The translations under genes and the position numbers were made by a program. The notes under the pieces are model-generated. The model was given only the letters and a program-made list of their open reading frames with translations. It was not told the DNA's origin and made no database searches. Shown here piece by piece: positions 1 through 64,000 of a DNA stretch of 64,000 nucleotides (its first letter is position 1; the number at the start of each line of letters is the position of its first letter). Source of the stretch: Sphingobium sp. (GTDB lineage Bacteria; Pseudomonadota; Alphaproteobacteria; Sphingomonadales; Sphingomonadaceae). The stretch is taken from positions 1-64,000 of the forward strand of contig JALCRK010000013.1 in assembly GCA_022652485.1 (NCBI GenBank), given 5' to 3'.

Positions 1-42
1 CTCCACCATAACGATGAACCCGGTGGCCACCAGCGACGCCGC

Positions 43-74
43 ATTCCGGGGTGGGGCATGCCCCACCCCGGAAT
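43..74. repeat. Perfect 32-bp palindrome ATTCCGGGGTGGGGCATGCCCCACCCCGGAAT
   Basis: Read directly; sequence equals its own reverse complement. Confidence 0.9.
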
Positions 75-96
75 ACACCATCGCCTACACCGGAAA

Positions 97-219
97 TTAC
101 ACCACGAGCGCGGACGCTAACTCCTTTTCCTTCTTGGTGTCGGCAAGTGCGCTCGTGGTTGATAGTGCAAAGATGGCGACCCCTGCCATCAAGCCCGCAT
201 AAGTGCTTTTCCTTGACAT
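97..219 (-). CDS. Small putative secreted peptide with signal-peptide-like N-terminus (MSRKSTYAGLMAGVAIFALSTTSALADTKKEKELASALVV)
   Basis: Manual minus-strand translation; basic N-term, hydrophobic core, ALA cleavage-like site. May be a truncated gene. Confidence 0.3.
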   Translation of the reverse strand: MSRKSTYAGLMAGVAIFALSTTSALADTKKEKELASALVV

Positions 220-403
220 GTTCCTCTCCCTTTTACGGAATCGTTGCCGATCCATTTTCAGGCCAGAGTGTCGTTCAATATATCCGGAGAGAATACTTAG
301 ACCTTGGTCGCGTACATTATATACTTTAGTCTGGGATGAAGGGGTTGCTTGCGATGCGTAAAATATCCGTATTTAACGATGAGACATACAGGAGAGAGAT
401 GCC

Positions 404-2341
404 ATGAGTAGCGTTCATCCGGTTCCTTCGGAGTGGGCCGCCAGCGCGAAGATCAACGCCGAACGCTATGACGCGATGTATGCGCAGTCCCTGAGCGATC
501 CCGAAGGATTCTGGCGCAAGGAGGCGCAGCGGCTGGACTGGATGACTCCTTTTACCAAGGTGAAGAACACCAGCTTCAACGAGGCGGATTTCGGCATCAA
601 ATGGTTCGAGGATGGCGCGCTCAATGTCTCCGCGAACTGCATAGACCGTCATGTCGTGACGCAAGGCGACGCCGTGGCAATCCTGTGGGAAGGTGATTCG
701 CCGGGCGAGGAGCGTCGCATCAGCTATCGCGAGCTGCACGAGGAGGTGTGCCGCCTCGCCAACGCCCTCAAGGCCAATGGCGTGCGCAAGGGTGATCGGG
801 TGACGATCTACCTGCCGATGATTCCCGAGGCAGCCTTTTCCATGCTCGCCTGCGCCCGGATCGGCGCGATCCACTCGGTGGTGTTCGGCGGCTTCTCGCC
901 GGACAGCCTTGCCGGCCGCATCCAGGATTGCGACTCGAGCCTCGTCATCACCGCGGACGAAGGGCTGCGCGGCGGCAAGAAAGTACCGCTGAAGGCCAAT
1001 GTCGACGAGGCGCTCACCCACTGCCCCAGCGTGTCCCGCGTGCTGGTCGTGCGCCGTACCGGCGGCGACATCATGATGAAGGACGGGCGCGATATCTGGT
1101 ATCACGAGGCCACTGCCCGCGCCGACGCGACATGCGAACCGGAACCGATGAACGCGGAAGATCCGCTGTTCATCCTCTACACCTCCGGCTCCACCGGCAA
1201 GCCCAAGGGCGTGCTCCACACCTCGGGCGGCTATCTCGTCTGGGTGTCGATGACGCACGAATATACGTTCGATTACCGCCCCGGCGAAATCTTCTGGTGC
1301 GCGGCGGATGTCGGCTGGGTCACGGGCCACAGCTACACCGTCTATGGCGCGCTCGCCAACGGCGCCACCACCCTGATGTACGAGGGCGTACCCAATTTCC
1401 CCGATTTCAGCCGCTTCTGGCAGATCGTCGACAAATATCAGGTCAACATCTTCTATGGCGCACCCACGGCACTGCGCGCACTTATGCGCGAGGGCGACGA
1501 GTGGGTGAAGAGCACCAGCCGCAAGTCGCTGCGTCTGCTCGGCAGCGTGGGCGAGCCGATCAACCCGGAAGCGTGGGAATGGTATTACAATGTCGTCGGC
1601 GAGGGCCGCTGCCCGATCGTCGACACCTGGTGGCAGACCGAAACCGGCGGCCACATGATCACGCCGCTTCCCGGCGCCCATGCGCTGAAGCCCGGCGCGG
1701 CCTCAAGGCCGATGTTCGGCGTGAAGCCGGAGCTGGTCGATGGCGAAGGCAATGTCCTCGATGGCGCGACCGACGGCAACCTCTGCATCACGGACAGCTG
1801 GCCGGGCCAGATGCGCACCGTATGGGGGGATCATGAGCGCTTCTTCCAGACCTATTTCAGCACCTATCGCGGCAGATATTTCACCGGAGACGGCTGCCGC
1901 CGCGACGAGGACGGCTATTACTGGATCACCGGGCGTGTCGACGACGTGATCAACGTCTCCGGCCACCGCATGGGTACGGCCGAGATCGAGAGCGCGCTCG
2001 TCGCCCATGCCAAGGTCGCCGAGGCCGCCGTGGTCGGCTACCCGCATGACCTCAAGGGACAGGGCATCTACGCCTATGTCACCCTCAACGCCAACGAGAC
2101 CGAAAGCCCGGAAGTGCGGGCCGATCTAGTCAAATGGGTGCGGCACGAGATCGGCCCGATCGCGACGCCGGACGTGATCCACTTCTCGCCCGGCCTGCCC
2201 AAGACGCGCTCCGGCAAGATCATGCGCCGCATCCTGCGCAAGATCGCGGAAGGCGACACGTCGAACCTCGGCGATATCTCCACCCTCGCCGACCCCTCGG
2301 TCGTCGAGACGCTGATCAACTCCCGCGCGGTGGACGCTTGA
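404..2341 (+). CDS. acs: Acetyl-CoA synthetase
   Basis: 645 aa; AMP-binding motif [20 protein letters not shown]-terminal [11 protein letters not shown]. Confidence 0.96.
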
Positions 2342-2348
2342 CGCGATA

Positions 2349-2975
2349 ATGCCAGGAACCATTCTCATCGCCGACGACCATCCCCTGTTCCGGCAGGCAC
2401 TGGCGATGGCGGCGGCGGCGGTGATGCCCGATGCGCGCATCGCCGAAAGCGCCAACCTGCCTTCCGCGCTGGCGGAGGCGATCGCGGCGGACGACCTCGC
2501 GCTGATCCTGCTCGATTTGAAGATGCCGGGTGCCGAGGGCTATTCGGGCGTGGCTCTGCTCCACGCGGAAAAGCCGGGCGTGCCGATCCTCGTCGTGTCG
2601 AGCGCGGACGCGGCGCAGGCGGCGCGCGAGGCGGTGCGCTTCGGCGCGGTGGGTTTCATCGGCAAGGATGCCGACCTCCGTTTCATCGAGGATGCCATTC
2701 GCGACGCACTGTCGGGCAAGCGGATGGAGTCCCCGAAGGATGATGTGCTGGATCCCGTCGCGGCGCAGATCGCATCGCTGACGCCGACCCAGCTCAAGGT
2801 GATGCTGGGGGTGATGGAGGGGCGTCTGAACAAGCAGATCGCCTATGATCTCGGCATCAGCGAGGCGACGGTGAAGGCCCACATGACTGCGATCCTCAAG
2901 AAGCTCGATGTGCAGAACCGCACCCAGGCCGTGCTCGCGGCCAAGGCGCTGGGAATGTCGATCGTTCACAACTGA
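2349..2975 (+). CDS. LuxR-family response regulator (CrbR-like)
   Basis: REC domain (DDHPLFRQAL, LLDLKMPG) plus LuxR HTH (LTPTQLKVMLGVMEGRLNKQIAYDLGISEATVKAHM); adjacent to acs. Confidence 0.88.
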   Translation: MPGTILIADDHPLFRQALAMAAAAVMPDARIAESANLPSALAEAIAADDLALILLDLKMPGAEGYSGVALLHAEKPGVPILVVSSADAAQAAREAVRFGAVGFIGKDADLRFIEDAIRDALSGKRMESPKDDVLDPVAAQIASLTPTQLKVMLGVMEGRLNKQIAYDLGISEATVKAHMTAILKKLDVQNRTQAVLAAKALGMSIVHN

Positions 2976-2979
2976 GCGG

Positions 2980-5900
2980 CTATTCCGCCGCGTGCCGGCT
3001 TTCGGTCTGGCCGAGCCATTGCTCCAGCTGCGGCGGGGAGAGCGGCTTGCGCATCACGGTGATGCCGAGGGCGGCGGCCCGCGCGGCATAGCTGCTTTCT
3101 CGGGCGGCGGTGACAAGCGCATAGCGCGCGTCGGCGGCGCGGCGGCGCAGCACCTCGATCAGGGCGATGCCATCCAGCTCTCCGCCCAGATTGAAATCGA
3201 CGAGCGCTACATCGAACGCGTTCCCTCCCGAGAGAGCGGCTGCGGCGGTGGTGGCGGTCGTCACCTTATGGCCGAGGCGGCCCAGCCAACCCTGTAACGC
3301 CTCGCAGTTGGTGGCGTCGTCGTCGACCACCAGAATGGAGAGCGGCGATACGCCGCCCGCCGGTTCGGACAATGCCGCACCGAGCGCGCCGACGCGCGCC
3401 AGCGAGACCGGCAGCGCGATGCTGAACCGGCTGCCTTTGCCCACCTTTGAGCGCAGCGACACCCGCCCGCCCAGTAACCGCGCCGTGCGTTCCACGATCG
3501 CGAGGCCAAGCCCTATGCCGCCCTCGCTCGCGTTGGGCAGACGCTCAAACTCGCGGAAAATGACGCTGTACTTCTCTTCCGCGATGCCGGGGCCGGTATC
3601 GATGACATCGATTCGGGCACGGCTGCCCCTGCGCCGCACGCCGACAACGATGCCGCCCGCCTGGGTGTAGCGGATCGCGTTGGAGAGGAAATTCTGCACG
3701 ATCGACCGTAACAGGCCGGGGTCGGTTTCCACGGTGGCGTCGCCCGGACCGAGGCGGATATCCAGCCCCTTTTCCAGCGCGAGCGGTCGCATCGTTTCCA
3801 CCAGCGCGGCCAGCAGCGGCCGTATCTGCAAGGGTTGCGCATTGGGGCTGATGCCGCCCGCATCCAGTTTCGATATGTCGAGCAACGAGCGCAGCAAGGC
3901 CTCGGCGGACTGGATCGACCGATCGAGCTTGCCCAGCACCTCTCTGGCGGAGCCGGAAAGATCGCGGCCGAGCGCTGCCGAAAACAATCGCGCCGCGTGC
4001 AGCGGCTGAAGCAGATCATGGCTGGCGGCGGCAAGAAAGCGCGTCTTTTCCGCATCGGCCTCGGCCAGCGCGACATTCGCGGCGCGCAGCTCGCTGGTCC
4101 GGTCCTCGATCCGCATCTCGAGTTCCGCCCGCGCCTTTTCGAGCGCCGCGATCGCCTGTTCCTCGGCGGTGACATCGGTGAACGACATCACATAGCCGCC
4201 CCCCGGCATCGGGCCGCCCACCGTCTTGACGATGCGCCCGTCCGGCCGCACCCGCTTGAAGCTGTGCGCCTGCCCACGCCGCATATGTTGCAGCCGCCGC
4301 TCGATATGAGCTTCCACCTCGCCCGGCCCGCACTCGCCCCGCTCCGCGTTGTAACGGACGAGTTCGGCCACCGGCGCCCCTACCCGCACCAGGCCGGGCG
4401 GATAGTGGAACATTTCGAGGTAACGGCCATTCCACGCGACGAGATTGAGGTCGCGGTCGACAAGACTCACCCCCTGGTCGATATTTTCCAGAATCGACGC
4501 CAGCAGGCCTTTGGAAAACCGGAGGCTCTGCCCCGTGTCGTCGAGAATGCGCGCCACCTCCTCGTGCGTGAGGTTGGAGCCGTAGAGCGCGGAGCTGACG
4601 AAGGCGCGGGCGGAGGGCACGCCCACCACGCTGGCGATCAGGCGCTCGGCGCGGCGGCGATGGGCACGATCGATGGGCCGGCTCTCCTCCACCCCCGCAA
4701 ACGTCTCGGCCGTTACCTCCGGCCCTACAAAGCGCGCGGCGAGCGCCTTCAACTCGCCCACGTTCGACACTACGGCCGCGCTCGGTCCCGGCATTCTCAG
4801 CAACGCGGGGAAGGCGTGGGGCTGAACCCGGCGCATGGTCATCAGCGCGAACACCGCGATGTTGGCGCCCAGGCTCCAGATCGTGCCGTGGCTGATCGGG
4901 CTCAGGCCATCGATGCCGAACAGCGCATGGGGATTGAACGCCGAGGCTTCCATCCAGCGCAGCATCGCGGGCGAGGCGAGCTGGGGCAACGCGAGCGTGT
5001 AGATCCACACCAGCAGGCCCGCGCCCAGACTCGCCTTGGCCGCCAGCGCGTCCCGGTTGCCACCCATCACCGCCATCACCAGCGCGGGCGCGAACTGGGC
5101 CATCGCGGCGAAGGCGACCAGCCCGATCGAGGCGAGGCGCTGGCTGTCTCCCATGCCCAGCGCCCATGCGAGCGCCGCCCCCATGATGCCCGCTATCGCC
5201 GCGCGGCGGGTGGTGAGCAGAACGCGCCCCAGATTGCCCTCGCCCTCGAACCTGCGGCTGCGCACCAGAAAAGGCGCGATGAGATCGTTCGACACCATCG
5301 TCGACAGCGCGATCGTCTCGACCAGCGCCATCGCGGTCGCGGCGGAAAAGCCGCCGAGGAAGATCAGCAGCGCCGCCCCGGTCCATCCATGCGACAGCGG
5401 CAGCTGCAACACGAACAGGTCCGGCCGGCTGTCGCCCGGCAATAGCGCCATTCCCGCAGCCGAGATCGGAAGCACCACCAGCAGGGTGAGCAGCATATAG
5501 ATGACAAAGGGCCATCTCGCCGCCGTGATGTCCGCGCTGGAGCGTGCCTCGATCACGGTCACGTAAAACTGCCGCGGCAGGCAGACGATCGCCGCCATCG
5601 ACAGGAAGGTGATGACGAAGAAATCGATCCCGATCCGGGATGGCGCGAAATTGGCGGACAGCTCGGCTATGCCCGCTTGGGCGGCACCCTCCGGCGCCTT
5701 CGCCAGCAGCAGCACCGCGATGAACCCCGCCACCAGCAACGCGCCGAGCTTGAGGACCGACTCGAAACTGACCGCGAACAATATGGCGTCGTTGCGGCTG
5801 CCCGCCTCATAGCGCCGGGTGCCGTATATCATCGCGAACAGCGCCAGCAGCGCCGCCGCGAAGCCGATGGTCAGCGGCCCGGCCTGCGTCCCCGCGATCA

Positions 5901-6330
5901 GCGCGTAAGTCGTGCCGAGCGAGCGCAGCTGCAGCGCGAGATAGGGGATACTCCCCAGAAGCGCGAGAATCGTGACGAGCGCGGCGACGCCTTGGCTGTT
6001 ACCAAAGCGCCCGCCGATGAATTCGGAGATGGAATTGGCGCCGTCCGTCTTCACCGCGTCGATCAGGCGGCGCAGAAAAGGGTGCGCAACCACGAAAACG
6101 AGGACCGGCCCGAGGTAGATGGGCAGATAGGACCAGCCGTCGGCCACCGCGCTGCCTACCGCGCCGTAATAGGTCCAGCTCGTGCAATAGACGGCGAGCG
6201 CAAGCGCATAGGCCGGAGGGCGCAGGCGCTGCTTCAACACGGGGTGGCTGTCCCCCTCCGCCCAGGAGGCGAACAGGAACAGGGCGAAGGCATAGAAGAG
6301 GGCAACTGCCAGCGGCAGCATTTGTGGCAT
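2980..6330 (-). CDS. Hybrid sensor histidine kinase with N-terminal SLC5/PutP-like transporter domain, PAS, HisKA/HATPase, REC (CrbS-like)
   Basis: N-terminal multi-TM symporter-like region, PAS (ILENIDQGVSLVDRDLNLVAWN), H-box AASHDLLQPLHAARLF, C-terminal receiver VVDDDATN. Start set at MPQMLPLAVALFYAF. Confidence 0.9.
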   Translation of the reverse strand: MPQMLPLAVALFYAFALFLFASWAEGDSHPVLKQRLRPPAYALALAVYCTSWTYYGAVGSAVADGWSYLPIYLGPVLVFVVAHPFLRRLIDAVKTDGANSISEFIGGRFGNSQGVAALVTILALLGSIPYLALQLRSLGTTYALIAGTQAGPLTIGFAAALLALFAMIYGTRRYEAGSRNDAILFAVSFESVLKLGALLVAGFIAVLLLAKAPEGAAQAGIAELSANFAPSRIGIDFFVITFLSMAAIVCLPRQFYVTVIEARSSADITAARWPFVIYMLLTLLVVLPISAAGMALLPGDSRPDLFVLQLPLSHGWTGAALLIFLGGFSAATAMALVETIALSTMVSNDLIAPFLVRSRRFEGEGNLGRVLLTTRRAAIAGIMGAALAWALGMGDSQRLASIGLVAFAAMAQFAPALVMAVMGGNRDALAAKASLGAGLLVWIYTLALPQLASPAMLRWMEASAFNPHALFGIDGLSPISHGTIWSLGANIAVFALMTMRRVQPHAFPALLRMPGPSAAVVSNVGELKALAARFVGPEVTAETFAGVEESRPIDRAHRRRAERLIASVVGVPSARAFVSSALYGSNLTHEEVARILDDTGQSLRFSKGLLASILENIDQGVSLVDRDLNLVAWNGRYLEMFHYPPGLVRVGAPVAELVRYNAERGECGPGEVEAHIERRLQHMRRGQAHSFKRVRPDGRIVKTVGGPMPGGGYVMSFTDVTAEEQAIAALEKARAELEMRIEDRTSELRAANVALAEADAEKTRFLAAASHDLLQPLHAARLFSAALGRDLSGSAREVLGKLDRSIQSAEALLRSLLDISKLDAGGISPNAQPLQIRPLLAALVETMRPLALEKGLDIRLGPGDATVETDPGLLRSIVQNFLSNAIRYTQAGGIVVGVRRRGSRARIDVIDTGPGIAEEKYSVIFREFERLPNASEGGIGLGLAIVERTARLLGGRVSLRSKVGKGSRFSIALPVSLARVGALGAALSEPAGGVSPLSILVVDDDATNCEALQGWLGRLGHKVTTATTAAAALSGGNAFDVALVDFNLGGELDGIALIEVLRRRAADARYALVTAARESSYAARAAALGITVMRKPLSPPQLEQWLGQTESRHAAE

Positions 6331-6408
6331 CCGGCTCTCCCCCGCATGGCTCTGACGGCCGCGGCATCCTGCACCCAAATCAGCCCCTTGGCAACGGCGG
6401 GGTGCGCC

Positions 6409-6888
6409 TCACTCCGCCGGGATCGGCACCTCGGTCGTGGATTTTACCTCCGAAATGGTGACGATCGAGTTCGCATCCTTGATACCGGACACGGACGAGA
6501 GCCGATCGAAGAAGAAACGTTCATAGTCCGCAATGCTCCGGGTCACGATCCTCAGCAGGAAATCGAAGTTCCCCAGCAGGATGAAGCACTCCATCACTTC
6601 GGGAAATTCCCGGATCCGCTCGGCGAAAGCGTTGATGTTCGCCCTTCCCACCGCATCGAGCTTGATCTGCACGAACACCTGCAGCGAAGCGCCGACCTTT
6701 TCCTTGTCGACCAGCGCCACCTGCTTGCGGATATAGCCCTTGCTCTTGAGCTTCTGGATCCTGCGCCAGCACGGCGCCTCCGACAGGCCCACCTCGGCCG
6801 CGATCTCCGCCGTGGAGCGCGCGGCGTCCTTCTGGAGCAGCACGAGAATCCTGCGTTCGAACACATCGAGGTCATCAGAAATATTCAT
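6409..6888 (-). CDS. Lrp/AsnC-family transcriptional regulator (BkdR-like)
   Basis: Lrp HTH and RAM domain; divergent from bkd genes. Confidence 0.9.
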   Translation of the reverse strand: MNISDDLDVFERRILVLLQKDAARSTAEIAAEVGLSEAPCWRRIQKLKSKGYIRKQVALVDKEKVGASLQVFVQIKLDAVGRANINAFAERIREFPEVMECFILLGNFDFLLRIVTRSIADYERFFFDRLSSVSGIKDANSIVTISEVKSTTEVPIPAE

Positions 6889-6916
6889 TCTATTTTTTCC
6901 GCTCTATCGAATGATA

Positions 6917-6935
6917 ATATCGATATATTCGATAT
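6917..6935. promoter_or_regulatory. AT-rich near-palindrome ATATCGATATATTCGATAT upstream of lrp-like gene
   Basis: Dyad in the divergent intergenic region; candidate autoregulator site. Confidence 0.35.
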
Positions 6936-7258
6936 ATCAGGCGAAGATAGCAAATTTATTTTCGATGGATCATGATATCATTTCGCTACAAACGAGGTGG
7001 TATGGCAGGTTCCCGTCTTCGGCATTGCAGGTCGGCTTTCCCATTCCGGCGCGTCCGCGCCGCCAATAATCGGATTGCAACCTGCGGCGGTGGGGATATG
7101 CTCGTGGCAAGCGAGACCACTCATGTGTCGTACCACTTAACCGGTGGGGGAGAGAGGACCAACGTGGCAGCCAGACATCGCGGCGAATCCGGCGATCGGG
7201 CCGATCGGGGAGCTAGCGCACCGACCTGCCCGTTCGCGAACCACAGGGCGGGCATCGC

Positions 7259-8548
7259 ATGACCGGCGCGCCGCCAAAAGGCCATAACGCGCCGGGGCTG
7301 CAAGTGCCCGAACCGCCGTTCCGGCCCGGTGATCCGGTCGATTACGCGTTTCTCTCCATCCCCCCTGCGGGAGCGCAGGCGCGCCCGGACGAACTGTGCG
7401 CCGCGAGCGATACCCACCCCCTGTGCCTCGACATGGTGCGCGTGCTCGACGCGGGCAACCAGGCCGTCGGCCCCTGGAACCCCATGCTCAGCCCCGATGT
7501 CCTGCGCCATATGCTGCGCAACATGACCCTGCTGCGCGCCTTCGATGACCGCATGTTCCGTGGCCAGCGCCAGGGCAAGACCAGCTTCTACATGCGCAGC
7601 ACCGGCGAGGAAGCGACCAGCGTCGCCGCCACGATGGCGCTCGCCCCGGATGACATGACCTTTCCCAGCTACCGGCAGCAGGGCATCCTGATTTCCCGCG
7701 GCTATCCGCTCATCGACATGATCAACCAGATCTATTCGAACCGGGCGGACAGGCTGAAGGGGCGGCAGCTTCCCATCATGTATTCAAGCCGCGAATATGG
7801 TTTCTTCACCTTGAGCGGCAATCTGACCACCCAGTATCCGCAGGCGGTGGGATGGGCGATGGCCAGTGCGATCAAGGGCGACAGCCGCATCGCCGCGAGC
7901 TGGATCGGCGAGGGATCGAGCGCCGAAGGCGATTTCCACGCCGCGATGACCTTCGCCACCGTTTATAACGCGCCGGTCATCCTCAACATCGTCAACAACC
8001 AGTGGGCGATATCGAGCTATTCGGGCTTCGCGGGCGCGGAGCGCACCACCTTCGCCGCGCGCGCGATCGGCTACGGCATGGCGGGGCTGCGTGTGGACGG
8101 TAACGACGCGCTGGCGGTCTATGCCGCGACCGACTGGGCCGCGCGGCGTGCGCGCGCCGGTGCGGGGCCGACGCTGATCGAGCATTTCACCTATCGCGCC
8201 GAGGGCCACTCGACCTCAGACGATCCCACTGCCTACCGCTCCGCGCATGAGCGCGAGCAATGGCCGCTGGGCGATCCCCTCGCGCGCCTCCGGGATCATC
8301 TCATCGCGCTCGGCGAATGGTCGGCCGAGCAGCACGAGGCTTTGAAGCGCACGCTTGCCGACGAGGTGAAGGCGGCGACCAAGGAAGCCGAGAAGAACGG
8401 TATTCTGGGTCACGGCCTCCACCACCCGTTTCATACCATGTTCGAGGACGTGTTCGAGGAGCTGCCCTGGCATCTGGAGGAGCAGGCGACGCAGGCCATT
8501 CGCGAACGCCGCATCAAATGGCCCGACTGGAAGGAGGACGAGGCATGA
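7259..8548 (+). CDS. bkdA1: 2-oxoisovalerate dehydrogenase E1 subunit alpha
   Basis: TPP-binding E1-alpha motifs (GEGSSAEGDFHAAMTFA...NNQWAIS); followed by E1-beta and E2. Confidence 0.92.
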   Translation: MTGAPPKGHNAPGLQVPEPPFRPGDPVDYAFLSIPPAGAQARPDELCAASDTHPLCLDMVRVLDAGNQAVGPWNPMLSPDVLRHMLRNMTLLRAFDDRMFRGQRQGKTSFYMRSTGEEATSVAATMALAPDDMTFPSYRQQGILISRGYPLIDMINQIYSNRADRLKGRQLPIMYSSREYGFFTLSGNLTTQYPQAVGWAMASAIKGDSRIAASWIGEGSSAEGDFHAAMTFATVYNAPVILNIVNNQWAISSYSGFAGAERTTFAARAIGYGMAGLRVDGNDALAVYAATDWAARRARAGAGPTLIEHFTYRAEGHSTSDDPTAYRSAHEREQWPLGDPLARLRDHLIALGEWSAEQHEALKRTLADEVKAATKEAEKNGILGHGLHHPFHTMFEDVFEELPWHLEEQATQAIRERRIKWPDWKEDEA

Positions 8549-9582
8549 CGCAGACCGATGCGCAGCCCCGGTCCCTCAACATGATCGAGGCCATCAACGA
8601 AGCGCTGGACCTCATGCTCGCGCGCGATCCCGATGTGGTGATCTTCGGCGAGGATGTCGGCTATTTCGGCGGCGTGTTCCGCGCCACTGCCGGGCTGCAA
8701 CGCAAATATGGCAAGAACCGGGTGTTCGATACACCGATCAACGAATGCGGGATCATCGGCGCGGCGGTGGGCATGGGCGCTTACGGCCTGCGGCCCGTGC
8801 CGGAGATTCAGTTCGCGGACTATATCTACCCCGGCCTCGATCAGCTCGTCTCCGAGGCGGCCCGGCTGCGCTACCGCTCGGCGGGCGACTTCATCGCGCC
8901 CATCACCGTGCGCTCGCCCTTCGGCGGCGGCATCTTCGGCGGCCAGACCCACAGCCAGAGCCCGGAAGCGATGTTCACCCATGTCGCGGGCCTCAAGACC
9001 GTGATCCCCAGCACGCCGCACGACGCCAAGGGTCTGCTCATCGCCGCGATCGAGGACAACGATCCGGTGATCTTCTTCGAGCCGAAGCGCATCTACAACG
9101 GCCCCTTCACCGGCTATTACGACAGGCCTGCCGAGCCCTGGGCGCGGCATCCCGACAGCGCGGTGCCGGAAGGCTATTATTCCATCCCGCTCGGCAAGGC
9201 GCGGATCGTGCGCGAGGGCGAGGCGCTGACCGTGCTCACCTATGGCACGATGGTCCATGTCGCCTCGGCTGTGATCGCGGACAAAGGGATCGATGCCGAG
9301 ATCATCGACCTGCGCACCCTCGTGCCGCTCGACATCGAAGCGATCGAGCAATCGGTACGCAAGACAGGCCGCTGCATGATCGTCCACGAGGCGACCCGCA
9401 CGTCGGGCTTCGGCGCGGAGCTTTCCGCACTGGTGCAGGAGCGCTGCTTCTACCATCTCGAAGCCCCGATAGAGCGCGTCACCGGGTTCGACACCCCCTA
9501 CCCCCACAGCCTGGAATGGGCGTACTTCCCCGGTCCGGTGCGGATCGGCGAAGCGATCGACCGGCTGCTCGAAGGAAACTGA
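8545..9582 (+). CDS. bkdA2: 2-oxoisovalerate dehydrogenase E1 subunit beta
   Basis: MIEAINEALDLMLARDPDVVIFGEDVGYFGGVFRAT; ATGA overlap with the alpha subunit. Confidence 0.93.
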   Translation: MTQTDAQPRSLNMIEAINEALDLMLARDPDVVIFGEDVGYFGGVFRATAGLQRKYGKNRVFDTPINECGIIGAAVGMGAYGLRPVPEIQFADYIYPGLDQLVSEAARLRYRSAGDFIAPITVRSPFGGGIFGGQTHSQSPEAMFTHVAGLKTVIPSTPHDAKGLLIAAIEDNDPVIFFEPKRIYNGPFTGYYDRPAEPWARHPDSAVPEGYYSIPLGKARIVREGEALTVLTYGTMVHVASAVIADKGIDAEIIDLRTLVPLDIEAIEQSVRKTGRCMIVHEATRTSGFGAELSALVQERCFYHLEAPIERVTGFDTPYPHSLEWAYFPGPVRIGEAIDRLLEGN

Positions 9583-9585
9583 GGC

Positions 9586-10887
9586 ATGGCGCGTTATACA
9601 TTCCGCCTTCCCGACATCGGCGAAGGCATTGCCGAGGCCGAGATCGTCGCATGGCATGTGAAGATCGGCGACAGGATCGAGGAGGATGCTCCGCTCGCGG
9701 ACATGATGACCGACAAGGCGACGGTCGAGATGGAAAGCCCGGTGGCGGGCACCGTGATCGAGATCGCGGGCGCGGAAGGCGACCGCATCGCCATCGGCGC
9801 GCCGCTGGTAATAATCGAAACCGACGACGCCGCTGAGGACAGTGCGCCTTCCGCCTCGAACTCGACGCAAAACGCGGAAGCGCTGGCCGAGCGCATCCAC
9901 GCCGAAACGCCTGATGCGGGTGATGTCGCCCGTGTCGAAGCCGCCGTGGCCGGGGCCGCTCCTCCGCCCGCGGCGCCACCCGCTCCGCCGCCTCCGCCAG
10001 CACCCGCCGCCGCGCCGTCCAAAGTGCTCGCCAGCCCCGCCGTGCGGGCACGGGCGCAGGCGCTCGGCGTCGACCTCGCCGATGTCCGCCCCGCCGAGGA
10101 TGGCCGGGTGCGCCATGCCGATCTTGACGCGTTTCTCGCCTACAACGCAGCAGGCGGCTATCGCAGCGCGGGGTCGCGTGGGCAGGATCAGGTCATCAAG
10201 GTCATCGGTCTGCGTCGCAAGATCGCCGAGAATATGGCCGCGTCCAAGCGCAACATCCCTCACTTCGCCTATGTCGAGGAAATGGACGTCACCGCGCTGG
10301 AGACGATGCGCGCGCAGCTCAACGACGCGCGCGGATCGCGCCACAGGCTCACCATGCTGCCGCTGCTCATCACCGCGATTTGCCGTACATTGCCCGAATT
10401 TCCGATGCTCAACGCCCGCTATGACGACGAAGCCGGGGTCGTGACCCGCTTCGGCGCGGTGCATCTCGGCATGGCGACCCAGACCCCCGCCGGCCTCATG
10501 GCCCCGGTAATCCGCGACGCGCAGGACCGCAACCTGTGGCAGCTCGCCGCCGAAATCACCCGGCTGGCCGAAGCCGCCCGCACCAACAGCATAGGGCCCG
10601 AGGAGCTGTCAGGCTCCACGATCACCATCACCTCGCTTGGGCCGCTCGGCGGCGTGGCGTCCACGCCCGTCATCAACCGCCCCGAAGTGGCGATCATCGG
10701 CCCCAACCGCATCGTCGAGCGCCCGATGTATGTGCCGGACGGCACGGGTGGCGAGCGGATCGAGAAGCGCAAGCTGATGAACCTCTCGATCAGCTGCGAT
10801 CACCGCGTCGTCGATGGCTGGGATGCGGCGAGCTTTGTCCAGCGGCTGAAAAACATGGTCGAAACGCCCGCCCTGCTCCTGGCCTGA
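9586..10887 (+). CDS. bkdB: Lipoamide acyltransferase E2 of branched-chain 2-oxoacid dehydrogenase
   Basis: Lipoyl domain (DKATVEMESP), Pro/Ala linker, E3-binding domain, catalytic SCDHRVVDGWDAA. Confidence 0.93.
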   Translation: MARYTFRLPDIGEGIAEAEIVAWHVKIGDRIEEDAPLADMMTDKATVEMESPVAGTVIEIAGAEGDRIAIGAPLVIIETDDAAEDSAPSASNSTQNAEALAERIHAETPDAGDVARVEAAVAGAAPPPAAPPAPPPPPAPAAAPSKVLASPAVRARAQALGVDLADVRPAEDGRVRHADLDAFLAYNAAGGYRSAGSRGQDQVIKVIGLRRKIAENMAASKRNIPHFAYVEEMDVTALETMRAQLNDARGSRHRLTMLPLLITAICRTLPEFPMLNARYDDEAGVVTRFGAVHLGMATQTPAGLMAPVIRDAQDRNLWQLAAEITRLAEAARTNSIGPEELSGSTITITSLGPLGGVASTPVINRPEVAIIGPNRIVERPMYVPDGTGGERIEKRKLMNLSISCDHRVVDGWDAASFVQRLKNMVETPALLLA

Positions 10888-10991
10888 GGGCAGCCACCCG
10901 GCCGCGCCGCTCGTGCGGACGGCTCCTGGAGCGGATTTTCGAGCGTAGCCGCCGCTCCACCTGCGGGCGGCAGGGCGCGTTACGTCCAATG

Positions 10992-11096
10992 TAGAGCATC
11001 GTGCGCAAAAGTGGGAACCGGTTTTGCGCAAAAAACGATGCGACACCAAAAATATAGAGCGCGCGTCCTGCGTCAGATTTAACGCAGCGCGCTCTA
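10992..11096. repeat. Family A two-hairpin dispersed element, copy A1 (105 bp)
   Basis: TAGAGCATCGTGCGCAAAAGTGGGAACCGG...ACGCAGCGCGCTCTA; matches 57338 and, inverted, 28393. Confidence 0.88.
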
Positions 11097-12080
11097 GAAA
11101 TAAGCGCCGAACGCTTCCTTCGCACTTTCGGAAGGCACAGTGACGTGCTGCATATAATCCGACGACTCGACGGGATAGATGAATTTCTCGATGTCGATCT
11201 GGTTGGTGAAGAAGATATTTTCGTACCTTCGCCCCATGATCCCGAAGTAGAGCTGCAATACGCCACCTACATAGATAGCCTTTTTCTTCAGGACATCCCG
11301 GATATGCAGGCCCAGCGGCATGGCATAGGAACCGCACGAGAGCAAAGCCAGATCGAAGTCGATCGAAGCCAGCTGCTCCTTCAGATATTCAGTCGTCTGA
11401 AACCAGTCGTCATGCGGATAGTATTCCTCTGGAAGCCCCGCGTAGGTGATCGGCGTTTTGAGTATCTTCAACTCAAATTCGGGATAAATATAGTTTCGGA
11501 AAAACCCGTGACGGTTGTGAAAATTGCTTTCGATGCTTTGCGAAAACGGAGAAACGACCAGAACCTTCTTCCCCGTCAAGGTTTTCTCAAACGCCCGGAA
11601 AAGCGTATCCGTACCGAGCACGATACGCTCAATGAAATTATAGGGATAGAAGCGCACGCTCCCTCGTACGCCTTCAATGGAATCGATGATCGAATCCATA
11701 CTATCCTTTAACGGCAGGTCTCTGATGAAACTGGCATCGAGCATGTTCGGAAAATAGGTACTCAGCAGCTTGCTTCCGCACATCACCAGATCGGAACAGT
11801 CAGTATAGCATTTCAGGAGAGTGGTGCAGTAACGGATATATTTTTCTATATCATCCGATTTGTCATAATATCCATTGTACCGCTGGACGATCGGTAGATG
11901 CTGCATCAAGGAAGCCGGAAGCGCAAGTGTGCCATCCGGGCTGCCCGATGCCACATATTCGATCACCGCGTCTGTATCACTGCCTCCGATACGCGCCAGA
12001 AACATGGGATCTTCTGCGTTTATCATGGACACTGCGGAATCATGGCATGACTGCCATTCAGCAACGAAATCAACCGCCAT
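11094..12080 (-). CDS. Hypothetical protein resembling GT-D-fold/glycan-cluster proteins
   Basis: 328 aa; FLARIGGSDTDAV near the N-term and LLSCGSYAMPLGLHIRDVLKKKAIYVGGVLQLYFGIMGRRYE near the C-term, a pattern I associate with glycan-cluster hypothetical proteins. Confidence 0.55.
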   Translation of the reverse strand: MAVDFVAEWQSCHDSAVSMINAEDPMFLARIGGSDTDAVIEYVASGSPDGTLALPASLMQHLPIVQRYNGYYDKSDDIEKYIRYCTTLLKCYTDCSDLVMCGSKLLSTYFPNMLDASFIRDLPLKDSMDSIIDSIEGVRGSVRFYPYNFIERIVLGTDTLFRAFEKTLTGKKVLVVSPFSQSIESNFHNRHGFFRNYIYPEFELKILKTPITYAGLPEEYYPHDDWFQTTEYLKEQLASIDFDLALLSCGSYAMPLGLHIRDVLKKKAIYVGGVLQLYFGIMGRRYENIFFTNQIDIEKFIYPVESSDYMQHVTVPSESAKEAFGAYF

Positions 12081-12462
12081 AATTACCCCCGCTCACACAC
12101 CGGCTTTCACTTTCGAAAAAGCGCCCCGCAAGCCAGGAATGTTTATATCAACAATATCAATACACATGATTCATAATCGTGACTCGATTAGATAATTTTC
12201 CCATCATGTCAATACATGACGTGTGCGGAAAATATATGAACATTACAATAGATTCAAATAACAATTGATTCTATTATATTTATTGAACCGAAAAAATCAT
12301 AATTCCGCCGCCATGTATAGTTAACACGAGGGGACTCCCGGCACCGGGACTTCCGACAGAAGCGACACGGATATTGTTGTCGGCCCGCAACAGGCGGCCG
12401 CAACACAGCAGCAGCCTCCTCGCCATCGAGGCGAAGAGGAGGGATTTATCGGCTCTGTGAAA

Positions 12463-12538
12463 TGGTGGGCGCGGTAGGGATTGAACCTACGACCCCACCC
12501 GTGTGAAGGGTGTGCTCTACCACTGAGCTACGCGCCCC
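12463..12538 (-). tRNA. tRNA-Val (anticodon CAC), CCA encoded
   Basis: Reverse complement GGGGCGCGTAGCTCAGTGGTAGAGCACACCCTTCACACGGGTGGGGTCGTAGGTTCAATCCCTACCGCGCCCACCA folds as a cloverleaf. Confidence 0.95.
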
Positions 12539-12659
12539 GATAAGGGAAGCAGCGCATTGGCATCGTGCAGCGGGCGTGTCAAGCCGATGCGGCATGGCGG
12601 CGCGCGCCAAATGCGGCGCCTGCTTGAACCCGCGCCGCATTCTGCCCATATGGCGCATC

Positions 12660-13226
12660 ATGAACGCAGACACCTCCTCCGCCCTGCCCAAATGGCACGG
12701 CACCACCATCCTCTCCGTGCGCAAGAATGGCCGGGTCGTCGTCGCGGGCGACGGTCAGGTCAGCATGGGGCCGACGATCATGAAGCCCAATGCGCGCAAG
12801 GTACGCCGCCTGCATGACGGCTCGGTCATCGGCGGCTTCGCGGGCGCGACGGCCGACGCCTTCACCCTGTTCGAGCGGCTCGAAGCCAAGCTGGAGCGCC
12901 ACAGTGGCCAGCTGATGCGCGCGGCGGTAGAGCTGGCGAAGGACTGGCGCACGGACAAATATCTGCGCAATCTGGAGGCGATGATGATCGTCGCCGACAA
13001 GGACGCGACGCTGATCCTCACCGGCAATGGCGATGTGCTGGAGCCGGTGGACGGCATCGCGGCGATCGGCTCGGGCGGCAACTTCGCCCTCTCCGCCGCG
13101 CGCGGCCTCACCGAATATGAGGCGGATGCGGAAGTCATTACGCGCAAGGCGATGGCGATCGCCGCCGATCTCTGCGTCTATACCAACGCGAATGTCACCC
13201 TTGAGGCGCTCGATAGCGCGTCCTGA
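12660..13226 (+). CDS. hslV: ATP-dependent protease subunit HslV
   Basis: [24 protein letters not shown]; followed by hslU. Confidence 0.96.
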
Positions 13227-13235
13227 GGTTAGTAC

Positions 13236-13341
13236 CGCACCAGCCCCCTCCCCCTCCCAACCTCCCATAGGATACCATATCGGGTGGTTGGGAGGGGGAG
13301 AGGGCTGGCACCGAAACCTGAAATCCCCGCGAGGGGATTTC
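13236..13341. repeat. Family B composite palindrome, copy B1 (between hslV and hslU)
   Basis: Long inverted repeat around the CCTCCCATAGGATACCATATCGGG loop, then hairpin GAAATCCCCGCGAGGGGATTTC. Confidence 0.85.
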
Positions 13342-13370
13342 AAAACAAGAGCACCCCGAGAGTTTCCATA

Positions 13371-14672
13371 ATGAACCCAGCCCTCACCCCCAAGGCGATC
13401 GTCGCCGCACTGGACGAGCACATCATTGGCCAGCAGGACGCCAAGCGCGCGGTCGCCGTCGCGCTCCGGAACCGCTGGCGCAGGCAGCAGCTCAGCGCGG
13501 AGCTGCGCGACGAGGTGACGCCCAAGAACATCCTGATGATCGGCCCCACCGGCTGCGGCAAGACCGAAATCAGCCGCCGCCTGGCGAAGCTCGCAGACTC
13601 GCCATTCGTCAAGGTCGAGGCGACCAAGTTCACCGAGGTCGGCTATGTCGGCCGCGATGTCGAGCAGATCGTGCGCGATCTGGTCGAGGAAGCGGTGCGG
13701 CTGGAGCGGGACCGTCGGCGCGAGTCCGTCCGCGCTGCGGCGACGGATGCGGCGATGGAGCGGCTGCTGGACGCATTGACCGGCAAGGAAGCGAGCCAGG
13801 CCACCCGCCTCGCCTATCGTCAGCGCATCGAGTCCAACCAGATGAATGATGCCGAGGTCGAGATCGAGGTGGCGGATACGCCCAATATGCCGATGGAAAT
13901 CCCCGGCATGGGCGGCCAGGTCGGCATGATTAACCTGAGCGACCTGATGGGCAAAGCCTTCGGGCAACAGCAGAAGAAGCGCCGCAAGATGCGCGTCACG
14001 GAGGCGTGGGACAGGCTGGTCGAGGAGGAGCAGGACAAGCGCCTCGACGCCGAGGATCTCAATCGTGCCGCCGTGCGCGATGCCGAGCAGAACGGCATCG
14101 TGTTCCTCGACGAGGTCGACAAGATCGCGGTTTCGGACGTGCGCGGCGGCTCCGTCAGCCGCGAGGGCGTGCAGCGCGATCTGCTGCCGCTGATCGAGGG
14201 GACCACGGTGGCGACCAAATATGGGCCGTTGAAGACCGACCATATCCTCTTCATCGCATCCGGCGCGTTCCATGTCGCGAAGCCGAGCGACCTGCTGCCC
14301 GAGCTGCAGGGCCGCCTGCCGATCCGGGTGGAACTGAAAGGCCTCACGGAGGACGATTTCGTCGCCATCCTGTCCGACACCAAGGCGAGCCTCGCCGAGC
14401 AGTATAAGGCGCTGCTCGCCACCGAGGGCGTGACGATCGATCTCACCGAAAGCGGCATCCGCGGCATCGCCCGCGTCGCGGCGGAGGTGAACGAGCAGAT
14501 CGAGAATATCGGCGCGCGCCGCCTGCAGACCGTGATGGAAAAGCTGTTGGAAGACGTGAGCTTCGACGCAGAAAACCGCGCCGGCGAGACTTTGGTGATC
14601 GACGGCGCCTATGTCGACGCCCAGCTCTCCAGCATCTCGCGCAATACGGACCTGAGCAAATATATCCTTTGA
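13371..14672 (+). CDS. hslU: ATP-dependent protease ATPase subunit HslU
   Basis: [27 protein letters not shown]-terminal [12 protein letters not shown]. Confidence 0.97.
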
Positions 14673-14685
14673 GGCGCTATTTGAT

Positions 14686-14765
14686 CGTCATCCCCGCGCA
14701 AGCGGGGATCCAGAGTATAACAGGCGAACTCTCGACGATGGATTCCCGCGTTCGCGGGAATGACG
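14686..14765. repeat. Family C inverted repeat pair, copy C1
   Basis: CGTCATCCCCGCGCAAGCGGGGATCC ... GGATTCCCGCGTTCGCGGGAATGACG. Confidence 0.85.
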
Positions 14766-14783
14766 AAATCTTATGGACAATGG

Positions 14784-17669
14784 TCACTTGCCGCCAGGCA
14801 GCACCACCACCGAATAGCTCTTGCGATCCACCAGATATTTCGCGGCGAGCGCGCGCAGTTGCTCCGGCGTCACCGTCAGCATGTCGCGCGGCATCGCGTT
14901 CATCGCGGTGACGTAGCGCCGGTCGATCGCCCCGCCCTCCATCTGGTTCATCCAGTAGGCGTTGCCGGTGCTGGCGCGCATCAGCAACTGCCGCATCGGC
15001 GCGAGCACGCGTTGCAGCTCGTCCGCGCTCACCGGCTTCGCTGCCAGATCGGCTGCGATCTCGCGCATGAACCGGAAGAAATACGCGGTGCTGGAAGGCT
15101 TGAGCTGGCTGAGCGCCAGAATATAGCCCTGCCCCTTGTCGAAACCAAGCGGCCAGTCCGATTGCGCGCTGGGGGAATAGGCGACCCCCTCTACCGCGCG
15201 CAATTTCTCGAACAGCCGGTCGCTGATGATCTGCGCCAGTATCTCCAGCTGATGCCCCTCGCGCATGTTGCGGAACCCCGCGCCGGTCGGCCAGGCGATG
15301 GCGGCGGCGGCCTGATCGGCATCGCCCGTGTGGCGCAGCACCAGCGGCGTACCGTTATGCTTCGGGAAACGGATCTTGCGGCTCGCCCCCGCAATGGGCC
15401 GCTCAGGGCGCGGCGGCAGCGCGCCGAAGGTCGCCCCCACCGCCGTGATCGCCTCTCCCGGTTTCACATCGCCAAACACCTGCACCTCGATCGGCCCGGA
15501 CGCCAGAATCGGCTCCCAGAAGGCGCGGAATGTATCGGGCGTCAGCGCCGCGATCTCGGCCTTCTCGGGCGTGTGGAAGCGCATGTCCTTTTTGCGCAGC
15601 AGCCACACGAGGTCATGCGCCAGCACCCCGCCCGCGCTCGCCGATGCGCTGTCATAGGCGGCGAGCAGCCCGGCCTTCGCCCGCTCGACCGGCTCCGCCG
15701 CCCAGCCGGGCGCATAGAGCTTCGCCGCGAACAGGCGCAGCTGGTCCTTATAGTCCGCCGGGCGGGTCAATGCCGCCAGCTCGAACGCATCGTCATCGAC
15801 GCTGAAATCGAAGCCCAGCCGCCGTGCGTTGGTCAGTTCATCAAGCTCGCGCTGGCCGAGCTTGCCGATGCCGTTCGCCGCCAGCACATAGCCCGCCGCC
15901 CATGTCGGCTGGGCCTGTTTTGGCGAGAGATCGCGCAGGCCGTGGCCGAAACGGACGTTCACCCGCACCTTGCCGCTCTCGCCATTATTGGCGAACAGCG
16001 TCATCTTCACGCCATTGGCAAAGGTGATGAACTCCATGCCCAGCGCGCCCGCGGGCACGCGCGAGACCACCTTGCCCTGCGGCGGCAGCGCGGGCAGGTC
16101 GTCCATCGACACGGTGCTGGCCTTGATCCGCACGCCCTGCGCGGCGCTCACCGGGGCGGAGAGCGCGGCGGCGAGGCGTGCTTCCGCGCCCGCATCCGCC
16201 AGCGGCAGCACCAGCATTGCGCGCATCGCGTCGCCGCTGAACATCCGCCGCGTCGCGTCGAGCATATAGCCAGGTGTCATGATACCGCGCGCGCCGCGAT
16301 AGATATCGAGCGCCGCCTGCGCCGTCACCGCCGTCTCGCGGATATCGACCGCGCTGACGATATTGTCCGCTTGGGTCGCGCTTGCCTCGGTATCCTGATT
16401 TTCGACATCGACTGCGAGATTGGTCTCGAACGCCTTATATTCGCGGTCGATCTCGGCCTCGCTCGCGGGCGCCGCCTTGGCGTCCTCGATGATCGCGCGC
16501 ACCTGGCCCAGCGCCTGTTCCCACCCCTTGTCGGACGGCAAGATGCTGACGAAAGTGCCGTTGGCGGAGCGGCTGACATCGTCCGCCTCGATCCCCGCCT
16601 GTAAAAAGGCGGAGCCGGGGCGGCGGGCGGCTTCCTCCAGCCGCCGGTTGATCATCTGGATCGCCACCGTATCGGCCAGTTTGCGCTGGTTATAGACGAT
16701 GGTGTCCGCCTTCGCCTGCCACGGCCGCAGCCATACGAGCGAGAGCGTGACAGGCGCGGCGGGCTGCACCACCACAGCGCTGCTCCGCGCGCGCGGGTCG
16801 GGCTTGCCGAAATCGGGCGCGGATGCGGCCGGGCCTTCCGCCTTCCAGTCCGCGAAGTGGCGCACGATCAAGGCCTCCAGCGCCTTCGGGTCGGCATCGC
16901 CGGAGATCGAGATCACGACATTCTCGGGCCGATACCAGCGGTCGTGGAATGCGCGCAGCGAGTCGTCGGTCGCGGCAGTGAGGCTCTGCGTCGTGCCGAT
17001 GGGCGCATGGCTGCCGAGCGGCTGCCCGGCGAAGAACAGCGCGCGGCTGGCGTCCTCAACCCGGCTCGCCGCGCCCGCACTCTCCCGCATCTCGGCGAGC
17101 ACGATCGCCCGTTCCGCCTCCACCGCCGAAGGCACGATATTGGGGTCGCTCGCCATGCCGGAGAGGATCTTGAGGCTCTCCCCGATACTGTCCGGCGTCG
17201 CATTGGGCAGATCGAGCGCATAGGTGGTCGCGGTCGGGGTCGTCTGCGCGTTGCTGTCCGAGCCGAAGCTCACGCCGAGGCGCTGCCACAAGCGTTTCGA
17301 CTCTCCATCGGGCACGAATTTCGAGCCGCGAAAGGTCAGATGCTCGATGAAGTGCGCATAGCCCGACTCTTGCGGTCGCTCATACAGCGACCCCGCGTCC
17401 ACCCGCATCCGGATCGAGACCTGCCCCGGCGGCACGCCATTGCGGCGGATCGCATAGCGCAGGCCATTGGGCAGGGTGCCGAACAGCCAGGCGGTATCGA
17501 TCGGTACGTCGCTGTTCTGATAGAGCCACGGCCGCGCGGGTTGCACGGAGGCGGCTGCGACGGCAGGCTTCGTTCCCTTGACCGGAACCGGACGCGCCTC
17601 CGCCCCGCTCCACAACAGTGACAAAGCTGCAACGGAGCAGACGAGACGCGGCGCGAAGGATCGGATCAT
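14784..17669 (-). CDS. M16-family zinc metalloprotease
   Basis: 961 aa, signal peptide, inverted zinc motif HFIEH, two peptidase-like halves. Confidence 0.92.
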   Translation of the reverse strand: MIRSFAPRLVCSVAALSLLWSGAEARPVPVKGTKPAVAAASVQPARPWLYQNSDVPIDTAWLFGTLPNGLRYAIRRNGVPPGQVSIRMRVDAGSLYERPQESGYAHFIEHLTFRGSKFVPDGESKRLWQRLGVSFGSDSNAQTTPTATTYALDLPNATPDSIGESLKILSGMASDPNIVPSAVEAERAIVLAEMRESAGAASRVEDASRALFFAGQPLGSHAPIGTTQSLTAATDDSLRAFHDRWYRPENVVISISGDADPKALEALIVRHFADWKAEGPAASAPDFGKPDPRARSSAVVVQPAAPVTLSLVWLRPWQAKADTIVYNQRKLADTVAIQMINRRLEEAARRPGSAFLQAGIEADDVSRSANGTFVSILPSDKGWEQALGQVRAIIEDAKAAPASEAEIDREYKAFETNLAVDVENQDTEASATQADNIVSAVDIRETAVTAQAALDIYRGARGIMTPGYMLDATRRMFSGDAMRAMLVLPLADAGAEARLAAALSAPVSAAQGVRIKASTVSMDDLPALPPQGKVVSRVPAGALGMEFITFANGVKMTLFANNGESGKVRVNVRFGHGLRDLSPKQAQPTWAAGYVLAANGIGKLGQRELDELTNARRLGFDFSVDDDAFELAALTRPADYKDQLRLFAAKLYAPGWAAEPVERAKAGLLAAYDSASASAGGVLAHDLVWLLRKKDMRFHTPEKAEIAALTPDTFRAFWEPILASGPIEVQVFGDVKPGEAITAVGATFGALPPRPERPIAGASRKIRFPKHNGTPLVLRHTGDADQAAAAIAWPTGAGFRNMREGHQLEILAQIISDRLFEKLRAVEGVAYSPSAQSDWPLGFDKGQGYILALSQLKPSSTAYFFRFMREIAADLAAKPVSADELQRVLAPMRQLLMRASTGNAYWMNQMEGGAIDRRYVTAMNAMPRDMLTVTPEQLRALAAKYLVDRKSYSVVVLPGGK

Positions 17670-17718
17670 CCCGCCCAGTCATAGCCGCGATTCGATGAAC
17701 CGCCACTGAGTATCTGAT

Positions 17719-17866
17719 TCAAAATCCGCAATAGGAGCGGATTTTGGGTTCGGCACCAGCCCGCTCCCCCTCCCAGCCTCCCGATATGGTATCCTATGGG
17801 AGGCTGGGAGGGGGAGCGGGCTGGTGCCGCACATCCGAAACGCGGCGAAGCCGCCTGTTTCGGATC
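17719..17866. repeat. Family B composite palindrome, copy B2 (inverse orientation of B1)
   Basis: CAAAATCCGCAATAGGAGCGGATTTTG hairpin, GGCACCAGCCCGCTCCCCC...GGGGGAGCGGGCTGGTGCC stem, TCCGAAACGCGGCGAAGCCGCCTGTTTCGGA hairpin. Confidence 0.85.
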
Positions 17867-17872
17867 AAATAA

Positions 17873-19204
17873 TCAACCGACCCGCTGCACCGCCCCCTTA
17901 TACGCGCCGACGCTCTTCTTCCGGCGCGGGCGGAAGCGACGGGCGTCGTCGCCCTGCGCCCCTTGCTCGCTGCGCCCACCACGCTCGCGATGCTGACGCG
18001 GCTGCTGCGGCCGGGGCGGACGGGCCTCGGCCCCCTTGCGCGGGGCGGGCTTGGGCAGGTTGCGCACCAGCTCCGCCATGCCTTCGGGCAGCGGCACGAT
18101 CTCGCTCTGCGTCCGCGTCAGCCGCTCGATCGCCTTGAGATAGGACCGTTCGTCATCCGACACGAGGCTGATCGCGATGCCTTCCTGCCCCGCGCGCCCG
18201 GTCCGGCCGATGCGGTGGACATATTGATCCGGGTTGTTCGGGATCTCGAAGTTGATGACATGGCTGAGGCCCGAAACATCGATCCCGCGTGCGGCGATGT
18301 CGGTCGCGACCAGCAGCTTGATCTGCCCGTTGCGAAACGCCTGCAAAGCCGCCGTGCGCTGCGCCTGAGACTTGTCGCCGTGGATGGCGAGCGAATCGAT
18401 CCCCGCCCCCGCCAGCGCGCGCACCACCTTGTCCGCGCCATATTTGGTGCGGGTGAAGATGAGCGCGCGGTCGATCTCCTCGCCGCGCAGGATATGCGTG
18501 AGCAACGCTTGTTTCTCGCTCTGGTTAACATGATAGGCGCGCTGCACGATCCGCTCCGCCGTGGTGGCGGGCGGCGTCACCGAAACCGTGACGGGATCGC
18601 GCAGGAACTGTTTTGCCAGCCCGGCGATCTCCTTCGGCATCGTTGCCGAGAAAAACAGCGTCTGCCGCTCCTTGGGCACGCAGGAGACGATCTGCTTCAC
18701 CGGATGGATGAAGCCCATGTCCATCATCTGGTCCGCCTCATCGAGCACCAGCACCTCGACACCCTTCAGGTGAAATGCCTTCTGCGCGAGCAGATCGAGC
18801 AGCCGGCCCGGCGTCGCCACCAGCACATCGACGCCTTGGGAAAGCTGGCGGATCTGCTTGTGGATCGGTACGCCGCCGAACACGGTCGCGACATTCAATG
18901 GCAGGAACCGCCCATAATCGCGAAAGCTCTGCGCAATCTGCGCCGCCAGCTCACGCGTCGGCGAGAGCACCAGCACGCGGCAGGTGAGCGGCGGGGTATG
19001 CTTGGTGTCGCGCGCCAGACGGTCGAGCGAAGGCAGCGCGAACGCCGCTGTCTTGCCGGTGCCGGTCTGGGCGATGCCGCACAGATCCTTGCCGGACAGC
19101 ACGGCGGGGATCGCCTGTTGCTGGATCGGGGTGGGGTTCACATAACGCTTGGCGGTCAACGCCTTGATGATCGGCTCCGCAAAGCCAAAATCCTTGAATT
19201 CCAT
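17873..19204 (-). CDS. DEAD-box ATP-dependent RNA helicase
   Basis: AQTGTGKT, LDEADQMMDMGF, SAT, HRIGRTGRAG; basic C-terminal tail. Confidence 0.94.
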   Translation of the reverse strand: MEFKDFGFAEPIIKALTAKRYVNPTPIQQQAIPAVLSGKDLCGIAQTGTGKTAAFALPSLDRLARDTKHTPPLTCRVLVLSPTRELAAQIAQSFRDYGRFLPLNVATVFGGVPIHKQIRQLSQGVDVLVATPGRLLDLLAQKAFHLKGVEVLVLDEADQMMDMGFIHPVKQIVSCVPKERQTLFFSATMPKEIAGLAKQFLRDPVTVSVTPPATTAERIVQRAYHVNQSEKQALLTHILRGEEIDRALIFTRTKYGADKVVRALAGAGIDSLAIHGDKSQAQRTAALQAFRNGQIKLLVATDIAARGIDVSGLSHVINFEIPNNPDQYVHRIGRTGRAGQEGIAISLVSDDERSYLKAIERLTRTQSEIVPLPEGMAELVRNLPKPAPRKGAEARPPRPQQPRQHRERGGRSEQGAQGDDARRFRPRRKKSVGAYKGAVQRVG

Positions 19205-19503
19205 ACTATTACTCACAAAATATGCACGTCGCGCGCGCGCCATTCATCATGGCGCACACGCTCGGCGGGTGTCCGAAACGACCCGCGTGAATTGGGAAGC
19301 CTCATAAAGCAAACGCGGGGTATTGGCCGGTTCCGTCGCCCTCATTCGGGCCGGAGCGTTCACGCCGCCAATCGCAATAATGGCCCTGAGGCCGGTTGCC
19401 GCGCTACGGCGCATATGGCGGCACCCTCCCAACAAAGCAAGCCTTATCCCCGAACAACAGGATTTTGCTTGAAACAGTGCGGCACAAGGGCCACATGCTC
19501 CTC

Positions 19504-20085
19504 ATGCTGATCGAGACCGAAAAGACGCCGAATCCGGCCACATTGAAGTTCCTTCCCGGCCGCAAGGTGATGGCGGCAGGCACGCGCGATTTCGCCAATG
19601 CCGAAGAGGCAGAGGCGTCTCCGCTCGCGGAAGCACTGTTCACGCTGGGCGATGTCACGGGCGTTTTCTTCGGCGCGGACTTTATTTCGGTGACGATCGC
19701 GCCGGGCGGCGACTGGTCCGCCACCAAGCCCGATGTGCTCTCGATCCTGCTTGATCATTTCTCGGCGGACATGCCGCTGTTCCGCGCGGGCACGGCGGCG
19801 GGCATCTCGGTGCCGACCGAAGAAGCCGACAACGCCTATACCGACGACCCCGCCGATGCCGAGATCGTGGAGCAGATCCGCGAGCTGATCGACACCCGCG
19901 TGCGCCCCGCCGTCGCCAATGACGGCGGCGACATCGTCTATCGCGGCTTCGACAAGGGCAAGGTGTACCTGCGGATGCAGGGCGCCTGTTCCGGCTGCCC
20001 CTCCTCCACCGCGACGCTGAAGAACGGCATAGAACAGCTTTTGAAGCATTATGTGCCGGAGGTGACGGAAGTCCTCGCCGTCTGA
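19504..20085 (+). CDS. NifU/Nfu-family Fe-S scaffold protein
   Basis: MLIETEKTPNPATLKFLPG and C-terminal CSGCPSSTATLKNGIEQLL. Confidence 0.94.
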   Translation: MLIETEKTPNPATLKFLPGRKVMAAGTRDFANAEEAEASPLAEALFTLGDVTGVFFGADFISVTIAPGGDWSATKPDVLSILLDHFSADMPLFRAGTAAGISVPTEEADNAYTDDPADAEIVEQIRELIDTRVRPAVANDGGDIVYRGFDKGKVYLRMQGACSGCPSSTATLKNGIEQLLKHYVPEVTEVLAV

Positions 20086-20186
20086 TCGCGCTCCGGCCCG
20101 TTCCCGGCGTCGAACTCGAATTGGCTCAAATTGCAATTTCCAAACGGCCACTAAGCCGCTAAGCGCCTGAAAATGAGAGCAAGCGG

Positions 20187-20825
20187 GTGGGTTTGGTGCG
20201 GCATCTGATAATCGACACGGCGACAGAGGCATTGTCTGTGGCGCTGTTCGATGGCGGGGAGCTGATCGGCCATCATCACGAGATCGCCGGGCGCGGCCAT
20301 GCCGAGAAGCTCGTCCCCGCCATCGCCGCCCTGCCCGAAGGTGGACGCGCGGACGCGATCCGGGTCGACGCCGGTCCGGGCAGCTTCACCGGCATCCGGG
20401 TCGGCATCGCGGCGGCACGCGCGCTGGCCTTTGCATGGGACGCACGGCTTTCCAGCTATTCCAGCCTGCACCTGCTGGCCGCGATGGCACGGCGGGAGTG
20501 TACCGCAGCCACTCAACCCATCGCCATCGCGCTGACCGGCGGGCATGGCGAGCTGTTCTGGCAACAGTTCGATCCACGCACCCTCGCCCCGCTGGCGCCC
20601 TCCGCCTCCATACCCATCGCGGACCTCGCGCGCGCAGCCGATGCGCCGGTCGTGTACGGCACCGGAGCACCCACGCTTATCGCCGCGCGCGGCCACGGCG
20701 AGGCCCATCTGCTGCATCCCGATGCGCGCTGCGCCATGCTGCTGCCCGAAGCCTTTGTGGAAGAGGGCGTCACCACCCGCTACGGTCGCGGCGCGGATGC
20801 CGTGCCCGCCGGGGAGAGGCGCTGA
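20187..20825 (+). CDS. tsaB: tRNA threonylcarbamoyladenosine biosynthesis protein TsaB
   Basis: LIIDTATEALSVALFDGGELIG, GPGSFTGIRVGIAAARALAF. Confidence 0.93.
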   Translation: MGLVRHLIIDTATEALSVALFDGGELIGHHHEIAGRGHAEKLVPAIAALPEGGRADAIRVDAGPGSFTGIRVGIAAARALAFAWDARLSSYSSLHLLAAMARRECTAATQPIAIALTGGHGELFWQQFDPRTLAPLAPSASIPIADLARAADAPVVYGTGAPTLIAARGHGEAHLLHPDARCAMLLPEAFVEEGVTTRYGRGADAVPAGERR

Positions 20826-20826
20826 T

Positions 20827-21312
20827 ATGGCGTCGGATCTGGGGCATCTGGTTACGATCCGCCATGTCGATCGCCCCGATCACCGCGCCGAGGCCGCCGC
20901 GATGCAGGTGATGACCGCCGCGTTCGATCCACGATATGGCGAGGCGTGGACCGCGTCCCAGCTTGCGGGCTTCATGAGCCTGCCGGGCGTCACCCTGTCG
21001 CTGGTTCAGCTCGATCAGGCCACTCTGGGCTTCGCGCTGGTGCGCTACGTGGCGGATGAGGCCGAACTATTGCTCATCGCAATCGATCCCAAATGGAGGA
21101 ACCGGGGCATCGGCAGGGTTTTATTGCAGGACTGTATCATAAAGGCACGAAAATCGCGTATGTCGGTTCTATACATAGAAGTCAGAGAGAATAACCGCGC
21201 GATCGATTTCTATGAGAGGGCAGGATTCGAGCATATTCACCGCCGCCCATCCTATTATAAAGGAGACGACGGAACTTTTTATGATGCGCTTAATTTCCGT
21301 CTCACGCTATAG
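20827..21312 (+). CDS. rimI: GNAT N-acetyltransferase (RimI-like)
   Basis: GNAT motif A RNRGIGRVLLQDCI, LEVRENNRAIDFYERAGFE-like region; follows tsaB. Confidence 0.85.
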   Translation: MASDLGHLVTIRHVDRPDHRAEAAAMQVMTAAFDPRYGEAWTASQLAGFMSLPGVTLSLVQLDQATLGFALVRYVADEAELLLIAIDPKWRNRGIGRVLLQDCIIKARKSRMSVLYIEVRENNRAIDFYERAGFEHIHRRPSYYKGDDGTFYDALNFRLTL

Positions 21313-21418
21313 ACCTAAGTACCTGTTGCTATTTCAGTTATTAAATTTATAAGCGATAACATCCAAAATGGTTCAATCTCCGTTTCGGTATAGGTCGCAA
21401 GATATAAAGGAGGAAAAA

Positions 21419-21844
21419 ATGGATGAAAACAATGCCAAGAGTGAAATGCTGATCACGCTTACGTCAGACATCGTTGCGGCACATGTGTCCAACAACAGCG
21501 TGGCGGTTTCGGATCTTCCGGTATTGATCCAGAATGTTCACGCGGCGCTCGCTTCACTTGACAATCCCGCTCCCGCTCCTGAAGCAAAGCCCGAGCCGGC
21601 GGTTTCCATCCGTTCCTCGATCAAGCCCGATCACATCGTGTGCCTTGAGGACGGCAAGAAGCTCAAGATGCTGAAGCGCCACCTGATGACGCATTACAAG
21701 ATGACGCCAGACGATTACCGCGCCAAATGGGGTCTGCCCGCCGATTATCCGATGGTCGCACCCAATTACGCCGATCAGCGCCGCATGTTGGCGAAGAAAA
21801 TCGGCCTCGGCAAATCGCCGACCGGCAAGCGCGCCAAGAAATAA
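21419..21844 (+). CDS. MucR/Ros-family transcriptional regulator
   Basis: CLEDGKKLKMLKRHLMTHYKMTPDDYRAKWGLPADYPMVAPNYADQR zinc-finger region. Confidence 0.95.
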   Translation: MDENNAKSEMLITLTSDIVAAHVSNNSVAVSDLPVLIQNVHAALASLDNPAPAPEAKPEPAVSIRSSIKPDHIVCLEDGKKLKMLKRHLMTHYKMTPDDYRAKWGLPADYPMVAPNYADQRRMLAKKIGLGKSPTGKRAKK

Positions 21845-21956
21845 CATTGGTAATACCATGAACGGGGGAGCGCGCGACAAAATCGCGGCGCTCCCTTTTC
21901 ATTTCATGGAAAAAGGCTAATTTACGCGCTCACATAACAGAGACGAGCCGAGACCC

Positions 21957-22379
21957 ATGCCCCGCAAGATCGACATTGAGGCGCTGTGCGCCGAAAAAGG
22001 CCTCAGGATAACGGAGCAGCGGCGCGTCATCGCACGGGTGCTCTCGGAGGCCGAGGACCATCCGGATGTCGAGCGCGTGCACGAACGCTCCGCCGCGATC
22101 GATCCCGGCATTTCCATCGCCACGGTCTATCGCACCGTCCGCCTGTTCGAAGAGGCGGGCATATTGGAGCGGCACGATTTCGGTGACGGCCGCTCGCGCT
22201 ATGAAGCCGCACCGGAGGCGCATCACGACCATCTCGTCGATGTCGAGACCGGCAACGTCATCGAGTTCGTCGATCCCGAGCTGGAGCAGTTGCAAAAACA
22301 GATCGCGGAAAAGCTGGGTTTTCGCCTCGTCGATCACCGCATGGAGCTGTATGGCGTCGCAATAGACCGCAAGAGCTGA
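21957..22379 (+). CDS. fur: Fur-family transcriptional regulator
   Basis: [15 protein letters not shown]..., [16 protein letters not shown]. Confidence 0.93.
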
Positions 22380-22386
22380 AATTTTT

Positions 22387-22421
22387 GATCCGAAACAGGC
22401 AGCTTCGCCGCGTTTCGGATA
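22387..22421. repeat. Family B partial copy B3 (TCCGAAACAGGCAGCTTCGCCGCGTTTCGGA)
   Basis: Inverted version of the distal hairpin in B2. Confidence 0.75.
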
Positions 22422-22471
22422 ATCTGCACCGGCCCTTTCTTGTGCGGCGCGGCATCTGTATAGTGGTGCCA

Positions 22472-23806
22472 ATGAATCGCCCTGAACCCAAAAATCCCCC
22501 GCGCACATTCCACGTCAAATCCTTCGGCTGCCAGATGAACGTCTATGACGGTGAGCGCATGGCGGAGATGCTGGGCGCGCAGGGAATGACCGCCGCCGAG
22601 GATGGCGCGAATGCGGACATGGTGGTGCTCAATACCTGCCACATCCGCGAGAAGGCGGTGGACAAGGTCTATTCCGACATCGGCCGCCTCCGCCGCGAGG
22701 ACGGCACCCGGCCTATGATCGCGGTGGCGGGCTGCGTCGCGCAGGCGGAAGGATCGGAGATCACCCGGCGCACGAAAATGGTCGATATCGTCGTCGGCCC
22801 GCAGGCCTATCACCGCCTGCCCGAGCTGGTGGAGAAGGCGACGCGCGGCGAGGAAGCGCTCGATACCGACATGCCCGCCGCCTCCAAGTTCGGCGCGTTG
22901 CCGGGCCGCTCTCGCCAGGCCCGCCCCACCGCCTTCCTCACCGTGCAGGAAGGCTGCGACAAGTTCTGCACCTATTGCGTCGTCCCCTATACGCGCGGCG
23001 CCGAGATCAGCCGCCCGTGGGACGCGGTGCTCGATGAGGCGAAGGCGCTGGTCGATGGCGGCGCGCGCGAGATCACCCTTCTCGGCCAGAATGTAAATGC
23101 GTGGGGAGATGGCGAACGCGGCCTGCATGACCTCATCATCGCGCTGGACAGGCTCGATGGCTTGGCGCGCATCCGCTACACCACCAGCCACCCCAACGAC
23201 ATGACCGACGGCCTCATCGCCGCCCACCGCGATGTCGAAAAGCTGATGCCCTATCTGCACCTCCCCGTGCAGTCCGGCTCTGATCCGATCCTCAAAGCCA
23301 TGAACCGCAGCCACACGCGGGACAGCTATCTCCGCCTGCTCGACAAGGTACGCGCCGTGCGCCCCGATATCGCGCTGTCGGGGGATTTCATCGTCGGCTT
23401 TCCGGGCGAGACCGACGCGGATTTCGAGGCGACGCTGAGCCTCGTGCGCGAGGTCGGCTATGCCTATGCGTTCAGCTTCAAATATTCGCCCCGCCCCGGC
23501 ACTCCTGCGGCCGACATGGACGGCCAGATCGCCGCACACGTGATGGACGAGCGCCTCCAGCGCCTCCAGGCCCGGATCATCGCCGATCAGCTCGCCTTCA
23601 ATCAGGCCACCGTGGGCAAAAGCTGCGCAGTGCTGATCGAGAAGCCGGGGCGGAAGCCCGGCCAGCTCGTCGGCAAGTCGCCGTGGCTGCAATCGGTGCA
23701 TGTCGTCGCCGAGGGTGCGAAGATCGGCGACATGATCGAGGTGGAAATCGTTTCGGCCGGACCCAATAGCCTTGCCGGGGAACTAATGAGGAGGAAAGCC
23801 GCTTGA
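22472..23806 (+). CDS. miaB: tRNA-2-methylthio-N6-dimethylallyladenosine synthase MiaB
   Basis: [14 protein letters not shown], radical [24 protein letters not shown] domain. Confidence 0.96.
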
Positions 23807-23814
23807 TACTCCAT

Positions 23815-23893
23815 CGTCATTCCCGTGCACGCGGGAATCCAGTTTCGGACTGCCGTTACCATTATCTGGATCCCCGCCCGCGCGGGGATGACG
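23815..23893. repeat. Family C inverted repeat pair, copy C2
   Basis: CGTCATTCCCGTGCACGCGGGAATCC ... GGATCCCCGCCCGCGCGGGGATGACG. Confidence 0.85.
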
Positions 23894-23909
23894 AAAGACA
23901 GGGATAAAG

Positions 23910-24908
23910 ATGGCGAAAAAGCAAACACAAGCCGAAGCGGGGGACCGCGCCCGTCTGGATCTCAACTTCGACAAGCCGCATCTGCTCGGGGCCGTGTTCG
24001 GCCAATATGACCAGAACCTCGTCGCCATCGAAAACCGCCTCGGCGTCTATATCGGCGCGCGCGGCAACCGGGTGCAGATCGAGGGCGAGGCGGAAGCCGC
24101 CGCCCGGGCGCGCGATGTGCTGATGGGCCTCTACAACCGCGTCTCGAAGGGGCAGGAGATCGATCCCGGCGCGGTCGAGGCGGTGATCGCCATGTCCGCC
24201 GAACCGACGCTCGATGGCATCATCCGCCACGATGTCGCCCAGCCGCCCAGCGTGATGATCCGCACGCGCAAGAAGACCATCGTGCCCAGAAGCGCGACCC
24301 AGACCCGCTATATGGAGGAGCTGGCGCGCCGCGACGTGATCTTCGCGCTTGGCCCGGCGGGCACCGGCAAGACCTATGTCGCGGTGGCGCAGGCTGTCTC
24401 CCAGCTCATCACCGGCTCGGTCGACCGGCTGATCCTCTCCCGCCCCGCGGTCGAGGCAGGCGAGCGCCTCGGCTTCCTCCCCGGCGACATGAAGGAGAAG
24501 GTCGATCCCTATCTCCGCCCGCTCTACGACGCGCTGTACGACACCCTCCCCGCCGAGCAGGTCGAGCGCCGCATCGCGAGCGGAGAGATCGAGATCGCGC
24601 CGCTCGCCTTCATGCGCGGGCGCACGCTCGCCAATGCCTTCATCATCCTCGATGAGGCGCAGAACACCACCAAGGCGCAGATGAAGATGTTCCTCACCCG
24701 CTTCGGCGAGGGCAGCCGCATGGTGATCTGCGGCGACCCCAATCAGGTGGATCTCCTGCCGATGGCGGGCGGCTCGGGCCTTGCCGACGCGGTCGAGCGG
24801 CTGGAGGGCGTCGAAGGCATCTCCGTCATCCGCTTCAGCGCGGCGGACGTGGTGCGCCACCCCATCGTTGGCCGCATCGTGCAGGCCTATGAGGGGCCGG
24901 ACGCCTGA
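23910..24908 (+). CDS. phoH: PhoH-family ATPase
   Basis: ALGPAGTGKTYVAVAQAV; FIILDEAQNTTKAQMKMFLTR. Confidence 0.95.
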   Translation: MAKKQTQAEAGDRARLDLNFDKPHLLGAVFGQYDQNLVAIENRLGVYIGARGNRVQIEGEAEAAARARDVLMGLYNRVSKGQEIDPGAVEAVIAMSAEPTLDGIIRHDVAQPPSVMIRTRKKTIVPRSATQTRYMEELARRDVIFALGPAGTGKTYVAVAQAVSQLITGSVDRLILSRPAVEAGERLGFLPGDMKEKVDPYLRPLYDALYDTLPAEQVERRIASGEIEIAPLAFMRGRTLANAFIILDEAQNTTKAQMKMFLTRFGEGSRMVICGDPNQVDLLPMAGGSGLADAVERLEGVEGISVIRFSAADVVRHPIVGRIVQAYEGPDA

Positions 24909-25420
24909 TGCTTGAGATCGCCCTCTCCGGTGAGGAAAGCTGGCCCGCTGACACCGAATGGCCCGCACTCGCCGAGAAGGCGGTGCGCGCCGCCTTCGCC
25001 GAGACGCCGCACAACGAGCTGACCACGCTCGACGCCGCCGTCGAGCTTTCGATCCGCTTCACCGACGACGCCGAGGTCCGCTCCCTCAACGCGCAATATC
25101 GTCACAAGGACACGCCCACCAACGTCCTCTCCTTCCCGATGGTGCAGCCCGACCTCCTCGAAACCCTCGCCAATAGCGACGATGGCGAGGCGTTGCTGGG
25201 CGATATCGTGCTGGCGCGGGAGACCTGCGCGCGCGAGGCGGAGGAGAAAGGCATCGCCTTTGCCGATCATGCCGCCCACCTGATTGCGCACGGCACTTTG
25301 CATTTGCTCGGCTATGACCATATGGAGGAGCATGAGGCGGAAGAGATGGAGGCGATGGAGGTGCGCGCGCTTGCAAGCATCGGCATCACCGATCCCTACT
25401 TCACGATGACAGGGGACTGA
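24908..25420 (+). CDS. ybeY: rRNA maturation RNase YbeY
   Basis: HGTLHLLGYDHMEEHEAEEME metal-binding motif. Confidence 0.95.
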   Translation: MLEIALSGEESWPADTEWPALAEKAVRAAFAETPHNELTTLDAAVELSIRFTDDAEVRSLNAQYRHKDTPTNVLSFPMVQPDLLETLANSDDGEALLGDIVLARETCAREAEEKGIAFADHAAHLIAHGTLHLLGYDHMEEHEAEEMEAMEVRALASIGITDPYFTMTGD

Positions 25421-25428
25421 GAAAGATC

Positions 25429-26391
25429 ATGGCTGACGACAGCCCGTCCGGCACGAAAGAAGCGGACAGTAGCCCCAGCGGCTCCTCCGCCGCCCAGAAC
25501 GATGGCGGCAGTCTCTGGCGGGGCATCAAGTCCCTTCTGTTCGGCAACGATGCCGACCACACATTGCGTCAGGAACTCGAAGACGCGATCGACGAATATG
25601 ACGAAGAAGCCGGCGAAGAAGCGCCGGATCGGGGCACGAAGGGAGACCTCTCGCCGCTGGAGCGCCAGATGCTCCGCAATCTGCTCCATTTCAGCGAGCA
25701 TACGGTGGACGACATCGCCGTGCCGCGCGCGGACATCATCGCCATCGAGGAAAGCGCGAGCTTCGCCGATCTCGTCGCCTTGTTCACGGAGGCCGGTCAC
25801 AGCCGTATCCCTGTCTATCGCGGCACGCTCGATACCATCGTCGGCATGATCCACATCCGCGACGCCTTCGGCATCCTCGCCAAGGGTGAAGCGCCGCCCA
25901 AGACGCTGGAGCCGCTCATCCGGCAGCCGCTCTATGTCCCTGAAAGCATGGGCGTGCTCAACCTGCTGATGGAGATGCGCGCCAAGCGCACCCACCTCGC
26001 CATCGTGCTCGATGAATATTCCGGCACGGAAGGCCTGCTCACCTTCGAGGATCTGGTCGAGGAAATCGTCGGCGAGGTCGAGGACGAGCATGACGACGAG
26101 CCGGAGGAGATACTGGTCGCGCTGGAAGACGGCCTCTGGGAGGCGGACGCCCGCGCGGAACTCGATGATGTCGCCGACCGGATCGACCCCCGCCTCGCCG
26201 AGGTGGAGGAAGATATAGACACGCTGGGCGGCCTCGCCTTCATCCTCGCCGGGCGCGTTCCCACCGTAGGTGAAATCGTGCTGCACCCGGAAAGCGGCTG
26301 GCGCCTCGAAATCATCGCCGCCGACACCCGCCGCGTCACCCGCCTGCGCCTCCACCCACCAGTGAAGAAGGGCGAAAAGGCCGAGGAGTAG
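25429..26391 (+). CDS. CBS-domain hemolysin/CorC-family protein
   Basis: Tandem CBS domains, RTHLAIVLDEYSGTEGLLTFEDLVEEIVGEV. Confidence 0.93.
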   Translation: MADDSPSGTKEADSSPSGSSAAQNDGGSLWRGIKSLLFGNDADHTLRQELEDAIDEYDEEAGEEAPDRGTKGDLSPLERQMLRNLLHFSEHTVDDIAVPRADIIAIEESASFADLVALFTEAGHSRIPVYRGTLDTIVGMIHIRDAFGILAKGEAPPKTLEPLIRQPLYVPESMGVLNLLMEMRAKRTHLAIVLDEYSGTEGLLTFEDLVEEIVGEVEDEHDDEPEEILVALEDGLWEADARAELDDVADRIDPRLAEVEEDIDTLGGLAFILAGRVPTVGEIVLHPESGWRLEIIAADTRRVTRLRLHPPVKKGEKAEE

Positions 26392-26468
26392 CAGTTCACC
26401 CCATCGCTAAGCGCATGGAGATTGAACCGCTGCACACAACACGAGGTATCGATTATAGGTACATAAGC

Positions 26469-26498
26469 AGAGGGCCCCACTATGAAGCGGGGCCCTCT
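26469..26498 (-). terminator. Strong hairpin AGAGGGCCCC-loop-GGGGCCCTCT downstream of the PemK-like gene
   Basis: 10-bp perfect stem located after the minus-strand gene. Confidence 0.55.
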
Positions 26499-26628
26499 CT
26501 AAAAGACAGCCTCACCAAGCTTGTTATCGCTGAAGGTGAGGCGTGCTGCCCGTACCGGCTCAGCCGGGATTAAGACAGGCTCCAAGCCCGATGCCAAAGC
26601 AGAGCGGGAACAATTTTCATATATGTCA

Positions 26629-27051
26629 TCAAAGATGAATCGTCAATGAACCGAGGCCAAGGCCATAAAGGATTGAAGCCCGAACAGCCTTTAACTGATC
26701 GATATCAAGATGCCCGGAAACATAAATTCTTGAGCCGTCGACGCGGCCAGCCTTGAACCGATCCAACCGCGAACGCGCAACCGTGGCCAACATATCACAT
26801 TTTGCCCACATTATCAGGCTGGGATAATTCTGGGATAGCGGCTTTGCCATTTCTATCCGGCAATGATGATCTTCCAGCTGATCTGGCTCGGTGGTACTGA
26901 GCGGTACAACCCCCACGAGCTCTCCCCTTTTTCTTAATCGCGGGGAAACAACCACCACCGGTCGCAGCTTCGTCATCTCCGGAGCGACAAAGCCCGTGTC
27001 ATAATTACACAGCAAAATTTCGCCGGGCCTAGGATAGTACATCAACGACAT
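26629..27051 (-). CDS. PemK/MazF-like protein (orphan toxin-like)
   Basis: PRPGEILLCNYD...KLRPVVVVSPRLRKRGELVGVVPLSTTEP is PemK/MazF-like; no antitoxin recognised upstream. Confidence 0.7.
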   Translation of the reverse strand: MSLMYYPRPGEILLCNYDTGFVAPEMTKLRPVVVVSPRLRKRGELVGVVPLSTTEPDQLEDHHCRIEMAKPLSQNYPSLIMWAKCDMLATVARSRLDRFKAGRVDGSRIYVSGHLDIDQLKAVRASILYGLGLGSLTIHL

Positions 27052-27207
27052 TGTCTGAAAAGTTTTAGGAGTTCGGCGGCCAGCAGGTAAGGGGCCATTT
27101 GATCCATTCCGGCTACAATATCTCGACGTCGTCAGTTGGCTTTGGCAAGAGAGATCATCCCCCCTCCCCCCTTTGCCTTCCTCCCTCCCCATGTCTATAG
27201 AGGCCGA

Positions 27208-28386
27208 ATGCCTGATACCCAGCTGCGTGTCGCGCTTTTCAGCGGCAACTATAATTATGTGAAGGATGGCGCCAATCAGGCGCTCAACAAGCTGGTGGCC
27301 TATCTGCTGCGGCAGGGCGTGGTGGTTCGCGTCTATTCGCCTACAACAAATACCCCCGCGTTCGCGCCCACGGGCGATCTGGTGAGCGCGCCGTCATGGC
27401 CGATCCCGAAGCGCCCGGAATATCAGATCCCGCTCGGGCTGCTGCCCGGCCTCAAGCGTGATCTGCGCGCCTTCGCGCCCAACCTCATCCATGTCTCCAG
27501 CCCCGATCCGCTGGGCCACGGCGCGCTCAAATATGGCCGCAAGCACGGCCTGCCGGTGGTCGCCTCGGTCCACACCCGGTTCGAGACCTATCCGCGTTAT
27601 TATGGCCTTGCCTTTCTGGAACCTCTGGTCGAGGCGATGCTGCGCCGCTTCTACCGCCGTTGCGACGCGATCATGGCCCCGTCCGAGGCGCTGGCGCAGA
27701 TGCTGCGCGATCAGCGCATGAGCTATGATGTCGGCGTATGGACGCGCGGCATAGACGACAGCATCTTCACCCCCGCCAACCGCGATCTCGCATGGCGCGA
27801 GAGCATCGGCCTCGGCGGCGACGCTCCGGTTATCGGCTATATCGGCCGTCTGGTGATGGAAAAGGGGCTGGATGTCTTTGCCGACACCATCGATGAGCTG
27901 CGCAGGCGCCAGGTCCAGCATCAGCTGCTGGTGATCGGCGACGGACCGGCCCGCAGCTGGTTCGAGCATCGTCTGCCGGGCGCCCGGTTCGTCGGCTTTC
28001 AAATGGGGGCTGATCTCGGCCGCGCGGTCGCCAGCATGGATATGCTGTTCAACCCCTCCGTCACCGAGGCGTTCGGCAATGTCACGCTGGAAACGATGGC
28101 CTGCGGCCTGCCCGTGGTCGCGGCGCAGGCAACGGGCAGCGACAGCCTCGTCAGGGATGGGGTCAACGGCCGCCTGATCCGCCCCGGCGCCATCGGCCAG
28201 TTCGCCGACGCGCTGGAGCACTATTGCACCGACACGGAGCTGCGCGCCCGCAATGGCGCGGCAGGGCTGGAGCTTTCCCGCCGCAACCGCTGGGATGCCG
28301 TCAATCAGGCGATGCTGGATACCTATCTGCGCGTGTCCGCCCAGCGGCGGCGGGGCGCGCTGGCCCAGCGCAGCCCGGTGCCCTGA
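27208..28386 (+). CDS. Glycosyltransferase family 1/GT4
   Basis: RVALFSGNYNYVKDGANQAL..., GYIGRLVMEKGLDVFADTI, PSVTEAFGNVTLETMACGLPVV. Confidence 0.92.
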   Translation: MPDTQLRVALFSGNYNYVKDGANQALNKLVAYLLRQGVVVRVYSPTTNTPAFAPTGDLVSAPSWPIPKRPEYQIPLGLLPGLKRDLRAFAPNLIHVSSPDPLGHGALKYGRKHGLPVVASVHTRFETYPRYYGLAFLEPLVEAMLRRFYRRCDAIMAPSEALAQMLRDQRMSYDVGVWTRGIDDSIFTPANRDLAWRESIGLGGDAPVIGYIGRLVMEKGLDVFADTIDELRRRQVQHQLLVIGDGPARSWFEHRLPGARFVGFQMGADLGRAVASMDMLFNPSVTEAFGNVTLETMACGLPVVAAQATGSDSLVRDGVNGRLIRPGAIGQFADALEHYCTDTELRARNGAAGLELSRRNRWDAVNQAMLDTYLRVSAQRRRGALAQRSPVP

Positions 28387-28392
28387 GCGGGT

Positions 28393-28496
28393 TAGAGCGC
28401 GCCGCGCTACATCTCACGCAGCAGGCGCGCTCTATGTATTTGTTGTCGCATCGTTATTGCCAAAAACCGGTGCCCACTTTTTGGCACGATGCTTTA
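28393..28496. repeat. Family A two-hairpin dispersed element, copy A3 (104 bp, inverted relative to A1)
   Basis: TAGAGCGCGCCGCGCTACATC...CCGGTGCCCACTTTTTGGCACGATGCTTTA. Confidence 0.85.
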
Positions 28497-28937
28497 AGCC
28501 AGCACTTTCCGGTCGGTCATCCGGCGGCAATACCACCATAAAAATGCTATGAGCGCCAGAATGACGAGCGGCATCGCCTGGTTTGCGGGCGTATCCAGCG
28601 CGGCGGGGGGAGACGCGCTCCACTGATAGGCGAAGCTCGCCAGCGCGGCGGCGAACGACAGCGCGAACGCGCCCACCGCATGGCGTGAGCGCAGCAGCAT
28701 CAGCACCGAACCGGCGACCGAGCTCCACACGCCCAGCGGCCAGCAGATCTGCGCCCACAGCGGAAAGGAATCGATCCAGCCGAGCAGCACCTGCGGATCT
28801 CCCATGTTCCTGAGATAGTCGCTGTTGCGCGTGCGCGTCATGACATAGTCATATCCGCCGAAAGCATTCCAGATTAGGAATATTATCGTTATAATCCAAT
28901 ATGTTAAATTGGCAGAATGTTTGTGCTCCCCCGTCAT
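28494..28937 (-). CDS. Hypothetical membrane protein
   Basis: About four hydrophobic segments (YWIITIIFLIWNAFGGYDYVM...). Confidence 0.75.
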   Translation of the reverse strand: MTGEHKHSANLTYWIITIIFLIWNAFGGYDYVMTRTRNSDYLRNMGDPQVLLGWIDSFPLWAQICWPLGVWSSVAGSVLMLLRSRHAVGAFALSFAAALASFAYQWSASPPAALDTPANQAMPLVILALIAFLWWYCRRMTDRKVLA

Positions 28938-29027
28938 GGCGCCCCTCCTCTATTCTCAACGACATTCTCAACATATCGCGTTATCGATGGCGGTGCAAAA
29001 GGCGGCGTATTGCGGTAGGGTCGGCCC

Positions 29028-30353
29028 ATGCCCGATCTGTTCGCCGCCGACCACCCCGCCACTTCCTCCGCCGGGCCGCTGCCCGAGAGCGCCCCGCTCG
29101 CCGATCGGCTCCGGCCCCAGCGTCTCGATGAAGTCGTCGGGCAGGAGCATCTCACCGGCCCCGAAGGCGCGATCGGGCGAATGGTCGCGGCAGGACGGCT
29201 TTCCTCGATCATCTTCTGGGGGCCGCCTGGCACCGGCAAGACCACCATCTCCCGCCTGCTCGCCGCCGCGGTGGGAATGCGCTTCGAGCCGGTCTCTGCC
29301 GTCTTCACCGGCGTTGCCGACCTCAAGAAGATCTTCGCCGCCGCGCGCGACCACGCGAAGCTGGGCCAGCGCACGCTTCTCTTCGTAGACGAGATCCACC
29401 GCTTCAACCGCAGCCAGCAGGATGGCTTCCTCCCCTATGTCGAGGACGGCACGATCACGCTGGTTGGCGCGACCACGGAGAATCCGAGCTTCGAGCTGAA
29501 CGCCGCCCTTCTCTCCCGCGCGCAGGTGCTGATCCTGCGGCGGCTGGACAATGGCGCGCTGGAAAAGCTGCTGGAACGCGCCGAAGCCCTGACCGGCCGC
29601 GCGCTGCCCCTCACCCCCGAAGCGCGCGAGGCACTCATCGCCTCGGCGGATGGCGACGGGCGGTTTCTGCTCAATCAGGCGGAAACCCTGTTCTCGGTCG
29701 CGATTGCCGAGCCGCTCGACCCCGCCGCACTCTCTGCCCTGCTCCACCGCCGCGTCGCCGTCTATGACAAGGACCGGGAGGGGCATTACAACCTCATCTC
29801 CGCGCTGCATAAATCCCTGCGCGGCTCGGACCCTCAGGCCGCGCTCTATTATCTCGCGCGGATGCTGGTGGCGGGCGAGGAGCCGCTCTATGTGCTGCGC
29901 CGGATGGTGCGCTTCGCCAGCGAGGACATCGGCCTCGCCGACCCGCAGGCGCTGGTTCAGTGCCTCGCCGCCAAGGACGCTTATGACTTCCTCGGTTCGC
30001 CCGAGGGCGAACTGGCGATCGTGCAGGCCTGCCTCTATTGCGCCACCGCGCCCAAATCGAACGCCGCGTACAAGGCGCAGAAGGCAGCTTGGAAATCCGC
30101 CAGGGATACCGGCTCGCTGATGCCCCCCACCAATATCCTGAACGCGCCGACCAAGCTGATGAAGGACATCGGCTATGGCGCGGGCTACGCCTATGACCAT
30201 GATCAGGAAGAAGGCTTTTCCGGAGACAATTACTGGCCTGAGGAAATGACGCCCGCCACCTTCTACGCCCCCACGGATCGCGGCCTCGAAAAGCGCATTG
30301 CGGAGCGCATCGCCTATTGGGACGAACTGCGGGCGCAACGCCGCCAGAAATAA
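29028..30353 (+). CDS. rarA: Replication-associated recombination protein A
   Basis: RPQRLDEVVGQEHLTGPEGAIGRMV, IFWGPPGTGKTTISRLLA, GEEPLYVLRRMVRFASEDIGLADPQAL. Confidence 0.95.
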   Translation: MPDLFAADHPATSSAGPLPESAPLADRLRPQRLDEVVGQEHLTGPEGAIGRMVAAGRLSSIIFWGPPGTGKTTISRLLAAAVGMRFEPVSAVFTGVADLKKIFAAARDHAKLGQRTLLFVDEIHRFNRSQQDGFLPYVEDGTITLVGATTENPSFELNAALLSRAQVLILRRLDNGALEKLLERAEALTGRALPLTPEAREALIASADGDGRFLLNQAETLFSVAIAEPLDPAALSALLHRRVAVYDKDREGHYNLISALHKSLRGSDPQAALYYLARMLVAGEEPLYVLRRMVRFASEDIGLADPQALVQCLAAKDAYDFLGSPEGELAIVQACLYCATAPKSNAAYKAQKAAWKSARDTGSLMPPTNILNAPTKLMKDIGYGAGYAYDHDQEEGFSGDNYWPEEMTPATFYAPTDRGLEKRIAERIAYWDELRAQRRQK

Positions 30354-30409
30354 TCCTCGCCCGGCACTGGCCATTTGCCATTCCGGTCTGCCACCCCTAT
30401 CTCCCCCTC

Positions 30410-30982
30410 ATGCCGATGAAACCGCCACCCGATCTCACCTCGCTGTCACTGGCGGAGATCGCGCGCCTTGCAGCCGAACGGCGCCTGCCTCCGGTCGAAC
30501 AATGGAATCCCGATCATTGCGGCGATAGCGAGATGCGCATCGCGGCAGACGGCACATGGTTTCACCAGGGTTCGCCCATCGGCCGCATGGAAATGGTGCG
30601 CCTGTTCTCCACCATCCTGCGGCGGGAGGCGGATGGCGGCTATGTGCTGGTGACGCCGGTGGAGAAGCTCTCGATTACGGTGGATGATGCCCCATTCGTC
30701 GCTGTGGAACTCGCGAGCGAGGGTGCCGGGTCGTCGCGTCAGCTTGCGTTCCGCCTGAATACAGGCGACCTTGTCGTGGCCGATGCGGATCATCCAATCG
30801 CGCTGCGGGGTTCCGCCGACGAACCGCGCCCCTATCTCCACGTGCGCGCCGGGTTGGAAGCCCTGATCGCCCGGTCGGTTTTTTACGAGCTGGCGGAACT
30901 CGCCATCGAGGAACAGGCCGCTCCTGGCGCGGCTCTGGGATTATGGAGCGGCGGCCATTTTTTCCCGATGAGCCCTGCATGA
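30410..30982 (+). CDS. DUF1285 family protein
   Basis: PPVEQWNPDHCGDSEMRIAADGTWFHQGSPIGRMEMVRLFSTILRRE. Confidence 0.85.
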   Translation: MPMKPPPDLTSLSLAEIARLAAERRLPPVEQWNPDHCGDSEMRIAADGTWFHQGSPIGRMEMVRLFSTILRREADGGYVLVTPVEKLSITVDDAPFVAVELASEGAGSSRQLAFRLNTGDLVVADADHPIALRGSADEPRPYLHVRAGLEALIARSVFYELAELAIEEQAAPGAALGLWSGGHFFPMSPA

Positions 30983-31584
30983 GGCTCGCGGAGCGGCTAA
31001 GGCGGGATCTGGCGGCTGGCCACGCGCGGGATGTTTTGGTGCGGGCGGCAGACCCGCGCCTGTCAGAGCCAGTCGTGCTCGCCCCCGCCGCCGTTTTGAT
31101 CGCGGTGACGGATCGCCCCGAACCGGGCGTCATCCTGACCCGCCGCGCCTCCCACCTGCGCAAACACGCCGGGCAGGTCGCCTTTCCGGGCGGACGGCTC
31201 GATGACACCGATGCCGATGTGATCGCCGCGGCCCTGCGGGAGGCGCAGGAGGAAATCGCGCTCGATCCCGCGCATGTCGAAATCGTCGGAGTGTCAGATC
31301 GCTATCACACCTGGACCGGCTTCGACATTCATCCCGTGCTTGGCGTCATCCCGCCGGATCTCACCTTCGCGCCCCATCCGGACGAAGTCGAAGCGCTGTT
31401 CGAGGTTCCCCTCGACTTCCTGCTTTCCCCCGCGAACCGGGAACGGAAAGAGATAGAATTTCAGAATGCAACGCATCATTATGACGAGATATATTGGGGA
31501 GAGCATCGCATATGGGGCGTGACCGCCACGATTGTCGCCAACCTCGCCAAGCGGCTGGGCTATGACGATGGCCAATCTGCCTGA
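30979..31584 (+). CDS. NUDIX hydrolase (CoA pyrophosphatase-like)
   Basis: Nudix box GGRLDDTDADVIAAALREAQEEIAL. Confidence 0.92.
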   Translation: MRLAERLRRDLAAGHARDVLVRAADPRLSEPVVLAPAAVLIAVTDRPEPGVILTRRASHLRKHAGQVAFPGGRLDDTDADVIAAALREAQEEIALDPAHVEIVGVSDRYHTWTGFDIHPVLGVIPPDLTFAPHPDEVEALFEVPLDFLLSPANRERKEIEFQNATHHYDEIYWGEHRIWGVTATIVANLAKRLGYDDGQSA

Positions 31585-32788
31585 CGCGCCCTGGCGGCAC
31601 CGGCCCGGCCTTGAGGCGCTGTGCCGCCTGCTTGGCGCGGAAGAATCGGCGGTACGGCTGGTGGGTGGTGCCGTACGCGACGGATTGCTCGGCCTTGATG
31701 TGAACGACATCGATCTGGCCACCCGCTGGGCACCGCAGGAAGTGATGGACAAACTGTCGGCGGCCCGGATCAAGGTTGTCCCGACCGGCATCGCGCACGG
31801 CACCGTGACCGCGGTTCTCGATCATCGCCCGGTCGAGATCACCACGCTGCGCTGCGACGTCAGCACGGATGGCCGCCGCGCCACCATCGCCTATACCGAC
31901 GACTGGCGGGAGGATGCCGCACGGCGGGATTTCACCATCAACGCGCTTTATGCCAATCCGCTTTCCGGAGAGATTCACGATTATTTCGGCGGCCTTGACG
32001 ATCTTGCCGGGAAGCGGGTGCGTTTCATAGGCGACCCGGAACAGCGCATCGCGGAAGACCATTTACGCATTCTTCGCTATTTCCGCTTTCTCGCCCGCTT
32101 CGGCGCGTTCCCGCCAGACACCGCCGCATACGAAGCCTGCAAAAGCAACGCCAACAGCCTGATGGCCCTGTCGCGCGAACGCATCGCCGATGAGCTTGTG
32201 AAGCTGCTCGCGCTGCCCGATCCATCGCCTGTATTGCATCTCATGGCCGAGGGCGGGATTTTCGCGCCAGTATTGCCCGAAATTGATACGGCAGGGGTGC
32301 AGCGCCTGGACGCCTTGCTGCAACGGGAGAGAGCCGCGCGCCTTGTACGACCTCCCTCGCCTATCCTGCGCCTTGCGGCGCTGCTCCCGCCCGATCAGAC
32401 GACAGGCGAACAGGTCGCCGCCCGCCTCAAGCTCTCCAACAAGGCGCGCAAGCGCATCGCCGCCGCACTCGCCCCGCCGCCGCTCCACGACCATCCCCGG
32501 GAGCTGGCCTATCGGCTTGGCACCGAAACCGCGCTCGATCAGATGCTGCTCGGGGCGGCACCGATGGCGGAGGACATGGCGGCGCTGGAAAGCTGGGAGC
32601 TGCCGGAATTTCCGATCGGCGGACGCGATATTATCGCACTCGGGCTGCCTGCCGGGCCGAACATCGCCCACTTATTGAAAGTCGTGCGGGAACAATGGAT
32701 TGCCGAGGGCTTCACCGGGCCGGAGCGCGCGCACGCAATCGCGGAAATTCAGGTGGCCAAGTTGCTGCGCGAACGCCAGAACTCATAA
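31562..32788 (+). CDS. CCA tRNA nucleotidyltransferase/poly(A) polymerase family
   Basis: VRLVGGAVRDGLLGLDVNDIDLATRWAPQEV; RRDFTINALYANP; RFLARFG. Confidence 0.94.
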   Translation: MTMANLPDAPWRHRPGLEALCRLLGAEESAVRLVGGAVRDGLLGLDVNDIDLATRWAPQEVMDKLSAARIKVVPTGIAHGTVTAVLDHRPVEITTLRCDVSTDGRRATIAYTDDWREDAARRDFTINALYANPLSGEIHDYFGGLDDLAGKRVRFIGDPEQRIAEDHLRILRYFRFLARFGAFPPDTAAYEACKSNANSLMALSRERIADELVKLLALPDPSPVLHLMAEGGIFAPVLPEIDTAGVQRLDALLQRERAARLVRPPSPILRLAALLPPDQTTGEQVAARLKLSNKARKRIAAALAPPPLHDHPRELAYRLGTETALDQMLLGAAPMAEDMAALESWELPEFPIGGRDIIALGLPAGPNIAHLLKVVREQWIAEGFTGPERAHAIAEIQVAKLLRERQNS

Positions 32789-34506
32789 GCGTCGTCGGCG
32801 CTCAGCGGCTTCGCGAAATAATAGCCCTGGCCATAGGTGCACCCCATGTCCCTCAGGGCCGCCGCTGCGTCGGCATCCTCGATGCCTTCTGCGGTCGTTT
32901 TCATGCCGAGGGTTTGCGCCAGGGACAGGATCGCCCGGATGATGGCGAGCTTGTCGGTGTCAATCAGCATGTCGGTGACGAAGCTGCGATCCATCTTGAG
33001 GACATCGAGCGGCAGGCTCTGAAGGCTGGCCAGATTGGAAAAGCCGGTTCCGAAATCATCCATCGCCACCGCGATGTCGGCCCGCTTGAACGTCTCGAGC
33101 AGCGCGCGGCATTTGACAGGATCGTCCACCAGTGCGCTCTCGGTCAGCTCGATCGTCAGGCGGCTGCCGTGCATGGCATTGAGTTCGAGCGCGTCGGCGA
33201 CCATTGCCGCCACGTCATCCCGCGCGATCTGGATCGACGAGAGGTTGACGCTCACCTTCAAGGGGACTTCGGCACCATGACGAACATCCCAGCACGCCAT
33301 CTGATGCAACGCCTCATGCACTGCCCACCGGCCGAGCTGCACGATAAGGCCGGACTCTTCCGCCACCGGAATGAAATCCGCCGGTGAGACCACGCCCAGA
33401 TCCTGATCCTGCCAGCGGGCGAGCGCCTCGAAGCCTATAACCCCACCGCTCGCAAGCTCGATTATAGGCTGATAGCTCAGCGTCAGGCCATCACGGGCCA
33501 AGGCGTCCCGCAACCGGCTTTCGAGGAAAAACCGCTGCCGCGCGGCGCCAAGCTCCCCCGCGCGATAGATTTCGACCCGTCCGCTGTTCTTTGCGATCCG
33601 GGAGGCGGCCTGCGCCTGACGGACGAGCTCGTCCGGGTCCGCGTCCTTGATCGGCGACAAGGAACAACCGATGGCACAGTTGACCGAAATGGTGAGATTG
33701 GAGAGGCGTATCGGAGCGGAAAGTATGGCCTGCACCCGCTCCGCCAATGTTATCACGTCGGAAATGCCGGACCGGGCTTCCACAAAAATGCCGAAATCAT
33801 TGCCGCCGATCCGCGCAATCACGGCATCCTTGCCGATACAGCCGTTGAGACGCGCCGCGATCGACAGGATCAATTCGTCCCCCGCCATGGACCCCAGCGC
33901 TTCGTTGACCCGGCCGAACCGCATCAGATCGACAATGAGCACGCCCAGTTGGGTCGAGGTGTCATGGGCATGACGCGCAATCGTCTCTTCCATCAACTCG
34001 CCGAACCCTACGCGATTGGGCAGAGCCGTCAGGCTGTCAGACACCAGTTCGCGGCGCAAACTCTCCTCGACCCGCCTGTCGGCGGTCCGGTCCAGCGCAT
34101 TCAGAAGGACGCGCTGCCCGCCGACGCAGGGATCATCGATGAGGGCCAAGGTGCAATCGAATGCCTCGATGCCGAGTGGCGACATGCGTTCGACCTCGAA
34201 GCGGCGCTGTGGCGCACCCGATAGCACGAAGGCAATGATTTCGGCGCGGATATGGGCAATCCATTGCTCGCTATTGGCCTCTGCCCGGTCCACCATTGGC
34301 GGAAATTTTCGGGCGAATTCGGAATTCCAGATCTGGAAAAAGGGCGCGCCTTCGCTCCAGCCGATGATCGCCGCAGCGTTGGGCAACCCGTTCATGAAGG
34401 ACAGAAATTCAGCAGGAGGATGCGAGGCACTGGGCGTCGCGGCTTCGCCAAATGCGGTTGGCATCAGCGCCTGGCCCTTCCATGCTTCTGGCGAAATTCC
34501 CTGCAT
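32749..34506 (-). CDS. GGDEF/EAL domain cyclic-di-GMP signalling protein
   Basis: Degenerate-looking GGDEF region (RIGGNDFGIF) and EAL motif (GFEALARWQ), DDFGTGFSNLASL. Confidence 0.92.
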   Translation of the reverse strand: MQGISPEAWKGQALMPTAFGEAATPSASHPPAEFLSFMNGLPNAAAIIGWSEGAPFFQIWNSEFARKFPPMVDRAEANSEQWIAHIRAEIIAFVLSGAPQRRFEVERMSPLGIEAFDCTLALIDDPCVGGQRVLLNALDRTADRRVEESLRRELVSDSLTALPNRVGFGELMEETIARHAHDTSTQLGVLIVDLMRFGRVNEALGSMAGDELILSIAARLNGCIGKDAVIARIGGNDFGIFVEARSGISDVITLAERVQAILSAPIRLSNLTISVNCAIGCSLSPIKDADPDELVRQAQAASRIAKNSGRVEIYRAGELGAARQRFFLESRLRDALARDGLTLSYQPIIELASGGVIGFEALARWQDQDLGVVSPADFIPVAEESGLIVQLGRWAVHEALHQMACWDVRHGAEVPLKVSVNLSSIQIARDDVAAMVADALELNAMHGSRLTIELTESALVDDPVKCRALLETFKRADIAVAMDDFGTGFSNLASLQSLPLDVLKMDRSFVTDMLIDTDKLAIIRAILSLAQTLGMKTTAEGIEDADAAAALRDMGCTYGQGYYFAKPLSADDAYEFWRSRSNLAT

Positions 34507-34663
34507 GACACCCTTAATGACCTAGCGCGTACCCGAATTTTTTCGGCACGATTATTGCGACAATGCTTCCCACCCGCAGCTCAACTAGGTGTAATTCTAT
34601 AATATCAATTCTTTTCTTACGGTTAAGATCGCGCTTACCGTCACTCGCTTCGTCGCAAAAAAA

Positions 34664-36958
34664 TCAGCCAAAACGGTTGTTTCGGGGAAAACCGGTAGGC
34701 GGCATCCGCCCTGCCGCGCCGCGCGCGACCCGCCACATGCCCAGGTCCGTTTCGGTGCGCGTGCGTCCGGTCTCGCCCCCCATCTGCCAGCTCAACCCAT
34801 CGGCAAGGCGGAAGGCCATCGCATCGGACAGCCCGCCGTCGCGATACCGTTGGAGCGCCACCCCCTGTCCGCGCGCCATTTCCGGCAACTCGGAAAGCGG
34901 AAACACGAGCAGCTTGCGGTTTTCACCGATCACCGCGACGCTATCCACGTCCGCCGCCATCGGATGCACCACGGCGACGCGCGCGCCGGCCTTCAGGTTC
35001 ATGACCTGCTTGCCCTTGCGCGTTTCCGCGATCACCTCATCCATCACCGCAATGAAGCCGCGCCCGTCGGAGGCGGCGAGCAGCATCTTCCCACCGGCCC
35101 GGGCCGGAAGCAGCGCCACGATTTCCGCATCACCCTCCAGATCGACCATCAGGCGCACCGGCTCGCCAAAACCGCGCCCGCCCGGCAGCTTGTCCGCGCC
35201 GAGAGTATAGAAACGACCATTCGCCGCCACCAGCAGGAGCTTGTCCGTCGTCTGCGCATGGAAGGCAAAGAGCGGGCCATCGCCCTCCTTGAACTTCGCC
35301 GTCTCGGCGGAAGCGAGATCGACATGCCCCTTCATCGCCCTGATCCAGCCGCGCTGCGAGAGGATGACGGTGATCGGCTCCCGCTCGATCATCGCCTCCA
35401 GCGGGATTTCGCGCGCCGGGGCGGCCTCCTCCACCTGGGTACGGCGGCGGCCGATCTCGGTTTCGGGCGCATAGCGCTTGCGCAGATCCGCGAGATCGCG
35501 CTTGAGGCGGGTGCGCTGGCGGGCGGGGCTTTCGACCAGCTTTTCCAGCTCCTCGCGTTCTTTCAGCAACTCGGCATGTTCGCGGCGCAGCTCCATTTCC
35601 TCCAGCTTGCGCAAACTCCGCAGCCGCATGTTGAGGATCGCCTCGGCCTGCCGATCGGTCAGGCTGAACTCCGCCATCATCACGTCCTTGGGTTCATCCT
35701 CGGTACGGATGATCTCGATCACGCGGTCGAGATTGAGGTAGGCGATAATATAGCCATCGAGCAGCTCGATCCGCGCTGCGATTTTGTCGAGCCGGTGTTT
35801 GGCGCGACGCACCAGCACGTCGATCTGGTGCTTGAGCCATTCGCGCAGCACCTCGCCCAGCCCCATGACCCGCGGCGTGCGACCAGCATCCAGCACGTTC
35901 ATGTTGAGCGGAAAGCGGGTTTCGAGATCGGTCAGCCGGAACAGGCTGTCCATCAGCACGTCGATCTCGACAGTACGAGCGCGCGGTTCCAGCACGATGC
36001 GGATCTGTTCGTCGCTCTCGTCGCGGATGTCAGCGAGGATCGGCAGCTTCTTGTCGGTAATGAGGCTGGCGATCTGCTCGATCAGCTTCGATTTCTGCAC
36101 CTGATAGGGAATTTCGGTGATGACCGCGATCCAGGTGCCGCGCCCTTCATCCTCCTTGTGCCACTTGGCCCGCACGCGCATCGATCCGCGACCGGTAGCG
36201 TAGGCCTCGGAGATCACATGCGCGCCATCGACCAGCACCCCACCCGTCGGCATATCCGGCCCACGTACGATCTGCATCAGCGCCGCGTGATCGGCCTGCG
36301 GTTCGTCGATCAACAGGCTGGCGGCATCGATGATCTCCGCGACATTGTGCGGCGGGATGCTCGTCGCCATGCCGACCGCGATGCCGCTCGCGCCGTTCGC
36401 CAGCAGATTGGGAAACAGGCCGGGGAAGACTTCCGGCTCTTCTTCCTCGCCATTATAGGTCGGGCGGAAATCGACCGTGCCTTCGTCCAGCCCGGACATC
36501 AGGTCCGCCGCCGCCTGCGTCAGCCGCGCCTCGGTATAGCGCATCGCCGCCGCGTTATCGCCGTCAATATTGCCGAAATTGCCCTGACCGTCGACCAGCG
36601 GCGTGCGCAGCGAGAAATCCTGCGCCAGCCGCACCATCGCATCATAGACCGATGCGTCGCCGTGCGGGTGATATTTACCGATGACATCGCCCACCACGCG
36701 CGCGCATTTCTTGTAAGGCGTGGTGTTGCGCGCGGGGTTGGCGGTGAGCACATCGGGCGCGGCACCGGCCGGCTCCATCCGCAGCAGACGCATCGCCCAG
36801 AGCAAACGGCGGTGCACCGGCTTCAGCCCATCGCGCAGATCCGGCAAAGACCGTGCCGTGATCGTCGAGAGCGCATAAACCAGATAGCGCTGGGAAAGAG
36901 CTTCATCGAACGGGTGGTTGACGATGGTATCGAACGGATCGCGAAAATCGGTGCTCAT
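34664..36958 (-). CDS. parC: DNA topoisomerase IV subunit A
   Basis: [45 protein letters not shown]. Confidence 0.96.
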
Positions 36959-37049
36959 GGGCTGCGGATAGCAAGCCAGAGGACTCTCGTCGATGGCATT
37001 GTGGGCGCCGTAAGGCTATGCAGGCATATCGCGAGGAGACAGCGCCATC

Positions 37050-37829
37050 ATGGATCTTGGAATTGCAGGAAAAACCGCGCTCGTCTGTGCGTCCAGCCGG
37101 GGGCTGGGCCGTGGATGCGCCGAAGCTTTGGCGCGCGAGGGTGCGCGCGTCATCATCAACGGTCTCGATCCGGCCCGGCTGGAGCAAACCGCTTCAGCAC
37201 TACGCGAGAGCACGGGAGCCGAAATCATCGCCATTGCCGTGGATGTCGGCACCGAAGAAGGCCGCGCGGCGCTGCTCGAAGCAGCGGGAGATGTGGACAT
37301 CCTTATCAACAACAATGGCGGCCCGTCGCCGAGCGACTTCCGAAAACTGACCCACGCGCAGATCCTGGCCGGGCTGGAGGCCAATATGCTGACGCCCATC
37401 GCACTGGTGCAGGCGGTGATCGATGGAATGATCGCCCGAAAATTCGGGCGCATCGTCAACATTACCTCGATGTCGGTCAAGATGCCGATCCCGATGCTCG
37501 ATCTCTCCAGCGGAGCGCGGATCGGGCTGACCGGCTTTCTGGCAGGCGTGGCGCGGCAGGTTGCCGCAGATAACGTCACGATCAACAACCTGTTGCCCGG
37601 CGCGATCGACACGGATCGCATCACCGCGCTCGACACCAAAATCGCGGAAACGACAGGCCGTGACTATGCCGAAGCGCGGGCCAGGCGGGAACGCAGCATT
37701 GCGGCAAGACGCCTCGGCACCACCGAGGAGTTCGGGGCGGCCTGCGCCTTTCTCTGCTCACGGCAGGCAAGCTACATCACCGGCCAGAGCATCCTTATCG
37801 ACGGCGGCGCCTATCCCGGCGTACTGTAG
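37050..37829 (+). CDS. SDR-family oxidoreductase
   Basis: GKTALVCASSRGLGRGCAEALAREGA; INNNGGPSP; C-terminal TGQSILIDGGAYPGVL. Confidence 0.93.
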   Translation: MDLGIAGKTALVCASSRGLGRGCAEALAREGARVIINGLDPARLEQTASALRESTGAEIIAIAVDVGTEEGRAALLEAAGDVDILINNNGGPSPSDFRKLTHAQILAGLEANMLTPIALVQAVIDGMIARKFGRIVNITSMSVKMPIPMLDLSSGARIGLTGFLAGVARQVAADNVTINNLLPGAIDTDRITALDTKIAETTGRDYAEARARRERSIAARRLGTTEEFGAACAFLCSRQASYITGQSILIDGGAYPGVL

Positions 37830-37959
37830 CAACGCCGACTATTTGCACCCCGCACCGCTTTGCGTTATGGGCGGACCGTCCAGCCCCGGAGCCGCCGATC
37901 GCACCTCATGATTCGCGTTTCCGGGGCGCATAATTTTATGACGAGTAGGCACCCGGAAT

Positions 37960-38742
37960 ATGGTTCGTCGCCGCCAGATCTACGAAGGCAAAGCAAAAAT
38001 CCTCTATGAAGGCCCGGAGCCGGGTACGATCATCCAGTATTTCAAGGACGATGCCACCGCCTTCAACGCCCAGAAAAAGGGCACGATCAACGGCAAGGGC
38101 GTGCTTAACAACCGCATCTCCGAGCATGTCTTCACCCTGCTCGGCAATATCGGGGTGCCGACCCATTTCATCCGCCGCCTCAACATGCGCGAGCAGCTGG
38201 TGCGACAGGTCGAGATCGTGCCGATCGAGGTCGTCGTGCGCAATGTCGCCGCCGGCTCGCTCTCGCAGCGCCTCGGCATCGAGGAGGGCGCCCAGCTTCC
38301 CCGCACGCTGATCGAATATTATTACAAGGACGACGCGCTCGGCGATCCGATGATCACCGAGGAGCATATCGCCTGCTTCGGCTGGGCGAGCCAGGAAGAG
38401 ATGCACGACATTGCCGACATGGCAATCCGCGTGAACGATTTCATGAGCGGCCTGTTCGCGGGCATCGGCATCCGCCTCGTCGATTTCAAGCTCGAGTTCG
38501 GACGCCTGTGGGATGGCGACTTCAGCCGCGTCATCCTGGCCGACGAGATCAGTCCGGATGGCTGCCGCCTGTGGGACATGGCCACCGGCGAAAAGCTGGA
38601 CAAGGACCGCTTCCGGCGTGATCTTGGCGGCGAAGTGGAAGCCTATCAGGAAGTCGCCCGGCGCCTGGGGCTTTTGATGGAGGACGGCGGGGAGCCCACC
38701 GTGCTCGATCTCGACAAGCACCGGAAGAAAAAAGGCAGCTGA
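37960..38742 (+). CDS. purC: Phosphoribosylaminoimidazole-succinocarboxamide synthase
   Basis: [43 protein letters not shown]. Confidence 0.97.
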
Positions 38743-38829
38743 CCGCCCTGGTGGAGGCTTGCCCTTGCTGCGCTTCGGGCATAGGGGCTTCTCCCATATC
38801 CCGCGCATAACCCACGGAGTCGTCGCCCC

Positions 38830-39063
38830 ATGAAAGCCCGCGTTTACGTCACCCTCAAGAACGGCGTGCTCGATCCGCAGGGCAAGGCGATCCATCATGC
38901 GCTCGAAGGTCTGGGCTTTGGCGGCGTCAATGATGTGCGGGCGGGCAAGATGATCGAGCTGGATCTGGCCGATGGCACATCGGACGCGGACATCGACGCG
39001 ATGTGCGCCAAGCTCCTCGCCAATACCGTGATCGAGAATTACCGCATCGAGAAGATCGCCTGA
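38830..39063 (+). CDS. purS: FGAM synthase subunit PurS
   Basis: [39 protein letters not shown]. Confidence 0.96.
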
Positions 39064-39085
39064 GCACAACGGAAGGGACACGCCC

Positions 39086-39760
39086 ATGAAAAGCGCCGTC
39101 ATCGTATTCCCCGGCTCCAACTGCGATCGTGACATGGCCGTCGCCATCGAGCAGGCAAGCGGCACCAAGCCGATCATGCTCTGGCACCGCGAGACGGAAA
39201 TTCCAGCTGGCGTCGATCTCATCGCCGTCCCGGGCGGCTTTTCCTATGGCGACTATCTGCGCTCCGGCGCGATGGCCTCGCGCTCGCCGGTGATGGCGGC
39301 GGTGAAGGCTGCGGCGGATCGAGGCGTGTTCGTGCTGGGCGTGTGCAACGGCTTTCAGGTGCTGACCGAGAGCGGCCTCCTTCCCGGCGCGCTGATGCGC
39401 AACGCGGGCATCCATTTCGTGTGCCGCGATGTCGCGCTTACCGTGGAGAACAGCCAGAGCGCCTTCACTGCGCGCTATCAGGCAGGCGAACGCATCGCTA
39501 TTCCGGTTGCCCATCATGACGGCAATTTTTTCGCTGACGATACGACCCTTGACCGGCTGGAAGGCGAAGGCCGCGTCGCGTTCCGCTATGCGGAGAGCGT
39601 CAACGGCTCGGCACGCGATATCGCGGGCATTCTGAACGAGGCAGGCAATGTCCTCGGCATGATGCCGCACCCGGAGCGCGCTTGCGAACCCGCACATGGC
39701 AATACCGACGGCGCACGGCTGTTTCAGGGGCTGGTCGAAGGCCTGATGACACCCGCCTGA
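39086..39760 (+). CDS. purQ: FGAM synthase subunit PurQ
   Basis: [43 protein letters not shown]. Confidence 0.97.
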
Positions 39761-39766
39761 GCGACT

Positions 39767-39982
39767 TCAGGCCGGTCCTATCCGCTCCACGCTCACGAGA
39801 TTCGATCCGAAAAGCGTGCCGTCCACCCGTACCTTGCTCTCGGTAAGATGGCAGGGAATCCGGTCCATCTCCAGCCACAGCTCCGCGCCGTCGTCGCGCC
39901 GCAGGGCATAGCAGTAGTCCTTGAAAATCAGCAGGCCGGTCTCATGACATTCGGCGCGGCGTTGTGCGACATTGTTTTGCAT
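39767..39982 (-). CDS. Small DUF5818-like protein
   Basis: TGLLIFKDYCYALRRDDGAELWLEMDR...VRVDGTLFGSNLVSVERIGPA. Confidence 0.6.
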   Translation of the reverse strand: MQNNVAQRRAECHETGLLIFKDYCYALRRDDGAELWLEMDRIPCHLTESKVRVDGTLFGSNLVSVERIGPA

Positions 39983-40070
39983 TGGATGCTCCCCAAACCT
40001 GAGAAGGCAACCTCTCCGATTCGGAGACTTACATAAAAATGTCACAGCCGCAATGGGCCGCAGGCTCCGG

Positions 40071-40850
40071 TCACAGGTCCGCCGTGAACGGCGTGAAATC
40101 CGTGCCCTCGTCGTAGATGTCCAGCCCCTCGCGGCGCTTGAGGAACCCGACCACCGCATAGGTCACCGGCGTCAGCACAACCTCCCATGCCACTTTCAGA
40201 CCCCAGTTGGTGACAAGCACGGACAGCACCTGCGCGTCCGGCCAGACATACAGGAACGCCAGCGGATAGAATATCGCGCTATCGACCGCCTGACCGACCA
40301 CGGTGGAGCCGATGGTCCGGGTCCAGAGATATTTGCCGTTGGTCCACAGCTTCATCCGCGCGAGCACATAGCTGTTTACGAACTCGCCTGCCCAGAAGGC
40401 AGCGATCGACGCGGCGACGATCCGCCATGTGCTGCCGAACACCGACTCATAGGTCGCCTGGCACACCGCGCCCGCGCCCTTCGCAGCGGTGATCGCGGCG
40501 AATTCAGGGGCGGCGCTGGCGGCACAGCCCCATTCGCGGAACGGCGGCATCGCCACCACCACGGCACTCATCACCGCCATGAACAGCATCGCGAAGAAGC
40601 CCACCCATACGCAACGCCGCGCCCGCGCATAGCCGTAGACCTCGGTCAGCACGTCACCCAGCACATAGCCGATGGGGAAGAACAATATGCCCGAGCCGAA
40701 GACATGCCCGCCCACCACGCTCAGCTTCGCCGCGCCAATCAGGTTGGAAAGCAACAGGATGGTGACGAACGCGGCCAGCGCGAAATCATAATATCGCAAC
40801 GGCCGGCCATGCAGGCTGCTGGCGGCGACATGAGTGACAGGCTGGTTCAT
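40071..40850 (-). CDS. Queuosine precursor transporter (YhhQ/VUT family)
   Basis: Multi-TM; FPIGYVLGDVLTEVYGYARARR, AFWAGEFVNSYVLARMKLWT. Confidence 0.93.
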   Translation of the reverse strand: MNQPVTHVAASSLHGRPLRYYDFALAAFVTILLLSNLIGAAKLSVVGGHVFGSGILFFPIGYVLGDVLTEVYGYARARRCVWVGFFAMLFMAVMSAVVVAMPPFREWGCAASAAPEFAAITAAKGAGAVCQATYESVFGSTWRIVAASIAAFWAGEFVNSYVLARMKLWTNGKYLWTRTIGSTVVGQAVDSAIFYPLAFLYVWPDAQVLSVLVTNWGLKVAWEVVLTPVTYAVVGFLKRREGLDIYDEGTDFTPFTADL

Positions 40851-40916
40851 GCAAGCTGCATATCCCGCTTTGCGCTCGCGTCAAAGCGCGCTATGCGGCG
40901 AGGCATAATCAGGTAC

Positions 40917-40993
40917 GCGCCCGTAGCTCAGCTGGATAGAGCACCCGCCTTCTAAGCGGGTGGCCGCAGGTTCGAATCCTGCCGGGCGCGCCA
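40917..40993 (+). tRNA. tRNA-Arg (anticodon TCT), CCA encoded
   Basis: GCGCCCGTAGCTCAGCTGGATAGAGCACCCGCCTTCTAAGCGGGTGGCCGCAGGTTCGAATCCTGCCGGGCGCGCCA cloverleaf. Confidence 0.97.
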
Positions 40994-41031
40994 TTTCATA
41001 AGGGTCGCTTGCAAAGCGGCTCTTATGAAAT
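40993..41031 (+). terminator. Hairpin immediately after tRNA-Arg (ATTTCATAAGGGTCGCTTGCAAAGCGGCTCTTATGAAAT)
   Basis: Near-perfect inverted repeat downstream of the tRNA. Confidence 0.5.
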
Positions 41032-41091
41032 AGTGGGCCTATGCAGATCGGACCTTTGTTCGAAGTCGAAGCGCAGCGAAGACGACCGAGC

Positions 41092-41123
41092 CGCAGGCGA
41101 GGGCAATCCTGCCGGGCGCGCCA
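41092..41123 (+). repeat. Degenerate duplicate of the tRNA-Arg 3' half, with exact AATCCTGCCGGGCGCGCCATT at 41105-41125
   Basis: 21-bp exact copy of tRNA positions 40975-40995, preceded by GCCGCAGG as in the tRNA. Confidence 0.85.
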
Positions 41124-41287
41124 TTGTTTGTCGGCCCTCAAGCGCCGGGCGGGCGCATCCGCGCCCTTGGCTCTCCTCGCATAAGCTCGGGCGGCCGTTC
41201 TGCCTTGCGAACCCTAACGGGTTCGATGGCGCCCCTCTCAGGCGCGCCATTTCCATCGGGAAGCGGCTTTAGTCCGTATCTTCCCCT

Positions 41288-44200
41288 TTAGCCAAACATC
41301 CTCCTGCCCCAATGCTGTGGCGTGATCTTGTATGACGCGAAGCAGTGGATCGAAAAATGCTCGAACGAAGCCGGATAATCCGGGATGAGCACGGTGGAGA
41401 GGGTCTCAGCCAATGTCCCTTCCGCATGGGCGAGCCAATAGGCGAAGGCGCGCGACAGGAGCCCCGGCCCGGTGCTGAGCCACGGCATATCGCCATCGCC
41501 GCGCAACACCGCCTCTACCGCCCTGTCCAGCGCCCAGCCGATCACGGGATGACCCGGGATCACGCCTAGAATATTGTTGGCAAGCGACCCGATATCCTCC
41601 TGATAGCCGAAAAATGTCGCGCCGGACGCACGGACATGCTCAAGGGATTTGACGCATCGGTCATCTATGTCGGCATAAAACCCGCCGTTCTGGGAAAGAT
41701 AGGCCAGCCGCAGGATATCCGCTTTCACCGCCGGCTCCCGCGCGGCGCGAAAGGCGGCGGACACTTCGGGGCGGAAATCCCCCGCCGCCAGAAACCGCGC
41801 GCCGTCCTCTGAGGTCAGCAGCGCATAGGCATAGCCCGGGTTGAGCGCGATCCAGCTATCCGTATAGCGCTTCAGCTCGTCTCCCGGTTCGCCGTCCGCC
41901 CAGAACTGGCATATGCGCCGCGGTATCCGCGAGAGCGAGCGCCTTGCCTGCCCCGCATCCAACATGCCCGCCTGACGCATTTTGATCAGCAGAATGACCG
42001 CAGCCAGGGTGGAATCCGGATTGTTCCGCGCAATATCCAGCACGCTGCCGACATCGACGTCTGGAATGCCCGAAAGGGCGGAGCGAATTTCCGCCGCCAT
42101 ATTTCCATCCAGACGATATTCGTCGAGCAGCTGGCCATAAAGCGATTGCGACTCGTTCATGCTCTGCTGCTTCGCCTGGCGCGCCCGGCGTTCAATTTCC
42201 AGGGCCGCCCTAAGTTCGACCCGGGCTTCGTTAAAATCCAGCGCGCACATATGCATCAACGCGAGGTTCCGGCACAAATCGGGCGAAGGAAGATCGGGCT
42301 GGGCGGCCTTGAAGTGCCCGATCGCGGCGTCTATAGCGCGGCGGCGCATCGCGGCGTGCCCCATCACCAGCTGCCTGTGGGCTTCGCTTGGGAAGATGGC
42401 CTCGTCGGGGTGCTCGCCCTTCCCCGTCCTGTAGCCCAACACGGCCCGATACATGAGCAGATCGGTGTCGGCGGGATAACGGTCGCACGCGTCCGTGAGG
42501 AGCAGCATTGCCTCCTCGATCATTCCGATACGCTCCCATATCCGGCAGCGGGCCATCACCAGAGTGGGCACCTCGCCATATCGGGCCTCGGCCGTATCCA
42601 GCGTCGCCAGTGCCTGATCGTGCAGGCCAAGCTGCGACTGATAATAGGATTTCGTCGCCTCCAGTTCCGGCCGGTCCGGGTTAAGCTGCCCAAGAGCGCG
42701 GAGGGCGAGATCATACTCGTCGGACAGCGCCGCGAAATGGGCCAGCCGCCCCCACGCCTCCTGGTTGTGAGAGCTGCCGTCGATCACTTGCCGCACGAGA
42801 GCGAACGCGGTCTCGGTTGCGCCTTCCGCAAGCGCGATGTCCGCTCGCCATAATAGCAGCTCATCCCGATCGGGAAACAGCGCCGCGCGCTCTTCCACCA
42901 GCTGCCGCGCCTCCGTTGTGGCGCCTCTGTCGCACAACAGGCTGACCAGCTGGGCAAACAGGCGCGCGGGAGCAGCGGCGGAGATCGCTCCCTCCCGGAT
43001 CAGGGCGTCTGCTTCATCGAACCGGCGATGCTCCCGCAGAAAAGCCAGAACTTCGTTCGCTACATCGATATCACCGGGCTGCCGGCGAAAGGCGGCAAGG
43101 TAGCTCTGGCTCGCCTGCTCGACAGAGGCGTGGACGCGCTCCAGCCGCGCCTTTTCCAGAAGCGCGGCAACAGAGGGCGCGCCCCCGGCGGAAATTTGCG
43201 CCAGCAGGGTTTGGCACAATTCGAACAGGCCGACACGTCGGGCTTCAGTGGCAAGGCGCAGCGTCGATCTTTCGTCGCGCGCCTGCCCCGTGGCCAGACG
43301 CGAGACCACTGCCCCCGCTTCCACCGCCCGCCCTGCCGATCTGAGGTTCGCGGCATATTCCATCGCCAGATCGATACCCATCGCTTCGACATCGTCGTTC
43401 GCGAAAAAATGCTGCAGCGTCTGTGCCGGGCCGCGGATTGCGGAATAGCGCTGGATATAGAGAAGCGAGACATCGGCCTGCCGCGGCTGGCCTTCGGACA
43501 GCGCCTGCAAGAGCCGCAGCTCCTCCTCATTGTCGTTGCGCAACCGTGCGAGCGTTGCGAGCCCGCGTTGACCCACAACCGCACCGCCCGGCATTCCCAA
43601 CGCGGCATCGAACTGCTCCCGCGCCTCTTCCAGACGACCCAGACCGACAAGTTCGTGACCATATTCAGCACGAAAATAGGGGTTTTCGGATTCCATCGAG
43701 ACGGCCCGGTCCATAAGAGCCGCAGCCTCTTCATGCAGCCCGCGCATCCGCGCCGTTATCCCGAGGCCTATGACCACATGTGCGTTGCCGGGATCGACCT
43801 GCCCCGCCTCCTCATAGATGCGCTGGGCCTCGTCGGGCCTGCCAAGATTGCGGCACTCCACCGCACAATCCAACCGGAACCACAGATTGCCCGGCTCTTT
43901 GCGGGCGGCCTCCTCGAAATGGGCAAGGGCGGCCGCATGATCGCGCCGCTGCCGCGCGGCGAGGCCCAGGCCATGATCCACCACGGCCAGATCCGGCCGG
44001 ATCGCGGCCGCCTCCTTCAGAGCCCGCTCCGCCTCCTCGGCCCGGCCCAGGGCACGCAGGTCTGCGGCGCGCTCGACGACAAACCACATATTGCCGGGCT
44101 CGCAGGCCACGGCGCGTTCGAAATGATCGAGCGCCGCCCGGTGATGCCCCTGTTGCCGCCTGATATGGCCCAGGGCGCCATGTGCCGCGGCATAGTCAGG

Positions 44201-44815
44201 ATTGGCCGCAAGTATCTGCTCGCACAACGCCTCGGCGTCGTGCGGCCTGCCCAGCGCGCGCATCTCCGTCACGCATTCCACCGCGTTCCAGAGATTCGCC
44301 GGTTCGGCATCCCATGCATCGCGGAAATGACCCAGCGCCTGCGCGCGCGCGCCCGCCTGCCGCGCGGAGACGCCTAGGCCATGATGGGCCGCCGCATAGC
44401 CGGGCGCGTCGAGGAGTATCTCACGGCACATCGCATCCGCCTCGGCAAAACGCCCCAGCGCACGCAGTTCGCCCGCGCATTCGATCAGGAACCACAGATT
44501 GGCCGGGTTCAGCTCGCGAGCTGTAGTGAAAAGCGCCAGCGCGCGGTCGCGATGCCCGCGAGAACGGGCGATGCTGGCCAAACCGAGCACCGCCGCAATA
44601 TGGCGCGGCTGCTGCTCGATTAAACTTTCGTAGAGCGGCGCCGCCTCATCGAGCTTGCCAGCCTCGCGGAGACGATCCGCCTGCTCAAGCCTGGCATGAA
44701 GATCCGTGCCGTCCTGTACTGGAAGATCACTCAGCGTATCAAACCCCGTCCCGGATATCCGTGATCCATATCGCCCAGCCGATATAGACCAGTTAAGTTG
44801 ATTAAAGAATAGCAA
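41288..44815 (-). CDS. TPR-repeat protein with C-terminal GT32/OCH1-like glycosyltransferase domain
   Basis: Many TPRs; C-terminal IPRRICQFWADGEPGDELKRYTDSWIALNPGY...VKADILRLAYLSQNGGFYADIDDRCV with DXD. Confidence 0.87.
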   Translation of the reverse strand: MLFFNQLNWSISAGRYGSRISGTGFDTLSDLPVQDGTDLHARLEQADRLREAGKLDEAAPLYESLIEQQPRHIAAVLGLASIARSRGHRDRALALFTTARELNPANLWFLIECAGELRALGRFAEADAMCREILLDAPGYAAAHHGLGVSARQAGARAQALGHFRDAWDAEPANLWNAVECVTEMRALGRPHDAEALCEQILAANPDYAAAHGALGHIRRQQGHHRAALDHFERAVACEPGNMWFVVERAADLRALGRAEEAERALKEAAAIRPDLAVVDHGLGLAARQRRDHAAALAHFEEAARKEPGNLWFRLDCAVECRNLGRPDEAQRIYEEAGQVDPGNAHVVIGLGITARMRGLHEEAAALMDRAVSMESENPYFRAEYGHELVGLGRLEEAREQFDAALGMPGGAVVGQRGLATLARLRNDNEEELRLLQALSEGQPRQADVSLLYIQRYSAIRGPAQTLQHFFANDDVEAMGIDLAMEYAANLRSAGRAVEAGAVVSRLATGQARDERSTLRLATEARRVGLFELCQTLLAQISAGGAPSVAALLEKARLERVHASVEQASQSYLAAFRRQPGDIDVANEVLAFLREHRRFDEADALIREGAISAAAPARLFAQLVSLLCDRGATTEARQLVEERAALFPDRDELLLWRADIALAEGATETAFALVRQVIDGSSHNQEAWGRLAHFAALSDEYDLALRALGQLNPDRPELEATKSYYQSQLGLHDQALATLDTAEARYGEVPTLVMARCRIWERIGMIEEAMLLLTDACDRYPADTDLLMYRAVLGYRTGKGEHPDEAIFPSEAHRQLVMGHAAMRRRAIDAAIGHFKAAQPDLPSPDLCRNLALMHMCALDFNEARVELRAALEIERRARQAKQQSMNESQSLYGQLLDEYRLDGNMAAEIRSALSGIPDVDVGSVLDIARNNPDSTLAAVILLIKMRQAGMLDAGQARRSLSRIPRRICQFWADGEPGDELKRYTDSWIALNPGYAYALLTSEDGARFLAAGDFRPEVSAAFRAAREPAVKADILRLAYLSQNGGFYADIDDRCVKSLEHVRASGATFFGYQEDIGSLANNILGVIPGHPVIGWALDRAVEAVLRGDGDMPWLSTGPGLLSRAFAYWLAHAEGTLAETLSTVLIPDYPASFEHFSIHCFASYKITPQHWGRRMFG

Positions 44816-45377
44816 TATTAATCGGAATGCAATTGCAAAAATCCACCAATAGCAAGAGAATTAGGTTATTTTCCATAATAAAATCAAAGACTATCCGATA
44901 GTCTTGAGTAAATCTGCCACAACGGACAGCAGAGAGCGGGGAACAATCGAAAGAGATGCTATCGTTGACCCCGGAAATTGTGCGCCCACGCAATTCAACC
45001 ACCTGACTGTTTCAGAATGACACATTTGGCGGAAACCCCGCCGCATCGAATCAACAATTTTTATGCTGCTGCGCAGTGTCTGGGCAGGCGAACAATGTAC
45101 CATTTTAGTACTCGACCGCAGATATGCGGGCTGGCGCACGATCTACATCCATATGATTTTCGGGAGTTTTTAAATTATTGGACGAGATCCACCCAATTAA
45201 ACGGGCACTCCCAACAACTTGAGCATTCGCAAAAATTGATTTGACAGTCAGCGCCGTTTTTCGGAGTAAGGAATCGTTAATACATTGTTAGCCGCACAAG
45301 ATCCTCTACCGAGAACAAGATAAAGATTTACCTGGTCGCACAGGGCGGGGCGTGGCAGATCAAATGGGGGTTTGAAC

Positions 45378-46658
45378 ATGGCGAGTGCAACTATAACCGG
45401 AGGCAAGAGCGTCAGCCTCAGCCTTTCTGGCAATGAAGCGGTAATAGCGAAGAATGCATTGGCGAACCTGTCGTCGCAATATTCTTCCTCGACCGTGATG
45501 AAGTCGCCCCTCACGCCGCCTTCGTCTTCGCCAACATCGCTCGACGCCTATCAGATCAACAGCGCCCAGTATGGCAGCATCACCGCAGCCCCCGGCGCGG
45601 AAGCCATCGTCGTCACCGGCGGCAACGGCGTCAACATCCAGGGCAACGCCGGGGTCAGGTTCATTGCCGGCGGCACTGGCAACGACACCATCAACGCCGG
45701 GGGCGGCAACGCCACCATCGTCGGCGGCGGCGGCACCGACATCATCCAGCTCGCCAACACCGGGCAGGCAGGAGGCACCGCCTATATCTCGCTCGCCAGC
45801 GGCAATGACACCGTCCGCCTCTGGGGCGGCAATGCGGCGATCGTGGATGCCAAGCTGAACGACAAGGTCGAGATCTATTCCGGCAACAATACCGTCGCCA
45901 TGGAGGGCGCCGCCAATTTCGATATCGGCGGCGGCACCAATACCATTGCGGCGAATGGCGGCAACTTCACCGTGGGCGGCGGCAACAGCACGATCACGGT
46001 CGATGGCGCTTCCGCCAATATCACCCGCACCGGCGGCACGCTCGATGTGACCCTCGGCAACACCCCGGCGACCACGTCTGGAGCGGTTGCGAGAGGCAGT
46101 TACGGCCTGACCGGCGACATGACCGTGCATCAGACCAAGGCCGGCAACTACACCCTCACGATGAACGGCAACGACACCGTGTATCTCGGCGCCGGTAACG
46201 ACACCATCAACCAGCTGGGCGCTTCCACCCTCTATGGCGGCAGCGGCAAGCTGAATTATACCGGCGGTCTCGGCGCGGATTCGATCATGGCGGGTAGCGG
46301 CGCGGCCACCATATTGGGCGGTGGCGGCTTCGACACGATCATCGGTGGCAGCAACCTGATGAAAGCGGATGGCGGCGACGGAAACGACCTGCTCGTCGGC
46401 GGCAGCTTCAAGGACACCCTTACCGGCGGCACGGGCGGAGATCTGTTCCGTTTCGCGGCGACCGCACATGGCGGCCAGCACGTCATCACCGATTTCATCG
46501 ACGGGTCGGACAAGATCGACCTCACCGGCGGTGGCTATACCCTGGCCGATATCAGCCAGACCAGCATCAAGGCGGGTTCGACCATCATCAAGCTGTCCGA
46601 CGGTACGCAGATCACGCTCAAGAACTTCAAGAGCCTCGACAGCTCCGATTTCATCTGA
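45378..46658 (+). CDS. RTX-type calcium-binding secreted protein (predicted type I secretion substrate)
   Basis: GGTGNDTI, GAGNDTI, GGLGADSI, GGDGNDLLVGG repeats; C-terminal GGDLFRFAATAHGGQHVITDFIDGSDKIDLTGG; no signal peptide. Confidence 0.85.
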   Translation: MASATITGGKSVSLSLSGNEAVIAKNALANLSSQYSSSTVMKSPLTPPSSSPTSLDAYQINSAQYGSITAAPGAEAIVVTGGNGVNIQGNAGVRFIAGGTGNDTINAGGGNATIVGGGGTDIIQLANTGQAGGTAYISLASGNDTVRLWGGNAAIVDAKLNDKVEIYSGNNTVAMEGAANFDIGGGTNTIAANGGNFTVGGGNSTITVDGASANITRTGGTLDVTLGNTPATTSGAVARGSYGLTGDMTVHQTKAGNYTLTMNGNDTVYLGAGNDTINQLGASTLYGGSGKLNYTGGLGADSIMAGSGAATILGGGGFDTIIGGSNLMKADGGDGNDLLVGGSFKDTLTGGTGGDLFRFAATAHGGQHVITDFIDGSDKIDLTGGGYTLADISQTSIKAGSTIIKLSDGTQITLKNFKSLDSSDFI

Positions 46659-46680
46659 GTATAGCATCATTATGCAATCA

Positions 46681-46708
46681 AAACGCCCGGCCATGCCGGG
46701 CGTTTTTA
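46681..46708 (+). terminator. Rho-independent terminator AAACGCCCGGCCATGCCGGGCGTTTTTA
   Basis: Stem-loop plus T-tract directly after the RTX gene. Confidence 0.9.
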
Positions 46709-46804
46709 TATTGACTGCATAAATGAGATTTTCTTTGCATAAGAATTCATTTGTTTCATTATGCCTTGGGGCAAGGAGCGGGCGAATTCAGTTGGCGTCG
46801 GGGG

Positions 46805-49800
46805 ATGAATAGTCGGGAATTCAGCGGAGCGGGGCCATCCCGTAACGAGCTGAAAGGCGATGTACTTTCGGCATGGCTGGACGCGCCTCAAGATCTGGCG
46901 CGCCTGATCGGCGTTATCCATCACGCCATCGCCGAGCGCCAGCCCGACCTCGCCCTCCGGTTCGCCGACCGGGCATGGCGGCTCGCGCCCGAATCCGCCC
47001 TGTTGTGCCAGATCACCATGTCCCTGCAACTGCAATGCGGCGATCCACATCAGGCGCTGCGCGTGTTCAAGGCTCTGCCTCCCAGCGCGATCAGCTCGGG
47101 GATCGCCGCGCTTCATATCGACGCGCTGCGGCTTTCGGGCGCGATCGCGGAAGCGGAAGAGCAGCTGGAGCAGTATCTTGCGCTGTTCGCAACGCCGCCG
47201 GACAGCCCTCTTGCCGATGCGGCATCAGCGCTGCTGGAACATTCGGATCTGATGGGCTGGATCGGCGTCGGTCCGGACATGAAGCTCACCGGGCACATAC
47301 GCTGCGCCGAGGGTGGCAACACCATCGTCCTCGCCCTGACATTGGATGGTCAGGACGAAGAGGCGCTTATGATTCCCGCGGCGAATGGCTGGGCCGACAC
47401 ATCGGCGCTCGGCAATATCGCGGCCGTGGATGGCATGGCACTTGTGCCGCAGGGAGCAGAAGGACGCCTTCTCGGTTCCTGCGTGAAAATAGCCGGAAAT
47501 TTCAGCCTGACCGGCGCAGTGCAGATCGACGGCCGCCGCATCAGCGGTTCCCTCCGCCTGGCCTGGCTGCCGCACGATGTCCCGCCACTCCTCTATCTGA
47601 ATAAGGGCGGCCACGATGAGCAGGTGCCCCTGTCCGCCGATCCTGCCGAGCCGGGCACCTACGGGTTCGATATCCCGATGGGGGCGCTGGACATGCTCCG
47701 CCTGTCGGAAGTCTGGCTGGAGGTCGGGCTTCCCGATGGTCGGCGCGCCCTCCTCACCGGCGCGCCTGTCGCCCTCAAACCCATCCGCCCCTACCGCCCC
47801 GCCAGAAAGCAGCTCCCGGCACGAACGCCCCTCATGGATCAGACGGCGATCGTCATTCCAATCTACCGGGGCGTCGAGGAAACCCGCGCCTGTATCGAAA
47901 GCGTGCTGCTGACCGTGGACGATGATCAGAAGGTCATTCTGGTCAACGACGCCAGCCCGGAGGCGGACATGCAGCCCATGCTGGTGGCTTTCACCGACGA
48001 CCCGCGCGTCACCCTGCTCCGCAACGGCAAGAATCTCGGCTTTCCGGGCGCGGCCAACCGGGGCATGGCGGCAGCTCCGGCGCACGATATCATCCTGCTG
48101 AACTCGGACACCCAGCTATTCCACGGATGGCTGGACCGGCTTCAGGCCCATGCGCGGGCAGCGCGCGATATCGCCACCGTCACCCCGCTGAGCAACGCCG
48201 GATCGATCGCCAGCTATCCGGGAGGCGAGGAGAACAGTTGCGACGAGAAGACCGCGCGGCTTCTCGACAATCTCGCCGCTCACGCCAACGAGGGCCAGCA
48301 CGTCGACGTCCCGACCGGCGTGGGCTTCTGCATGTTCATTCGGCGCGCCTGTATCGAGCAGATCGGCGGGCTCGATGAAACGCTGTTCGCGCAAGGATAT
48401 GGCGAGGAAAATGATTTCTGCCGCCGCGCCAGCGCGCACGGGTGGCGGCATGTCATCGCGGGCGATGTGTTCGTTTGGCACCGGAACGGCGTTTCGTTCG
48501 GTGACACCCGGCGCAACCTGATGCAGCGCAACGGTGCCGTCCTCGCCGCCCGGCATCCGGAGTATGACGATCTGGTACGTGCCTTCCATGCGGAGCAGCC
48601 GCTGGCCCCGCTGCGGCGCGCTCTGGACATGGCGCGACTGCGGCGCGAAACCCGGCCCATCGTCCTGCTGTTGTCGCTGGCGCTCGACGGCGGTGTGGGC
48701 AGGCATGTCGAGGATCGGATCAAGGCGCTGGAGGCGCAGGGCTATGCGCCGCTGCTGCTGCGCCCCGACCGGGACAGCCAGCGCCTGCACATCTCCGCCT
48801 CCGGCGCACTGCCCTATCCCGATCTCGCCTTCCGGTTTGCGGATGAAGGCGGCCTGTTTGCCGCGATGCTGGATGCGCTGCCGGTCCATCACATCGAATT
48901 TCATCACTTCCTTGGCATGAACCAGAGATTTGTCGAACACTGCCTCGCGCTCGATGTGCCGGTGGATGTCTATATCCACGACTACAGCTGGTATTGTCCG
49001 CGCCTCAGCCTGCTTGGCGCTTACGGGATCTATTGCGGCGAGCCGGGCCTGGCTGCCTGCAAGAGCTGCATCCGGCGGGCCGGCTCGGAGCTTCATGACG
49101 CCCTCGCACCGGAGGCGTTGCAGGCGCGCAGCTTGCGCTGGCTCTCGCGGGCGCGTTCGGTGTTCGCCCCCTGCCAGGACGTCGCCGCACGCTACGCTGC
49201 CATATTCCCGGACGTGACGTTCTCCGTAATGCCGTGGGAAGACAGCCCACCGGCTCCGCGAGCAGTGGAGCACTCCGGCGCGGTGCCCCACCGCATCGCT
49301 GTCATCGGCGCGATAGGCGAGCAAAAGGGGCAGAACATTCTGCTCGCCTGCGCCCGTCAGGCCGCGCTGCACGATCTTCCGCTGGAGTTCGTCGTCATCG
49401 GCTTCGCGGAGGACGAGGAAGCATTGCTGCGTACGGGAAAGGTGTTCGTCACCGGCCGCTATGCACCGGAGGAGTTGCCCTCACTGCTGCGGCGCGAGGC
49501 GCCTTCCGGGATATTTCTGCCCTCGGTGACTCCGGAGACCTGGAGCTACACGCTCAGCGAAGCGTTGGCGACCGGCCTGCCGGTCATGGCGTTCGACATC
49601 GGCGCGATCGCCGAGCGCTTGCGGAACGGCCGAACGCCGCACCGCCTCGTGCCGCTGGACACCAGCACATCCCGGCTCAACGAAGGGCTGATGACGATCG
49701 CCGCGGCGGAAGCACAAGAAGGCGCCCCCTTCGCGGCGCCCGCAGCACCGATTGCCGCTGCCCCGCCCGCCCCTTCCGCCCCTTCCGCCCAACTTCCCCT

Positions 49801-50797
49801 CTCCATCCGCACACCAGCAGGAGTGTCCATCATGCGCGACGCCGAACCGGGCCTTACGTCATCGGCAGAGTTTCTTTCGCTCGCCCGTGGCCTGTATCAT
49901 TTTTCCGTCGCGCCGACGGGCGATGCGGCAAGGGACCATCCCGCTTCCCTGCCCGCGTTGCAGATTGCGGTCGCGCCCGGCCAGAACCACAATGACATCG
50001 AATGCGTATCCTCGCCGGGCGCGGAGCATATGTGGCTGTGCACCGGACAGGACAGCGTCATCCTCAAGGTCAACCGGGACAAGGCCCGGGTCGTCGTCAT
50101 CCTGCTGACCGCGCCTGGGCTCGCGCCGCTGCAGATCGATGTCCGCAAGCTCGACGGGGAGCAGGGAAGCCAGGCCACCCCGCAGCCCGCCACCGTGGCG
50201 GTACAAGCCGCGAACGGAACGGCGCCGGTGCCGATGCGCGGCGCCACCCTGCTCCGGTCCCAGATCGTGACGCATGTCGAATATATGGGCGACGTGATCG
50301 GGATGGATCAGGGCTGGACGGGTGCGCCCGATGGCGGCCGGGCGATAGAGTGCCTGACGATCACGCCAATCGCGGGCATCGCGCCCGCATCCATCGAGTA
50401 TAAGGCGGTCAGCGCCGCGGGTCAGGAGACACCGTGGATCGAGCAGGGCCGCCCCTGTGGATCGCGCGGCATGGCGATGCCGCTCGCCGCATTCGCGCTC
50501 AGGCAGAAGCCGCTGGGCGCGCCGCGCTTCACCTGCGAATATTCGGGCAAATTCTCGTCCGGCCGCATCGTCGGACCGCTGCAGGACGGAGAATTGTGCC
50601 GCAGCCCGATACCCAGCGACCGGCTGGAGGCCATCTGGTTTCACATCATCGACGCCGCCGGCCCCTCTGCGGCCATCAGCCCGGCCATGAGCCCCGCCCT
50701 GAGTGGCGCGGCTCCGGGCGGCGCGCCCGAGCCGGTAACGCACAGCGCGCGAAGTGCCGGCACCGGGTTCAGCGTTTTCCGCGATATTCAGGCGTGA
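46805..50797 (+). CDS. Multidomain glycosyltransferase: N-terminal TPR-like and beta-rich region, GT2, GT4-like, C-terminal ChW-like repeats
   Basis: TAIVIPIYRGVEETRACIESVL...NDASPE...NLGFPGAANRGM (GT2); GAIGEQKGQNILLACARQA...GLPVMAFDIGAIAERL (GT4). Start MNSREFS chosen; upstream ORF start is 46751. Confidence 0.85.
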   Translation: MNSREFSGAGPSRNELKGDVLSAWLDAPQDLARLIGVIHHAIAERQPDLALRFADRAWRLAPESALLCQITMSLQLQCGDPHQALRVFKALPPSAISSGIAALHIDALRLSGAIAEAEEQLEQYLALFATPPDSPLADAASALLEHSDLMGWIGVGPDMKLTGHIRCAEGGNTIVLALTLDGQDEEALMIPAANGWADTSALGNIAAVDGMALVPQGAEGRLLGSCVKIAGNFSLTGAVQIDGRRISGSLRLAWLPHDVPPLLYLNKGGHDEQVPLSADPAEPGTYGFDIPMGALDMLRLSEVWLEVGLPDGRRALLTGAPVALKPIRPYRPARKQLPARTPLMDQTAIVIPIYRGVEETRACIESVLLTVDDDQKVILVNDASPEADMQPMLVAFTDDPRVTLLRNGKNLGFPGAANRGMAAAPAHDIILLNSDTQLFHGWLDRLQAHARAARDIATVTPLSNAGSIASYPGGEENSCDEKTARLLDNLAAHANEGQHVDVPTGVGFCMFIRRACIEQIGGLDETLFAQGYGEENDFCRRASAHGWRHVIAGDVFVWHRNGVSFGDTRRNLMQRNGAVLAARHPEYDDLVRAFHAEQPLAPLRRALDMARLRRETRPIVLLLSLALDGGVGRHVEDRIKALEAQGYAPLLLRPDRDSQRLHISASGALPYPDLAFRFADEGGLFAAMLDALPVHHIEFHHFLGMNQRFVEHCLALDVPVDVYIHDYSWYCPRLSLLGAYGIYCGEPGLAACKSCIRRAGSELHDALAPEALQARSLRWLSRARSVFAPCQDVAARYAAIFPDVTFSVMPWEDSPPAPRAVEHSGAVPHRIAVIGAIGEQKGQNILLACARQAALHDLPLEFVVIGFAEDEEALLRTGKVFVTGRYAPEELPSLLRREAPSGIFLPSVTPETWSYTLSEALATGLPVMAFDIGAIAERLRNGRTPHRLVPLDTSTSRLNEGLMTIAAAEAQEGAPFAAPAAPIAAAPPAPSAPSAQLPLSIRTPAGVSIMRDAEPGLTSSAEFLSLARGLYHFSVAPTGDAARDHPASLPALQIAVAPGQNHNDIECVSSPGAEHMWLCTGQDSVILKVNRDKARVVVILLTAPGLAPLQIDVRKLDGEQGSQATPQPATVAVQAANGTAPVPMRGATLLRSQIVTHVEYMGDVIGMDQGWTGAPDGGRAIECLTITPIAGIAPASIEYKAVSAAGQETPWIEQGRPCGSRGMAMPLAAFALRQKPLGAPRFTCEYSGKFSSGRIVGPLQDGELCRSPIPSDRLEAIWFHIIDAAGPSAAISPAMSPALSGAAPGGAPEPVTHSARSAGTGFSVFRDIQA

Positions 50798-50829
50798 TCG
50801 CGGATACCGCCCGCCAGCCATAGGAGTGC

Positions 50830-51426
50830 ATGTTGGAACCGATCATAATCAACGCCGGTTGCGGCGCGTCCGGCGCGGAACGCCTGCCGGGCCTTTTCGC
50901 CCACTGGCGGCATGTGCGGGTGGATGTCGATCCGCTGGCCCGGCCGGATATCATAGCCGATATCACCGATCTCTCGCCGTTCGGCGACAACTTCGCCGAT
51001 GCACTATGGACGTCGCACTGCATCGAGCATCTTTATCAGCATCAGGTCGTGCGGGCGCTGGCTGAATTCCGGCGCGTGCTGAAAAGCGACGGCTTCGCCA
51101 TCATTACCGTGCCTGATATTCAGGCCATCGCGCGATATGTGGCGGAAGACCGCATCATGGAAACGATCTACGAATCCCCCGCGGGTCCGATCTCCGCCCA
51201 TGACATTCTGTTCGGACACGGAAAATCGGTTGCGGAGGGCCATCTTCACATGGCCCACAAGACGGCGTTTACCCCTTCTTCCCTGATCGCGGCCATGCAG
51301 GCGGCGGGCTTTGCCGATCTCGTGATCCGCCGTCGTCCGAATTTCGAACTGGCCGCCGTCGGCCTCAAGACGCCCCAGCCTGATCAGTCCCGCATCCAGA
51401 TGCTGATGAACGCCCTTCAGCTATGA
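50830..51426 (+). CDS. SAM-dependent methyltransferase
   Basis: NAGCGASGAERLPG...RVDVDPLARPDIIADITDLSPFGDNFADALWTSHCIEHL. Confidence 0.85.
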   Translation: MLEPIIINAGCGASGAERLPGLFAHWRHVRVDVDPLARPDIIADITDLSPFGDNFADALWTSHCIEHLYQHQVVRALAEFRRVLKSDGFAIITVPDIQAIARYVAEDRIMETIYESPAGPISAHDILFGHGKSVAEGHLHMAHKTAFTPSSLIAAMQAAGFADLVIRRRPNFELAAVGLKTPQPDQSRIQMLMNALQL

Positions 51427-52661
51427 TCTATCTGTTCATCCACCAGAATTTTCCGGGGCAGTACAAACATCTCATCCGGCATCTGGCCGACGACCCCGCC
51501 AATACCGTCTATTTCATCTCCCAGCCCAACGCCAACTGGATGCAGGGGATCGTCAAGCTCGTCTATTATCCCGACCTCGCCTCGCCACTGCAATGCCACC
51601 CCTATACCGTGGATTTCGAGCTGGCCATCCGTCATGGCACCGCCGTCGCCAGCGCGCTGCGGATGCTGAGGGATCAGGGCGTCATCCCCGATGTCATCGT
51701 CGGCCACAGCGGGTGGGGCGAGACGCTGTTCGTCAAGGATGTCTATCCCGAAGTGCCCCTTCTCGCCTATTTCGAATTCTTCTATCGGCACGAGGGCGTC
51801 GATGTTGATTTCGATCCCGAATTTCCGCCCTCCCCCGATGACAGCGCGCGCCTGCGCGTGCGCAACGCGGTCAACCTGCTGAGCTTTCAATCGGCCGACT
51901 GGGGCAACGCGCCGACCCGGTGGCAGCAAAGCCTGTATCCCGAGGAAATGCGGGCGCGCATCAGCGTGATCCACGAGGGGATCGATACGGACGCGATCCG
52001 GCCCGACCCGGACGCATGGTTGCAGCTGGACCGCGACAATCTCGTCCTTACCCGCAACGACGAGATAATTACCTATGTCGCGCGCAATCTGGAGCCCTAT
52101 CGCGGCTTTCATGTGTTCATGCGCGCCCTGCCCGAAATCCAGCGCCGCCGCCCGGATGCGCATGTCCTGATCGTGGGCGGGGATGAGGTGAGCTATGGCA
52201 GCCCGTTGCGGTCTGGCCTGACCTACCGGCAGCATATGCTGGCCGAGCTGGAAGGGAAAGTGAACCTCGACCGCGTACACTTTCTTGGCCAGCTGCCGTA
52301 CGAGAATTATGTCAGCCTGCTCCAGATATCATCCGCGCACGTATATTTGACCTATCCCTTCGTCTTGTCCTGGTCTTTTCTGGAGGCGATGGCGGCGGGA
52401 TGCGTGGTGATCGGATCCAGAACGCCGCCCGTCGAGGAAGTTATTGAGGATGGCGTCAACGGATTTCTGGTCGATTTCTTTTCTACCGACGAACTCGTCG
52501 ATAAAATTGAAACTATTCTTGACGATAAGGCGCTGTCCGAACAAATACGGGACCAGGGGCGGCAGACCGTTATAAAGAAATATGATCTTCATACCCGAAT
52601 GCTGAAACGATGGCATCGGCTTCTGGATGGCTTGGCCGCGGCCCCGGAGTCAGCTTCGTGA
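51423..52661 (+). CDS. Glycosyltransferase family 4
   Basis: LFIHQNFPGQYKHLIRHLA; RNLEPYRGFHVFMRALPEIQRRRPDAHVLIVGGDEVSYG; ATGA overlap with the methyltransferase. Confidence 0.92.
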   Translation: MIYLFIHQNFPGQYKHLIRHLADDPANTVYFISQPNANWMQGIVKLVYYPDLASPLQCHPYTVDFELAIRHGTAVASALRMLRDQGVIPDVIVGHSGWGETLFVKDVYPEVPLLAYFEFFYRHEGVDVDFDPEFPPSPDDSARLRVRNAVNLLSFQSADWGNAPTRWQQSLYPEEMRARISVIHEGIDTDAIRPDPDAWLQLDRDNLVLTRNDEIITYVARNLEPYRGFHVFMRALPEIQRRRPDAHVLIVGGDEVSYGSPLRSGLTYRQHMLAELEGKVNLDRVHFLGQLPYENYVSLLQISSAHVYLTYPFVLSWSFLEAMAAGCVVIGSRTPPVEEVIEDGVNGFLVDFFSTDELVDKIETILDDKALSEQIRDQGRQTVIKKYDLHTRMLKRWHRLLDGLAAAPESAS

Positions 52662-52712
52662 TGATGAACGCAACCCGCACGAATTCACGATTCTACAACA
52701 GGCGAGATGATC

Positions 52713-53123
52713 ATGGATAAATTGCCCAGTTACTCCTTCCTCCTCAACGAACGTATGGTCATCCCTTCGGAAAACACCTCCTATTTCGCCGTGGACGAGC
52801 ATCTCTTCTATTTCCTGATGAAGGATTATGTTTCCCGCATCCATGTCGATGAAAAATGGTATGTTCGCTCGAACCCCGATATCGCGGAAGCCATCCGGAA
52901 CGGTATGACCGCCAAGGACCATTATTGCCGGTTCGGCTATTTCGAGCACCGGATGCCTTACGCGATCGAGGTGCAGGAGGAATGGTATCTGGATGCCTAT
53001 CCGGACATCCGCGACGCGGTGGAACAGAATATCTTCATATCCGGCCAAAGCCATTTCGACATCATAGGCTATCGCGAAGGGCGAGTGCCTTCCCCCGGCT
53101 TCAGCCTTCAGACCAGCGCATAG
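52713..53123 (+). CDS. Small protein with two NPD(I/V)...HY..xG..E.R repeats, unknown function
   Basis: DEKWYVRSNPDIAEAIRNGMTAKDHYCRFGYFEHR and QEEWYLDAYPDIRDAVEQNIFISGQSHFDIIGYREGR. Confidence 0.7.
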   Translation: MDKLPSYSFLLNERMVIPSENTSYFAVDEHLFYFLMKDYVSRIHVDEKWYVRSNPDIAEAIRNGMTAKDHYCRFGYFEHRMPYAIEVQEEWYLDAYPDIRDAVEQNIFISGQSHFDIIGYREGRVPSPGFSLQTSA

Positions 53124-53225
53124 AGCGATTTCCAGTCAAATGACGCCATTTGACGATTCAGAAATCGCGGTAAAACAAAATCTTAGAGATATCGATCTGC
53201 TCCAATCAGATCGGAAACCGCTCTA
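53121..53225. repeat. Family A-type two-hairpin element, diverged copy A4 (105 bp)
   Basis: TAGAGCGATTTCC...GAAATCGC hairpin then TTAGAGATATCGATCTG...CAGATCGGAAACCGCTCTA hairpin; same length and architecture as A1/A2. Confidence 0.75.
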
Positions 53226-53311
53226 ACATTTTGGGAAGTGTGGGCGTTCGGGTTCGAATAATACTGTAATTTACTTGCGAAATACCGTATCGAATATTGC
53301 TGGGGGTCTTC

Positions 53312-54925
53312 ATGGAACATGACAATGCCAGTCCGGACAGGCGTACCGCACGCCAGGCGTCACGGTCGTTCGACGAGCGCGCCTATCTGCTCGCCAATCC
53401 CGATGTTGCCGCCGCAATCGTACGGGGCGAGGTGGCATCGGGGCAGGATCATTATTTCCGCTATGGCGCAGCCGAGGCGAGAGACCCTTTCAACCCCGAT
53501 CTCGATCCGGCAGGACAGGTCATTCTCACCACGACCGCCTTCGCCGCAGATGCCGCGCACCTGACCCATTTCCTCGAAACCATAATCATTTCGCGCAGCG
53601 GCGGCATTTTCATCGTCGGGTGGATCGACGATTCCAGCTCCGCGCTGGAGCGGGTTCGGCTCACGGCGCCCGGCTGGCGCCTGTCGATCGACGAAAGCTC
53701 CATCGCCCGCGTGAGACGCGCGGATGTGGAAGACGCGCTGGGGAAGCCCATCGCCCATTCCTTCGGCTATTTCGGTTTCCATTTCGCCGGGCGCGAGCTG
53801 GGCCGGACCGGCGAATTGCAGGTGGAGTTTTTCACCGCTTCGGGCGCGAGGGCGGAATGCACCTGCCAGGTGCGGATGGTGGAAGACACCGAGCTTCGCG
53901 ACATCGTGTTGCAATATCTGGCCGAGGCGCATCATTTCGGCAACCAGCAAATCAAGGCGATCGCCTGCGTCGACCGGATGATCGGCGGGCAGCTGGTCAA
54001 TCTCAACACCCACATCACCCGCAATATCGTCGCCGCGCCCTATGTCGAATGGTTCGGCAATCCCGCCGCCCGGCCGAAGGGATCGATCATCGTCTGCCTG
54101 TATGGCCGGGCCGAATATCTGTTTCTCCAGAACGCCCTGCACTCCGGCGGCGCGGGCATAGAGGATTATGAATTCATCTTCGTATCGAACAGCCCCGAGC
54201 TTTCCGAGCGCCTGCTGAACGACGCGCGGGCATCCTCGTTGCTATACGGCGTGAACCAGGGCGTGGTGATCCTTCCCGGCAATGCGGGCTTTGGCGCCGC
54301 CAACAACGCAGCGGTGCGCGCAAGCCGCAGCGACCGGGTGGTCATCATGAACCCCGACGTATTCCCGCGCGAGGCGGGCTGGGCTGCGAAGCACAGCGCC
54401 CTCCTCTCCGCGAGACCCGCCAGCGAGACACGGATTTTCGGCGTTCCGCTATATTATGACGATGGTTCGCTGATGCATGGCGGCATGTACTTCGAGATCG
54501 ACCACGGCCTGTCGATCGAAGGCTTCAGTATGCAGCAATCGCAGCTGATCCGCGTGGAGCATTATGGCAAGGGCGCGCCCGGGGAGGGCTCCGAATTCGC
54601 CCGGCCGCGCCCGGTTCCCGCGGTGACGGGCGCGTTCATCTCGGCCGAGCGCCAATGGTACGAGACTCTCGGCGGCTTCACCGAGGATTATATCTTCGGC
54701 CATTATGAGGATGCCGACCTGTGCCTCAAAAGCATGGAGCGCGGCGTCGCGCCCTGGCTGCAGGATCTGCATCTGTGGCATCTGGAGGGCAAGGGCTCGA
54801 CACGGCGGCCGGTCCATGAGGGCGGATCGCTCGTCAATCGCTGGCTGTTCTCGACCCGATGGGGCGGCATGGTGAGAGACGGTCTTCTCGGCCCGCACCC
54901 GACCCACGATCTGCTGAAGATTTGA
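53312..54925 (+). CDS. GT2-like glycosyltransferase with N-terminal NPDV/HY repeat and beta-sandwich domain
   Basis: FDERAYLLANPDVAAAIVRGEVASGQDHYFRYGAAEARDPF; SIIVCLYGRAEYLFLQNAL...GNAGFGAANNAAVRASRSDRVVIMNPDVFP. Confidence 0.85.
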   Translation: MEHDNASPDRRTARQASRSFDERAYLLANPDVAAAIVRGEVASGQDHYFRYGAAEARDPFNPDLDPAGQVILTTTAFAADAAHLTHFLETIIISRSGGIFIVGWIDDSSSALERVRLTAPGWRLSIDESSIARVRRADVEDALGKPIAHSFGYFGFHFAGRELGRTGELQVEFFTASGARAECTCQVRMVEDTELRDIVLQYLAEAHHFGNQQIKAIACVDRMIGGQLVNLNTHITRNIVAAPYVEWFGNPAARPKGSIIVCLYGRAEYLFLQNALHSGGAGIEDYEFIFVSNSPELSERLLNDARASSLLYGVNQGVVILPGNAGFGAANNAAVRASRSDRVVIMNPDVFPREAGWAAKHSALLSARPASETRIFGVPLYYDDGSLMHGGMYFEIDHGLSIEGFSMQQSQLIRVEHYGKGAPGEGSEFARPRPVPAVTGAFISAERQWYETLGGFTEDYIFGHYEDADLCLKSMERGVAPWLQDLHLWHLEGKGSTRRPVHEGGSLVNRWLFSTRWGGMVRDGLLGPHPTHDLLKI

Positions 54926-54959
54926 CCGTGCCATGCCCCAAGGTAGGAAAAGCGCGCCG

Positions 54960-56258
54960 ATGAAGATCCTGATGCTGAGCCTGTTTCATCCGGAGCTGGT
55001 GCGCGGCGGCGCCCAGCAGATATGCTACGAGCTTTTCGAGGGACTGAAGGGCGTCGAGGGTGTCGAGCCCATTCTTCTCTCGGCTGTCGATCCCAGCTTC
55101 AAGGCCTTGTACAAGGCCGGAGCGCGCATTACCGGCTTCGACGGCCGGCCGGGAGAATATATCTTCCTCGCGCGGGACTATGATTATTGGTGGCATCGCA
55201 GCGCCAGCCATTTTCTGGTCGAAGCCTATGTCGAATTTCTCGAAACCATGCAGCCGGACGTGGTGCATTTTCACCATTTCCTGCTCTACGGCATCGATTT
55301 CGTAACGCTGACGCGGCGCACGCTGCCGAACGCGCGCATCATTTTCACGCTGCATGAATTCCTGACCATATGCGCCGCGGACGGGCAGATGGTGCGGCGC
55401 TCGGACAAATCCCTGTGCAGCCGCCCCTCGTCCGTTCGCTGTCACCAGTGCTTCCCGGAGCGCGGGCCGGAGGAGTTCTTCACCCGGGAGCTGTGGATGA
55501 AACGCCATCTCGCCGAGGTGGACATGTTCACCACCCCGACCCGCTTCATGCTGCGCCATTTTGAACAATGGGGCATTCCTCCGGCCAAGCTCACCTATGT
55601 CACCAATGGTCAGCCCGACTACAGCAAGGGCGAAACCCAGATCGAGCAACGCGAAAAGCGCAACCGCTTCGGCTTTTTCGGGCAGATGGTCGACAACAAG
55701 GGCGTCTGGGTGATCCTGCAGGCGGTCGCGCTGCTCCGCGCCGAGGGATTCACGGATTTCGTCGTGGAGCTGAACGGCGAGAACCTCAAATATGCGTCGC
55801 CCGAGCGGCGGGCCGAGATCGAGGGATTTCTCGAAAGTGAGCAGGAGCTTCCCTCCCATGAGCGGATTGTTCAGCTCAATGGCGGCTATCAGGTCGATCA
55901 GCTTTCGTACCGGATGGCGCGCGTCGACTGGTGCATCGTGGCGTCCGTCTGGTGGGAGGCGTTCGCGCTGGTGATTTCGGAAGCCTGGATGTTCAAACGG
56001 CCGGTGATCTGCTCCAACATCGGGGCAATGGCCGAACGCGTGGTGCACGAGCAAAACGGCCTGAACTTCGCGGTCGCGGACCCGCGCTCTCTTGCGGACA
56101 CCATCAAGCGCGCCTGCACCGAGCCGGGCTTGTGGGACAGGATCGTCGCCCAGATCACGCCGCCACCCGCGCGCGATGACATGGTGAACGGCTTCCTGGA
56201 TCTGTACCGCAGTGCCGCCATAACACAAAAAGAAGGAATGATGGGGGATGCCGCTTAA
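54960..56258 (+). CDS. Glycosyltransferase family 4
   Basis: KILMLSLFHPELVRGGAQQICYELFEGLK; RFGFFGQMVDNKGVWVILQAVALL; SVWWEAFALVISEAWMFKRPVICSNIGAMAE. Confidence 0.92.
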   Translation: MKILMLSLFHPELVRGGAQQICYELFEGLKGVEGVEPILLSAVDPSFKALYKAGARITGFDGRPGEYIFLARDYDYWWHRSASHFLVEAYVEFLETMQPDVVHFHHFLLYGIDFVTLTRRTLPNARIIFTLHEFLTICAADGQMVRRSDKSLCSRPSSVRCHQCFPERGPEEFFTRELWMKRHLAEVDMFTTPTRFMLRHFEQWGIPPAKLTYVTNGQPDYSKGETQIEQREKRNRFGFFGQMVDNKGVWVILQAVALLRAEGFTDFVVELNGENLKYASPERRAEIEGFLESEQELPSHERIVQLNGGYQVDQLSYRMARVDWCIVASVWWEAFALVISEAWMFKRPVICSNIGAMAERVVHEQNGLNFAVADPRSLADTIKRACTEPGLWDRIVAQITPPPARDDMVNGFLDLYRSAAITQKEGMMGDAA

Positions 56259-57330
56259 AGGGAAGATCGAGATATTCAACCACAGGAGCGTTTCCGGCTG
56301 GATCGCCTGCTATGGCACTCTGACAGAACCGCTCCTTGTCGAGATCGTCATCGACGGCGAGGTGATCGGGCAGGCTGAGACCTCGGGATACCGGGAAGAT
56401 GTTGCCCAGATGAACTTCGGCGACGGGCACTGCAGTTTCTCCATCGTTTTTCCCGAGGCTCTTACCGCGGATCAGTATAACCGGGCGAAATTGCGGATAT
56501 CGGGGAGCGATCTCTGCATCGAGCTGCCCCGTCCCATTCCGGAACCGGATTCGCATGGTCAGGATGCGGACTTGGGGCCATGCTCGCCAGTGTTTATCGT
56601 CGGATCACCGCGGTCGGGCACCAGCATCCTGGTGCAAAGCCTCGCGAGTGCGGGCTATAACGGGTTCTCCGAAGGGAATATCCTGGGACTCTCCAAGTCC
56701 ATTCAGGATTGCATAGACAGCTATTTCATCGCGAACGACCATAGCGAAGCTTCCACCCTGATCGGCAACATATCCCGCGAGGAACTGCAGGACCGCTTTT
56801 TCGAGACGATGAAGGGTCAGCTGGAAATGCTCAATCCGGTCAAACCCTGGTTCGACAAGACAGGCAATCCGGAGACTATATGGATCCTGAAGAGGATCAT
56901 GAAGGCATGGCCGACATCCAGGATCATTTTCGCGAAGCGCCGGGGCATAGAGAATATTATGTCGCGGATGCAGAAATTCCCCGAGCGCGATTTCCAGTAT
57001 CATTGTGAGGACTGGGCACGCAACATGAAGGCATGGCGCGATGTTCGCGACAGCCTCGACCCGGAGCGGATACTCGAGGTCGATCAATATGACATCGCTC
57101 AGGATCCCGTGGCGGTCAGCGAAAATATCGGCGCATTGCTGAATCTCGACCAGGACCAGATACACAATGTCCGCCACACGTTCGGCACCGACAGGCCGCA
57201 ACAATCGAGCGAGGGGTCGTTTCGGAAAAGGATGCGTTTCGCTGATACGGGATGGAGCGAGGAAGAGCGGTCTCTCTTTGTGCAGGAATGCGGCGTGGAA
57301 ATGCAGGCGTTCGGGTACGAGATGGATTGA
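56248..57330 (+). CDS. Sulfotransferase with N-terminal beta-sandwich domain
   Basis: PAPS P-loop-like VFIVGSPRSGTSILVQSLASAGYNGFSEGN; N-terminal SGWIACYGTLTEPLLVEIVIDGEVIG. Confidence 0.85.
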   Translation: MPLKGKIEIFNHRSVSGWIACYGTLTEPLLVEIVIDGEVIGQAETSGYREDVAQMNFGDGHCSFSIVFPEALTADQYNRAKLRISGSDLCIELPRPIPEPDSHGQDADLGPCSPVFIVGSPRSGTSILVQSLASAGYNGFSEGNILGLSKSIQDCIDSYFIANDHSEASTLIGNISREELQDRFFETMKGQLEMLNPVKPWFDKTGNPETIWILKRIMKAWPTSRIIFAKRRGIENIMSRMQKFPERDFQYHCEDWARNMKAWRDVRDSLDPERILEVDQYDIAQDPVAVSENIGALLNLDQDQIHNVRHTFGTDRPQQSSEGSFRKRMRFADTGWSEEERSLFVQECGVEMQAFGYEMD

Positions 57331-57337
57331 CCGGCAT

Positions 57338-57442
57338 TAGAGCACCGTGCCAAAAAGTGGGAACCGATTTTTGACAATAAACGATGCGATAACAAATAGA
57401 TAGAGCGCGATCTCTGCGTCCGATTAAACGCAGCGCGCTCTA
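57338..57442. repeat. Family A two-hairpin dispersed element, copy A2 (105 bp)
   Basis: TAGAGCACCGTGCCAAAAAGTGGGAACCG...ACGCAGCGCGCTCTA. Confidence 0.88.
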
Positions 57443-58462
57443 GCTGGCCACGCCGGGGCGGGCGGCTGGGTTCCCCAGCGACACCACATAGGGGGCCGAG
57501 GCGTTCGCGGTCTGAAACGCGGATTTGCTCTCCCACCCCCGCCAGTTCATGGCCACAAGCGACTGGATCACGGCGCCGCCCAAAGTCGTCCCCGGCCCCA
57601 GCACGATCACGCAATCCGGCGCATATTCCCGCACACCGACCGCGATGGCGCGGGTGAAATCGTAGGTCCGCACGACCTGATGCCCCAGCGTATAGTCCCA
57701 CAGGGCGGCGGGGTCGGTGGAAAAGGGCTTCCACACATGGCCGCGCCCGTCGATCATGGGAATGGCGGGCGCCCGGAACCGGCTGGCGGGAATGCTTGCC
57801 CGCGCCGCCGCCGAAACGGGCGCGAGCAATGGCGTATGAAACGCGGCGTGATGGCGCAGGCGCAGCGGAAAACTGCCTGGCCCGGCGGGAGCGCGCTCCA
57901 GAAACAGATCAAGCGCGCGCTCGGCGCCCGCGAACACGATCATGCCCCCCAGTTCGATCGAGACATGCAGATCCGGGATATCGCCCGCCAGCGCGAGCAG
58001 CGCCTCGCGCCGCCCCGCTATCGGTCGCCACTCCTCGTCGAGCGTCATGTGGATCAGCTGCCCGCCCACCCCGTCGCGGTGCATACGCCCACCCATTTCG
58101 TTGACGAGATCGAACGCGTGTTCCGGGCCCAGCGCGCCGCCGCAGGCGAGCGCGGTGTACCAGCCCATCGAGTTTCCGGTCACGGCGACAACCTCGATCG
58201 CATCGCGATCCAGCGCCAGAAAATCCGCATAGGAGCAGGTGAAAATCAGCGGCGAGGCATTGTCGCCCCGGGCGTGGAGGGCGGCCGAATAGCTCTCCGC
58301 CGCATCGAGCACCGTGACGGGGGTCTCTCCCGCAGCCGCGCGCCGGGCGTCGGCCATCGCCAGCAGCGCGCCCCGTGGCGCGTGATAGCGCCGGAGATAA
58401 CCCAGCTCGCCGCTGTTGTAGGTGCCGCGCCCGGGGCACACGACCAGCGCCTTTCTAGCCAC
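57440..58462 (-). CDS. Freestanding malonyl-CoA:ACP transacylase-like acyltransferase
   Basis: GXSXG nucleophile elbow GNSMG and catalytic-His region RHHAAFHTPLL; GTG start (VARKALVVCPGRGTY) overlaps the upstream gene. Confidence 0.8.
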   Translation of the reverse strand: MARKALVVCPGRGTYNSGELGYLRRYHAPRGALLAMADARRAAAGETPVTVLDAAESYSAALHARGDNASPLIFTCSYADFLALDRDAIEVVAVTGNSMGWYTALACGGALGPEHAFDLVNEMGGRMHRDGVGGQLIHMTLDEEWRPIAGRREALLALAGDIPDLHVSIELGGMIVFAGAERALDLFLERAPAGPGSFPLRLRHHAAFHTPLLAPVSAAARASIPASRFRAPAIPMIDGRGHVWKPFSTDPAALWDYTLGHQVVRTYDFTRAIAVGVREYAPDCVIVLGPGTTLGGAVIQSLVAMNWRGWESKSAFQTANASAPYVVSLGNPAARPGVAS

Positions 58463-60659
58463 GCACCGCCTCCAGCGCCGCCGCCACAATCGAATCCCTG
58501 CCGGGCAGCGTAAGGGTGGCGGCCCTGCCCAGCGGGATGAAGCTGTCCTCCGCCGCGATGCGGCTCGCCCGGATATGCGGCGCCTGTTCGGCGAACAGCG
58601 CCATCAGCGCCTCGCTCTGCGATCCGGTGACGCGGCATTCGTCCACGATCAGCACGCGACCGCACGGCCCCACGGCAGCGAGCAGCGCATCGGCATCCAC
58701 CGGGGCGAGCCAGCGCAGATCGATCACCCGCGCCGACACGCCATGCGCATCCTCCAGAACCTTATGCGCCTGGCAGGAGAGATAGAAGCCGTTGCCATAG
58801 CTGACGATCGCGAGGTCCGTCCCCGTTCCGCGGCATCCCACCGAACCGAGCGGGATCGGCGAAGCCTCGCCCGGCGCTTCATAGGTGCTGGCCCACAGCA
58901 AGTCGCCCTCCTGGTGAAGATCGCGCGTCATGTAGAGGGCGATGGGCTCGACGAACACCACCACCCGCTGCTCTTCCAGCGCCAGCCGGACGCACTCGCG
59001 CAGCATCGCCACCGCATCGCGTCCGTTCGACGGGCAGGCAAGGACAACCCCCGGAATATCCCGGAAGATTGCAAGGCTGTTGTCGTTGTGGAAATGCCCG
59101 CCAAAGCCCTTCTGATAACCAAGCCCGGCAACGCGGACGATCATGGGGTTGGTATATTGCCCGTTGGAAAAGAAGCTGAGCGTCGCCGCCTCGCCGCGCA
59201 GCTGGTCCTCTGCGTTGTGCACATAGGCAAGAAACTGGATTTCGGTGATCGACAGCATTCCGTTGTGCGCGAATCCGATGCCGAGGCCGAGGATGCTCTG
59301 CTCATCGAGCAGAGTGTTGATCACGCGGCCGGAGCCGAAGCGGGCGTGCAGCTTCGCCGTGACATTATACACGCCGCCCTTCGGCCCGACATCCTCGCCC
59401 GCGACGACGATCTGCGGATGGGCCAGCATCAGGTCCGCCAGCGCCCAGCTGAGCAGGCGCGCCATATGCTGCGGCTTGTCCATCTGGGTCTCGTCACCCG
59501 CGAACAGCGCGGCGCGTTCCTCGGTAGCGGGGCGGTTGAGCCTCGGAGATGCGCGGCGCGGCGGGACGATGCTCGCCATGACCTCCGCGGAACTGGTGAG
59601 CTTGGGCCGCTGGATCGCTTCCTCGGCCACGCGCGCGACCGTCTCCTCCGCTTCCTCATACATCGCGAGGATCTCGGATGGGGTCATGATGCCAAGCCCG
59701 GCCAGCAGGGCCGCGCCGTGCAGCAGGGGATCCCTCGCCTCGTGCTGCACGATTTCCTGCTTCGCCATGTAGCTCGCCTGCATATCCGACCCGGCATGAC
59801 CATAGAGCCGCGTCGTCTGCATGTGCAGGAACACGGGGCTGCGGCGCGCACGGGCGTGATCGATCGCCTGCCGCGCCGCCCGATAGCTTTCGAGCAGGTG
59901 GGAGCCGTCGCAGGCGATATATTCGAGCGCGGGCCGATGGGCGAAGGATGCCGCGATCCAGCCCGCTGGAGTGCGCGTGGAAATGCCGATGCCATTGTCC
60001 TCGCACAGGAATACGATCGGCATGGGGCTGCCCTGATAGGCGGCCCAGCTCGCGCAGTTGATCGCGCCCTGCGCGGTGGAATGATTGGCCGACGCATCGC
60101 CGAAGCTGCACAGCACGACGGCGTCTTCCGCGAGAGGGGTTTCGAGCCCCAGCTTACCCGCGATGCCGATGCTGAACGCCGCGCCGACCGCCTTGGGCAG
60201 ATGCGAGGCGATCGTGCTGGTCTGCGGCGGGATGTTGAGCACCTTCGATCCCAGCACCTTGTGCCGCCCGCCCGATATCGGGTCTTCCGCCGACGCGGCG
60301 AAGCTCAGCAGCATGTCCCACACCGGGGTCTGGCCGGGAAGCTGGCGCGCGCGTTCGATCTGGAAGGCGGCATCGCGATAATGCAGGAAGGCGATATCGC
60401 CGACCCGGCTGGCGGTGGCGAGCGCGGCATTGCCCTCGTGCCCGGAACTGCCGATGGTGTAGAAGCCCTCACCCCGGCCCTGCAACTTACGCGCGATGCG
60501 ATCGAGCTGGCGGCTGAGGATCTGCGACTGGAACATGCCGACCAGCTCGGGCGCCGATAGTCCGGCCTGCTCCGGGCTCAGCGCGGTACGGACCGGCGGA
60601 AGGGCGCCCGTCCGCAGCGCGGAGATCAGGGTGTTATGGACAGTCTCGGCGGGGTCCAT
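58455..60659 (-). CDS. Fused E1 alpha-beta 2-oxoacid dehydrogenase (2-oxoisovalerate dehydrogenase-like)
   Basis: 734 aa; alpha-half TPP region GDASANHSTAQGAINCASW...EDNGIGIS, beta-half PQIVVAGEDVGPKGGVYNVT. Confidence 0.88.
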   Translation of the reverse strand: MDPAETVHNTLISALRTGALPPVRTALSPEQAGLSAPELVGMFQSQILSRQLDRIARKLQGRGEGFYTIGSSGHEGNAALATASRVGDIAFLHYRDAAFQIERARQLPGQTPVWDMLLSFAASAEDPISGGRHKVLGSKVLNIPPQTSTIASHLPKAVGAAFSIGIAGKLGLETPLAEDAVVLCSFGDASANHSTAQGAINCASWAAYQGSPMPIVFLCEDNGIGISTRTPAGWIAASFAHRPALEYIACDGSHLLESYRAARQAIDHARARRSPVFLHMQTTRLYGHAGSDMQASYMAKQEIVQHEARDPLLHGAALLAGLGIMTPSEILAMYEEAEETVARVAEEAIQRPKLTSSAEVMASIVPPRRASPRLNRPATEERAALFAGDETQMDKPQHMARLLSWALADLMLAHPQIVVAGEDVGPKGGVYNVTAKLHARFGSGRVINTLLDEQSILGLGIGFAHNGMLSITEIQFLAYVHNAEDQLRGEAATLSFFSNGQYTNPMIVRVAGLGYQKGFGGHFHNDNSLAIFRDIPGVVLACPSNGRDAVAMLRECVRLALEEQRVVVFVEPIALYMTRDLHQEGDLLWASTYEAPGEASPIPLGSVGCRGTGTDLAIVSYGNGFYLSCQAHKVLEDAHGVSARVIDLRWLAPVDADALLAAVGPCGRVLIVDECRVTGSQSEALMALFAEQAPHIRASRIAAEDSFIPLGRAATLTLPGRDSIVAAALEAVRG

Positions 60660-60674
60660 CGCGACGGCTTTGGG

Positions 60675-61868
60675 TTAGAAAAACGCCTGCAGGCCGGTCT
60701 GCGCGCGCCCCAGAATGAGCGCGTGGACATCATGCGTCCCCTCATAGGTGTTGACCGTCTCGAGGTTGGCGGCATGGCGCATCACATGATATTCGTCGGC
60801 GATGCCATTGCCGCCATGCATGTCGCGCGCGGCCCGGGCGATATCGAGCGCCTTGCCGCAATTGTTGCGCTTGAGCATACTTACCATGTCGGGAGTGGCC
60901 TTGCCTTCATCCATCAGGCGGCCGAGGCGGAGCGCGCCGAACAGGCCCAGGGTGATTTCGGTCTGCATGTCCGCGAGTTTCTTCTGAAACAGCTGCGTGG
61001 CGGCGAGCGGCCGACCGAACTGATGCCGGTCGAGTCCATATTGGCGGGCCGCGTGCCAGCAGAACTCCGCCGCACCCATCGCACCCCAGGCGATGCCGTA
61101 GCGCGCGCGATTGAGGCAGCCGAACGGCCCCTTGAGTCCCTCCGCGTCGGGCAATAGCGCCGCCTCGGGCACCACCACATCATCCATGACGATCTGGCCG
61201 GTGACGGACGCGCGCAGCGAGAGCTTGCCTTCGATCTTGGGTGTAGTCAGCCCCTTCATGCCGCGTTCGAGGATGAAACCCCGGATGCCGCCCCCATGCG
61301 CATCGGACTTGGCCCAGACGACCATCACATCCGCGATCGGCGCGTTGGAGATCCATGTCTTGGTGCCGTTCAGGCGGTAGCCGCCCTCCACCTTCACCGC
61401 GCTCGTGCGCATCCCGGCGGGGTCGGAGCCCGCATCAGGCTCCGTCAGGCCGAAGCAGCCCACTTTTTCCCCGGACGCAAGGGCGGGAAGATGGGCCTGC
61501 CGCTGCTCCTCGGACCCATAAGCGTAAATCGGGTGCATAACGAGCGAGGACTGGACGGACAGCATGGAGCGATAGCCGCTGTCCACCCGCTCGATCTCCC
61601 GCGCGACCAGTCCATAGCTCACATAGCTCGCCGCCGCGCCTCCATAGCGCTCGGGCAGGGTGATACCGAGAAGGCCGAGCGCGCCCGCCTCGCGGAAGAA
61701 CTCGCGATCAATGGTTTCATGGCGATAGGCCTCAAGGACGCGCGGCTGTAGCTGGTCCTGCGCAAAGCCGTGCGCCGTGTCGCGGATCAGGCGCTCCTCG
61801 TCGCTCAATTCCGCATCGATCAGAAGGGGGTCGCTCCACGCGAAACGACCGGAAAATGCATCGTCCAT
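60675..61868 (-). CDS. Acyl-CoA dehydrogenase (glutaryl-CoA dehydrogenase-like)
   Basis: [105 protein letters not shown]. Confidence 0.93.
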
Positions 61869-62044
61869 GATATCCACCGCCTTGCGCCGCGCCATGCGAC
61901 AAAGAAGCCGGGGGGAATATTGAGCCAATTGGAGCAAAACTGGAAACGAAATCTGATCCTGTTCGGGGCTGCACCAACGGGCGTGCCGGGCGCCGCGCCG
62001 GATTCGCTTGCGCTCGGGCCGGGGCGGCATGTAACGCACAGCGC

Positions 62045-62872
62045 ATGAGGCGCATTCGGGCACTTCTTGCTGCAATTCCTCTGGCGCTGGCCGGATGTGG
62101 CTCCGTTTCGCACGAGCGGACCGGCGGCATCGTCTCGACCAACCCCTGCGCCGACGCGACGCTGGTGGAGCTGGTCCCGCCAGAGCGGATCACCGCGATC
62201 AGCAGCTATTCGCGGGATCCGCGGGCCACATCGATGCCGCTCGATGTCGCGCGGCGCTTTCCCACCACCTCCGGCACGGCGGAAGAAGTGATCGCGCTGC
62301 GCCCCGCGCTGGTGCTCGCCAGTGATTTCACGCCGCCTTCCACACTCAGCGCCTATCGACGCGCTGGCCTGCGGACGCTGGTGCTCCCCATTTCGCCCAG
62401 TCTCGCGGCGAGCGAGCAACAGGTGATGCAAATCGCGCGCGCGGTAGGCGAAATTCCGCGCGGGCAGGCACTGGTCGCGCACATGCGGCGCGCGGTCGCC
62501 GCGGCGAAGCCCTCCTACACGGAGCGAGAGCCCGAGGCACTGCTGTTCCTATCCGGCAACCTCGCCAATGGTGCGGGTACGCTCCTTGACGAGATGATGC
62601 GCCGGGCGGGTCTGCGCAACGGCGCGGCACGCTTCGGCCTGGCAGTCACCAACGACATCACCAACGAAGCGCTTCTGGCGCACCCGCCGCAAGCGATCCT
62701 CTCCGCCGAAAACAGCTCGCGCCCCGCGCACCTCCGCCGCGCCATGTTCGCAGCCAGCGGCGCCCGGGTGAAAGATATTCCCTTCCCCGGCAGCCTCATG
62801 AACTGCGGGGGGCCGGTCGTCATTCCGGCAATGGCGCGTCTGGCGGAGATCCGGCGGGGATTGCAGCCATGA
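62045..62872 (+). CDS. ABC transporter substrate-binding lipoprotein (BtuF/FhuD-like)
   Basis: Lipobox [31 protein letters not shown]. Confidence 0.88.
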
Positions 62873-63831
62873 GGCGGCCTGCCCCCCCCTTACTTGGACT
62901 TGTCCTGCTCGGCTTCGCGCTGTCGGTCATGACGGGGAAGCTCTGGGTGCCCCCGCAGGCATTCTTCAGCGACGATCCGCTCTGGCGCGTGATCGTGGAC
63001 CTGCGCCTGCCGCGCACCTTCCTCGGCCTCGGCGTGGGGGCAACACTGGGCCTCTCCGGCGCGGTGTTGCAAGGCTATCTGCGCAATCCGCTCGCCGATC
63101 CGGCGGTGATCGGCGTTTCGTCCTGGGCGGCGTTTGGCGCGGTCGCTGCACTGTTTCTCGGTATCGGCGGCAATGTCTGGCTGCTCGCCGGGTGCGCGAT
63201 GCTGGCGGCCTGCCTCTCGGTGCTGCTGCTTTCGTTTCTCGTCGGGCGTAGCGCCAGCGCGGTCGGGTTCATCCTCACCGGCGCGGTGCTCTCGACGCTG
63301 GCGGGTTCGCTCACCACCCTGCTCATCAGTCTTGCGCCCAACCCCTATGCGATGGGCGAGATCATCACCTGGATGATGGGCGCCTTGACCGACCGGAGCT
63401 ATGAGGAGCTTGCCTTTTCCGCGCCGTTCATGCTTGCGGGCGCCGCGCTGCTCCTGACCACCGCGCCCGCACTCGATGCGCTGAGCCTGGGTGAGGATGT
63501 CGCGCGCTCGCTCGGGTTCAGCCTGACGCGATTGCAGATCGTCATCGCGGTGGGGCTGGGTCTCGGCGTCGGTGCGGCGGTGGCGGTGACGGGTGTGGTC
63601 GGCTTCGTCGGGCTGATGGTGCCGCATGTGCTGCGCCCGCTGGTCGGGCAGAAGCCCTCGGCGCTGCTGATCCCTTCGGCGCTTGGTGGCGCCTTCCTCG
63701 TTCTCACGGCGGACAGCCTCGTGCGGCTCACGCCCGGCGCGGGCGAGGTGAAGCTCGGCGTCGCCATGTCGCTCATCGGCGCGCCTTTCTTCTTCTGGCT
63801 CCTCTGGCGCACGCGCAGGCATCTCGCATGA
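62869..63831 (+). CDS. FecCD-family ABC transporter permease (BtuC-like)
   Basis: LRLPRTFLGLGVGATLGLSGAVLQGYLRNPLADPAVIGVSSWAA; GFVGLMVPHVLRPLVG. Confidence 0.94.
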   Translation: MRRPAPPLLGLVLLGFALSVMTGKLWVPPQAFFSDDPLWRVIVDLRLPRTFLGLGVGATLGLSGAVLQGYLRNPLADPAVIGVSSWAAFGAVAALFLGIGGNVWLLAGCAMLAACLSVLLLSFLVGRSASAVGFILTGAVLSTLAGSLTTLLISLAPNPYAMGEIITWMMGALTDRSYEELAFSAPFMLAGAALLLTTAPALDALSLGEDVARSLGFSLTRLQIVIAVGLGLGVGAAVAVTGVVGFVGLMVPHVLRPLVGQKPSALLIPSALGGAFLVLTADSLVRLTPGAGEVKLGVAMSLIGAPFFFWLLWRTRRHLA

Positions 63832-64000
63832 ACGCTCTTGTCGCCTCGGATGTGACGAAGATGCTGGGCGGACGCGAGGTTCTGCGCAGCATCGATGCCC
63901 GCTTCGCGCCGGGGCATGTCAGTGTGATCCTGGGCCCGAACGGCGCGGGCAAATCGACCCTGATGGGCCTGCTCACCGGGCTGCACACGCCCGACCGCGG
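63828..64000 (+). CDS. ABC transporter ATP-binding protein (partial; BtuD/HmuV-like)
   Basis: Walker A ILGPNGAGKSTLMGLLTGL; runs off the window end. Confidence 0.9.
   Translation, partial: MNALVASDVTKMLGGREVLRSIDARFAPGHVSVILGPNGAGKSTLMGLLTGLHTPDR

Follow-up and report, generated by a model that had tools for sequence, protein, structure and literature searches.

In the 64,000-nucleotide stretch of Sphingobium sp. DNA analysed here (contig JALCRK010000013.1; hereafter the window), four short repeats each have a terminus that falls exactly on the stop codon of an adjacent gene, and the question raised by this locus is whether such elements are aimed at stop codons, supply them, or are left there by selection. 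The preliminary description of the window proposed either that insertion is aimed at stop codons or that selection favours insertions which close a reading frame cleanly, and the evidence favours a mixture of the two. The repeats are very probably non-autonomous IS630/Tc1-mariner-type MITEs of two related families, with YTAR as target and with a placement shaped by selection.

The four copies and their neighbouring genes

The coordinates and lengths first given for the four copies (105, 104, 105 and 105 bp) are correct, and so are the stop codons at 11094-11096 (-), 28494-28496 (-), 53121-53123 (+) and 57440-57442 (-), which are the terminal triplets TAG, TAA, TAG and TAG, respectively. The copies and the genes they adjoin are as follows, the single-TA site being the sequence obtained when the two flanks are joined with one TA.

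10992..11096, + strand: copy A1, putative family A MITE (model E=6.6e-27; flanks atg before TA..TA and gaa after it)
11094..12005, - strand: A1 stop gene, weak GT-D-like domain match; its TAG stop coincides with the right terminus of A1
27208..28386, + strand: glycosyltransferase, convergent partner at A2; its TGA stop lies a few bases short of A2
28393..28496, - strand: copy A2, family A, between convergent genes (model E=1.8e-21)
28494..28841, - strand: A2 stop gene; its TAA stop coincides with the hairpin-1 terminus of A2, and the single-TA site is also TAA
52755..53123, + strand: A3 stop gene; its TAG stop coincides with the left terminus of A3, and the single-TA site is TAA
53121..53225, + strand: copy A3, putative family B MITE; ends TAGAGCGATTTCC.. 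and TAGAGCGGTTTCC..
56248..57330, + strand: sulfotransferase, convergent partner at A4; stop TGA 7 bp before A4
57338..57442, + strand: copy A4, also family A and flanked by convergent genes (model E=4.2e-21)
57440..58462, - strand: A4 stop gene; its TAG stop coincides with the hairpin-2 terminus of A4, and the single-TA site is TAA

A1, A2 and A4 are members of a single family (E 7e-27 to 4e-21 with the R1 model) and A3 of a second, and both families have the same two-hairpin, TAGAGC-ended plan. The reading of the four as copies of one element thus holds for A1, A2 and A4 and for the common plan, but not for A3 as a family member; the copy that is inverted is A2, relative to A1 and A4, and not A3 as had been described. 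The element itself is bounded by GAGC and GCTC, and the outer TA belongs to the target duplication. A1 has the hairpin-1 end on the left, the hairpin-2 end on the right and a duplicated TA outside each. The window copies (104-105 bp) are short and carry no transposase gene, they are predicted to fold strongly (-31 to -55 kcal/mol), and an Rfam scan of the window gave no match to them, only two tRNAs reaching the gathering score. Near-identical copies are found at scattered genomic sites.

Glycosyltransferase and sulfotransferase genes lie near A2-A4 (27208-28386 and 53312-57330). The A1 stop gene has no homolog among 94 Sphingobium genomes and the A4 stop gene only one (54%), which ends a few residues later with TAA; together these features suggest an accessory polysaccharide region. 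ARAGORN placed a tRNA-Ala at 53639-53731 inside a long gene, with no Rfam tRNA match, and this call is probably spurious.

Distribution of the copies and their insertion target

The genome that contains the window is a 3.06-Mb draft of 62 contigs. Copies were gathered by a covariance model and whole-genome searches, which gave 80 full-length copies (20 from the home genome and 60 from eight congeners, those from related genomes not being fully independent of each other), and genes were called with a purpose-trained small codon-model (Markov) gene finder, 50 of them in the window. The covariance search, as proposed in the preliminary description, confirmed that the pattern extends well beyond the window: in 43 of the 80 copies (16/20 in the home genome) an element terminus coincides exactly with a gene stop, and in 5 of the 80 both termini serve two convergent genes. 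A second set from other records contained 22/56 copies on stops, 3 of these double. Among the 65 copies that coincide with a stop, 50 have convergent neighbours, counting 8 in which both ends carry a stop and 42 others. As an independent check, one (pTomTYG46a) of seven annotated plasmid records has a deposited CDS that ends on the element TAG, the copies in the others being intergenic. Stops occur about twice as often at the hairpin-1 end as at the hairpin-2 end (48 vs 23, p=0.004), an asymmetry that the explanation favoured here does not cover.

Among relatives, 31 of the 61 genomes searched contain family A, which is also present in records of Novosphingobium, Sphingopyxis and Sphingomonas and in a few other alphaproteobacterial ones; across the class it was detected in 5/190 genomes, the home genome counted. 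Five places in the home genome (L025, L027-L030) have a lone hairpin-1-like stretch of ~50 bp without hairpin 2, as if this were a separable module. At another copy (L021) the 25 bases upstream end in GGAGCGCGCTGCGT, which is the start of another hairpin-2 end and suggests nested or adjacent insertions.

The flanks of the copies point to YTAR as the target, with duplication of the TA: a pyrimidine precedes the first TA in 76/80 and a purine follows the last TA in 71/80. With the flanks brought together over one TA, 44 of the 48 gene ends read TAA or TAG, and where both terminal TAs of a copy are intact the joined-site stop is kept in 54/57. Predicted empty junctions were also used as queries against the genus. 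At three loci (L006, L008 and L012) element-free relatives have a TGA, TAA or TAG at the codon position of the stop in the occupied gene, while the junction alignments at L002 and L004 are too divergent for the stop position to be read; comparison with empty orthologous sites, suggested earlier as a check, was thus informative at three loci and readable at none of the window's own four copies. One of the three, the stop of a HesB/ErpA-like gene, is occupied in two Sphingobium genomes (L008 and L099), the other aligned orthologs being without a copy, and this shared site reflects either independent insertion or loss elsewhere.

The 44/48 joined sites and the same-codon stops in relatives at three loci show that the stop is mostly pre-existing and kept. 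The original claim that the terminus supplies the stop is therefore borne out as a coincidence in 4/4 window copies, but as an account of origin it probably applies to A1, where the joined single-TA site is TAC and the frame is then open for 67 codons further, so that insertion of A1 probably created the stop of gene 11094..12005.

The observed arrangement would follow if a transposase inserted the element at Y^TA^R with duplication of the TA. YTAR is a near-palindrome and reads as TAA or TAG in either direction. At a stop-codon target the TA would stay in place and be followed by the first base of the element, G, which would give TAG and leave the length of the gene unchanged; a TA common to two convergent genes would in the same way give TAG for both. 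Selection would then remove insertions in genes, promoters and operons, as judged from their absence or rarity, and the survivors would be those at the 3' ends of genes, for the most part where two convergent genes meet. In the GC-rich genome studied here, stops are about half of the YTAR sites available at such positions.

Targeting, selection and alternative explanations

As background for the observed placement we used the YTAR sites in 384 kb of the home genome. Stops account for 56% of YTAR-flanked copies but 14% of the non-coding background (OR 7.9, p=4e-13), and the enrichment of termini at stops, which the preliminary description proposed to tabulate against a background, is therefore real. 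The difference is much smaller at comparable positions: between convergent genes stops make up 54% of background YTAR sites against 71% observed (OR 2.1, p=0.03), and for sites no more than 30 bp from the 3' end of a gene the corresponding shares are 58% and 76% (OR 2.3, p=0.025). Inside genes there are no YTAR-flanked copies, compared with 161/498 background YTAR sites. Because the stop share of the background is already 54-58% at convergent and near-3' sites, a motif that is itself a stop on both strands, together with loss of harmful insertions, covers nearly all of the excess. The residual twofold excess may stem from errors in gene calling, from kinship among the copies, or from a preference that is real but mild. 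The expectation of one in three per copy under frame-blind insertion, taken as a strict null, gives p=0.012 for 4/4; on the observed shares, by contrast, the probability of four stops in four copies of one window is roughly 0.1 to 0.3, and the 4/4 is thus unremarkable.

These comparisons bear directly on active targeting, in which the transposase or a translation- or transcription-termination factor steers insertion to stops or, in transcribed genes, to the 3' end. The 16/20 home copies and the 56% against 14% are what such steering would give, and the odds ratios of 2.1-2.3 left at convergent and near-3' sites and the twice-occupied stop of the HesB/ErpA-like gene are also in its favour. However, autonomous IS630 copies of full length that share these termini are mostly off stops (one clear case on a stop, L360), some copies sit at YTAR sites away from stops, and the motif and the restriction to 3' ends cover most of the excess, so that we regard active targeting as quite improbable. 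A related proposal, that the transposition complex prefers stops or regions of transcription termination over and above YTAR and selection, as a built-in safe landing at convergent ends, is unlikely. What survives of the earlier suggestion of stop-targeted insertion is that the YTAR target itself is a stop on both strands; dedicated recognition of stop codons is not needed. In the same way, selection for clean ends of reading frames is upheld as far as insertions in or upstream of genes are absent or rare, while the stop was usually already present.

Copies at gene ends might instead have been kept for a function, as hairpin transcription terminators or as stabilisers of mRNA 3' ends. Convergent 3' ends are indeed favoured, the folds are strong (-31 to -55 kcal/mol), and the minus strand of the element has hairpin 2 followed by TATATTTTTGG. 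A terminator scan was nevertheless negative at A1 and A3, where a promoter scan found nothing either. Selection of hairpin 2 with its T-rich tail moreover predicts stops at the hairpin-2 end, the opposite of the 48 to 23 observed, and the near-identity of the copies implies recent movement; functional retention is in our judgement very doubtful. The weakest candidate is frame-blind insertion that truncates genes, with the element supplying the new stop. A1, with its TAC site and 67 further open codons, is of this kind, but truncation fits only 4/48 gene ends, 44/48 joined sites being stops already, and at three loci element-free relatives have the stop in the same place. Truncation as a general explanation is already contradicted, and we give it hardly any credence.

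The explanation by YTAR insertion and selection describes a transposon target that is near-harmless by construction, since YTAR is a stop on either strand and becomes TAG next to an element whose first base is G, the protein being left intact. Even two convergent genes at once can keep their proteins intact after insertion at a common stop TA. This would account for the frequent apparent supply of stops by such repeats, and it cautions against calling truncation.

Likely transposase partner and known systems

The termini connect the repeats with IS630-family elements. A 1052-bp IS630-family IS in S. lactosutens (G036) has the end TAGAGCATCGTGCC, in which 17 of the first 20 bases equal the A2/A4-type hairpin-1 end, and 16/20 terminal bases of IS630 copies in a second genome (G008) equal A3, whereas IS630 elements with other termini have 5-10 of 20 matching. 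A transposase of the subgroup with matching termini scores 147 bits against NF033545 transpos_IS630 (cut-off 100). Intact IS copies with both ends located also have Y..R flanks, and one of these (L360) lies on a stop. From the shared termini we infer that families A and B are IS630-related, and the termini together with the near-identical copies suggest mobilisation in trans: IS630 transposases that recognise GAGC-type termini would move both families, the expected mobiliser being an IS630 transposase with TAGAGCATCG termini. No transposase of the matching subgroup was found in the home draft genome (62 contigs). The IS630 of the home genome was rejected as partner, as its termini are TAGTGGATTGA. 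IS5/IS427-type transposases (PF13340) were considered since IS711 also uses YTAR, and were rejected as well, their inverted ends starting with TAGG- or similar and not TAGAGC. Two Sphingobium repeat families are in this way tied to likely IS630 partners.

In the literature searched we found no description of elements that target stop codons, and several known repeats can be compared with families A and B in other respects. RUP, thought to be moved by IS630-Spn1 and to use TA targets (PMC2229807), is likewise a 107-bp non-coding element that has termini in common with an IS630 element and inserts at TA (PMC2229807, PMC3049150), and it is also enriched between convergent genes (PMC3049150). RUP differs in its unrelated host, the likeness is one of description, and termini at stop codons are not described in the available portions of these reports. 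Among alphaproteobacterial palindromic repeats, Bru-RS1 and Bru-RS2 of Brucella (103-106 bp, two related types; PMC10800456) resemble our families in size and overall plan, compared from the papers alone, but they are described as IS711 insertion sites (PMC3163539) and not as IS630-mobilised. IS711 of Brucella shares the YTAR target and the TA duplication, and differs in being an 842-bp autonomous IS with 20-bp imperfect inverted repeats (PMC2266754). The Rhizobium-specific intergenic mosaic elements (RIME) are, as far as the available description goes, also alphaproteobacterial intergenic repeats (PMC2573895).

BOX, RUP, SPRITE and IS elements of the pneumococcus are reported to be enriched between convergent genes, which in the available part of that study is read as tolerated parasitic insertion (PMC3049150). 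BOX of Streptococcus pneumoniae comes close to the present case, with 36 annotated genes that have the stop inside a copy, at the extreme 3' end and with no clear truncation (PMC3049150); it differs in its modular structure and in that the repeat encodes the stop, and the available text gives no account in terms of a YTAR target (PMC3049150). Overall, the Sphingobium elements are very probably of the known IS630-type MITE kind, and what is new is the explicit explanation by the target site and its quantification.
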